From positions 1-38,055 of the forward strand of contig JANWYF010000123.1 of the NCBI GenBank assembly GCA_025057055.1: 38,055 nt of DNA, in the 5' to 3' direction. The translations under genes and the position numbers were made by a program. Shown piece after piece: positions 1 to 38,055 of this stretch. The number at the start of each line of letters is the position of its first letter. The stretch's first letter is position 1. Below the pieces are notes generated by a model. That model was given only the letters and a program-made list of their open reading frames with translations. It was not told where the DNA came from and did not search any database. The stretch comes from Rhodovarius sp. (GTDB taxonomy: Bacteria > Pseudomonadota > Alphaproteobacteria > Acetobacterales > Acetobacteraceae).

Positions 1-497
1 CAGTCCAGCGCGAGGTTGCCGGGCACCTCGCCAGGCCAGAGCTCCGGCGCGCCGGATCGCAGCGCCTCCGCTGCGCTGGTCACGGCCGGCAGGGGGGCGT
101 AATCCGCCACCACCGCCTCTGCCGCATCCAGGGCCTGGGCTAGGCTTTCCGCCACCACCAGCGCCACCGGCTCGCCGACATGGCGCACCCTGCCCTGCGC
201 CAGGACAGGCCGGTGGATGCGCAGGATGGGCCTGCCATCCGCGCCCTTCATCGGCACCGGCGCGGTGACCGGGCCGAGCTCAGCACAGCCCAGGTCGGCG
301 GCGGTGAAGACCCCCAGCACGCCCGGCATGCCCCGCGCAGCCGCCGCGTCGATCCGCAGCAGCTCCGCATGGGCATGGGGCGAGCGCACAAAGACCGCCG
401 CTGCTGCCTCGGCCGGCCGGACATCATCGCCGAAGCGGCCAAGGCCTTGCAGCAGCGCTGCATCCTCGACCCGCCCGGGCCAGCGCTCATCCCTCAT
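1..497 (-). CDS. Xanthine dehydrogenase/CO dehydrogenase-type molybdenum hydroxylase large subunit, N-terminal part
   Basis: This is the first 165 codons of a gene that leaves the window at base 1. The translated start (MRDERWPGRVEDAALLQGLG) and the following stretch with RSPHAHA, GVFTAADL, a repeated VGEPVALVVAES block and PLPAV are typical of the N-terminal domain of CoxL/XdhB-like molybdopterin subunits, where the substrate-channel side of the enzyme begins. The family hydroxylates N-heterocycles, aldehydes or CO; the substrate-defining residues lie further on and are not visible. The start is supported by a GGAGGAGGG ribosome-binding site just upstream. It lies 262 bp downstream of a TTT receptor on the same strand, so it may be the last part of the catabolic locus or may have its own promoter. 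The small and FAD subunits are not in the window. Confidence 0.75.
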   Translation of the reverse strand, partial: MRDERWPGRVEDAALLQGLGRFGDDVRPAEAAAAVFVRSPHAHAELLRIDAAAARGMPGVLGVFTAADLGCAELGPVTAPVPMKGADGRPILRIHRPVLAQGRVRHVGEPVALVVAESLAQALDAAEAVVADYAPLPAVTSAAEALRSGAPELWPGEVPGNLALD

Positions 498-759
498 GGC
501 CCAACCCTCCTCCCGGGCGATGGCGATCGGCCGGATCGCCCGGCCGCCCGCCCCTGGCCGACCGCCCGCTCGCCCTGCGCCCCCCTCTGCCGGCCGACCG
601 CAGGCGGCGCCGCCGCGGCGCTCTTGTGGTTCCTCGGCGAGCGCAGCGGCAGCCGGACAGCCGCGCGGCCAGGCTTGCAGGCAGCCCGCGCCGCGGCAGT
701 CCGCATCATCGCGTCTCGCCCTGTCACGGCGGCCTCCTCCCTGCTGCGGTGCTGGCGGG
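498..759. other. Intergenic gap, very GC-rich, no gene recognised
   Basis: The 262 bp between the molybdenum-hydroxylase gene and the first TTT receptor are dominated by GC-rich low-complexity sequence. I see no conserved protein, no clear promoter and no T-tailed hairpin. The only functional element I can support is the ribosome-binding site next to 497. Confidence 0.5.
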
Positions 760-1731
760 TCAGTCGACGGTGATTCCTGCCTCGCGGATCACGGCCGCCC
801 AGAACAGGAGATCGGCCGCCAGACGGTCGCGCAGACGTTCCGGCGGGCCGCCGATGGCCGTCATGCCTTGCGCGGTGAGGGCCTGCGCCACCTCGGCGGT
901 CGTGAGCACCTCGTTCACCGACTCGTTGAGCCGCCGCAGGATCTCGGGCGGCGTGCCGGCGGGGGCGAAGAGGCCGTACCAATCGCGCATCACAACCCCC
1001 GGCACCCCGGCCTCGGCCACCGTGGGCACATCGGGCGCTTGGGGCAGGCGCGCCTCGGTCGCAACGGCCAGGATGCGCACCCGCCCATCGCGCGCGAGCT
1101 CCACCGCCGTCGTGATCGGGATGAACATGACGCCGATATTCCCGGCCAGGAGATCGGCCACCGCCCCCGCGACCGCGCGATAGGGCACATGCTCGACCTG
1201 GATCGCGGTGCGCTGCTTGAACATCTCCATCGCCAAATGGTGCGGTGTGCCCACACCGGGGGAGCCGTAGTTGAGCCGCCCCGGATGGCGACGGGCATTC
1301 TCCAGGAACTCCTGCAAGCTCGCTCCGGCCGAGGGATGGGCGATGATGGCGAAGGGCACCTGGGCGAGCAGCGCGATCGGCGCGAAACTGGTCACGGGAT
1401 CGTAGGGCAGGTTGCGGAACAGGCTGACATTCATCGCCATGGTGCCTGCGGTGACAACCAGCGTATGCCCATCCGGCGCCGCCCGCGCCACCATGGCGGT
1501 ACCGATATTGCCGCTGGCGCCCGGGCGATTGTCCGCCACGAAGGGCTGGCCCCATCGCCGCTGCAGCTCCTCCGCCACCAAGCGCGCGACGATATCGGGC
1601 GGCGAGCCGGCGGAATAGGGCACCACCACCGTCACCGGGCGCCGGGAGAGCCCCTGCGCGCGTGCCGGACCGGCAAGGGCCACGGCCACCACGCTGGCGC
1701 CGAAGCGGCGCCGTGAGAGATTGCCCATCAT
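760..1731 (-). CDS. TTT-family (Bug/TctC-type) extracytoplasmic solute-binding receptor 1
   Basis: A 323-residue periplasmic receptor of the tripartite tricarboxylate transporter family, the usual length for the family. It starts MMGNLSRRRFGAS and continues with a hydrophobic stretch ending ALAGPARAQ, which reads as a twin-arginine-type signal peptide. Family hallmarks follow: RPVTVVVPYSAGSPPD, DNRPGASGNIGT, APDGHTL, SLFRNLPYDPVTSFAP, and HVPYR. These proteins capture small organic acids. The start at 1731 places it 1 nt after the stop of the upstream amidohydrolase, so the two are translationally linked; a second ATG at 1728 is equally possible. It resembles receptor 3 (6156-7133) at about half of positions by eye, including the shared C-terminus with REAGIT, so the two are paralogues. 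No TctA/TctB membrane subunits are nearby. Confidence 0.9.
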   Translation of the reverse strand: MMGNLSRRRFGASVVAVALAGPARAQGLSRRPVTVVVPYSAGSPPDIVARLVAEELQRRWGQPFVADNRPGASGNIGTAMVARAAPDGHTLVVTAGTMAMNVSLFRNLPYDPVTSFAPIALLAQVPFAIIAHPSAGASLQEFLENARRHPGRLNYGSPGVGTPHHLAMEMFKQRTAIQVEHVPYRAVAGAVADLLAGNIGVMFIPITTAVELARDGRVRILAVATEARLPQAPDVPTVAEAGVPGVVMRDWYGLFAPAGTPPEILRRLNESVNEVLTTAEVAQALTAQGMTAIGGPPERLRDRLAADLLFWAAVIREAGITVD

Positions 1732-1732
1732 G

Positions 1733-2701
1733 TCATGCCTCCACCCTTTCAAGGCCGAGCAGTTCGGCCGCATTGCCGTGACAGATCCTGGCCCGGACCT
1801 CCTCGCCAACCGGCGCGGTGTCGATGAAGCGCGCCGCCACGTCCGCGGACTCGAAGGGATAATCCACCGAAAACATCACCCGCTCCGCCCCAAGCGCCGA
1901 GAGGGCGCAGAGCAGCGGTTCGGCCGCGCACTGGCCGGAGGTGGTGACCAGGATATTGCGCCGGATATAGGCCGAAGGCGGAAGCGCTAGCGGCCGTTCC
2001 GCCTTGTAGAGCTGCGCGCGACTATCCAACCGCCAGAGCAGGTAGGGCAGCGTCTCTCCCATATGCCCAAGGATCAGCCGGGCCGCGGGGAAACGGTCGA
2101 AGATGCCGGCGAAGACGATGCGCAGCGCATGGGTCGCGGTCTCGACCGTCCAGCCCCAGATGGCGCGGCTCAGGATCTTGTGTCCGGCCCAGCCCGCGTA
2201 GGGCGCTTCCGGATCGGCCGGATGCAGATAGATCGGCACGCGGAGCGCCTCGGCGCATTCCCAGATCGGAAAGCAGCGCGGATCATCCAGATACAGCCCC
2301 CGCGTCTGCCCGTTGATCAGCGCCCCCTTGAAGCCGAGCTCACGCACGCAGCGCTCGAGCTCCCGCGCCGCGGCCGGCGGATCCTGGACGGGCAGATGGG
2401 CAAAGCCCGCATAGCGCGTCGGGTGGCGGCGGATCGCTTCGGCCAGCGCGTCGTTGACCTCCTGCGCGCGGCGCACCGCGATGGCGGCATCGGGTTCGAC
2501 CTGCACGCCGGGACCGGCCAGGGAGAGGACGGAGATCGCGATCCCCGCCGCATCCATCGCGCCAAGCCGCCGCTCACCGAAGTCGCTCAGCCTCTCGAGC
2601 ACCGTGCGGTAGAGCTGTTCCGGCAGATCTTCGACGGTCGCCTCCCAGTAGGGGATCATGGAGGGGACCATGAAATGCTCCTCGAGCGCGATCTTGCGCA
2701 T
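1733..2701 (-). CDS. Amidohydrolase-2 family protein, gamma-resorcylate/aromatic acid decarboxylase-like
   Basis: A 322-residue TIM-barrel amidohydrolase of the ACMSD/gamma-resorcylate decarboxylase group, which removes CO2 from (hydroxy)aromatic or muconate-type acids using one divalent metal. It begins MRKIALEEHF, matching the E-x-H metal motif of resorcylate decarboxylases (E7, H9). Other likely metal or catalytic residues are H160 in YLHPAD, H213 in LGHMGE and D280 in FSVDYPFE. The start was chosen because it is preceded by GGGAGGAAC and fits the family N-terminus; an upstream extension to 2929 reads as noncoding. The gene ends 1 nt before the TTT receptor start. A 243-bp gap separates it from the creatinase-like gene upstream, so it may have its own promoter. 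The exact substrate is unknown; a hydrolase of a related acid is possible. Confidence 0.88.
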   Translation of the reverse strand: MRKIALEEHFMVPSMIPYWEATVEDLPEQLYRTVLERLSDFGERRLGAMDAAGIAISVLSLAGPGVQVEPDAAIAVRRAQEVNDALAEAIRRHPTRYAGFAHLPVQDPPAAARELERCVRELGFKGALINGQTRGLYLDDPRCFPIWECAEALRVPIYLHPADPEAPYAGWAGHKILSRAIWGWTVETATHALRIVFAGIFDRFPAARLILGHMGETLPYLLWRLDSRAQLYKAERPLALPPSAYIRRNILVTTSGQCAAEPLLCALSALGAERVMFSVDYPFESADVAARFIDTAPVGEEVRARICHGNAAELLGLERVEA

Positions 2702-2944
2702 GTTCCTCCCTTCCGGCACGGCCCGCGAACAGGCGCGATCCGGCGCTTTCGTGGTGTCTGGTGATGCGACCTCCCGGGTCGCGGCAATGGTCGCAACGCC
2801 GCCATCCTCGGCCTGCGGGTGCTGCTGGCGCCCTGTCCGTCCCACGGCTGCTGTGGATGCGGCCTGAGTGCGCCCGGCCGGCCCCTCTCTCGGGTGAACG
2901 GCATCTCCTGCAGCCAGCCAGCGGCCCATGCCCGTCCGCCCCCG
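2702..2944. other. 243-bp gap inside the catabolic locus
   Basis: No coding potential that I would defend lies between the creatinase-like gene and the resorcylate-decarboxylase-like gene. The gap is far longer than all other junctions from 16068 down to this point, so an internal promoter for the decarboxylase-receptor pair is plausible, but I could not identify convincing -35 and -10 boxes. Confidence 0.45.
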
Positions 2945-4147
2945 CTAGCAGACCTCGAAGATGCGCTTCTCGGTCGCGTGCAGGCAGGCGCTCACGCCGT
3001 CCGCCTCGACCATGTAGTTGTCGCAGATGACGGCGAAGAGCGATTCCGTCTCGTAGCCGGGATGGACGGCCAGGCACATGCCCGCCTCGAGGGTCCAGCT
3101 CTCATCCGCACGGATCAGGGGACGTTCGACCATGTCATAGCCCTGGCCATGCGCGTAGAGCCGCATTTCCTCCGGCAGGCCATGCGCGCGCATCCACTCA
3201 TCATGCGCCGCGGCGATCTCGCGGCAGGAGGCGCCCGGGCGGATGAGGGAGAGCGTGTGCTCCTGCGCTGCCTTGACGGCGGCGAAGCCGTCCAGCAGCT
3301 CCTGCGAGGCGCGGCCCAGCACGATGGTCCGCGCGATCTCGGTATAGAAACCGCCGGGGCCATTCACCTCGATCAGCAGCGAGAAATGATCGCCTTTCTG
3401 GATCCTGCGCCCCTGCATGTGCCGCCCCAGGAAGGAGGACCGCTGCCCCAGCGGGGCGGAGGAGCCGAGAAAGATTCCCTGCTCGCTGCCCAGCACCTGC
3501 GCCGCATGCTGCGCCAGGGCGGTGATCTCCACATCGCGCATGCCCGGGCGGATCCCTTCCAGCACGCGTGCGAAGACCGCATCCTGCAGTTGCGCACAGC
3601 GGCGGATCAGTGCGATCTCCTCCTCGCTCTTGATCGCCTTGAGCCGATCCACCGCCTCCGTGGCGTCCGAGAAGCCGGCATGGCCCGACAGGCGGCGGCG
3701 CAGCCCGTCGACGAAACCCGACGGCATGGCCCCCGGCGCCACCAGACCGATGGAGCGGCAGCCATGCGCCGCGAGCGCTCCGGCCACCAGCTCCGCCTCA
3801 TAGTCGTGCGTGTAGGCGATGGAGAGGAAGGCGGGCGTGGTGAGGATCTCTCCGACACCGCGGTGCACGGGATCGCGCCCCTCCAGGACGCGCCGACCCC
3901 GGAAGGGGCCCATGTCGACCACGCTCATCGGACGGCCATCGGCGTAGAAGACGACAGATCGCGGATAGCCGTTGTGAGCCGGGATATCAGTGAACCACTT
4001 CACATAGCCGCCGAGCCAGTCATTGCTGCTCTGCATGACCAGCGCATCGAGGCCGCGATCGGCCATCACGGCGCGCACCGCCGACCACCGTCGCGCAAGC
4101 TCCCGCTCCGAGACGCGGGTCGGGATGCGTTCGGTGCCATTGTCCAT
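2945..4147 (-). CDS. M24/creatinase-fold hydrolase (Xaa-Pro peptidase-like) with substituted metal ligands
   Basis: A 400-residue protein with the creatinase N-terminal domain followed by the pita-bread catalytic domain shared by creatinase, prolidase and aminopeptidase P. The five canonical metal positions D, D, H, E, E are here E260 (LLIEVNG), E270 (YTEIART), H333 (YAHGQGYD), H362 (AVHPGY) and D376 (ICDNYMV); only the histidine is unchanged. That argues against a standard dimetal peptidase and for a creatinase-like, possibly metal-independent C-N hydrolase or a different metal site. I placed the start at the ATG at 4147 because GAGGAA stands seven bases before it; a GTG at 4162 in the same frame would overlap the previous gene. 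The D-2-hydroxyacid dehydrogenase ends 11 nt upstream. The substrate is unknown. Confidence 0.85.
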   Translation of the reverse strand: MDNGTERIPTRVSERELARRWSAVRAVMADRGLDALVMQSSNDWLGGYVKWFTDIPAHNGYPRSVVFYADGRPMSVVDMGPFRGRRVLEGRDPVHRGVGEILTTPAFLSIAYTHDYEAELVAGALAAHGCRSIGLVAPGAMPSGFVDGLRRRLSGHAGFSDATEAVDRLKAIKSEEEIALIRRCAQLQDAVFARVLEGIRPGMRDVEITALAQHAAQVLGSEQGIFLGSSAPLGQRSSFLGRHMQGRRIQKGDHFSLLIEVNGPGGFYTEIARTIVLGRASQELLDGFAAVKAAQEHTLSLIRPGASCREIAAAHDEWMRAHGLPEEMRLYAHGQGYDMVERPLIRADESWTLEAGMCLAVHPGYETESLFAVICDNYMVEADGVSACLHATEKRIFEVC

Positions 4148-4158
4148 GGCCAGATTCC

Positions 4159-5103
4159 TCACCTTGGCACGAGGTTGCGCAGGCCTGCCACATCGCCCGA
4201 GAGGTAGGCGCGGAGGTTCTGCTCGAGCAGCGGCAGGATCTGGCGGGCGTAGACGTCGCTCATCCCGCCGACATGCGGGGTGACGACGACATGGGGCATG
4301 TCCCAGAGCGGGCTGTCAGGCGGCAGCGGCTCGGTCTCGAACACGTCGAGGCCCGCGCCTGCGATGCGGCCCTCCTGCAGGGCTTCGATCAGCGCCTGCT
4401 CGTCGACCACCGGCCCGCGCGCGAGGTTGATCAGGATGGCCTCCGGCCGCATGGCCGCAAGCACGCTCCGGTCGATCATGTGGCGCGTCGCCGGAGTGAG
4501 CGGCACGAGGACAATCAGCACATCGGCCTCGGCCGCCGCTTCGGCAAGGCGCGCCCGCGGCAGGACCAGATCGAAGCCCGGCGCCTCGCTGCGCGCGTCA
4601 CTCACCCCGATGACCCGCATGCCGAAGGCTCGGCAACGCAGCGCAAGTTCCTCGCTGATCGCGCCGATGCCGATGAGCACCGCGGTCTTGCCCAGAAGGA
4701 GCCTCTGCGGCCAGCGCTCCCAGCGATGCGCACGCTGATTGGCCAGCATGCGCGGGAAGTCGCGCAGCAGCGACATCATATGCAGGAAGGCCATCTCGGA
4801 CATCTGCGGCCCGTGAATGCCGCGGGCATTGGTGACAAGCACCTCTGGCCGTAGGTTCGGCAGGGCGAGGAGATGGTCCACGCCGGTCGTCAGCGCCTGG
4901 ATCCAGCGCAGCCGCGGCATGGCGGCAAGCAGCCCGGCCGGAACCTCATGCGCAAGCGCGAAGAGCACCTCCGCCTCCCGCCCGATCGCGGCTGCCGCCT
5001 CCGCGTCCGTCGCCGCGCGGAACCCGGCCTGCGGGAAACGCGGGGCGAGGTGTGAGACGTAGATCTCCGCCTCCTTCTCGAGGATCAGGACCTCGGTCGC
5101 CAT
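4159..5103 (-). CDS. D-2-hydroxyacid dehydrogenase, NAD-dependent
   Basis: A 314-residue member of the D-isomer-specific 2-hydroxyacid dehydrogenase family, which interconverts 2-keto acids and D-2-hydroxy acids with NAD(P)H in the cytoplasm. The catalytic triad is visible: R229 in LARGPVVDE, E258 in FETEPL and H277 in TPHVGG. The nucleotide-binding loop is GIGAIS (145-150), so the third glycine of GxGxxG is replaced by serine, which is seen in GhrA-type members. It ends 11 nt before the creatinase-like gene and starts 15 nt after TTT receptor 2, consistent with an operon. No clear Shine-Dalgarno precedes the ATG, so translation may depend on coupling. A second, only distantly similar family member lies at 16549-17526. 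Confidence 0.9.
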   Translation of the reverse strand: MATEVLILEKEAEIYVSHLAPRFPQAGFRAATDAEAAAAIGREAEVLFALAHEVPAGLLAAMPRLRWIQALTTGVDHLLALPNLRPEVLVTNARGIHGPQMSEMAFLHMMSLLRDFPRMLANQRAHRWERWPQRLLLGKTAVLIGIGAISEELALRCRAFGMRVIGVSDARSEAPGFDLVLPRARLAEAAAEADVLIVLVPLTPATRHMIDRSVLAAMRPEAILINLARGPVVDEQALIEALQEGRIAGAGLDVFETEPLPPDSPLWDMPHVVVTPHVGGMSDVYARQILPLLEQNLRAYLSGDVAGLRNLVPR

Positions 5104-5118
5104 GGGGCGGCGGCGCCG

Positions 5119-6117
5119 TCAGTCGCGCCGCGGGCGGGCCGCGCGCGCGATCTCGACCCCGCGGCGGCGTTCGGCCTCGACGATCGATGCGAACTCGGCC
5201 GGTGTGCTGCCGACGCCCTCATAGGCCTGCGGATCCAGGAAGCGACTTCGATACTCTGCATCCTGAACCGAGGCCCTGGTCGCAGCGGCGATGCGCTCCA
5301 TGATGGAAAGAGGGGTATTCGCCGGGGCAGCGAAACCCCACCACGGGCCGTCATAGGGGAAATCATAGCCGAGTTCCCCAAGCGAGGGGGTGTTGGGCAG
5401 ATGCGGCGACCGCTGCGCGCCGAGCACCGCGAGCGGCTTCACCCGCCCGGCCTGGATGTGCTGCAGAGCGAAGCCCAGGGCGATGTAGGAGACCTGCACA
5501 CGCCCGGCGGCGAGCTCGTTGAAGGCCTCCCCGATGCCGCGGTAGGGGACATGCTCGATCTGCAGGCCCTCGCGCTGCTTCAGCCATTCGTAGAGCAGAT
5601 TCGCCACCGACCCCTCCCCGGAAGAGCCGTAGTTGAGATCCCTCCGTCCCCTGGCCCAGCGCACGAAACCCGCGAGATCATCGACCGGCAGCGAGGGATG
5701 CGCGAGCAGCACACCGGCATTGCGCGCAATCAGCGTCACCGGCTGCAGCGAGGCCCAGCGTGCGTAGAGCTGGGGCTCCACGTGGGGATAGATCGACATC
5801 ACCTCGACCGAAACGGCGCAGAGAGTGTAGCCGTCCGGCGGCGCCAGCGCGCAGGCCTCCAGCCCCACGGCGTTGTTTCCGCCCGGACGGTTGTCGACGA
5901 TGATCGGCTGGCCGAGCTGGGCCCGCATCGGTTCGGCCAGGGAGCGGATCAGCGTATCGAGCACGCCGCCCGGCGGCTGCGGGATGATGACGCGCACCGG
6001 CCGCACCGGCCAGGCCTGAGCTGTCTGCGCCGAAGCCGCGCCGGACGGCGGCAGAAGGCTTGCTGCTATGCCCGCAGCGAGGGTGCCTCTTCTCGATATC
6101 CTGCTGCCTGATCTCAT
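5119..6117 (-). CDS. TTT-family extracytoplasmic solute-binding receptor 2
   Basis: A 332-residue periplasmic receptor with the signal region MRSGSRISRRGTLAAGIAAS, a twin-arginine-like motif followed by a hydrophobic core ending near GAASAQ. Family features include RPVRVIIPQPPGG, DNRPGGNNAVG, the PPDGYTL turn, LNYGSSGEGS and IEHVPYRG. It is the most divergent of the three receptors here: the glycine-rich and PYDP segments differ from receptors 1 and 3, so it probably binds a different acid or is a much older copy. A strong GGGAGGAAC ribosome-binding site precedes the ATG. It starts 38 nt after receptor 3 ends and ends 15 nt before the hydroxyacid dehydrogenase. No TctA/TctB partner is visible. 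Confidence 0.9.
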   Translation of the reverse strand: MRSGSRISRRGTLAAGIAASLLPPSGAASAQTAQAWPVRPVRVIIPQPPGGVLDTLIRSLAEPMRAQLGQPIIVDNRPGGNNAVGLEACALAPPDGYTLCAVSVEVMSIYPHVEPQLYARWASLQPVTLIARNAGVLLAHPSLPVDDLAGFVRWARGRRDLNYGSSGEGSVANLLYEWLKQREGLQIEHVPYRGIGEAFNELAAGRVQVSYIALGFALQHIQAGRVKPLAVLGAQRSPHLPNTPSLGELGYDFPYDGPWWGFAAPANTPLSIMERIAAATRASVQDAEYRSRFLDPQAYEGVGSTPAEFASIVEAERRRGVEIARAARPRRD

Positions 6118-6155
6118 GTCCGTTCCTCCCGTTCCGTCCTGCCTGATCGAGGCCG

Positions 6156-7133
6156 TTATTCCGGCGTGATTCCCGCCTCCCGCACCACCGCCGCCCAGCG
6201 GATCAGATCAGCGGCGATCTGTCGGCGCAGCAGCTCGGGCGGGCCGCCGCGCAGCGTGAGGCCCTGATCCGTCAGACGCTGCGCGATGGCAGGATCAGCG
6301 AGCATCTCATTGGCCGCGCCGTTGAGCTGCGCGATGATCGCATCGGCCGTACCGGCGGGCGCAAGCAGGCCCCACCAGTTGTCCACATCGACGCCCGCTA
6401 CCCCGAGCTCGGCCAGCGTGGGCAGTTGCGGTGCGATCGGCAGCCGCTGCGCAGCCGCGACGGCAAGCAGCTGCACCCGGCCGCTGCGTGCGAGCTCGAG
6501 CGCCGCACTCGCCGGCAGGAACATCGCTGCGACCTGCCCTCCGGTAACGTCCGAGACCGCCTGGGCCAGCCCGCGATAGGGCACATGCGTCAGGTCAATG
6601 CCTGCGCGGCGACGGAACAGCTCCATCGCGAGGTGATGCGGCGTGCCAATCCCTGGCGAGGCGTAGGTGACCTCTCCCGGGCGGCGGCGCGCCAGCTCAA
6701 GGAAGCCCCGCAGATCACCCGGTGCCGAGGCCGCAGCGACCAGTACGAAGCTGCTTTCGACCAGCATCACCACAGGTGCGAAGCTGGCGATCGGATCGTA
6801 GGGAAGGGACCGGAACAGGCTAACGTTCATCGCCAGCGTGTTCGCGGTCAGCAACAGGGTATGCCCGTCGGGTGCTGCGCGCGCCACCGCGGCGGTGCCG
6901 ATATTGCCGCTCGCGCCCACGCGGTTGTCCACGATGAAGGGCTGGTTCCACCGCCGCTGCATCCACTCGGCGAAGATGCGCGCAACCAGATCGGGGCCGC
7001 TGCCGGCGCTGAAGGGCACGATGATCGTCACCGGCCGCCCGGAGAGCCGCTGCGCGCTCGCCACCCGCACCACAACCGGCGCCGCCGCCGCGGCGGCCAT
7101 CCATCGTCGGCGGCTGATCGCGCGCTGGGTCAT
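6156..7133 (-). CDS. TTT-family extracytoplasmic solute-binding receptor 3
   Basis: A 325-residue periplasmic receptor. The N-terminus MTQRAISRRRWMAAAAAAP carries a twin-arginine-type motif and a hydrophobic core with likely cleavage after VASA. Core motifs are RPVTIIVPFSAGSGPD, DNRVGASGNIGTA, APDGHTL, SLFRSLPYDP and THVPYRG. It is a clear paralogue of receptor 1 (760-1731), sharing the distinctive NVSLFR-LPYDP segment, the GTPHHLAME segment and the REAGIT ending. The start codon overlaps the stop of the upstream ACMSD-like amidohydrolase by 4 nt (ATGA), with GGAGGGAGGC as ribosome-binding site. The pairing of an amidohydrolase with this receptor type repeats at 760-2701, which suggests that enzyme and receptor handle the same or related compounds. 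Confidence 0.91.
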   Translation of the reverse strand: MTQRAISRRRWMAAAAAAPVVVRVASAQRLSGRPVTIIVPFSAGSGPDLVARIFAEWMQRRWNQPFIVDNRVGASGNIGTAAVARAAPDGHTLLLTANTLAMNVSLFRSLPYDPIASFAPVVMLVESSFVLVAAASAPGDLRGFLELARRRPGEVTYASPGIGTPHHLAMELFRRRAGIDLTHVPYRGLAQAVSDVTGGQVAAMFLPASAALELARSGRVQLLAVAAAQRLPIAPQLPTLAELGVAGVDVDNWWGLLAPAGTADAIIAQLNGAANEMLADPAIAQRLTDQGLTLRGGPPELLRRQIAADLIRWAAVVREAGITPE

Positions 7134-8176
7134 GCCTCCCTCCGCTCCGCAAGGCCGAACAGGCGCAGCGCGTTGCCGCGCAGGATCATCTCCTGCTCGG
7201 CAGCACTGAGGCCCGGCGTGCTGCGCACGAAATCGATGGGGCGGGGTTCACCCACCGGATAGTCGGAGCCGAGCAGCACCCGATCTGCCCCGACCTTGTC
7301 GATCAGGACCGCCAGCGTCTTCGCGTCATAGACGCAGCTGTCGTAGTAGAGCATGCGGAGATAGTCGGCGGGCGGACGGCGCATGTGCACGCGTGTCGCC
7401 GGCTTCTCGACGTAGTTCCGCTCCACTCGCCCCGTGTAGTAGGGCATATAGCCCCCGCCGTGGGAGATGCAGATCTTGAGGGCGGGATAGCTCTCGAGGA
7501 TGCCCTCATAGATCAGCGAGGCGATGGCGAAGGCCTCCTCCATCGCCTGGCCCAGGCTGTTCCACAGCTGCCAGGGTCGCAACCGTGCATCGGGATTGCC
7601 GGCGGGATGAACGAAGACCACGGCGCCCAGCGCCTCCGCCCGCGCCCAGAAGGGACGCAAGCGCCGGTCACCGATCTCCATCTCGCCCGCCCGGGTCGAG
7701 ATCTGCACGCCAGACAGGCCGAGCTCCGTCACGCAGCGCTCGAGCTCCTCGGCCGCGAGCTCCGGCGCATGCAGCGGCACGCCGCCCAGCCCCAGAAAAC
7801 GATCGGGACGCGCGGCCACCATGGCGGCGATACGATCGTTCGATGTGCGCTCGAGAGCGAGGCTGCGCTCCGGTGCGGCGAAATAGCTGCACTGATGCAC
7901 GAGGCTTGCGGTGAGCACCTGCAGGCTCACCCCCATCTCGTCCATGCGGGCGATGCGCTCTGTGACATCGGCCATGCGCCGTTCCACATCGGCGCTGCGG
8001 GCGCGCAGCTGTGCGCGCATCTCACCGGACGCGGCAGGATCTTCCGCCATCAGAGTGAAGAGGCTGTGCGACCGCGTCTGCTCATACACCTCGGGCACGA
8101 GCACATGCGCGTGCACATCGACCGCCCCTGCGGGTATTGGCCGCGCTTCGGTCTGCCGCATCGGGCGAAGGGTCAT
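7130..8176 (-). CDS. ACMSD-like amidohydrolase (decarboxylase type)
   Basis: A metal-dependent amidohydrolase related to aminocarboxymuconate-semialdehyde decarboxylase, about 348 residues with the start used here. The N-terminal HxH metal motif is H22/H24 in VDVHAHVLVP; further ligand candidates are H190 in VFVHPAG, H239 in ISHGGGYMP and D305 in LLGSDYP. The set is complete, so it should be active, as a decarboxylase or hydrolase of a carboxylated substrate. The start is uncertain: ATG at 8176 lies 7 nt after the LivM stop, while ATGs at 8197 and 8161 are possible; none has a strong ribosome-binding site. Its stop overlaps TTT receptor 3. It differs in subfamily from the amidohydrolase at 1733-2701, so the two are not simple duplicates. 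Confidence 0.87.
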   Translation of the reverse strand: MTLRPMRQTEARPIPAGAVDVHAHVLVPEVYEQTRSHSLFTLMAEDPAASGEMRAQLRARSADVERRMADVTERIARMDEMGVSLQVLTASLVHQCSYFAAPERSLALERTSNDRIAAMVAARPDRFLGLGGVPLHAPELAAEELERCVTELGLSGVQISTRAGEMEIGDRRLRPFWARAEALGAVVFVHPAGNPDARLRPWQLWNSLGQAMEEAFAIASLIYEGILESYPALKICISHGGGYMPYYTGRVERNYVEKPATRVHMRRPPADYLRMLYYDSCVYDAKTLAVLIDKVGADRVLLGSDYPVGEPRPIDFVRSTPGLSAAEQEMILRGNALRLFGLAERREA

Positions 8177-8183
8177 GGCAGCT

Positions 8184-9539
8184 TCATCCCGGCTCATTGG
8201 GCGAGCGGCACGCCCGCGCGTGCCCTCCGCAGCTGGACGGGGACTGGGGCGGCGGCGGTTCCAGCACCCCACGCGCAGCAGGATCACTGTCCGGTCGCAA
8301 CCGGCCCTGCACCATGGCTGCGTGGTCCGGCTGTGCTGGGCTGCCGCAACAGGACTCGGGGCCGCGGCAGGCAGCCCATGGCCCTTTGCCGTCGGCCATC
8401 CGATCCGCCGCGGCCTGGGCGCCGGCCATCACCAGGGCAGCCCCACCGATCAGACCGGCCAAGGCAAAGCTGTGCGCCCGGTGCGGATCGGCAGCCGGCC
8501 GGCCGATCCCTGCGCTGCTCGACCGTGCAGGGAGAATGACACGCCGTTCGAGGGGAAAGAGATGCCAGCCCGTGCGGTCGGCAATGGCGCCCCAGATTCC
8601 CTGGCGCGCGAAGAGCATGACTGCGATCGCCACCACCCCGAGGACGAGGAGATAGAGGCTGCCATAGGGCGCGAGCGTCTCGCGCAGCAGGAAATAGACC
8701 AGCGTGCCGATAATCGGCCCTTCGACCCGACCAAGACCGCCGATCACCGCAATGAAGATGACGACCGCGGTCCAGTCATTCACGCTGAAGGCGGCATCGG
8801 GCGAGATGCGGAGCTTCTGGAGGAAGATCAGCGCGCCCAGCATGGCTGCCCCCCCTGCCGCGAGCACATAGACCAGCAACTTAGCGCGGCCGACCTCAAC
8901 CCCACAGCTGCCTGCTGCCACCTCGTCATCTCGCACGGCGGCCAGCGCCAGACCATGGCGCGATCGCAGCAGAAGGACCACCGCCCCGAGCACGAGCACG
9001 AGAAGACCGAGCGCAACCCAATAGATCAGCTGCTCGCGCGCATGGCGAGTGGCAGCGATCGACGTCACGACCGCCGCCGGCAGGCTGGTCCCGGAGCCTC
9101 CGCCAAGCGAAGAGATCTGCGAGGCGAGCAGGCGAAACACCTCGGCGACCACCCAGGTCCCGATCGCGAAATACGCCCCGCGCAGTCGGAAGACGAGGAG
9201 CGCAACCGGCACCGCGACAAGGGCACCGATCAGCCCGGCAAGCGGAATGGTCCACAGCGGCCCTACCCCACCGAACAGCGCGAGGGCGAACAGCGCATAG
9301 CCACCGAGGCCCACGAAGGCCTGCTGCCCGACCGAGACCAGGCCAGCATAGCCGGCGAGCAGGTTCCAGAGGCTGGCCAAGGCGATGTAGGCATAGATTT
9401 CGGCCAGCAGCCGCAAATCCTGCCGACCAGCCCACCACGGCGCAGCCGCGAGCAGCAGGAAAAGCAGGCCGACCAGCCCCAGGCCGATCCGGCTCGAGGT
9501 GCTGGCACGGGCAATCCTAAAGGGCCGCTCAGCGCTCAT
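8184..9539 (-). CDS. livM: Branched-chain amino acid-type ABC transporter permease LivM with long C-terminal tail
   Basis: A membrane permease of the LivM family, which with LivH forms the inner-membrane channel of HAAT-type importers. The first 335 residues are typical: several hydrophobic segments, the conserved AGLVSVGQQAFVGLGGY segment near 65-81, the EAA-like cytoplasmic loop around DDEVAAGSCGV (204-214), GGLGRVEGPIIGT (267-279), and the usual end of the core at IADRTGWHLFPLE. A further tail of about 115 residues (8187-8537) follows, with a hydrophobic stretch near 357-376 and then a Pro/Ser/Arg-rich low-complexity end. Family members normally stop near residue 335-345, so the tail probably results from loss of a stop or a late frameshift. 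The start overlaps the livH stop by 4 nt. The substrate may be an organic acid rather than an amino acid. Confidence 0.9.
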   Translation of the reverse strand: MSAERPFRIARASTSSRIGLGLVGLLFLLLAAAPWWAGRQDLRLLAEIYAYIALASLWNLLAGYAGLVSVGQQAFVGLGGYALFALALFGGVGPLWTIPLAGLIGALVAVPVALLVFRLRGAYFAIGTWVVAEVFRLLASQISSLGGGSGTSLPAAVVTSIAATRHAREQLIYWVALGLLVLVLGAVVLLLRSRHGLALAAVRDDEVAAGSCGVEVGRAKLLVYVLAAGGAAMLGALIFLQKLRISPDAAFSVNDWTAVVIFIAVIGGLGRVEGPIIGTLVYFLLRETLAPYGSLYLLVLGVVAIAVMLFARQGIWGAIADRTGWHLFPLERRVILPARSSSAGIGRPAADPHRAHSFALAGLIGGAALVMAGAQAAADRMADGKGPWAACRGPESCCGSPAQPDHAAMVQGRLRPDSDPAARGVLEPPPPQSPSSCGGHARACRSPNEPG

Positions 9540-10402
9540 CCGCGCACCTTCGGGAAGAGACCCTCCGGCCGGATCGCCAGCACCAGGAGGAAGAGCAGAT
9601 GTCCGGCGAGAATCTGCCAGCCAGGATCGAGCTTCGCACCAACCGACTGCGCGACACCGAGCAGCACGCCGCCGACCAGCGTGCCCCAGAGGCTGCCGAG
9701 CCCGCCGATGATCACCGCTTCGAAGCCGAAGATCAGCCGCGCCGGACCGATCGCGGGATCGAAGTTGGAACGCACCGCGAGCAGCACGCCGGCCACGGCC
9801 ACAACGGCGAGCGACAGCGCCATCGCCAGAGCGAAGACATGCCGGTTGTCGAGCCCCATCAGGCGCGCAACCGCAGGATCATCCGAGGTTGCCCGGAAGG
9901 CGCGCCCCAGCGGGGTGCGGTAGAAGAGCAGCTGCAGCCCCGCAATCACGAGCACGGCGAGAAAGAACTGCAGCAGCGGAAGCACACCGACGGCAAGGCC
10001 ACCCGGCAGGGTGAGGCTTGCCACCTCCAGCGGTCCGGCCTGCAGGCGCCGGCTGTCGGCCGAGAAGATCTCGAGCAGGGCATTCTGGATGATCACGGAC
10101 AGCCCGAAGGTGACGAGCAGCGGCGGCAGCAGATCATCGCCCAGCGTGCGGTTCAGCAGCAGCCTCTGCAGCAGGTAGCCGAGAAGCGCCATCAGCGGCA
10201 CCACCACCGCCAGCGCCGCCAGCGGATCGAGACCAAGCGTGCCAGTGACGACCAGGGCGAGATAGGCCGCCAGCACGATGAGATCCCCATGCGCCACGTT
10301 GACCAGCCGCATCACGCCGAAGATGAGCGACAGCCCGGCCGCGAACAGCGCATAGAGGCCGCCGAGAAGCACGCCCTGGAGGATGGTGTTGACCCAGTCC
10401 AT
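9536..10402 (-). CDS. livH: Branched-chain amino acid-type ABC transporter permease LivH
   Basis: A 288-residue LivH-family permease, the usual length, with multiple membrane segments. Recognisable segments are ILQGVLLGGLYALFAAGLSL at the N-terminus, IFGVMRLVNVAHGDL, the cytoplasmic coupling loop GRAFRATSDDPAVARLMGLD, and GGLGSLWGTLVGG near the end, followed by the typical RPEGLFP terminus. I start it at the ATG at 10402, preceded by GAGGTGGGC; the frame stays open upstream but that part lies within livF on the same strand. It begins 7 nt after the livF stop and overlaps livM by 4 nt, so the transporter genes are co-translated. Confidence 0.93.
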   Translation of the reverse strand: MDWVNTILQGVLLGGLYALFAAGLSLIFGVMRLVNVAHGDLIVLAAYLALVVTGTLGLDPLAALAVVVPLMALLGYLLQRLLLNRTLGDDLLPPLLVTFGLSVIIQNALLEIFSADSRRLQAGPLEVASLTLPGGLAVGVLPLLQFFLAVLVIAGLQLLFYRTPLGRAFRATSDDPAVARLMGLDNRHVFALAMALSLAVVAVAGVLLAVRSNFDPAIGPARLIFGFEAVIIGGLGSLWGTLVGGVLLGVAQSVGAKLDPGWQILAGHLLFLLVLAIRPEGLFPKVRG

Positions 10403-10409
10403 GCCCACC

Positions 10410-11126
10410 TCACACCCCGAAATAGGCGGCGGTGATCGCATCGCGGGTGAGGCTGCGCGCATTCCCCTCCAGCACGATGCGCCCCTCGCGCAGACAGTGG
10501 ACACGATCTGACGCAGCCAGGGCCTGGTTGACGTCCTGCTCGACGAGCACGATGGCAGTCCCCTCGGCGGCGATCTCGGGCAGGCGAGAGTAGATCTCTC
10601 GCACCATGATCGGCGCGAGACCCAGGCTGAGCTCGTCGCAGAGCAGCAGGCGCGGGTTCGACATCAAGGCCCGGCCGATCGCCGCCATCTGCTGCTGCCC
10701 GCCGGAGAGGGCAGTGCTCGGAACATGCCGCCGCTGCGCCAGGGCGGGGAAGACATCGTAGACGGCATCAAGGGTCCACCGACCCGAGCGGCCAAGATGC
10801 CCGCCGATCAGCAGATTCTCCTCGACCGTGAGGGAGGGGAAGAGACGCCGCCCCTCCGGCACCAGCGCGATACCCCTGCGGACGATATGGTTGGCAGGGA
10901 GGCCGCCGATCGCCTCGCCCTCCAGTCGCACGGAAGCCGGAAGGCGTGCCGGCATCATGCCAGCGATGGTCTTAAGCAAGGTGCTCTTGCCTGCACCGTT
11001 GGCGCCGATCACCGCCACCACCTCCCCCGCAGCGACGGTGAGCGAGACGCCAAAGAGCGCCTGGAAATCGCCGTAGTAGGCGTCGAGCCCCTCCACCTCC
11101 AGCAGCGGGCAGGACCGGTCAGGCAT
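10410..11126 (-). CDS. livF: Branched-chain amino acid-type ABC transporter ATPase LivF
   Basis: A 238-residue ATP-binding subunit of the HAAT importer family. All nucleotide-binding motifs are intact: Walker A GANGAGKST, the Q-loop region before LVPEGRRLFP, the signature LSGGQQQM, Walker B LLLCDELSLGL with catalytic glutamate, and the switch region VEQDV, in which LivF proteins carry glutamine where most ABC ATPases have histidine. It pairs with LivG as a heterodimer on the cytoplasmic side of LivH-LivM. The ATG overlaps the end of livG by 8 nt. LivF is the fully canonical ATPase of this pair, in contrast to LivG, whose signature is altered. Confidence 0.94.
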   Translation of the reverse strand: MPDRSCPLLEVEGLDAYYGDFQALFGVSLTVAAGEVVAVIGANGAGKSTLLKTIAGMMPARLPASVRLEGEAIGGLPANHIVRRGIALVPEGRRLFPSLTVEENLLIGGHLGRSGRWTLDAVYDVFPALAQRRHVPSTALSGGQQQMAAIGRALMSNPRLLLCDELSLGLAPIMVREIYSRLPEIAAEGTAIVLVEQDVNQALAASDRVHCLREGRIVLEGNARSLTRDAITAAYFGV

Positions 11127-11847
11127 CGACCGGGATCCCCATATAGACCTCGGCCACCGCGGGGTTGCGCACCACCTCGGCCACCGACCCTTCGGCGATC
11201 ACGCCACCGCCGTGCAGCACCACGACGCGGTCGACCACCGCGGCCAGCGCGTGCAGCACATGCTCGATCCAGACGATGGTGATGCCCGAGGAACGCAGCG
11301 CCCGGATCAGCTCGACCAACTGGCGTGCCTCGGGCTCGGTCAGCCCGCCTGCCACCTCATCGAGCAGCAGCAGGCGCGGTCGCGTAGCCAGCGCGCGGGC
11401 CAGCTCCAGGCGCTTGCGGTCGAGCAGCGTGAGCTTGCCGGCGCGCAGATTGGCCTTCTCGACCAATCCGCAACGGTCGAGGATGTCAAGACACTCGCCG
11501 TAGGCCGCACGCTCGGCGATGCCGGCCCCGAAACAGGCCGCCGTCAGCAGGTTCTCGAAGACGGTGAGGCCGCCGAAGGGCTGCGGGATCTGAAAGGAGC
11601 GCGCAATCCCCAAGCGGCATCTGCGCGCGGGCGAGAGGCGCGTGACGTCCCTTCCCGCGAAGAGGATGCGGCCGCCATCGGGCTCTACAGTGCCGGTGAT
11701 GATGCCGAAGAGCGTCGTCTTGCCGGCACCGTTCGGCCCGAGCACGCCCAGCGCCTCACCGGCTTGAACGGACAGATCGATGCCGTCCGCCACCACCACG
11801 GCGCCGAAGCGCTTGGCGATACCTTCGAGGGCCAGTATCGGCGGCAC
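11119..11847 (-). CDS. livG: Branched-chain amino acid-type ABC transporter ATPase LivG, atypical signature motif
   Basis: A 242-residue ABC ATPase with Walker A GPNGAGKTT (37-45), the LivG-characteristic GIARSFQIPQPF Q-loop segment, Walker B LLLLDEVAGGL and the switch histidine in WIEHV. The ABC signature, normally LSGGQ or LSYGQ, reads LTLLDRKRLELA (139-150), so the usual Ser-Gly-Gly/Tyr-Gly-Gln residues are absent. In a heterodimer this may leave one ATP site catalytically weak while the other, completed by LivF, remains normal. I recall similar LT-x-x-D-R-K-R variants in part of the LivG family, so this may be a subfamily trait rather than damage. It begins with GTG, 15 nt after the binding protein stop. 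Confidence 0.91.
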   Translation of the reverse strand: MPPILALEGIAKRFGAVVVADGIDLSVQAGEALGVLGPNGAGKTTLFGIITGTVEPDGGRILFAGRDVTRLSPARRCRLGIARSFQIPQPFGGLTVFENLLTAACFGAGIAERAAYGECLDILDRCGLVEKANLRAGKLTLLDRKRLELARALATRPRLLLLDEVAGGLTEPEARQLVELIRALRSSGITIVWIEHVLHALAAVVDRVVVLHGGGVIAEGSVAEVVRNPAVAEVYMGIPVDA

Positions 11848-11862
11848 AAGCGGGCGCCCGTC

Positions 11863-13131
11863 CTAGTCGAGAAGCTCGAGCTGCCCGCCGACCGGGATCT
11901 CCGGCGCCGTGGCGTTGGTGGTCACGACCAGGTCGAAGGCACCATTCGGCCGGCGCTTCCACTGCCCGGCGACCAGCAGGGTCTTCGCCACGTTCTTGAC
12001 CGGCCCCGATCCCCAGCGCACCGGACCGATGATCGAGCGGTAATCGGTGCGCCGGATGGCATCCAGGATCGCCCGCGGCTCCAGGCGCTCCGCGCGCTTC
12101 AGCACATCGATCGCGACTTCGAACAGCGCATGCTGATAGCCCACGGGCTGCGTCCAGGGGCGGCCCGTCGCCTGCGTGTAAGCGGCGGCGAGTTCGCGCG
12201 CGGTCTGCCCAGTCAGACCGGACCGGAAGGGGTGGCTCGGGGTCCACCAGATCTCGGTCGACAGGCCATGGCCGCGCTCGCCCAGTGCTGCCACCGCAGA
12301 GGGGAACAGCAGCGCCTTGCCGATGGTGACGATCTTGGGCCGGAAGCCCTGCTGGCCTGCCTGCGTCCAGAAGGTCGCGAAATCAGGCGGCGTCAGGTTG
12401 CCGGTCACGATCTGGACATTCGCTGCCTTGAAGGCGGAGATCTGGGCGGTGAAATCGTTGCTGAAAGGCTGGAAGCGCCCAGTGTCGATCAGGCGATAGC
12501 CGTTGCGCGCCAGCGCCGGCGGCAGGCCGAGCCGGGAATCACCCCAGGCATTTCCGTCGGCATCATTAGGGAACAGCCCGCCGACCACCTTGTTGGTCTC
12601 AGCACCCGACCAGAGGGCGAGGAAGGCGTCAATGACATCCTCGAGCCCCCAGAAGAAATGCCAGGTCCACTCGAAGCCGCGCTGCGGATCTCCACGGCGG
12701 CCGAAGAAATAGGGCTGCCAGGGGCAGTTCGTGGTGATGCAGGGAACCTCGTTCACCTCCGCCTGGTCGGAGACGGGATTGACCGTATCCGGCGCCGCCG
12801 CAGCGGTGATGAGGTCCACCCGATCGCGCAGGATCAGCTCGGCCGCCACCTCGGCCGCGCGGGAGGGGTTGGACTGGCTGTCACGCGAGAGGATCTGCAC
12901 CGGATGAATGCGGTTGCCGACGCGGATCCCCTGGCCGATCGCGCGCAGGATCCCTTCCTGCACGAAGGCGTCGGCCTCACCGAAGGCGGCCAGCGGTCCG
13001 GTCCTCGGGCTCACATGGCCGATCCGGATCGGGCGGTTCGCGCCCTGCCCGAGCGCGGGTGCCGCAAGGGTGCTGGCCCAACCCGCAGCCATGACGCTAC
13101 GACGGGTGATGCGCTGGTTGTTGGTGTTCAT
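11863..13131 (-). CDS. LivK-like periplasmic substrate-binding protein
   Basis: A 422-residue periplasmic binding protein of the leucine/isoleucine/valine-binding type (peripla_BP_6 fold). The N-terminus NNQRITRRSVMAAGWAS followed by TLAAPALGQG indicates a twin-arginine-type signal peptide with cleavage around residue 28. The first lobe begins with PIRIGHVSPRTGPLAAFGEA, the standard start of the fold. A strong GGGAGGAG ribosome-binding site precedes the ATG and a 6-bp-stem hairpin sits immediately upstream of it, which may allow the binding protein to be made in excess over the permeases. It is the first transporter gene of the liv set, 36 nt after the dehydrogenase. Many homologues of this type bind aromatic or other organic acids or amides rather than amino acids; the ligand here is unknown. 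Confidence 0.92.
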   Translation of the reverse strand: MNTNNQRITRRSVMAAGWASTLAAPALGQGANRPIRIGHVSPRTGPLAAFGEADAFVQEGILRAIGQGIRVGNRIHPVQILSRDSQSNPSRAAEVAAELILRDRVDLITAAAAPDTVNPVSDQAEVNEVPCITTNCPWQPYFFGRRGDPQRGFEWTWHFFWGLEDVIDAFLALWSGAETNKVVGGLFPNDADGNAWGDSRLGLPPALARNGYRLIDTGRFQPFSNDFTAQISAFKAANVQIVTGNLTPPDFATFWTQAGQQGFRPKIVTIGKALLFPSAVAALGERGHGLSTEIWWTPSHPFRSGLTGQTARELAAAYTQATGRPWTQPVGYQHALFEVAIDVLKRAERLEPRAILDAIRRTDYRSIIGPVRWGSGPVKNVAKTLLVAGQWKRRPNGAFDLVVTTNATAPEIPVGGQLELLD

Positions 13132-13145
13132 CTGTCTCCTCCCTT

Positions 13146-13162
13146 CGCCGCTCGAGGCGGCG
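13146..13162 (-). promoter_or_regulatory. Intercistronic hairpin before the binding-protein gene
   Basis: CGCCGC and GCGGCG form a perfect 6-bp stem around a 5-base loop in the 36-nt gap between the dehydrogenase stop and the binding-protein start, ending three bases before the ribosome-binding site (13136-13143). Such elements can stabilise the downstream message or block exonuclease decay. There is no U-run, so I do not call it a terminator. Confidence 0.45.
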
Positions 13163-13167
13163 TAGCT

Positions 13168-14070
13168 TCAGCGCGAACGCTTGAGATGCTCGGTCAGCCT
13201 CCTCCTCAGCTCCTCCTGCTGTTCCGGCGTCCAGCGCCGGAAGCCTTCGCCCGTCTTCATCCCGAGCCGCCCCTCGGCGACCAGCCGCTCCAGATAGGGC
13301 GAGGGGGCAGGGCGCGAATCGATCTCAGGCAGCACCGTCCGATGGATGGCCAGCGTCAGATCGGTGCCGACCAGGTCGGCATTCTCGAGCGGCCCGAGCA
13401 CCGCCAGACGCAGGCCGAAGCTTGCCTTGACCACCGTATCCACCGTCTCCGCGTCGCAAATCCCCTGCTCGACCAGCGCAATCGCCTCTCGCCACAGGGC
13501 ATGCTGCAGACGGTTGCCGACGAAGCCTGCGACGTCGCGCCTGACATGGACGGGAGTCTTCCCGAGGCTGCGGTGCAGCGCGATCGTGGCCTCCATGACC
13601 TCCGGCGAGGTCCATTCCGTGCCGGTCACCTCCACCAGCGGCACGAGATAGGGGGGGTTCCACCAATGCGTGCCGAGGGCTCGGGAGCGGTCGCGCAGCC
13701 CCGCCATAATGCGCGTGATGGGGATGACGGAGGTGTTGCTGGCCAGGATCGCCTGCGCCGGTGCCGCCGCCTCGATCTCGGCGAACAGGCGCTGCTTGAG
13801 CGGCAGGTCTTCCGGCGCCGCCTCGACGACGAAAGCCGCCTCGCGCACCGCCTCGGCCAGCACCGGCACGGGCTGCACCCGCTCCGCTGCCTTCTCGTCG
13901 ATCTCCAGATCACGGCAGATCGCGCGCACACGCTCGCGCAGCCGCTCCAGGCTGGCGGGCAGCGGATCGTAGACAGAGACGGGATGGCCCGCCGCGGCGA
14001 AGACCTGCGCGATGCCATGGCCCATCAGGCCCGCGCCGATCACTGCGACGGGTGCCCCGGCCGCGATCAT
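13168..14070 (-). CDS. 3-hydroxyacyl-CoA dehydrogenase-family NAD-dependent dehydrogenase
   Basis: A 300-residue two-domain dehydrogenase. The N-terminal Rossmann domain has VIGAGLMGHGIA (10-21) with an acidic residue after the second strand (VYDP), indicating NAD. Catalytic positions of the family are present: S111 in ASNTS, H135 in THWWNPP, E147 in LVEV and the asparagine in FVGNRLQ. The NPPYLVPLVEV stretch is closer to lambda-crystallin/L-gulonate 3-dehydrogenase and L-carnitine dehydrogenase relatives than to the HFFNPV motif of fatty-acid beta-oxidation enzymes, so the substrate may be a free 3-hydroxy acid instead of a CoA thioester. It overlaps the SDR gene by 4 nt (ATGA) and lies 36 nt before the binding protein gene. 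Confidence 0.88.
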   Translation of the reverse strand: MIAAGAPVAVIGAGLMGHGIAQVFAAAGHPVSVYDPLPASLERLRERVRAICRDLEIDEKAAERVQPVPVLAEAVREAAFVVEAAPEDLPLKQRLFAEIEAAAPAQAILASNTSVIPITRIMAGLRDRSRALGTHWWNPPYLVPLVEVTGTEWTSPEVMEATIALHRSLGKTPVHVRRDVAGFVGNRLQHALWREAIALVEQGICDAETVDTVVKASFGLRLAVLGPLENADLVGTDLTLAIHRTVLPEIDSRPAPSPYLERLVAEGRLGMKTGEGFRRWTPEQQEELRRRLTEHLKRSR

Positions 14071-14879
14071 CCCGCCGTATACCCCCCATCCGCATAGAGG
14101 ATATGCCCCGTGTAGAAATCCGAGGCACGAGAGACCAGGAACAAGAGCGGCCCGGCGAGGTCCGAGGGCTCACCCAGGCGCCCCTTCGGCACGCGCTGCA
14201 AAAACCCCTCCCGCACGCTGCGCGCGCGCTCCGTATCCTCGAACATCCAGGCGGTGAGCGGGGAACGGAAGACCGTCGGCGCGATGGCATTGACCGTGAT
14301 CCCGGTCGGGCCCCATTCGCAGCCGAGCGCGCGAGTGATGCCGTCCACCGCCGCCTTGGAGGCGCAATAGGCCGTATATCCCGCAGGATGGCCGAGGCGC
14401 CCACGCGCCGAGGACATCAGCACCACCTTGCCGCCCTCGCCCTGCGCGAGCATGCGCCGGCCCGCCGCCCGCGCCATCAGCCAGGACTGCGTGACATTGG
14501 CATCCATCACGTCGAGGAAGCGTTCGGGCGACATCTCCGTGATCTTGGCGACGTCGTTCTTGCCGGAAGCGACGACCAGGATATCGATGCGTCCGAAGCG
14601 CCCCGTCGCGGCCTCGCAGATCGCCTCGCAATCCGCCTCGGAGGCGGGGCGGCGCGGCACCGCCTCGACCTCCGCGCCAAGGCCGCGACACTCGGCAGCC
14701 ACCTCCTCCAGCGCCTTGGCATTGCCCGCCGCCAGCACGAGGCGGCAGCCGGCCGCCGCCAGCACCTTTGCCGCCAGCGCACCGAAGGCCCCGGAGGCGC
14801 CGGTCACGATCGCGACCTTGCCAGTGACATCGAAGAGCTGCCGCGGGTCGCGCAGCCAGTCGGGGCTTGCGCCGCTCAT
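14067..14879 (-). CDS. Short-chain dehydrogenase/reductase (SDR), classical type
   Basis: A 270-residue cytoplasmic oxidoreductase with the classical SDR layout. The cofactor loop is TGASGAFG (26-33), the catalytic serine is in LMSSARG (156-157) and the YxxxK pair is Y171/K175 in YCASK. The structural NNAG motif is replaced by VASG (103-106), and the C-terminus ends with the common GHILYADGGYTAG. This kind of protein oxidises alcohols or reduces ketones with NAD(P). It overlaps both neighbours by 4 nt (cupin upstream, 3-hydroxyacyl-CoA dehydrogenase-family gene downstream), indicating tight coupling and a shared pathway. The substrate cannot be read from sequence. Confidence 0.92.
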   Translation of the reverse strand: MSGASPDWLRDPRQLFDVTGKVAIVTGASGAFGALAAKVLAAAGCRLVLAAGNAKALEEVAAECRGLGAEVEAVPRRPASEADCEAICEAATGRFGRIDILVVASGKNDVAKITEMSPERFLDVMDANVTQSWLMARAAGRRMLAQGEGGKVVLMSSARGRLGHPAGYTAYCASKAAVDGITRALGCEWGPTGITVNAIAPTVFRSPLTAWMFEDTERARSVREGFLQRVPKGRLGEPSDLAGPLLFLVSRASDFYTGHILYADGGYTAG

Positions 14880-15226
14880 GACACAGCCGCGGGCGGATAG
14901 GGCATCACGACCAGCATGGTCGCGACCTCGTTGCTGTTATTGCGCACCTCTCGCACCACATCGGGGCCGATGCAGCAGGAGTCGAGCGGCCCGAGCACCA
15001 CTTCCTTCCCTTCGGCGCGCACGGTGATGTGCCCGGCCAGCACGACATACACCTTCTCGAGCGGGGATCCGTCCGGACCGGCACCGCCGCCGGGCAGGAA
15101 ATGGGACAGCCCGACCCAGAATCCCCGCGGACCGCCCTCCTCGAAGCCCTGCAGGCGCAGCGAGCGCATGTCGAAATGGTTGGGCGCCTGATAGGGCTTC
15201 GCCTCAGCGAAGCGCTTGACCAGCAT
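14876..15226 (-). CDS. Small single-domain cupin protein
   Basis: A 116-residue single cupin barrel. The cupin core runs roughly from FWVGLSHFLPGGGAGPDGSP through EKVYVVLAGHITVRAEGKEVVLGPLDSCCIGPDVVREVRNNSNEVATMLVV. The metal-binding histidines of motif 1 (HxH) are not present in the expected place (GGGAGPDG), and motif 2 lacks the usual histidine, so metal-dependent catalysis is doubtful; a glutamate is kept in PLEKVYVVL. It may be an isomerase, a binding protein or a helper of the adjacent cyclase. Its ATG overlaps the cyclase stop by one base (TGATG) and its stop overlaps the SDR start by 4 nt. Confidence 0.8.
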   Translation of the reverse strand: MLVKRFAEAKPYQAPNHFDMRSLRLQGFEEGGPRGFWVGLSHFLPGGGAGPDGSPLEKVYVVLAGHITVRAEGKEVVLGPLDSCCIGPDVVREVRNNSNEVATMLVVMPYPPAAVS

Positions 15227-16068
15227 CAGAAGGCCTCACCGCGTTCGATGCGGTATGAGCCGGAGGGGTCGACGATCGCCACGAGGCGGACGATGCAGCC
15301 GTCACCGCGCTCCCATTTCCAGGGGAAGAAGGCGAAGGTGACGCGCCGGCCCGTGACGGCATCGAGCTCCCCACCCACATTCTCAATGCCGAGGATCCCG
15401 GCCTTGAACAGCATGCGGTGCACCGGTTCCCATTCCGGGAAATCCTGCTCCCAGCTGCGCCCACCCGACCACTCCAGATACTCCTTGGCGAGGTGCGGCA
15501 GCAGCGGGCCGTTGCGGTGCGGCCCGATCGCGGTGGCCAGCGGATGGTCATTGGCCTGGGTGTCGTGCCCCACCACCTTCACCTTCCGTTCGATCAGCCA
15601 GCGCGCGGCCGAGGGGACAAGACCGGGGGAGTAGGCGAAATACTCCTCATTGTCCTCGTATTTGTGGTGCCAGCCCGTGTTGATGATCACCACGTCACCC
15701 GGGCGCACCACCTTGCCGCCCGCGCGTTCGAGATCGTCATAGGTAATCTGCTCCCACTTCTGCTTCGGGATCGACAGCACGACGCCCGAACCGAAGAAGT
15801 GGGGCAGCGGCACCTCGTCAATGAAGGGCGTGCCCGCCACCACATGCGCCGGCGCATCGATGTGGGTGCCGTTATGCATGGTGGTCGTGATGCGCTGCGA
15901 CAAGACGCCGGATTTGGCCATGTAGTGGATGCGCTCGATCTGCACATCCTGGAAATAGGGCCAGTTCGGGGTCTGGAAGCCGAAGCGATGCGACAGATCG
16001 TAAAACTCCAGACCCATCGCATTGTCGCGATTGGCCTCGAAAGCGATCCCGCGAACGGTCACCGGCAT
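15226..16068 (-). CDS. Cyclase-family (kynurenine formamidase-like) metal-dependent hydrolase
   Basis: A 280-residue member of the cyclase family (PF04199), which includes bacterial kynurenine formamidase KynB and other metal-dependent amide or lactone hydrolases. The diagnostic HxGTHxDxPxH motif is complete: H64, H68, D70 and H74 in MHNGTHIDAPAHV. Further support comes from the typical start LEFYDLSHRFG and the central GDVVIINTGWH segment. It is longer than KynB (about 210 residues), as in the family branch that often accompanies aromatic-acid catabolic genes. The start at 16068 has a GGGAGGAAC ribosome-binding site; the open frame upstream to 16446 has no family similarity. It is the first gene of the minus-strand locus, so its upstream region is where the main promoter should lie. 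Confidence 0.88.
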   Translation of the reverse strand: MPVTVRGIAFEANRDNAMGLEFYDLSHRFGFQTPNWPYFQDVQIERIHYMAKSGVLSQRITTTMHNGTHIDAPAHVVAGTPFIDEVPLPHFFGSGVVLSIPKQKWEQITYDDLERAGGKVVRPGDVVIINTGWHHKYEDNEEYFAYSPGLVPSAARWLIERKVKVVGHDTQANDHPLATAIGPHRNGPLLPHLAKEYLEWSGGRSWEQDFPEWEPVHRMLFKAGILGIENVGGELDAVTGRRVTFAFFPWKWERGDGCIVRLVAIVDPSGSYRIERGEAF

Positions 16069-16086
16069 GCGATCGTTCCTCCCATC

Positions 16087-16102
16087 GGCCGGACGTCCGG
16101 CC
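16087..16102. promoter_or_regulatory. Perfect 16-bp palindrome upstream of the cyclase gene
   Basis: GGCCGGACGTCCGGCC is identical to its reverse complement. It lies 19-34 bases before the cyclase start, where an operator or an mRNA hairpin blocking access to the ribosome-binding site could act. Palindromes rich in GGCC occur by chance in such GC-rich DNA, so function is an inference. Confidence 0.4.
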
Positions 16103-16107
16103 AGCGC

Positions 16108-16138
16108 TGTATCGTATGGCGGTCTCTGCGTATCGCAT
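16108..16138. promoter_or_regulatory. Two TATCG-centred sites 21 bp apart, candidate operator
   Basis: TGTATCGTAT (16108-16117) and GCGTATCGCAT (16128-16138) share the TATCG core at 16110-16114 and 16131-16135, exactly 21 bp, two helical turns, apart. The second copy extends to the palindrome TGCGTATCGCA (16127-16137). The layout recalls operators of IclR- or GntR-type regulators of catabolic operons. It is one of few A/T-containing patches here, so it might also overlap the promoter. Confidence 0.4.
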
Positions 16139-16548
16139 CTCGGGTTCCTTCCGCAAGCACATTCCGCGAGGCGACCGCCACCTGCCGCGAGCGCTCGTCG
16201 ATCCAGAAGCCGTGCGACGACCGCATCGCGGGCCCGCACCAGCACCGCCCACGACCGTCCGGGCGAACCCGCAAGACCCAGCAGGCTGCAGCAGGGCATC
16301 CTCGCGCTCGCCCACAGCACGCTGCCCCGGCCGCGCCGGCCCCAAGTCCGCCGCAGCGCCCGACGCGGCGCCGGCCCGATGCCGAGCGCGCCCGCCCACC
16401 GCAGGTGACGGCCAGTCTCCAGCAGGCCATCGACCGATCTGGCCAAGGCTCCACCGCGCCCGGGCGCAGCGCTGATCCTCGGCCCCTAGGCAGCCCGCAG
16501 ACTTCGGCTATCACCGCTGCCGCATCGCCTGACTGAGAGTCCGGATCC

Positions 16549-17526
16549 ATGCCCAAACCCGCCCTGCTGGTGACTCGCCGCCTGCCGCCTGCCATCGAGG
16601 CCCGCGCCGCCCGCGATTACGAAGCACACCTCAACAGCGAGGATGCGCCCTGGTTCCGCGACGGTGCCGCGATTGCCGCCCGCGCGCGGGAGGTGCAAGC
16701 AGCAGGCATCCTCTGCGCCGCCGGCGACCCGATGGGGGAGGCGACGATCGCCGCGCTGCCGCCCTCGGTGCGCATCATCGCCACCTTCAGCGTGGGCACC
16801 GACCATATCGCCCTCCAGGCGGCCCGCGCGCGCGGCATCGTCGTCACCAACACGCCGGAGGTGCTCTCCTTCGCCACGGCCGAACTGGCGCTGACGCTGA
16901 TGCTGATGGCCGCCCGCCGCGCCGGGGAGGGAGAGAGGCTGGTCCGCGCCGGCGCCTGGGAGGGCTGGGCCCCGACGCAGCTCCTCGGCGTCACGCTGGA
17001 GGGCAAGCGCCTCGGCATCCTGGGCTTTGGTCGGATCGGACGGACGCTCGCCGGCATGGCGCGGGGGTTGGGGATGGAGATCCACTACCGCGACCTCCGC
17101 CCCGCCCCGGCCGAGGTGGCGCAGGGCGCGATCTATCACGACAGCGATGCGAGTTTCCTCGGCGCAATCGATGTGCTGTCGATGCACATGCCGGGGGGCG
17201 AGGCGACGCGGCGCTGGCTGAATGCCGAACGGCTGGCGCTGCTGCGCCCCGGTGCGATCGTGGTCAACACCGGCCGCGGTTCTTCGGTCGATGATGCTGC
17301 GCTGGTCGCCGCCCTGCGCAGCGGCCATGTCCGCGCCGCCGGCCTGGACGTCTATGACGGAGAGCCGCGGATCTTCCCGGGCTATTTCGAGCTCGAGAAC
17401 GTCGTGCTGCTGCCGCATCTCGGCAGCGCGACGGTCGAGACGCGCGATGCGATGGGCCGACGCGCGCTCGACAACCTCGATGCACTGTTGCTGCGGGGGC
17501 AGACCCCGCCCGACGCGCTCACCTGA
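16549..17526 (+). CDS. D-2-hydroxyacid dehydrogenase (glyoxylate/hydroxypyruvate reductase-like)
   Basis: A 325-residue NAD(P)-dependent dehydrogenase of the GyaR/GhrB branch. The Rossmann loop GFGRIG (159-164) is canonical, and the catalytic residues are R243 in NTGRGSSVDD, E272 in YDGEPR and H290 in LLPHLGS. The substrate loop SVGTDHIAL (81-89) is typical of glyoxylate and hydroxypyruvate reductases. After the second beta strand of the nucleotide domain the sequence reads HYRDLRP, where the arginine would be compatible with NADPH. It is transcribed away from the catabolic locus from the shared intergenic region, so it may be co-regulated with it or serve it. It ends 22 nt from the convergent chemotaxis receptor gene. 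Confidence 0.92.
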   Translation: MPKPALLVTRRLPPAIEARAARDYEAHLNSEDAPWFRDGAAIAARAREVQAAGILCAAGDPMGEATIAALPPSVRIIATFSVGTDHIALQAARARGIVVTNTPEVLSFATAELALTLMLMAARRAGEGERLVRAGAWEGWAPTQLLGVTLEGKRLGILGFGRIGRTLAGMARGLGMEIHYRDLRPAPAEVAQGAIYHDSDASFLGAIDVLSMHMPGGEATRRWLNAERLALLRPGAIVVNTGRGSSVDDAALVAALRSGHVRAAGLDVYDGEPRIFPGYFELENVVLLPHLGSATVETRDAMGRRALDNLDALLLRGQTPPDALT

Positions 17527-17559
17527 GGCGGCCGGGCGGGTCGACCCGTCAGGCCGCCT
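17526..17559. terminator. Nested hairpin between convergent genes, candidate bidirectional terminator
   Basis: AGGCGGCC (17526-17533) pairs perfectly with GGCCGCCT (17552-17559), and a 12-bp palindrome CGGGTCGACCCG (17537-17548) sits inside. The stem starts in the last base of the dehydrogenase stop codon and covers the stop codon of the chemotaxis gene. No T-tract follows on either strand, so termination efficiency is uncertain. Confidence 0.55.
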
Positions 17560-19237
17560 TGAGGTCGGCCACCACGCGCGCCAGTTCGCTGCGCATCACC
17601 TCGCCCTGTCGGGCCAGATCCGAGGCCGTCTTGCGCAGGGTGGAGACCGAGGCGTTCGCCTCGTTGACGCCGGCGCGGACGCTCTCGATGGCGCGCGAAA
17701 CTTCGCCCGTTCCCTCCGCCGCCTGGTGGACGTTGCGCGCGATCTCCCGCGTCGCCGCGCCCTGCTCCTCCACCGCCGCGGCAATCGCCGAGGCGATCTG
17801 GTTGACCTCCTGGATCACCGAGGCGATGCCGCGAATCGCCGCCACCGCACGCTCCGTCTCGGCCTGGATGGCGCCGATCTGGGCGCTGATCTCCTCGGTC
17901 GCCTTGGCGGTCTGGCTCGCCAGGCTCTTGACCTCGCTCGCCACGACCGCAAAGCCCTTGCCGGCCTCTCCCGCGCGGGCCGCCTCGATCGTCGCGTTGA
18001 GCGCCAGCAGATTGGTCTGACCGGCGATATCGCTGATCAGGCCCACCACCTCGCCGATGCGGCGCGCACCCTCGGCCAGGCCCTGCACCGTGGCGTCGGT
18101 CTGCCGCGCCTGCTCGGCCGCGCCGGCGGCCACCCGCGCGCTTTCCGCCACCTGCCGCGTGATCTCGGCGATGGAGGCGGAGAGCTCCTCGGCCGCCGCG
18201 GCGACGGTGGCGACATTGGCGTTGGCCTGCTGGCTGGCAGCCGCCACCGCCTGCGATTCCTTGACCGTGCGCTCGGCGCTCGCAGCGAGCGAATCGGCGG
18301 AGGCGCGCAGCTCGGTCGCTCCATGGGCCACCGCGGCAGCAGCCGCGTTCAGCGCCTGCTCCAGCTTCGCGGCCGTGGCGCGCAGTACCTCGCGCCGCTC
18401 CTGCTCGGCGCGCTCGCGCTGGCGCGCGGCCTCGGCTTCCAGCGCCTTCGCCTTCTCGCTGTTCGCCTTCAGCACCGCGATGGCCTCGGCCAGCGCGCCC
18501 ACCTCATCCTTGCGGCCCACACCCGGCACCGCCACCGACAGATCCCCCGCCGCGAGCTGCTGGGTCGCCCGGGCGAGCTGCCCGAGCGGGCGGGAGGTGC
18601 CATGCACCAGCAGCCAATAGGCAAGGCCGAGGGCCGCCACGATGCTGATCGCGAGCACCAGAGCGACTGTCGCCACAGCTTCGTCGGTGGCGGCGGTCTT
18701 GCGCGCGCTCTCGGCGAGCATGGCCGCCCGGGTCTCGTCGTTCAGCCGCACCGCGCTGTCCTGGATCGGGCGCATCGCAGGCAGGAACTCCTCGCGCATG
18801 ATGCGGCGCGCCTCATCGAACGAGGTCTCGGCCGCACGCAAGGCGCGGCGTTCGATCGGCTCGAGCGCCCGCACCGCCTCGGCCATCGCGGCAAGGCGGG
18901 GCCCGAGCGCGGGCTGGGCGGCCTTCGCCTCCTCCAGCCGAACAGCGAAGCGGCGCAGGGCCTCCTCGCGTTCACGCGCGACGACCCCGCGGAAGGTCGG
19001 ATCATGCACGGCCAGGATGGCACGCCAGGTCAGCCCGAGATATTCGCTGAGGTTGCGGTTGGCCCGCGCCACCGCTATCGCGGCCGTCGCATCACCTTCG
19101 ATGAGCGCGCTGTAGCTGCGATCGGCAGCGCGCAGCGTCCAAATCGCATAGCCGCTGGCCAGGATACCGGCCAGGGCCAGCATGCCCATGGCGAGCAGCG
19201 CCTTGGGCAGGATTTGCCAGTTTTTCACGGAAAACAT
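17549..19237 (-). CDS. Methyl-accepting chemotaxis protein with helical periplasmic sensor
   Basis: A 562-residue inner-membrane chemoreceptor. Transmembrane helix 1 spans about residues 11-33, an all-helical periplasmic ligand domain of about 155 residues (four-helix-bundle type) follows, helix 2 spans about 189-211, then a HAMP domain (212-265, with the [18 protein letters not shown] start) and the coiled-coil signalling domain. The CheA/CheW-binding tip is intact near 402-442 with [22 protein letters not shown] and GFAVVASEV. There is no C-terminal CheR-tethering pentapeptide; it ends at VVADLKAA. The start at 19237 ([12 protein letters not shown]) is preceded by AAAGGGG at a slightly long distance. 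The ligand is unknown; adjacency to the catabolic locus permits, but does not show, a shared substrate. Confidence 0.92.
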
Positions 19238-19475
19238 CTGCCGGATTACCCCTTTCTGTGATCCCGGCCGCCCGCAGCGGTGGCCCGTGCGGCAGCCAGA
19301 CACCATCGGGGTGAAGAATCCGTTGCCCGGCGCGCGATGCAGGCGCTGCCCCGCCGACGGCCCGAGGGACCGGCGCGCGGCGGCGGGCCTCGGCTGCCAG
19401 CGGGCATCGCGCCTGCCTGTTTTCGGCCCGCTGCCGGGCCAGGGCGCCGCGGCCTCGCGGGTGCGGGCCGCGGCC
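19238..19475. other. Gap between chemoreceptor and dgt, no gene seen
   Basis: These 238 bp contain the upstream region of the chemoreceptor gene and the end of the dgt transcript. The 19200-19260 part is relatively A/T-rich for this DNA and is the best place for the chemoreceptor promoter, but no standard boxes are clear. No T-tailed terminator is visible. Confidence 0.4.
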
Positions 19476-20663
19476 TCAGCCCGGCAGGGCCGGATCGGTC
19501 AGCCGCCGGTATTCCTCCAGCGCGAAGCGGTCGGTCATGCCGGCGATGTAGTCGGCCACCGCGCGCGCACAGGCCGGGCTGCCCGGCGCCCCCGCCCGCT
19601 CGCGCCAGCCGTCGGGCAGCATCTGCGGGCTGCCGACCAGCAGCTGGAAGAGGATCTGCACCACCCGCTTCGACTTGTTGGCCGTCCGGTTGACCCGCCA
19701 GTGCCGATACATCCGGGCATAGAGGAACTCCCGCACGGCGCGGTTGGCCTCCGCCATCGCCTCGCTGAAGGCCACCACCGGCCGGCCCGCCGCCCGGATC
19801 GCATCGGCATCCGGCGGATCGAGCGCGGCGATGCGCCGTTCGGTCTCGGCCACCACATCATTGATCATGCGCCCGATGACGCGGCGGACCATCTCGGGCG
19901 CCAGGCGTTCCGGACTCACGCCGGGGTGCTGCAGCTTCACCTCGGCCAAGGCTTCGCCCGGCAGGGGCAGCGCCGCCACCTCCTCGAGCGTGAACAGCCG
20001 GGCGCGCAGCCCATCCTCCAGGTCATGGTTGTTGTAGGCAATGTCGTCGGCAATCGCGGCCACCTGCGCCTCGGCGCTGGCATGGCTCGAGAGGTCGAGG
20101 CTGTGGCGGAAATCGTATTCGGCGATATAGCCGCGCGGGTTGCGCACCGGGCCGTTGTGCTTGGCGATGCCCTCCAGCGTCTCCCAGGTCAGATTGAGCC
20201 CGTCGAAGCCGGCGTAACGGCGCTCCAGCATCGTGACCTGCTTCAGGCTCTGCCCATTGTGGTCGAAGCCGCCATGGCTGCGCATCGCGGCATCCAGCGC
20301 CTCCTCCCCGGCATGGCCGAAGGGCGGGTGGCCCAGGTCATGGGCCAGGGCCAGCGCCTCGGCCAGATCCTCATCGAGCCGGAGCCGCCGCGCGATGGCC
20401 CGGGCGATCTGCGCGACCTCGATGCTGTGGGTCAGGCGGGTGCGGAAATGATCGCCCTCGTGGTAGACGAAGACCTGGGTCTTGTACTGCAGCCGCCGGA
20501 AAGCGCGGGAGTGCAGGATGCGGTCGCGGTCACGCTGGAAGGGGCTGCGCGTCGGATCCTCGGGTTCAGGGTAGAGCCGCCCGCGGGAGGTCTCGGCACG
20601 CACCGCCCAGGGGGCAAGGTTGCGGCCACCCGGGGCGGCCGGGCGGGAGGAGGGACCAGCCAT
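19476..20663 (-). CDS. dgt: Deoxyguanosinetriphosphate triphosphohydrolase-like protein
   Basis: A 395-residue HD-domain protein of the Dgt/SAMHD1-like group that cleaves dNTPs to nucleoside and triphosphate, the length usual for alphaproteobacterial type-2 Dgt. The HD metal motif is complete: H79 in [11 protein letters not shown]108-D109 in [12 protein letters not shown], and the distal aspartate in [12 protein letters not shown] (206-207). The [10 protein letters not shown] segment and the conserved [10 protein letters not shown] loop also fit. The start at 20663 lacks a good ribosome-binding site; an internal GTG near residue 21 is an alternative. It is divergent from the erpA-like gene, a pairing common in alphaproteobacteria, where argS often lies next to it too; here argS is 15 kb away. 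Confidence 0.93.
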
Positions 20664-20747
20664 GAGGCTGGCGGTAACACCCCGCAGCGCCGGGCCGCAA
20701 CCCGAACACATGGCAAACCCACCGGCACCGCCCCCGCCGCACCCGAT

Positions 20748-20775
20748 TTGAGCAGCGACCGATCTGCCCTATCTT
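20748..20775 (+). promoter_or_regulatory. Candidate promoter of the erpA-like gene (-35 TTGAGC, -10 TATCTT)
   Basis: TTGAGC (20748-20753) and TATCTT (20770-20775) are separated by 16 bp. Transcription would start near 20782, just ahead of AAGGAG. The -35 box, the spacer and the first -10 bases match the region before the JmjC gene (26531-26558) at nearly every position, which supports its being a real promoter. Confidence 0.6.
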
Positions 20776-20801
20776 GCGGGGCAAGGAGAAACCTGCACGC
20801 C

Positions 20802-21131
20802 ATGCCCGTCTTCCACGTCACCCCCCGCGCCGCGCAGGAGATTGCCGCCATCGCCGCACGGCAGGGCCGGCCCGGCGCGGCGCTGCGCGTCTCCGTCTCG
20901 GCCGGCGGATGTTCGGGGTTGCAATACGGCTTCGACCTGGCCGATGCGCCGGAGGCCGACGACCTGGTGGTGGAACAGGACGGGGTGCGCGTCCTGGTTG
21001 ATGCCGTGAGCCTCGAGTTCCTCGACGGCGCCACCCTGGATTGGCACGAGAGCCTGATGGGCAGCCACTTCAAGGTCGACAACCCGCAGGCGGTCAGCGG
21101 CTGCGGCTGCGGCGCCAGCTTCGCGGTGTGA
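20802..21131 (+). CDS. erpA: A-type iron-sulfur cluster carrier (ErpA/IscA family)
   Basis: A 109-residue A-type carrier that receives Fe-S clusters from the assembly machinery and hands them to target enzymes. The three cluster cysteines are present: C37 in GGCSGLQYGF, C101 and C103 in SGCGCGASF. The typical LVDAVSLEFLDGATLDW segment also matches. The ATG at 20802 gives the family N-terminus; AAGGAG lies about twelve bases upstream and is the ribosome-binding site. The gene is divergent from dgt. The symbol erpA follows the common alphaproteobacterial naming of the copy beside dgt; the sequence alone does not separate ErpA from IscA strictly. Confidence 0.9.
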   Translation: MPVFHVTPRAAQEIAAIAARQGRPGAALRVSVSAGGCSGLQYGFDLADAPEADDLVVEQDGVRVLVDAVSLEFLDGATLDWHESLMGSHFKVDNPQAVSGCGCGASFAV

Positions 21132-21138
21132 GCCGGCC

Positions 21139-21903
21139 TTGCGGCTCGCCTCCTTCAACGTCAACTCGATCCGCGTCCGCCTGCCTCATCTGCGGCGTTT
21201 CCTGGCGCGCCATGCGCCGGATGTGCTGTTCCTGCAGGAGCTGAAATGCCGCACCGAACAGTTCCCCACGGCAGACCTGGCGGAGACCGGCTATGCCATG
21301 CATGCGCTGGGCCAAGCCGGCGGTCGCAACGGGGTTGCCGTGCTCTCCCGCCTGCCCTTCGCGGTCACGGCCGAAGCCCTGCCCGGCGATCCGGCGGATG
21401 AGGAGGCGCGCTACCTCGAGATCGAGGCGGCGGGCATCCGCATGGCCGGGATCTACCTGCCCAACGGCAACTCCGGCGGTGCAGCCGGCTTCGCCTTCAA
21501 GCTGCGCTGGATGGAGCGGCTGCTGGCGCAGACCCGCGCCCATCTCGACGCCTTCCGCCCCTTCGCGATCCTCGGCGATTTCAATGTCTGCCCAACCGAT
21601 GCCGATCTCGCCCCCGGGCTGCTCGCGCCGACCGATGCGCTGGTCCACCCCGAGGTGCGATCCCGCTTCCGCGCCCTGCTCTGGTCCGGGATGACCGATG
21701 CCGCGGCGGCGCTCGGCCAGCATCCCTTCACCTATTGGGATTATGGCCCCGCCTTCGAAGCCAATCGCGGCCTGCGCATCGACCATGCGCTGCTCAGCCC
21801 CGAACTGGCCGAACGGCTCCAGGGTTTCGGCGTCGATCTCCTGGCCCGGGCGGAGGAGCAGCCCTCCGACCACGCCCCGATCTGGGTCGATCTGGCGGAT
21901 TGA
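21139..21903 (+). CDS. xth: Exodeoxyribonuclease III / AP endonuclease
   Basis: A 254-residue exonuclease III-type enzyme of base excision repair that cuts DNA 5' of abasic sites and trims 3' ends. Active-site residues of the EEP fold are all visible: N7 in SFNVNSIR, E34 in LQELK, Y106 in GIYLPNG, D147 and N149 in LGDFNV, and D244/H245 in PSDHAP. The most credible start is a TTG at 21139, 7 nt after the stop of the Fe-S carrier gene; no ATG or GTG fits the family N-terminus, so it relies on a rare start codon and probably coupling. It converges on the glutamate dehydrogenase gene with a gap of only 6 bp, so the two transcripts probably overlap. Confidence 0.93.
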   Translation: MRLASFNVNSIRVRLPHLRRFLARHAPDVLFLQELKCRTEQFPTADLAETGYAMHALGQAGGRNGVAVLSRLPFAVTAEALPGDPADEEARYLEIEAAGIRMAGIYLPNGNSGGAAGFAFKLRWMERLLAQTRAHLDAFRPFAILGDFNVCPTDADLAPGLLAPTDALVHPEVRSRFRALLWSGMTDAAAALGQHPFTYWDYGPAFEANRGLRIDHALLSPELAERLQGFGVDLLARAEEQPSDHAPIWVDLAD

Positions 21904-21909
21904 GGTCGC

Positions 21910-24900
21910 TCAGGCCAGCCGGTCGAGGGCCGCCAGCGCCACCATCCCGGCCGAGAGCTCCGGCAGCCGCGCCGCCTCCGCGCAGAGCCGTGCCACCTCC
22001 TCGGCGGCGGGGCCGACAGCCGCGCCCGAGAGCCGGGCGGCGGCGAGCCGGCCCTGCACCCGATCAAGCCCGGCGAGCAGCCCCGCCCGGGCACGCTGGC
22101 CGAAGGGACCGGGGGCGGGAGCGGCCTCGGCCGCCGCACGCAGGGCCGGCAGGTGGAAGTGCCGCGCCACCTCCTCCCAGGCCGCGGCCGCGGCGGCAGG
22201 GCTTGCGCCGGTATCGGCCGCCAGCCGCAGCACCGCCGGGGCATCGCCGCGGGCGGAGAGCAGCGCCATCACCCCCGCCCCCTCGCGCAGGCGTCGCAGC
22301 GCCTCCTCGACCGGTGCGGGATCGGCGAGCAGATGCGCCGCGGCGCGTTCGAGATCGGCGCGCAGCGCAAGCAGCCTCGCGCAACGATCTGGCCAGGGTG
22401 CGGCTTCCGCATCGGCGGCATCCATCGCCGCCGCAAGCCCGAGCCCCTCCGCCGCCAGCCAGGCCGCACGCGCCAGCGCCGCCGGCGTGGCCTCCGCCGA
22501 CAACCGGCCAAGGGCGGCCGGCCCGAGCAGATTGGCGATCCGGTTGGCCAGCAGCGTGGCGAGCAGCTCCCGCCGCAGCGGATGGCGGGCGATCAGATCG
22601 GCATGCGCCTCGCGCAGGGGGGTCGGGAAATAGGCGAGCAGCAAGGGCAGGAACACCTCCTGCCCCGGCAGGTCGGAGGCCAGCAGCCCATCGGTGAGCC
22701 AGAGCTTGGCCAGCGGCAGGAGGGCTGCCGCCTCCGGCCGGGTGATGGCGGGGCCGGCCGCGGCGCGGGAGGCGATCGCCGCCTCGTCCGGCAGGCAGGC
22801 CAAGCGGCGGTCGAGCAGCCCCGCCGCCTCGAGCCGCGCCATCAAGGCTCCGGCCGCAGGCCAGGCCGCCGCGCCCGCCGCCACCTCCAGGCTGACCGCG
22901 AGCGACTGCGCGCGGTTTTCGGCCAGCACCAGCGCGGCCACCTCCTCGGTCATGGCGGACAGCAGCGCATTGCGCTGCGGCCGGGTGATGCGCCCCGCCC
23001 GCTCGGCCGCAGCGAGCAGGATCTTGATGTTGACCTCGCGGTCGGAGGTCGCGACGCCCGCCGCGTTGTCCAGCGCATCGGTGTTGAGCGCCACACCGGA
23101 GAGCGCGGCCTCGATCCGCCCGGCCTGGGTGAAGGCCAGATTGGCCCCCTCCCCCACCACCCGCGCCCGCAGCGCCCGGCCATCGACGCGCAGCGCATCA
23201 TTGGCGCGGTCCCCGACGGCGGCGTGGGATTCGTGGCTCGCCTTCACGAAGGTGCCGATCCCGCCGAAGTAGAGAAGATCGACCGGCATGGTGAGGATGG
23301 CGCGGATCACCTCGGCCGGGCTCGCGCGGGGCGAGGGGAGCCCGAGCATCGCCTGCGCCTCGGGCGAGAGGGTGAGCTGGCGGACCTGCCGCGGGTAGAC
23401 GCCGCCACCCTTGCTGATCCGTGCCGGATCGTAATCGGCCCAGGAGGAGCGCGGCAGGGCAAACAGCCGCGCCCGCTCCTCGTAAGAGGCGGCCGGGTCG
23501 GGATCGGGATCGAGGAAGATGTGGCGGTGGTCGAAGGCGGCGAGCAGCCGGACCTGCCGCGTCACCAGCAGCCCATTGCCGAAGACGTCGCCCGACATGT
23601 CGCCCACGCCGACGCAGGTGAAGGGCTCGGCCTGGATGTCCTGTCCGCGTTCGGCGAAGTGCCGGGCGATCATCACCCAGGCACCGCGCGCGGTGATGCC
23701 CATGCGCTTGTGGTCGTAGCCGGCCGAACCGCCGGAGGCGAAGGCATCGCCCAGCCAGAAGCCCGCCTCCTCGGCCATGGCGTTGGCGATGTCGCTGAAG
23801 GTCGCGGTGCCCTTGTCGGCGGCGGCGACGATGTAGGGATCATCCCCGTCGCGCCGGCGCACCCCGGCGGCGGGCACCGCGCGGCCGTCGACCAGATTGT
23901 CGGTCAGCGTCAGCATCGCCCCGATCAACAGCCGATAGGCCGCGATCCCCGCCTGCTGCAGCGCGGCGCGATCGGCAGGCAGGGGGCCTTTGAGCACGAA
24001 GCCGCCCTTCGCCCCGGTCGGCACGATGATCGCGTTCTTGACCACCTGCGCCTTCATCAGGCCTAGGATTTCGGTGCGGAAATCCTCGCGCCGGTCGGAC
24101 CAGCGAATGCCGCCGCGTGCCACCGGGCCGGCCCGCAGGTGGCAGCCCTCCATGCCGGGAGCATGGACGAAGATCTCACGCCAGGGCCTGGGGCTTGGCA
24201 TCTCTCCCGCCGCGGCGCAGTCGAGCTTGAAGGCGATCGCCGGGCGGTCCAGGAAGAAATCGGTGCGCAGGATGGCATCCATCACCTGCCGCAGCCGCGA
24301 GAGGATGCGTTCGGCATCGGGATCGGCGATGCGCTCGAGCGCGGCATCGAGCCGGCGGGAGAGCGCCGCTTCCTCCTCCGGCTGCGTGCTGGCGGCGGGG
24401 TCGAAGCGGGCGCGGAAGAGGGCGATCAGCAGCGCCGCCACCTCGGGTTCGGCGGCCAGGGCTTCCTCCACCGCGCCCTGGGCGAAGGGGAAGCCCACCT
24501 GCTTAAGCCAGCGGAAGATGGCGCGCAGCAGCCAGCATTCCCGCCAGGACAGGCCTGCCGCCAGCACCAGGCGATTGAACCCGTCGGCCTCCGCCCGCCC
24601 CTCGAGCAGGGCAGAGAGCGCCTCCCGCAGCGCGGCAAAACGCCCCTCGGGCACCGGCTGCGCAGCCTCGAGCTGGAAGACGTGCAGCACCACGGGCGCT
24701 GTATCGGCCGGCTGCAGGCGATAGGGTGTCTCCTCCACCGCCTTGAGGCCGAGGCTCTCGAACAGCGGCAGGGCCGAGGCGAGCGGCAGCGGCCCGCCGG
24801 GATGGGCGAGCCGCAGCGCGAGCCGCCCCGGCGGCGCGTCGGGCGGGGTTTCGAAGGCTGCGGCAGCGCGCCCCTGGGCCAGCGCGGCCTCGGCCAGGGC

Positions 24901-26433
24901 AAGGTCGGCCACCGCCTGGGTCGGGTTCTCCGCCTCCCGCCAGGCGGCCGGAAAGGCATCGCCCCAGCGCGCCATCAGCCGTGCGGCCTCGGCCTCCCCG
25001 TGGGCGGAGGCGAGGGCGGCGGCGAGCTTCTCCGGAAAGGCGCGGGCGGCCTCGGCGATCAGCGCCTCCAGCGCCTCCGGGTCGGGATGGACGGGCTGGG
25101 CCGGGTCGGTGCCGATGATGTAATGGACGCGGGCCAGCGGCTGATCCCCGATCGCGAGGTAGAAGGTCGACAGCCGCCCGCCATGGGCACGGGCCAGGAT
25201 CTCCCCAAGCTTCTGGCGCAGCCGGGTGTCGAAGCCCTCGCGCGGGACCCAGACGATGGCCGAGACGAAACGGCCGAAGGGGTCGCGCCGCAGCACAAGC
25301 GCCGGGCGGGGCGTGAGGGTAAGCGCCAGGGCACGCCGGGCGGCGGCCAGGATCTCCTCCTCCGAGGCCTGGAACAGCTCATCGCGCGGCCAGGTGTCCA
25401 GGATGTGGCGCAGCGCCCGGCCGTCATGCGTCTCCGGCGAGACGCCGGCCGCCGCCAGGATCCGCTCGACCTTGGAGGCGAGCTTCGGGATGCTGCGCGG
25501 GTTGCGGTTGTAGGCCGCCGCGGCGAAGAGGCCTAAGAAGAGGCTGACCGCAGGCGCCTCTCCCTCCGCCCGCGGCGGGCGGACGGCCACCACATCGGCA
25601 TGCTGGGGCCGATGCACCGTGCTGCGCAGATTGGCCTTGGCCACGGTCACGGGCGGGCCGTTGAGCAGCGCCTCGCGCACCGCCGCCGGCACCTGCGAGA
25701 GAGCCGCGAGCGCATCGAACACCGGCGGCCCGCCCCGCAGCACGCCGAGCTCCGCCTCCGCCCGCAACCCGCCATCGGGCAGGGCGACGAGGCGCCGATG
25801 GCCGGTCAACACGAAGTTCTCGGCCGCCAGCCATTCGAGGAAGGCGCGATCCTCCCCCTCGAGCCGGGCGGCCTGCTCGCGCAGCAGCGCGAGCATGGCC
25901 GGGAAATCCTCCACCGCCCGGCGCACATCGGCCAAGGTGGCGGCCACCGCGGACTCCAGCGCCGCCGCATCGGGGACGGGGCCGGCGAGGGCGATGCGCA
26001 TCACGCTCTCGGTCAGCTCGCCCTCGCCGAGGGCGAGGAGGCGGCCTTCGGGATCGCGCCGCGCCTTCAGGATCGGGTGCAGCACCTGGCGCGGGTGCCG
26101 GCCCAGGCGCTGCAGCGTGGCCAGCACCGAATCGACCAGGAAGGGCATGTCGTCGGTGGCGATCTCGACCACCGGCTCGGGGAAGCGGCCGGGTGGCAGC
26201 AGGCGGATGCGCGCCTGCCCTGGCAGGCGTTGGCGCAGGGTGCCGAGCAGGGAGACCGCCATGGCGGCCAGCCGCTCTGGCGCCAGCGCGGCGAGTTCGC
26301 GGCCCGAGAGCGGGGCGGCCAGGGCGGCCAGCAGCACGGCGGCCTGCGGCAGGCCCGGCGGCAGGGCGGCCTGGGCCAGGCGCAGCGCCTCCTCGCGCAG
26401 CGGATCGGGGGCGGCGGCCCCGGCATCGGGCAT
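21910..26433 (-). CDS. NAD-specific glutamate dehydrogenase, large (about 180-kDa-class) type
   Basis: A 1507-residue NAD-dependent glutamate dehydrogenase that deaminates glutamate to 2-oxoglutarate. This giant type has a long N-terminal regulatory region, a central catalytic domain and a C-terminal helical region; family members run about 1500-1650 residues. Catalytic-domain signatures are clear: GGIRWSDRREDFRTEI, the lysine motif PTGAKGGFV near residue 805, the GYDHKRMGITARGAW segment, and GVGDMSGDVFGNGLL, in which the nucleotide site lies. The N-terminal ATDDMPFLVDSV is typical of the regulatory region. The ATG at 26433 has GAAGAGGAG upstream; the open frame before it is not family-like. 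It is divergent from the JmjC gene (131 bp between starts) and convergent with the exonuclease gene. Confidence 0.95.
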   Translation of the reverse strand: MPDAGAAAPDPLREEALRLAQAALPPGLPQAAVLLAALAAPLSGRELAALAPERLAAMAVSLLGTLRQRLPGQARIRLLPPGRFPEPVVEIATDDMPFLVDSVLATLQRLGRHPRQVLHPILKARRDPEGRLLALGEGELTESVMRIALAGPVPDAAALESAVAATLADVRRAVEDFPAMLALLREQAARLEGEDRAFLEWLAAENFVLTGHRRLVALPDGGLRAEAELGVLRGGPPVFDALAALSQVPAAVREALLNGPPVTVAKANLRSTVHRPQHADVVAVRPPRAEGEAPAVSLFLGLFAAAAYNRNPRSIPKLASKVERILAAAGVSPETHDGRALRHILDTWPRDELFQASEEEILAAARRALALTLTPRPALVLRRDPFGRFVSAIVWVPREGFDTRLRQKLGEILARAHGGRLSTFYLAIGDQPLARVHYIIGTDPAQPVHPDPEALEALIAEAARAFPEKLAAALASAHGEAEAARLMARWGDAFPAAWREAENPTQAVADLALAEAALAQGRAAAAFETPPDAPPGRLALRLAHPGGPLPLASALPLFESLGLKAVEETPYRLQPADTAPVVLHVFQLEAAQPVPEGRFAALREALSALLEGRAEADGFNRLVLAAGLSWRECWLLRAIFRWLKQVGFPFAQGAVEEALAAEPEVAALLIALFRARFDPAASTQPEEEAALSRRLDAALERIADPDAERILSRLRQVMDAILRTDFFLDRPAIAFKLDCAAAGEMPSPRPWREIFVHAPGMEGCHLRAGPVARGGIRWSDRREDFRTEILGLMKAQVVKNAIIVPTGAKGGFVLKGPLPADRAALQQAGIAAYRLLIGAMLTLTDNLVDGRAVPAAGVRRRDGDDPYIVAAADKGTATFSDIANAMAEEAGFWLGDAFASGGSAGYDHKRMGITARGAWVMIARHFAERGQDIQAEPFTCVGVGDMSGDVFGNGLLVTRQVRLLAAFDHRHIFLDPDPDPAASYEERARLFALPRSSWADYDPARISKGGGVYPRQVRQLTLSPEAQAMLGLPSPRASPAEVIRAILTMPVDLLYFGGIGTFVKASHESHAAVGDRANDALRVDGRALRARVVGEGANLAFTQAGRIEAALSGVALNTDALDNAAGVATSDREVNIKILLAAAERAGRITRPQRNALLSAMTEEVAALVLAENRAQSLAVSLEVAAGAAAWPAAGALMARLEAAGLLDRRLACLPDEAAIASRAAAGPAITRPEAAALLPLAKLWLTDGLLASDLPGQEVFLPLLLAYFPTPLREAHADLIARHPLRRELLATLLANRIANLLGPAALGRLSAEATPAALARAAWLAAEGLGLAAAMDAADAEAAPWPDRCARLLALRADLERAAAHLLADPAPVEEALRRLREGAGVMALLSARGDAPAVLRLAADTGASPAAAAAAWEEVARHFHLPALRAAAEAAPAPGPFGQRARAGLLAGLDRVQGRLAAARLSGAAVGPAAEEVARLCAEAARLPELSAGMVALAALDRLA

Positions 26434-26530
26434 GCTGGCGCTCCTCTTCCTGCCGGCAGTCTTGCCCCCGGCCCGCCCTCGCCACAAGCCACCGCAGCGC
26501 CCGGCCGCGCCCGCCGGCCAGCGAGCGCGG

Positions 26531-26558
26531 TTGAGCGGCGGCCGATCTGCTCTAGGCT
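26531..26558 (+). promoter_or_regulatory. Candidate promoter of the JmjC gene giving a leaderless transcript
   Basis: TTGAGC (26531-26536) and TAGGCT (26553-26558) are 16 bp apart. The ATG follows six bases after the -10 box, so transcription would begin at or next to the start codon. No Shine-Dalgarno sequence is present, which agrees with a leaderless message. The element matches the one before the erpA-like gene except at three positions up to the -10 box. Confidence 0.55.
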
Positions 26559-26564
26559 TGGCCC

Positions 26565-27785
26565 ATGACCTTCGAAGAGCTGATCGCACCGGTCCCGGTG
26601 GAGACCTTCTTTCGCGAATATCACGACCGACAGCCGCTGCACATCAAGGGCAGCCCGGCCAAGTTCGCGCAGGTTCTCTCCTGGCGGCAGATCAACCGGC
26701 TGCTCGACATGACCCATATGTGGTCGTCGCAGTCGCTCAAGCTGGTGCTCGATGGCCGGCTGATCCCGCCCGAGGAGTATTGCACCCAGGCGCTGTCGCG
26801 CGATGCGCAGCAGGTGATGCAGCCGGTGGCGGCACGGGTAGCCGAATGGGTCAAGCGCGGCGCCTCGCTCGTGCTGAATGACGTCGACAGCCTCACCCCC
26901 GGGCTGCAGGCGGTCTCCCTCGCGCTCGAGAATGCCGGCCTCGGCAAGGCGCAGGCCAATGTCTACATCTCCTGGCAGAGCCACAAGGCCTTTCCGGCCC
27001 ATTACGACACCCACGACGTCTGGGCGGTGCAGGTCGAGGGCGAGAAGACCTGGAACATCTGGGAAGGTCGCGCCGAATGGCCGATCAGCCACCCGCTGTT
27101 CCGCAGCCAGGACCAGGCCCATCACGAGCAGGCGAAGGGCCGCCTGCGCGAGAAGGTGACGCTGCGCACGGGCGATCTGCTCTATCTGCCGCGCGGCTGG
27201 TATCACGATGCGCTGGCCGAGGCGCCGGCCTCGGTCCACATCGCCTACGGCACCCATGCCGTGCTCGGCATGGACCTGATGAACATCCTGCTCGAGCGGG
27301 TGCTCTACGAACCCGCCTTCCGCCAGCCCCTGCCGCGCCAGGACGGCAGCGCGGCGGCGAAATTCGCGCTCACCCAGCGGGTGGCCCAGCTCGGGCAGCG
27401 GCTGGCGGAACTCTGCAAGGATCCGCGGCTGCTGCAGGTGCTCGAGGGCTTCATCGCCTCCTACCGCTACAACCGCGGCCAGTATGATCTGCTCGGCTGG
27501 CGCGGGATGGCTCCAGCCGGCGCCACCGCCGCGCCCGAGGCTGCCGAGGCGCCGGGGTTTCGCGTCATCGCCGGTGGCGCGAAGCCGGTGCGTCGCGGCG
27601 CCGACTGGATCCTCAAGACCGAACGCGGCCCCCTGCCCCTCTCCCCGGCCGAGGCCGAGGCCGCCGCCTGGCTGCTCGCCCGGTCCGAGGTGACCGAGGC
27701 GGAGCTCGCTCAGGCGCATCCCGGGGTGGACGGCAAGGCGCTGCTTCAGAGGCTGCTCGGCGCGGGGCTGCTGGTCGCGGCGTGA
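26565..27785 (+). CDS. JmjC/cupin-4 domain 2-oxoglutarate oxygenase, ribosomal oxygenase (YcfD/RoxA)-like
   Basis: A 406-residue protein with the cupin-4 fold of bacterial ribosomal oxygenases, which hydroxylate an arginine in a ribosomal protein using Fe(II) and 2-oxoglutarate. The facial triad is H146-x-D148 in FPAHYDTHD and H214 in LPRGWYHDAL. The YISWQSHKAF lead-in and the VEGEKTWNIW strand match the family. A C-terminal region (from about 350: PLSPAEAEAAAWLL to LLGAGLLVAA) looks like the winged-helix domain of ROX proteins. The ATG probably lies at the very 5' end of the mRNA. The gene is followed with a 1-nt stop-start overlap by a small OmpA-like gene. The target protein cannot be deduced; hydroxylation of another protein is possible. 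Confidence 0.88.
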   Translation: MTFEELIAPVPVETFFREYHDRQPLHIKGSPAKFAQVLSWRQINRLLDMTHMWSSQSLKLVLDGRLIPPEEYCTQALSRDAQQVMQPVAARVAEWVKRGASLVLNDVDSLTPGLQAVSLALENAGLGKAQANVYISWQSHKAFPAHYDTHDVWAVQVEGEKTWNIWEGRAEWPISHPLFRSQDQAHHEQAKGRLREKVTLRTGDLLYLPRGWYHDALAEAPASVHIAYGTHAVLGMDLMNILLERVLYEPAFRQPLPRQDGSAAAKFALTQRVAQLGQRLAELCKDPRLLQVLEGFIASYRYNRGQYDLLGWRGMAPAGATAAPEAAEAPGFRVIAGGAKPVRRGADWILKTERGPLPLSPAEAEAAAWLLARSEVTEAELAQAHPGVDGKALLQRLLGAGLLVAA

Positions 27786-28231
27786 TGCAGGCGGCGCCGG
27801 GGCTTGCCCTGCTCCTGCTGGCCGCCGCGGCCGGCGCCGCGCCCCCTGCCGCAGCCCAGGTCAGGCCCTTCTCCTGCGTCGGGGTCGAGGCGCTGGAGGA
27901 TGCGCAGGTGGCCGTCCCTTTTCCGCATGGCAGCGACCGGCCCGATGCCGCGGCCGAGAGCGCCCTTGCCACCGCCCTCGCCTGGGCGCTCGAGTCGCCG
28001 CGCCGCAACATCTGCGTGCTGGGCCACGCGCTGGCCAGCGAGGGCGGCGCGCAGACCGGCCAGCGCCTGGCCGCCGCGCGGGCCCGGGCGGTCGCTGCTC
28101 GGCTGGCCGCGGGCGGGGTCGATCCCGCGCGCATCCGGGCCGAGGCGCGGGTGGCCGGCTTCACCCGCAGCGAAGCCGCGCGGCCGGCGCGCGGTGCCAC
28201 CGTCATCCTGCTGCCCGAGGAGGCGCCGTAG
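27785..28231 (+). CDS. Small secreted OmpA-like domain protein
   Basis: A 148-residue protein with a hydrophobic signal peptide (APGLALLLLAAAAGAAPPAAAQ, cleavage near residue 24) followed by one OmpA/MotB-like peptidoglycan-binding module. Features that fit are PFPHGSDRPDAAAESAL (strand and first helix), NICVLGHALASEGG (the usual V-x-G-x-x-D/A turn) and RLAAARARAVAARLAAGGVDPARI, which matches the A-R-A-x-x-V-x-x-x-L-x-x-x-G-V helix. The asparagine/aspartate and arginine residues that bind diaminopimelate are only partly recognisable, so peptidoglycan binding is uncertain. It starts with ATG (GTG at 27782 is an alternative) overlapping the JmjC stop, so the two are co-translated although no joint function is known. 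Confidence 0.7.
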   Translation: MQAAPGLALLLLAAAAGAAPPAAAQVRPFSCVGVEALEDAQVAVPFPHGSDRPDAAAESALATALAWALESPRRNICVLGHALASEGGAQTGQRLAAARARAVAARLAAGGVDPARIRAEARVAGFTRSEAARPARGATVILLPEEAP

Positions 28232-28504
28232 CTCCGCCCGCTATCCGCTCCGCCCCGCCGGTTGCACCCAGCTGCGGACTGCAACCCGCGAGGTGGCGGG
28301 CGCCCCGGTGGCGCCGGTCGGGCGGAGGCCGAAGGCAGCCTCGCCGCGCACGCCAGCAGCGGGCGCCCCGCGCCATCTCCCGGCGCCCCTTCGGGGGCCG
28401 GCTCGGAATGATCGGGCAGGCGCGGCACGCGCTGCCGGCGCCTGCGGGGCAGAGGCCCGGGCCAGGGTTCCCATCCGGCGCGCCCTCTGCCACATGGCAG
28501 GCCC
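28232..28504. other. Gap before ribH, with UUCG hairpin
   Basis: The 273 bp before ribH hold no gene that I recognise. A GCCCC-TTCG-GGGGC hairpin (28385-28398) could mark the end of the upstream transcript. I looked for the conserved FMN-riboswitch core before ribH and did not find it. The ribH promoter is not identifiable. Confidence 0.45.
28385..28398 (+). terminator. UUCG-loop hairpin, weak terminator candidate
   Basis: A 5-bp GC stem capped by the extra-stable TTCG tetraloop lies 154 bp after the OmpA-like gene. It lacks a following T-run, so it may instead be a chance or stabilising structure. Confidence 0.3.
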
Positions 28505-29002
28505 ATGAGCACCGCCGATGCGCCGGACCGCCCGCTGCCGCTCATTCCGGGCCCAGCCCCTAGGCTGCTGTGCATCCAGGCGCCCTATTACGCCCAGATC
28601 CTGGCCGGCATGCTGGCCGGTGCGCGGGAGCTCGCCGATCAGGCCGGGGCGGCGCTCGAGGTGGTGGATGTCGCCGGCGCCTTCGAACTGCCCGCCGCCC
28701 TGCGCATGGCGATCGAGGCCAATGGCGAGGGGCCGGCGCGGCGCTGGGACGGGTTCCTGATCCTGGGCTGCGTCGTGAAGGGAGAGACCGACCACTACGA
28801 CCACATCTGCCGAGAGGCCTGCTCGGGCGTGATGGCGATCGCCGCCGCGACCGGGCTGCCGGTCGGTTTCGGGCTGCTTACCGTGCACAGCCTGGCCCAG
28901 GCCGAGGCGCGCGCCGCCCCTGGCCCCGGCAATAAGGGGCGCGAGGCGATGTTCGCCCTCCTCTCGCAGCTCGCGCTGCGCCGCCGATGGGGCCTCGCGT
29001 GA
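28505..29002 (+). CDS. ribH: 6,7-dimethyl-8-ribityllumazine synthase
   Basis: A 165-residue lumazine synthase, the penultimate enzyme of riboflavin biosynthesis, joining the ribitylamino-uracil and dihydroxybutanone phosphate. Characteristic elements are the VAGAFELP loop (57-64), GCVVKGETDHYDHIC with the catalytic histidine H97, the PVGFGLLTV strand and the NKGREAM helix that binds the phosphate side. The ATG at 28505 gives an N-terminal extension of about 18 residues before the first strand, within the range for the family. The stop overlaps the start of nusB, the common alphaproteobacterial order, and thiL follows. Confidence 0.93.
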   Translation: MSTADAPDRPLPLIPGPAPRLLCIQAPYYAQILAGMLAGARELADQAGAALEVVDVAGAFELPAALRMAIEANGEGPARRWDGFLILGCVVKGETDHYDHICREACSGVMAIAAATGLPVGFGLLTVHSLAQAEARAAPGPGNKGREAMFALLSQLALRRRWGLA

Positions 29003-29484
29003 CGGGCAAGCCGCAGCAGCGCGGCAGGCCGCGCACCGGGGCGCGGGTGGCGGCGGTGCAGGCCCTGTTCCAGGCCGAGGCCTCGGGCCAGCCGCTCGAG
29101 GCGGTGATGGCCGAGTTCCTGCGCTATCGCCTCCAGCCCGTCCCCGGCGAGGGCTTCGAAGAGGGTCGCATACCCGAGGCCGATCCCGGGCTGTTCGTGG
29201 GCATCCTGCGCAAGGCGGCGACCGATCCCGAGGGGCTCGACCGCATCATCGCCGCCCATCTGGCCCCCAACTGGCCGCTGGAGCGGCTCGATCCGGTGCT
29301 GCGCGCCCTGCTGCGCGCCGCCGCGGCCGAATTGCGCGACCGCCCGGACCCGCCGGCGCGGGTCGTGATCCGGGAGTATCTCGACATCGCGCACGGCTTC
29401 CTGGCCGGGGAGGAGCCGCGCTTCGCCGCCGGGGTGATGGATGCGATGGCCCATACCCTGCGCGCGGATGAGCTGGCGCCGTGA
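28999..29484 (+). CDS. nusB: Transcription antitermination factor NusB
   Basis: An all-helical RNA-binding protein that acts with NusE at boxA to protect rRNA transcription. The opening RPRTGARVAAVQALFQAEASG is the first RNA-binding helix of NusB, and the closing RAAAAELRDRPDPPARVVIREYLDIAHGF with FAAGVMDAMAH is the standard C-terminal half, so the protein is full-length at about 161 residues. I use the GTG at 28999, which overlaps the ribH stop as GTGA; the in-frame ATG at 28987 adds four residues but has no better ribosome-binding site. The stop overlaps the GTG of thiL by 4 nt. Confidence 0.92.
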   Translation: MTGKPQQRGRPRTGARVAAVQALFQAEASGQPLEAVMAEFLRYRLQPVPGEGFEEGRIPEADPGLFVGILRKAATDPEGLDRIIAAHLAPNWPLERLDPVLRALLRAAAAELRDRPDPPARVVIREYLDIAHGFLAGEEPRFAAGVMDAMAHTLRADELAP

Positions 29485-30404
29485 GCCTGCCTGCCGAGTT
29501 CGCCCTGATTGCGCGGCACTTCGCCCCGCTCGCCCATCCGGGCGGCCTGGGCCTGCTCGATGATGCCGCCCTGCTGACCCCTCCGGCAGGGCGGGAGCTG
29601 GTTCTGGCCGCCGATGCGATGGTGGCGGGCGTGCATTTTCTGCCGAACGACCCGCCCGAGACGGTCGGGCGCAAGCTGCTGCGGGTGAACCTGTCCGACC
29701 TCGCCGCGATGGGGGCGGAGCCGATCGGCTATCTGATGACCATCGCCCTGCCGCGCGAGATCGGGGAGGACTGGCTCGACCCCTTCGCGCGCGGCCTGGC
29801 GGAGGACCAGCGCGGCTTCGGCCTGGCGCTGTTCGGCGGCGATACCGTCTCGACCTCCGGGCCGCTTGTCCTGTCCCTGACCATCCTGGGCAGCGTCGAG
29901 CCCGGTCGCGCGCTGCGCCGCGCCGGCGCACGGCCGGGCGATGCGGTGTGGGTGACCGGCACCATCGGCGATGGCTGGCTCGGCCTGCGCGCCGCCCGCG
30001 GAGAGCTGCCCGACCCCGAAGCGCGGATCGCGGCGCGCTATCGGCTGCCCACGCCGCGGCTCGCGGAGGGGCGGGCGCTGATCGGCATCGCCCATGCCTG
30101 CATGGATGTCTCGGACGGGCTGGTGCAGGACCTCGGCCATATCTGCCGCGCCTCGGGCTGCGGCGCGGTGATCGAGGCGGCGCGCATCCCCCTCTCGCCC
30201 TGGGCCGCGGGGGCGGACATTCGCGACCTGATCGCAGGCGGGGATGATTACGAGCTCCTCTTCGCCGCCCCGCCCGAGGCGCCGGTCGCCGAACTTGGCG
30301 CCACCCGGATCGGGCGCTTCATCGCCGGCCCGCCGGAGGTCACGGTCCTCGACGCGAAGGGGGCCGTGCTGCCGCTGTCCCGCCACGGATGGAGCCACCG
30401 CTGA
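29481..30404 (+). CDS. thiL: Thiamine-monophosphate kinase
   Basis: A 307-residue ATP-dependent kinase that forms thiamine diphosphate from thiamine monophosphate. Mg/ATP-binding aspartates are all present: LLDDAALL, ADAMVAGVHF, NLSDLAAMGAEP, FGGDTVST, MDVSDGLVQDL and GGDDYELLF. This is the complete AIR-synthase-like motif set of ThiL. The start is GTG at 29481, overlapping nusB by 4 nt. Its stop overlaps the next start as TGATG, so ribH, nusB, thiL and the MFS gene form one coupled run. No TPP riboswitch is expected or seen inside the operon. Confidence 0.95.
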   Translation: MSLPAEFALIARHFAPLAHPGGLGLLDDAALLTPPAGRELVLAADAMVAGVHFLPNDPPETVGRKLLRVNLSDLAAMGAEPIGYLMTIALPREIGEDWLDPFARGLAEDQRGFGLALFGGDTVSTSGPLVLSLTILGSVEPGRALRRAGARPGDAVWVTGTIGDGWLGLRAARGELPDPEARIAARYRLPTPRLAEGRALIGIAHACMDVSDGLVQDLGHICRASGCGAVIEAARIPLSPWAAGADIRDLIAGGDDYELLFAAPPEAPVAELGATRIGRFIAGPPEVTVLDAKGAVLPLSRHGWSHR

Positions 30405-31597
30405 TGGATGCCGCCGAACGCGCGATGCGCGCCACCGTCTGGCGCCTCTTCTTCTGCCAGGCGTTGATGCAGGGGGCGGTGGTCGGCCAGGTGGCGATGG
30501 CCCCGCTCGTCGGCCATTCGCTCTCGGGCGATGCGACGCTCGCCACCCTGCCGATGGCGGTGCAGATGACGGCGGTGATGGCGGCCTCCATCCCGGCCGG
30601 CATCCTCTTCGCCCGGCTCGGCCGCAAGGCGGGCTTCGTGGCCGGCGCGCTGGCCTCGATCGCGGGCAGCCTGCTCTTCGCCGCCGGCGTCTATCTGGGC
30701 GATTTCCTGGTCTATTGCCTGGGGGCGGTGTTCGCCGGCGCAGGTTTTGGCATCGCCCAGCACTACCGCTTCGCCGCGAGCGAAGTCGCCTCCCCGGCCT
30801 ATCGGGCGCGCGCCATCTCGCTCGTCATGGCGGGGCCGATCCTCTCGGCACTCCTCGGGCCCGAACTGGTCAAGCAGACGCACGACCTGCTGCTGCCCTG
30901 GTTGTTCCTCGCCACCTATCTGCTGCTTGCGGTGCTCCCGCTGATCTGCCTGCTGCTGCTGGCCGGCACGCGGCTGCCGCCGCCCCCGCCGCGGCCCAAG
31001 CAGCCGGTGCCCCTCGGCCCGATCCTGGCGCGGCCGGCCTTCGTCGCCGCCGCGGTCGCCGGGCTCGTCGCCTATGGCGCGATGAACCTGATCATGACCG
31101 CAACCCCGCTCGAGATGATGCTCTGCGGCTTCTCCGTCTCGGCCTCCGCCGCGGTCATCCAGTGGCATGCGGTGGCGATGTTCGCCCCGGGCTTCGTCAC
31201 CGGCCGGCTGATCCAGCGCTTCGGCATGCGCCCGGTGATGATCGCAGGCGCGGTGCTGACCGCAGCCTGCGCGGCGGTGACGGTGGCCGGCTCCAGCTAC
31301 TGGCATTTCGTCGTGGGCCTGGTGCTGCTCGGGGTCGGCTGGAACTTCATGTTCGTCGGCGCGACCGCGCTGCTGGCCACCGCCCATGCCCCGGAGGAGC
31401 GGATCAAGGCGCAGACCGCCAATGACGTGATCGTCTTCGGCACCGTGGCCTGCACCGCCTTCCTCTCGGGCTATCTGCATGCCGCCTTCGGCTGGCAGGT
31501 GCTCAACCTGGCGATCCTGCCCACCCTGGCGGCTGCGGCCGCGCTGCTCTTCTGGCAGGCACGGCACGGGGCAAAGACCGCGCGCGCGACGGGATAG
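30404..31597 (+). CDS. Major facilitator superfamily transporter
   Basis: A 397-residue inner-membrane protein with about 12 predicted helices in two six-helix halves and a Pro-rich central loop (LPPPPPRPKQP). The first half carries the MFS loop-2/3 signature in shortened form (GILFARLGRKAGFVAGA), and the second half has the matching GRLIQRFGMRPVMIAGA, so the two-repeat organisation is clear. I chose the ATG at 30404, which overlaps the thiL stop (TGATG) and has GGAG nine bases upstream, over the ATG at 30389. The substrate is unknown; operon position after thiL could hint at a vitamin or precursor, but MFS genes of this kind also occur in other contexts. Confidence 0.85.
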   Translation: MDAAERAMRATVWRLFFCQALMQGAVVGQVAMAPLVGHSLSGDATLATLPMAVQMTAVMAASIPAGILFARLGRKAGFVAGALASIAGSLLFAAGVYLGDFLVYCLGAVFAGAGFGIAQHYRFAASEVASPAYRARAISLVMAGPILSALLGPELVKQTHDLLLPWLFLATYLLLAVLPLICLLLLAGTRLPPPPPRPKQPVPLGPILARPAFVAAAVAGLVAYGAMNLIMTATPLEMMLCGFSVSASAAVIQWHAVAMFAPGFVTGRLIQRFGMRPVMIAGAVLTAACAAVTVAGSSYWHFVVGLVLLGVGWNFMFVGATALLATAHAPEERIKAQTANDVIVFGTVACTAFLSGYLHAAFGWQVLNLAILPTLAAAAALLFWQARHGAKTARATG

Positions 31598-31912
31598 CTG
31601 CCCGCCCCGTCAGCCGCTGCCAACCAAGGCCAGGAGGCTGCCGCGGGCAGCCCCCGAGGCGGGGCGCGGGCCGCAGCGCCGCGGGCCCGCCGAGCCGAGG
31701 GCCCAGGGGCAGCGCGAGGCAGAGAGCAGGCAGCTCCGGCCGCTGCCGCCGGGCGTCGGGCCGCGCCTGACCGGAGGCGCCGGATGGGCAAGGCCCGGTT
31801 GCGCCGATCGGGCGAGCCGGTCGCGCAAGGCGGCGATCAGCCCCGTGCGTCAACAGGCAAGACGAAGCGAGGCCCGAAAGCCCCGGAAGCGGGCTGGGCG
31901 GGCGGAGCGGTT
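31598..31912. other. Convergent intergenic region without genes
   Basis: These 315 bp between the MFS gene (plus) and cysE (minus) are GC-rich. Apart from the hairpin at 31636-31652 I see no conserved element. Open frames crossing the region are repetitive in Arg, Pro and Ala and look noncoding. Confidence 0.5.
31636..31652. terminator. Hairpin after the MFS gene, terminator candidate
   Basis: GGCTGCC pairs perfectly with GGCAGCC around a three-base GCG loop, 38 bp after the MFS stop and between convergent genes. The absence of a T-run makes it a candidate only. Confidence 0.4.
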
Positions 31913-32557
31913 CTAGGCCGCGCGGTCCTTGAGCATCGCCTCGACCCGGGCGCGCAGCGCCGCCACCTCGGCGCGCAGGGCTGCCACCTCCTCGCCCAGG
32001 GGGTCAGCGGCGGGGCGCGTCGGCAGGCCATAGCCGGCCGAGACGTCGTCGCAATCCTTCGGGCTGCGCGCCGGGATGCCGACCACGGTCGTATGGTCGG
32101 GAACATCGCTCACCACCACCGCATTGGCGCCCACCTTGGCGCCGCGCCCGACGGTGATCGGCCCCAGCACCTGCGCCCCCGCTCCGATGGTGGCGCCATC
32201 CAGCACATCCGGATGGCGCTTGCCCGGCTTGAGCGACAGCCCACCCAGGGTGACACCGGGGGGGGGGGTCACATCGTCACCAACCGTCGCGGTCTCCCCG
32301 ATCACCACGCCCATGCCGTGGTCGATGAAGAGGCGCCGTCCGATCCGCGCGCCGGGGTGGATCTCAATGCCCGTGAACATCCGCGCCAGATGCGCCGAGA
32401 AGCGGGCAAGCCCACGCCAGCCGCGGCGGTAGAGCGCGTGCGAGAAGCGATGCCAGAGCACCGCATGCAGGCCGGGATAGGCGAAGATGACTTCGGGCAG
32501 GCTCGGCCGGGCCGGGTCGCGCTCTCGGATCGAGCGGGCGAGTTCCATGATCTCCAT
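31913..32557 (-). CDS. cysE: Serine O-acetyltransferase, short form with C-terminal coiled coil
   Basis: A 214-residue left-handed beta-helix acetyltransferase making O-acetylserine from serine and acetyl-CoA, the first step of cysteine synthesis. It is the short type lacking the large N-terminal helical domain. Catalytic and conserved elements are [14 protein letters not shown] (77-90) and VTLGG (102-106), and hexapeptide repeats follow. Residues 98-100 are PPP, encoded by an 11-base C tract, where E. coli CysE has ILQ, with no length change. The C-terminus (about 188-208) is a heptad-like coiled coil ending DRAA, so the terminal isoleucine that docks into CysK in the classical cysteine synthase complex is missing. 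The ATG overlaps the stop of the cysK homologue (TGATG). Confidence 0.93.
32258..32268. repeat. 11-bp poly-G/poly-C tract inside cysE
   Basis: Eleven consecutive G on the plus strand encode three prolines in the middle of the catalytic beta-helix of cysE. A change of one base would truncate or frameshift the enzyme about 100 residues in. The reading frame is open as given. Confidence 0.9.
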
Positions 32558-33558
32558 CAGTCGAGCCCCTGAAACAGCGCGGTGGAGAGGTAGCGTTCGG
32601 CGAAGGAGGGCGCGATGCAGACGATGCGCTTGCCCCGCAGCGCAGGATCAGCGGCGAGCCGCAGCGCGACCGCCAGGGCTGCGCCGGAGCTGATGCCGAT
32701 CGCCAGGCCCTCCTCCCGCGCGGCGCGGCGGGCGGTGGCGATCGCCTCCCGCTCCGAGGCGACCTCGACCCGGTCGATCAGCGCAAGGTCGAGCACCGCC
32801 GGACGGAAGCCGGGCCCGATGCCCTGGATGCCATGCGGCCCTGGCTCGTCGCCGTTGAGGACGGCCGATTCGGCCGGTTCCACCCCGATCGCGAGAAGCC
32901 CCGGCCGCCGCGGCTTCAGCGCCCGCGCGATGCCGGTCATGGTCCCGCCGGTGCCAAGGCCCCCCACCACCACATCGACCTCTCCGCCGGTGTCGGCCCA
33001 GATCTCCTCGGCCGTGGTCGCGGCATGGATCGCCGGGTTGGCCGGGTTGTCGAACTGCCGCGGCATCCAGGCCCCGGGTGTTGCGGCGGCGATCTCCTCG
33101 GCGCGGGCGATCGCCCCGGCCATGCCCTGCTCGGCCGGGGTCAGCACCAGTTCGGCCCCCATCAGGCGCATCATCCGCCGCCTTTCGGTCGAGGCGCCCT
33201 CGGGCATGGTCACGATCAGCCGGTAGCCGAGCGCCGCGGCGACGAAGGCCAGCCCAATTCCGGTATTGCCCGAGGTGGGCTCGATCAGCACCGACCGGCC
33301 CGGGGCGATCAGCCCCTCGGCCTCGGCGGCGCGCACCATGGCGAGCGCGATGCGGTCCTTCACGCTCGCCATCGGGTTGAAGGCCTCGAGCTTGAGGCAG
33401 AGATCGGCAGCCAGCCCGAGCGCGGCCGACAGCCTGGGCAGGCGGACGAGCGGCGTCGCCCCCACCGTCTCCAGCACGCTGTCGTAGATGCGCCCGCGAA
33501 AGCTCGCGGCAGCGGAGGCGGCGGCCTGGCTTGCCCCGGGGCGGTTCAGGCCATCCAT
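32557..33558 (-). CDS. cysK: Cysteine synthase (O-acetylserine sulfhydrylase) homologue A
   Basis: A 333-residue PLP-dependent fold-type II enzyme that makes cysteine from O-acetylserine and sulfide. The PLP lysine is K67 in [11 protein letters not shown], the substrate loop is [10 protein letters not shown], the phosphate-binding loop is GTGGTMTG and the cofactor-nitrogen site is in GISSGAAL. The classical CysK helix with [12 protein letters not shown], which contacts the CysE tail, is present, so of the two homologues this one is the better candidate for the assimilatory enzyme. An N-terminal extension of about 20 Ala-rich residues precedes the fold. Its start overlaps the end of homologue B by 13 nt and its stop overlaps the cysE start. 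Confidence 0.93.
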
Positions 33559-34550
33559 GGCGGCACCGGCAGATTCTTCTCGCGCAGGAAGGCGGGGTTG
33601 AAGAGCTTGGACTGATAGCGCGCGCCCCCGTCGCAGAGGATGGTGACCACGGTATGACCCGGCCCCAACTCACGGGCGACCTTGATCGCCGCGGCGACAT
33701 TGATGCCCGCGCTGCCGCCCACGCACAGCCCCTCGTGGATCGTGAGGTCGAAGACCTGCTCGAGCGCCTCCTCGTCGGTGACGCGCAGGGCATCATCGAT
33801 CGGGGCGCCGATCAGGTTGCCGGGCACGCGGGACTGGCCGATGCCTTCGGTGATCGAGCTGCCCTCGATCTCGAGCGTGCCGAACTTGTGCCAGGAATAG
33901 AGGGCGCTGCCCATCGGGTCGGCCAGCACGATGCGCACCGCCGGGTTGCGCGCCTTGAGCGCCATGGCGACACCGGCCAGGGTCCCGCCGGTGCCGCAGG
34001 CGCAGGTGAAGGCATCGATGCGCCCGCCGGTCTGGGCCCAGATCTCGGCCCCCGTGGTGGTCCGATGTCCTTCCCGATTGGCCAGGTTGTCGAACTGGTT
34101 GGCCCAGACCCAGCCGTTCTCCTCCGCGAGGCGACGGCTGACATGGACGTAGTTGCCCGGATCCTTGTAGGGCTTGGCGGGCACCAGGCGCAGATCGGCC
34201 CCGATCATGCGCAGGAACTCGATCTTCTCGCGGCTCTGCGTCTCGGGCATCACGATGACGCTGCGAAAGCCCAGGGCATTGGCCACCAGCGTGATGCCGA
34301 TTCCGGTATTGCCCGCCGTGCCCTCGACGATGGTGCCCCCAGGCTTGAGCGTGCCATCGGCGATGGCCGCCTGGATGATGGCGAGGCCCGCGCGGTCCTT
34401 CACCGAACCGCCCGGGTTCATGAACTCCGCCTTGCCGAGGATCTCGCAGCCGGTGGCGGCGGAAGCGCGCGCGAGCCGGATCAGCGGCGTGTTGCCGATG
34501 GCCCCGATCAGGCCGCGTGCGATCTGGCCTTCCGCCGGTGCGACATCCAT
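33546..34550 (-). CDS. Cysteine synthase-family PLP enzyme, homologue B
   Basis: A 334-residue PLP enzyme of the CysK/CBS family with PLP lysine K51 in NPGGSVKDRAG, the TAGNTGIGITL loop, the phosphate loop GTGGTLAG and the GGSAGINV cofactor site. Marked differences from homologue A (TAGNTG for TSGNTG, SITEGIGQSRVP for the IQGIGPGF helix, an extra KPYKDPGNYVH segment) place it in another branch, close to cystathionine-beta-synthase-like and alphaproteobacterial second cysteine synthases; the sulfur acceptor or donor may differ. I set the start at the ATG at 34550, eight bases after GGGAG; another ATG at 34556 is too close to it. It is the first gene of the operon and divergent from the Rrf2 regulator. 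Confidence 0.9.
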   Translation of the reverse strand: MDVAPAEGQIARGLIGAIGNTPLIRLARASAATGCEILGKAEFMNPGGSVKDRAGLAIIQAAIADGTLKPGGTIVEGTAGNTGIGITLVANALGFRSVIVMPETQSREKIEFLRMIGADLRLVPAKPYKDPGNYVHVSRRLAEENGWVWANQFDNLANREGHRTTTGAEIWAQTGGRIDAFTCACGTGGTLAGVAMALKARNPAVRIVLADPMGSALYSWHKFGTLEIEGSSITEGIGQSRVPGNLIGAPIDDALRVTDEEALEQVFDLTIHEGLCVGGSAGINVAAAIKVARELGPGHTVVTILCDGGARYQSKLFNPAFLREKNLPVPPWMA

Positions 34551-34575
34551 CGGCATATCTCCCGTTTCACGATCA

Positions 34576-34594
34576 TGGCGCGTATATTTGGCGC
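34576..34594. promoter_or_regulatory. Direct repeat flanking an A/T-rich core, candidate promoter/operator
   Basis: TGGCGC occurs at 34576-34581 and 34589-34594, 13 bp apart, flanking GTATATT, an unusually A/T-rich core in this DNA. The pair lies in the 85-bp region between the divergent cysK operon and rrf2-type gene, where a shared promoter with a regulator site is expected. On the minus strand the core offers TATACG as a -10 box. Confidence 0.45.
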
Positions 34595-34635
34595 AGGGTG
34601 ACAGTCTTTCCCAGGGGGGAGAGGGGGCATCGGTC

Positions 34636-35079
34636 ATGCTGTTGCAGGGCAGGCCGGCGCTGGCGCTGGCGGTGGTGCTCGACGTCGCGCTGCATGCCGG
34701 GCGAGGGACGGTGAGTGCGGCCGATATCGCAGGCCGGCTGGGCCTGTCGCGGCGCGGGCTCGAGCCGCTGCTGCAGGCCCTCTCGCGCGCTGGGGTCCTC
34801 TCCTCCAGCCGCGGCCCGGCGGGCGGCTATCGCCTGGCGCGGCCACGGCGCGGCATCAGCGTGGGCGAGGTGGTGCGGGCCGTGCTGCCCCCGCCCTCCC
34901 CACCGGCCGAGGGCGAGGACAACCCCCTCTTCAGCGGCGTCATCGCCCCCTTCTGGGCGGAGGTGGCGGAAGAGACGCTGGCCCGGCTCGATGGCGTCAC
35001 CCTCGATCAGCTGCTGCGGCGGGCGGCGGCGATCGGCCTGACCCCCGCTCCGGCCGAGCCCATCACCTATGTGATCTGA
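34636..35079 (+). CDS. Rrf2-family transcriptional regulator without cluster cysteines
   Basis: A 147-residue winged-helix DNA-binding protein of the Rrf2 family. The helix-turn-helix is TVSAADIAGRLGLSRRGLEPLLQALSRAG (about 27-55) and the wing is RGPAGGYRLARPRRGISVGEVVRAV, the most conserved part of the family. It has no cysteine at all, so it cannot carry the Fe-S cluster of IscR or NsrR and more resembles CymR, the Rrf2 repressor of cysteine metabolism that works through CysK. A GAGGGGG ribosome-binding site stands eight bases before the ATG. Divergence from the cysK-cysK-cysE operon makes control of that operon the most likely role; the effector is inferred only. Confidence 0.85.
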   Translation: MLLQGRPALALAVVLDVALHAGRGTVSAADIAGRLGLSRRGLEPLLQALSRAGVLSSSRGPAGGYRLARPRRGISVGEVVRAVLPPPSPPAEGEDNPLFSGVIAPFWAEVAEETLARLDGVTLDQLLRRAAAIGLTPAPAEPITYVI

Positions 35080-35126
35080 GCCGGGAGCGGTTCCAAACCC
35101 CGGCCCCGGGTGGCATAGGCGGCCCC

Positions 35127-35795
35127 ATGCGCGTCCTCTATCATCTGCCCCTCTCGCCCTATGCGCGGAAGGTGCGGCTGGCGCTCGCCGAAAAGCGCAT
35201 CCCTTTCGAGCTGCGGATCGAGAAGGTCTGGGAGCGCCGGCCCGAGTTCCTGGCCATGAACCCGGCGGGGACGGTGCCGGTCTTCCTCGACGAAAACGGG
35301 CTGTGCATCGCCGAATCCTCGGCGATCTGCGAATATCTCGACGAGGCCTATCCCGACATCACGCTCTTCGGCCGCACCCTGGCCGAACGGGCCGAGGTGC
35401 GGCGCCTGGTTGCCTGGTTCGACCTCAAGTTCGGTGCCGAGGTGACACGCAACCTGGTCTGGGAACGCCACCTCAAGCGCCTGCTCGGCCTCGGCCAGCC
35501 GGATGCGGGGGCGATCCGGACGGGCTATGCCAAGCTCAAGGAGCATCTGGCGGTGATCGCCCGGCTGGCGGAGGAGCGGGCCTGGCTCGGCGGGGCCTTC
35601 ATCAGTCTGGCCGACTTCGCGGCGGCGGCGCATCTCTCGGTGCTGGACTATCTGGGCGATGTCGACTGGTCGCTGCAGCCCGCCGCCAAGGAGTGGTATG
35701 CGCGCATCAAGTCCCGCCCCGCCTTCCGCCCGCTGCTGGCGGAGCGGGTGAGCGGCATCCCGCCCTCGCCCGATTACGACAACCTGGATTTCTGA
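35127..35795 (+). CDS. fzlA: Glutathione S-transferase-fold protein, FzlA-like
   Basis: A 222-residue protein with the two-domain GST fold: an N-terminal thioredoxin-like domain (VLYHLPLSPYARKVRLALAEK, then NPAGTVPVFLDENG and ESSAICEYLDE) and a helical C-terminal domain. The segment RRLVAWFDLKFGAEVTRNLV, the SLADFAAAAHLSVLDYLGDV helix, the KEWYARIKSRPAFRPLL motif and the LDF end strongly recall FzlA, the alphaproteobacterial FtsZ-binding GST homologue that regulates division and septal wall synthesis. An ordinary GST is the alternative. There is no Shine-Dalgarno before the ATG and a TAGGCG-like box lies five bases ahead of it, so a leaderless transcript is possible. argS begins 3 nt after the stop. 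Confidence 0.83.
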   Translation: MRVLYHLPLSPYARKVRLALAEKRIPFELRIEKVWERRPEFLAMNPAGTVPVFLDENGLCIAESSAICEYLDEAYPDITLFGRTLAERAEVRRLVAWFDLKFGAEVTRNLVWERHLKRLLGLGQPDAGAIRTGYAKLKEHLAVIARLAEERAWLGGAFISLADFAAAAHLSVLDYLGDVDWSLQPAAKEWYARIKSRPAFRPLLAERVSGIPPSPDYDNLDF

Positions 35796-35798
35796 CCG

Positions 35799-37604
35799 AT
35801 GGACATCTTCGCTGCCCTGCGTGCGCGCGTGCTGGACGCGCTGGCCGGCATTCTGCCCGATGCGCCCGAGGAGCTGCGGCGCCGCATCACGGTCGAGCCC
35901 CCGCGCGAGGCGGCGCATGGCGACATGGCGACCAACGCCGCGATGGTGGCGGCCAAGGCCGCCGGGATGGCCCCGCCCAGGCTTGCCGCCGAACTGGCCG
36001 CCCGCCTCTCCGCCCTGCCCGAGGTGGACAGCGCAAGCCCCGCCGGCCCGGGCTTTCTCAACCTGCGGCTCAAGCCTTCCTTCCTGCGGGCGCAGATCCC
36101 GCTCATCCTGGCGGCGGGGGAGGATTACGGCCAGGCTCCGCCGACCGGGCGGCGGGTCAATGTCGAATATGTCTCGGCCAACCCGACCGGGCCCATGCAT
36201 GTCGGCCATGGCCGCGGTGCGGTGGTCGGTGATGCGCTGGCCTCGCTGCTCGCCAAGGCGGGGCATGAGGTGGTGCGCGAATACTACATCAACGACGCCG
36301 GGGCGCAGGTGCAGGCCCTCGCCTACGCCGCCTATTGGCGCTACCTGCAGGCGCTCGGCACCGGCATGACCGAGGAGGAATACGCCCAGCTCATCCCCGG
36401 CGGGCTGCAGTATCGCGGCGACTACCTGATCCCGGTCGGGGAGGCGCTGGTTGCGCATTACGGCGATTCGCTCGCCGAACCCCATGCGCTGCACGGCATC
36501 GGCATGGCCGGACCGGACCGCTGGTTCGAGCCGGTGCGGGCCTTCACGGTGCAGGCGATGATGCGCAGCATCCGCGAGGATCTGGCCGCCCTCGGCGTGA
36601 GGCACGACGTCTTCGTCAGCGAGGCCGAGCGGATTGCGGCCGGGGATCTCGAGCGGGCGGAGGCGATCCTCGCCGCCCAGGGGCTGATCTATCGCGGGGT
36701 GCTGGAGCCGCCCAAGGGCAAGCTGCCCGAGGATTGGGAGCCGCGCGAGCAGGTGCTGTTCCGCGCCACCGCCTTCGGCGACGACATCGACCGTCCGCTG
36801 CGCAAATCCGACGGGTCCGGCACCTATTTCGCCAACGACATCGCCAATCACCTGCACAAGATCGAACGCGGCTTCGACGAGCTGGTGCATGTCTGGGGTG
36901 CCGACCATGGCGGCTACGTCAAGCGCATCAAGGCGGCGGTGGCGGCACTTTCGGGCGGGCGGGTGTCGGTTGATGTGGTGCTGACCCAGATCGTGCATGT
37001 GCTGAAGGGCGGGCAGCCGGTGCGCATGTCCAAGCGCGCGGGCAGCTACGTCACCCTGGCCGATCTGATCGAGGAGGTGGGGCGCGATGCGGTGCGCTTC
37101 ACCATGCTGACGCGCAAGGCCGATGCGCAGATGGAGTTCGACCTGGAACGGGTGGTCGAACAGTCGCGCGACAATCCGGTCTTTTACGTGCAGTATGCCC
37201 ATGCGCGGGTGCGCAGCGTGCTGCGCGCGGCGGGCGAGCCGGATCCGGCGCGACTGGCAGGCGCCGACCTCGATCGGCTGACCGACCCGGCAGAGCTCGC
37301 CCTGATTCGGCGCCTCACCCTCTGGCCGCGCACGGTCGAGGCCGCGGCGGCGGCGCGCGAGCCGCATCGGATCGCCTTCTACCTCAACGATTTAGCGGCC
37401 GACTTTCATCTGCTGTGGAATCGCGGCCGCGAAGATGCCACATTGCGCTTCATCCGGGCGGAGGATCCCGCGGGCACCGAGGCGCGGCTGGCGCTGGTGG
37501 CGGCCACCGGGATGGTCCTGCGTTCGGCACTCGGGGTGATGGGGGTCACCCCGGTCGAGGAGTTGCGCGATGAACGGCAGGGGGAAGCCGTGGCGCGGGT
37601 CTGA
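35799..37604 (+). CDS. argS: Arginyl-tRNA synthetase
   Basis: A 601-residue class I aminoacyl-tRNA synthetase charging tRNA-Arg. The N-terminal Add1 tRNA-recognition domain covers about residues 1-90, ending in GPGFLNLRL. The HIGH motif reads HVGH (134-137) after VEYVSANPTGP, and the KMSKS-like loop reads RMSKRAG (409-415). The C-terminal helical anticodon-binding domain ends with GVMGVTPVEELRDERQ. The full family length is present. It starts 3 nt after fzlA and is followed by a SPOR-type protein gene, the order that is widely kept in alphaproteobacteria. No T-box or leader peptide is visible. Confidence 0.96.
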   Translation: MDIFAALRARVLDALAGILPDAPEELRRRITVEPPREAAHGDMATNAAMVAAKAAGMAPPRLAAELAARLSALPEVDSASPAGPGFLNLRLKPSFLRAQIPLILAAGEDYGQAPPTGRRVNVEYVSANPTGPMHVGHGRGAVVGDALASLLAKAGHEVVREYYINDAGAQVQALAYAAYWRYLQALGTGMTEEEYAQLIPGGLQYRGDYLIPVGEALVAHYGDSLAEPHALHGIGMAGPDRWFEPVRAFTVQAMMRSIREDLAALGVRHDVFVSEAERIAAGDLERAEAILAAQGLIYRGVLEPPKGKLPEDWEPREQVLFRATAFGDDIDRPLRKSDGSGTYFANDIANHLHKIERGFDELVHVWGADHGGYVKRIKAAVAALSGGRVSVDVVLTQIVHVLKGGQPVRMSKRAGSYVTLADLIEEVGRDAVRFTMLTRKADAQMEFDLERVVEQSRDNPVFYVQYAHARVRSVLRAAGEPDPARLAGADLDRLTDPAELALIRRLTLWPRTVEAAAAAREPHRIAFYLNDLAADFHLLWNRGREDATLRFIRAEDPAGTEARLALVAATGMVLRSALGVMGVTPVEELRDERQGEAVARV

Positions 37605-37625
37605 AACGGCCCGCCGCGGTGCCGA

Positions 37626-37648
37626 TCGGGGCTGGCGGCGTGCCCCGA
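37626..37648 (+). terminator. Hairpin between argS and the SPOR-type gene
   Basis: TCGGGGC pairs with GCCCCGA around a nine-base loop in the 78-bp gap. It lacks a T-run and the next gene is on the same strand, so partial termination or mRNA protection is as likely as full termination. Confidence 0.35.
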
Positions 37649-37682
37649 CGATGATGGGCGCCCGACGGCGCGGGAGGGGGCG

Positions 37683-38055
37683 GTGAGTGACCGCACCCCG
37701 CCTTGGGCCGAAACGCCGCGCCAGCGCATGGGCCTCTCCAGCGCGGCGACAGCGGCGCGGGTGCGACCGCGCCTGCCCGCACTGGCGCAAGGGCCGATGC
37801 TGCGCCGGCTGGTCCTGATCGGGGCCGGGCTGGCCGGGGCGGTGCTGCTGGCCGCCGGCATCATCTGGGCGATCGGCCGTTCCGGCCCGCGCGAAGCGCC
37901 GGTGATCGAGGCCGAACCGCGCCCCTTCCGCGTCCGGCCAGAGGGCATGACCACCCAGCCGCCGCCGCCCGCCCGCCCCGCCAACCGCGCCGAAAGCCTG
38001 GCCCCGCCGCCGGAGACTCCGCGGCCCGATCTGCTGGCCCAGCGCGCCACCCCCG
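37683..38055 (+). CDS. SPOR-domain-type inner-membrane protein, N-terminal part
   Basis: The first 124 codons of a gene that runs off the window. It begins with GTG preceded by GGGAGGGGGC; the frame is open to the end. The product has a short cytoplasmic segment, one transmembrane helix (about residues 42-64, LVLIGAGLAGAVLLAAGIIWAIG) and then a periplasmic Pro-rich linker with EAEPRPFRVRPEG. This architecture and its place directly after argS match the SPOR-domain protein that binds denuded septal peptidoglycan and precedes nagZ and scpAB in alphaproteobacteria. The SPOR domain itself would lie beyond the window, so the family call rests on context and N-terminal layout. Confidence 0.72.
   Translation, partial: MSDRTPPWAETPRQRMGLSSAATAARVRPRLPALAQGPMLRRLVLIGAGLAGAVLLAAGIIWAIGRSGPREAPVIEAEPRPFRVRPEGMTTQPPPPARPANRAESLAPPPETPRPDLLAQRATP

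Follow-up and report, generated by a model that had tools for sequence, protein, structure and literature searches.

Phloroglucinol is the ring that remains from many plant polyphenols. For Clostridium scatologenes, Zhou et al. (2023, PMC10470551) describe a phloroglucinol route made up of PGR, which is an SDR, DPGC of the cyclase family, TfD of the 3HCDH type and TAL, which is a BKACE. According to the main text of that paper, DPGC is marked by W20 and Y22 and TfD by the loss of the CoA-binding Lys56 and Asn221, and the cluster also occurs in Mesorhizobium loti, Bradyrhizobium sp., marine alpha- and gammaproteobacteria and Mycobacterium (PMC10470551). When the locus of this study was compared with the C. 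scatologenes cluster through the features given in that text, the enzyme families of three of the four steps were found, and the diagnostic residues fit in both cyclase and dehydrogenase. The first-pass annotation knew of no named pathway with this set of genes; since the core matches the published pathway and its diagnostic residues fit, that statement is mistaken as far as the core goes, for which alone there are homologous clusters whose substrate has been characterised. There are also differences from the published cluster. The locus has a Liv importer whereas the C. scatologenes cluster has a 'major family transporter', the cupin is a fixed member here whereas the word cupin is absent from the main text of the paper, and unlike the published cluster it has no linked BKACE and no TR(S/N) motif and it carries in addition a D-2-hydroxyacid dehydrogenase (DHDH), an M24 protein, two amidohydrolases (AH1 and AH2) and TTT receptors (PMC10470551). 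The pathway of the core has been described before in other bacteria, and the locus is a further example of it with an uncharacterised extension.

Our reading, to which we give a probability of about 80%, is that 16068-8184 is a phloroglucinol catabolic operon with a Liv-type importer and that 7133-760 is probably a feeder module. The computation provides gene order, families, diagnostic residues and co-occurrence, and the reactions are those given in the text of the C. scatologenes paper (PMC10470551), the same activities being predicted for the proteins in the window. The importer would take up phloroglucinol or a relative of it, the SDR would reduce phloroglucinol to dihydrophloroglucinol, and the cyclase-family enzyme would hydrolyse the ring in a retro-Claisen reaction to 3-hydroxy-5-oxohexanoate, which as the free acid would be oxidised to triacetate by the 3HCDH-type enzyme and a BKACE lyase would then cleave the triacetate.

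The window, which is the whole stretch of 38,055 nucleotides that was analysed, is an entire contig (G000:C171) of a 3.07 Mb genome in 251 contigs. ORF coordinates place 17 genes on the minus strand from 16068 to 3; the first-pass annotation was right about the single strand but its count of about 14 was too low. Its description of the genes as mostly overlapping or less than 40 nt apart agrees with 14 of the 16 junctions, which range from an 8-nt overlap to a 38-nt gap, and the two wider ones are those from M24 to AH2 (243 nt) and from the receptor TctC3 to the molybdenum hydroxylase (262 nt). For LivH, AH1, AH2 and TctC3, homology or visual inspection led us to take a later Met as the start. 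The gene families were named correctly, as was the nature of the locus, catabolic with transporters and decarboxylase-type amidohydrolases; the Pfam set, all on the minus strand, is Cyclase, Cupin_2, adh_short_C2, 3HCDH, Peripla_BP_6, two ABC_tran, two BPD_transp_2, two Amidohydro_2, three TctC, 2-Hacid_dh_C, Peptidase_M24 and Ald_Xan_dh_C. The Liv genes, also on the minus strand, are those of a LivK-type periplasmic binding protein (11863..13131, PF13458), LivG-type (11119..11847, PF00005 and PF12399) and LivF-type (10410..11126, PF00005) ABC ATPases, a LivH-type permease (9536..10402, PF02653), whose start is the later Met at 10402 from where its plasmid relatives align, and a LivM-type permease (8184..9539), in which PF02653 covers residues 45-308 of 451 and a C-terminal tail runs past the family match. 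Upstream of the cyclase gene of the window there is a second D-2-hydroxyacid dehydrogenase gene.

The predicted DPGC is a cyclase-family hydrolase of 280 aa (15226..16068, minus strand, PF04199). Its W36 and Y38, which correspond to W20 and Y22 of C. scatologenes DPGC, were present in 84 of 84 matches, and so were H65, H69, D71 and H175, which we take to be the metal-binding residues; the window cyclase therefore has the DPGC feature of Trp and Tyr in place of the Ile and Leu of isatin hydrolase with the metal ligands kept. The predicted phloroglucinol reductase is an SDR of 270 aa (14067..14879, minus strand). Its best PDB match was 5g4k at 177 bits, the next protein being at 147, and we take 5g4k, which the PDB listing labels simply SDR, to be the Clostridium phloroglucinol reductase. 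The substrate loop PTVFRSxLTxWM[FY] was as in 5g4k in all 76 readable orthologues, 4 of the 80 hits at >=50% being uncovered there, and a tree grouped the window SDR with 5g4k (support 95/92); by match, loop and tree this is a phloroglucinol-reductase-type SDR. Its predicted model was poor (pLDDT 60.5), and the 50 SDR entries listed by the fold search (Z 17.2-18.3) did not include 5g4k, an uninformative outcome. The TR(S/N) NADPH motif, the place of which we set at TGRN of 5g4k, was absent: the window SDR has AAGN, and in the 80 matches at >=50% the Arg position was never Arg, with an Arg one place later in 2 of the 80. The missing motif bears on the cofactor and not on the ring reaction. If the SDR uses NADH, this reduction and the oxidation further down the pathway could offset each other in one cofactor pool. 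Roseomonas and many of the rhizobial relatives are mostly aerobic, and if the hosts are so, the reductive route would operate under aerobic conditions, perhaps on NADH.

In the 3HCDH-type enzyme (13168..14070, minus strand, PF02737 and PF00725), the predicted 3-hydroxy-5-oxohexanoate (triacetate-forming) dehydrogenase, the catalytic S114, H135 and N186 were kept and the CoA-site Asn region was altered, with the Asn of the 'GMN-HPMGPL' stretch of 9fbd replaced. Thus, it has the TfD pattern of Ser, His and Asn kept and Lys56 and Asn221 lost, the positions of the latter two being judged by eye on 9fbd. Among 75 sequences the catalytic Ser was found in 73, the His in 72 and the Asn in 72, the remainder being uncovered or gapped. 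The closest solved relative of this enzyme was 4om8 (181 bits), a 5-formyl-3-hydroxy-2-methylpyridine 4-carboxylate 5-dehydrogenase of vitamin B6 catabolism; that assignment was rejected because the score was under the cut-off (233 bits against 500) and none of the other cluster genes was recognised as belonging to the B6 pathway. The remaining core gene encodes a mono-cupin of 116 aa (14876..15226, minus strand, PF07883), the constant companion of the core. HxH is the usual cupin metal motif; this protein is without it and has D52, E57 and K58 conserved, as scanned over 86 matches that include the window and duplicates. The NCBIfam model NF050094 'beta-D-galactosidase' scored 91.8 bits with it, under the cut-off of 175, and was dropped.

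As the first-pass annotation had proposed, the gene order was sought in other genomes, and the four-gene core was conserved. In the best 80 of 387 matching loci, close relatives among them, the strand of the cyclase also bore the cupin gene (79 loci), the SDR gene (77) and the dehydrogenase gene (71), which is beyond chance; the LivK-type binding protein was found at >=45% in 36 of the same 80. For neighbourhood clustering the 80 loci were joined by seven stretches from four genomes and the window, a cyclase being called in 83; G113:C11 is present twice (L016 and L031), the counts for AH2, DHDH and M24 include the window, and neighbour counts are lower bounds because, between 11212 and 14097 in the window, ORF picking settled on a shadow frame. 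IclR genes adjoin the core in at least 53 loci of this clustering, but what lies upstream of the cyclase in the window is the second D-2-hydroxyacid dehydrogenase gene. Plasmids also carry the pathway, and one such plasmid is typed as conjugative. Pacificitalea pDY25-C has IclR, cyclase, cupin, SDR, 3HCDH, all five Liv genes and BKACE; Aminobacter pUSP2 has the same set without a listed binding protein; and Novosphingobium pLA3 combines the four core genes (cyclase, cupin, SDR and 3HCDH) with an MFS transporter and BKACE. A substrate class can thereby be proposed for widespread alphaproteobacterial clusters, the plasmid annotations of which read 'cyclase family protein', 'SDR family oxidoreductase' and 'branched-chain amino acid ABC transporter', and the cupin, the creatinase-fold protein with the dehydrogenase, and the candidate phloroglucinol-carboxylate decarboxylase are singled out as companions. 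Among the papers listed by a search that covered subscription journals thinly, none connected a phloroglucinol cluster, by title or abstract opening, with a trihydroxybenzoate decarboxylase, a cupin or an M24 protein.

No BKACE was recognised in the window, of which 17549-38055 was skimmed. The single BKACE of the genome is unlinked (G000:C37:7316-8206), and it shares 71-73% identity with a second BKACE that lies unlinked in three Roseomonas genomes but only 62-64% with the linked one. Being closer to the unlinked paralogue, it is not orthologous to the linked gene, and we dropped it as the missing lyase; which BKACE serves the pathway in this genome is a matter of inference. A BKACE at >=55% was found in 32 of 87 stretches, many of which are incomplete and one plasmid of which is counted twice (L108 and L139).

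Could the core act on another substrate? A related meta-hydroxylated ring, such as a phloroglucinol or resorcinol bearing alkyl, acyl or other substituents, degraded by the same logic of reducing, opening, oxidising and cleaving, would agree with an SDR that is without the NADPH motif of characterised reductases. It would also agree with Acetoanaerobium noterae, in which DPGC-, TfD- and TAL-like genes and a cupin gene, the cyclase having its Trp/Tyr pair at exactly W20 and Y22, accompany an SDR that is nearest to gluconate 5-dehydrogenase. This shows that the core can carry another SDR, perhaps with another substrate, and as a bridge to the clostridial clusters A. noterae was only partly good since its SDR is of the other type; its PF18089 match was just under the cut-off (22.1 against 22.7). 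The loop past the SDR active site, however, is that of 5g4k in every readable orthologue, and a DAPG/phloretin-hydrolase-type gene adjoins the core in four distinct neighbourhoods (L031, L041, L045 and L084, with PF18089 confirmed in L045; five entries in the clustering come from four distinct contigs), which is an independent pointer to phloroglucinol. We therefore consider a related ring quite improbable. That the substrate is the carboxylated N-heterocyclic or kynurenine-like compound suggested by the first-pass annotation, and that the molybdenum hydroxylase attacks it first, is hardly credible. An ACMSD-like AH1 would suit it, and the cyclase weakly matches the arylformamidase model TIGR03035 (49.7 bits against a cut-off of 223), but the cyclase carries the DPGC Trp/Tyr pair, and solved kynurenine formamidases, at 30.7 bits at best, are not its close relatives, nor are the 11 matched solved kynurenine formamidase or isatin hydrolase sequences taken together (22-41 bits). 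The molybdenum hydroxylase, moreover, is a lone large subunit standing 262 nt off. Its N-terminal part lies at the edge of the window (3..497, minus strand, PF01315), and the base-1 end overlaps contig C124 with 97% identity over 823 bases, from which we take the two contigs to adjoin; the difference from 100% may be strain variation. C124 completes the large subunit (774 aa, MoCoBD_1 and _2). The remaining subunits had been expected past base 1, but no medium or small subunit was seen on C124 past the large one, and the next recognised gene on the same strand is zapA. The N-terminus was matched, at 39%, in 2 of the best 80 of 387 loci, and the gene is probably outside the pathway.

Returning to the phloroglucinol reading, the genes beyond the importer are, on the minus strand, AH1 (7130..8176, PF04909), the TTT receptors TctC1 (6156..7133), TctC2 (5119..6117, with relatives at 72-73% in two Roseomonas clusters) and TctC3 (760..1731), all PF03401, and the predicted feeder-module genes DHDH (4159..5103, PF02826), M24 (2945..4162, PF00557) and AH2 (1733..2701, PF04909). 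That two amidohydrolases are of ACMSD/resorcylate-decarboxylase type was borne out against solved structures, ACMSD being nearest to AH1 (193 bits) and gamma-resorcylate decarboxylase to AH2. The latter aligns over its full length with 3s4t and 2dvt (residues 3-321, 254 bits to 3s4t) and by this homology is a family member predicted to decarboxylate 2,6-dihydroxylated benzoates. The M24 protein has the pita-bread fold, as judged from PF00557 and a fold search with a predicted model, which placed it at Z 36-37 and 2.6-3.1 A over 361-366 residues with creatinase, the ectoine hydrolase DoeA and prolidase, but it is only 18-23% identical to creatinase, DoeA and prolidases and under the cut-off of each of 9 matched NCBIfam models. 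Its metal ligands are replaced: we take those of the family to be Asp, Asp, His, Glu and Glu, at positions placed by the family motifs, and four of the five were replaced wherever covered. E265, E275, H338, H367 and C380 were found in 24 of 24 matches, or in 23 with one uncovered, the 24 including the window and duplicates (about 20 different loci).

DHDH, the creatinase-fold protein and AH2, together with the TTT receptors, may form a feeder module, which would turn carboxylated or acylated phloroglucinol into phloroglucinol, with AH2 at the end, perhaps as a decarboxylase of 2,4,6-trihydroxybenzoate, a substrate guessed from the context. A fuller and doubtful version, tentatively an undescribed pathway, is that M24 cleaves a non-peptide polyphenol fragment (e.g. 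an acylated or 2-oxo-acyl phloroglucinol), DHDH converts the liberated acid between its 2-oxo and 2-hydroxy forms and AH2 decarboxylates the phloroglucinol carboxylate for the core. It is unlikely that instead two unrelated operons stand end to end, one made up of the core and its importer (16068-8184) and the other a separate locus for organic acids (8176-3). The second set is indeed missing from the stretches of many loci, AH1 relatives at >=50% are found in 3 loci, and 6 of 150 genomes have AH2 but no core: at an E-value limit of 1e-70 it was found in 6 other genomes of the order and in neither of the two other cyclase-positive ones, so that within the order AH2 is not tied to the core. AH2 is present in at least 52 cyclase neighbourhoods, that of the window among them, and DHDH (1e-60) was found in the order only in this genome, G113 and G133. 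Against two unrelated operons, 3 of 5 cyclase-positive genomes had a strong M24 orthologue and 0 of 524 cyclase-negative ones did (hypergeometric p = 4e-7, relatedness ignored). This count covers 149 genomes of the order and 380 further ones of the class, with G000-G004 taken as common to both draws, limits of 1e-40 for the cyclase and of 1e-90 (order) or 1e-80 (class) for M24, and up to 4 M24 candidates scored per genome in the class search; the M24 gene matched in G218 is incomplete, lying at the end of a contig. Of three plasmids carrying M24, two are core plasmids, and the DHDH-M24-AH2 triad lies near the core in L046, L061, L062 and Pacificitalea.

The window spans all of contig C171, one of 251 in a draft genome of 3.07 Mb. 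Its minus strand carries 17 genes running from 16068 to base 3. From 16068 these encode a cyclase, a cupin, an SDR and a 3HCDH-type dehydrogenase (hereafter the core), followed by LivK, LivG, LivF, LivH and LivM of a Liv-type importer, the ACMSD-like amidohydrolase AH1, the TTT receptors TctC1 and TctC2, a D-2-hydroxyacid dehydrogenase (DHDH), a creatinase/prolidase-fold protein (M24), the gamma-resorcylate-decarboxylase-like amidohydrolase AH2, a third TTT receptor (TctC3) and, last, the N-terminal part of the large subunit of a Mo-hydroxylase. When four gene starts were shifted to a later Met, the spacing was -8 to +38 nt at 14 of the 16 gene junctions. In LivM (8184-9539, 451 aa), about 110 C-terminal residues extend past the portion that matches its plasmid relatives, possibly because of a shifted stop.

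The core is most likely a cluster for the phloroglucinol pathway, of a kind that is already known and was earlier reported from some of the groups in which we found it. According to Zhou et al. (mBio 2023; PMC10470551), the characterised phloroglucinol enzymes of Clostridium scatologenes are an SDR-type phloroglucinol reductase, the cyclase-family dihydrophloroglucinol cyclohydrolase DPGC, the triacetate-forming, 3-hydroxyacyl-CoA-dehydrogenase-like TfD and the BKACE lyase TAL, and the cluster is described from numerous bacteria, Mesorhizobium loti and Bradyrhizobium among them. DPGC has Trp20 and Tyr22 at the positions of the Ile and Leu of isatin hydrolase (PMC10470551); the window cyclase has W36 and Y38 at these DPGC positions, kept in 84 of 84 matches, and the Acetoanaerobium noterae cyclase, which is 35% identical, has Trp and Tyr at exactly 20 and 22. 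TfD retains the catalytic Ser, His and Asn and is without the CoA-binding Lys56 and Asn221 of 3-hydroxybutyryl-CoA dehydrogenase (PMC10470551). The window dehydrogenase retains S114, H135 and N186, and it reads GLRLAVLGP in the same stretch where the structure 9fbd reads GMN-HPMGP. Among solved structures the SDR scored highest against 5g4k (177 bits, as against 147 for the protein ranked next), and the residues PTVFRSxLTxWM[FY] are common to 5g4k (PTVFRSDLTEWMF) and all 76 readable orthologues. In a tree of 29 SDR rows with long branches, among them that of 5g4k, whose letter make-up is unlike that of the other rows, 5g4k joined the cluster SDRs at 95/92, and HpsO and the A. noterae SDR fell outside. 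We take 5g4k to be the Clostridium phloroglucinol reductase of Conradt et al. 2016.

The TR(S/N) motif, which is tied to NADPH (PMC10470551), was not found in the SDRs, as the Arg position of 5g4k was never Arg in 80 matches. No BKACE was recognised within the window, and the only one found in the same genome, on contig C37, is 71-73% identical to an additional BKACE, not linked to the core, in three Roseomonas genomes as against 62-64% to the linked one. Thus, the last step in this genome would fall to a paralogue, to a gene that the assembly lacks or to another enzyme. In A. noterae, cupin, SDR, dehydrogenase, cyclase and BKACE form a row together with a gene that matches PF18089 below threshold. 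As the SDR of this row is nearest to gluconate 5-dehydrogenase, the core can occur with another reductase. Directly upstream of the full cupin gene of this locus (6806-7168) there is a short second cupin-like stretch (6616-6747). The record, NZ_CP154629.1, is labelled plasmid pTPELB2 and has 4 annotated features only; at 2.6 Mb it looks like a chromosome.

Apart from the window's own genome, a cyclase search matched two (G113 and G133) of the 149 genomes from the order and three (G171, G218 and G521) of the 384 from the class, and these five cyclases show 76-85% identity. A contig scan with a six-cyclase alignment gave 387 relatives, the best 80 of which were retained as loci; they come from Roseomonas, Beijerinckiaceae, Xanthobacteraceae, Rhizobiales and others, mainly as MAGs. 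Gene counts in these best 80 (locus plus strand, minimum of 45% identity) were 79 for the cupin, 77 for the SDR, 71 for the dehydrogenase and 29-36 for the Liv genes; some absences are due to contig ends. The cupin (14876-15226 in the window) is small, has no HxH metal motif, shares its strand with the cyclase in 79 of the same 80 loci and is also present in a Clostridia cluster. In one locus, on a contig filed under Planctomycetota, cupin and SDR accompany a cyclase of 83% identity, and a binning error is possible there. When predicted genes around 83 sequences with a called cyclase were clustered, an IclR-type regulator was near the cyclase in 53, AH2 in 52 (in 47 cases on the opposite strand; median position about 1.2 kb upstream), BKACE and DHDH in 24 each and M24 in 16. 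A gene of the DAPG/phloretin-hydrolase type made up 5 entries from 4 distinct contigs; the regulator, BKACE and hydrolase groups were checked by Pfam on one member each. The upstream neighbour of the window's cyclase is not an IclR regulator; it is a second D-2-hydroxyacid dehydrogenase gene (16549-17526, plus strand), which diverges from the cyclase gene, with about 480 bases between the two starts. The full set is annotated on plasmid pDY25-C of Pacificitalea manganoxidans, pUSP2 of Aminobacter sp. MSH1 has it without a listed binding protein, and on pLA3 of Novosphingobium pentaromativorans an MFS transporter replaces Liv. In Mycobacterium riyadhense, SDR, cyclase, cupin, BKACE and IclR are present, and a dehydrogenase match lies between the first two.

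The cupin, M24 with DHDH, and AH2 are conserved companions of the core to differing degrees, and no role for them in phloroglucinol breakdown was found in the literature searched. Within the order, strong M24 orthologues were found in G113 and G133, and within the class in G218, as a partial gene at a contig end. This makes 3 of 5 cyclase-positive and 0 of 524 cyclase-negative genomes (hypergeometric p = 4e-7, relatedness ignored). At 1e-60 DHDH was found in G113 and G133 only, of the 149 order genomes. The M24 gene is on a different contig from the cyclase in G133 and G218, as is DHDH in G133. Among 72,556 plasmids, three have an M24 relative at 1e-30: the core plasmids of Pacificitalea and Aminobacter, and one from Rhizobium sp. 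NZLR1 (43%), which is outside the seven plasmids with a cyclase of at least 60%. In Pacificitalea the BKACE gene is followed by one LysR gene and three genes for TRAP transport, and then by DHDH, M24 and an amidohydrolase that is a 56% relative of AH2, the last three in the order of the window. This triad recurs in three further loci (L046, L061 and L062). Of 87 stretches, 11 have the DHDH-M24 pair. The tie of AH2 to the core is looser than that of M24 and DHDH: at 1e-70 it was found within the order in six cyclase-negative genomes and in neither of the two cyclase-positive ones, and at 69% it lies on the core's contig in 3 of 4 records searched, all Roseomonas. The predicted M24 model (pLDDT 86) has the creatinase/prolidase fold (Z 36-37 in a fold search). 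Of positions 265, 275, 338, 367 and 380, which we presume to be the metal-ligand sites, four are replaced wherever covered (E265, E275, H367, C380) and H338 is kept, as if, judged by these residues, the protein were not a metallopeptidase.

The first-pass annotation had proposed extending beyond base 1 for the remaining Mo-hydroxylase subunits. Window bases 1-823 overlap contig C124 at 97% identity, and C124 supplies the remainder of the large subunit (774 aa at full length). The next recognised gene on the same strand is zapA, so that this extension revealed no additional subunit. Relatives of the Mo-hydroxylase N-terminus (39%) were found in 2 of the best 80 loci of the 387 cyclase relatives, and this gene was set aside. 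The difference of about 3% between the end of C124 and window 1-823 suggests strain variation or an assembly repeat. Outside the locus, an ordinary gene on the minus strand (21910-26589) encodes an NAD-glutamate dehydrogenase of 1559 aa (PF05088).
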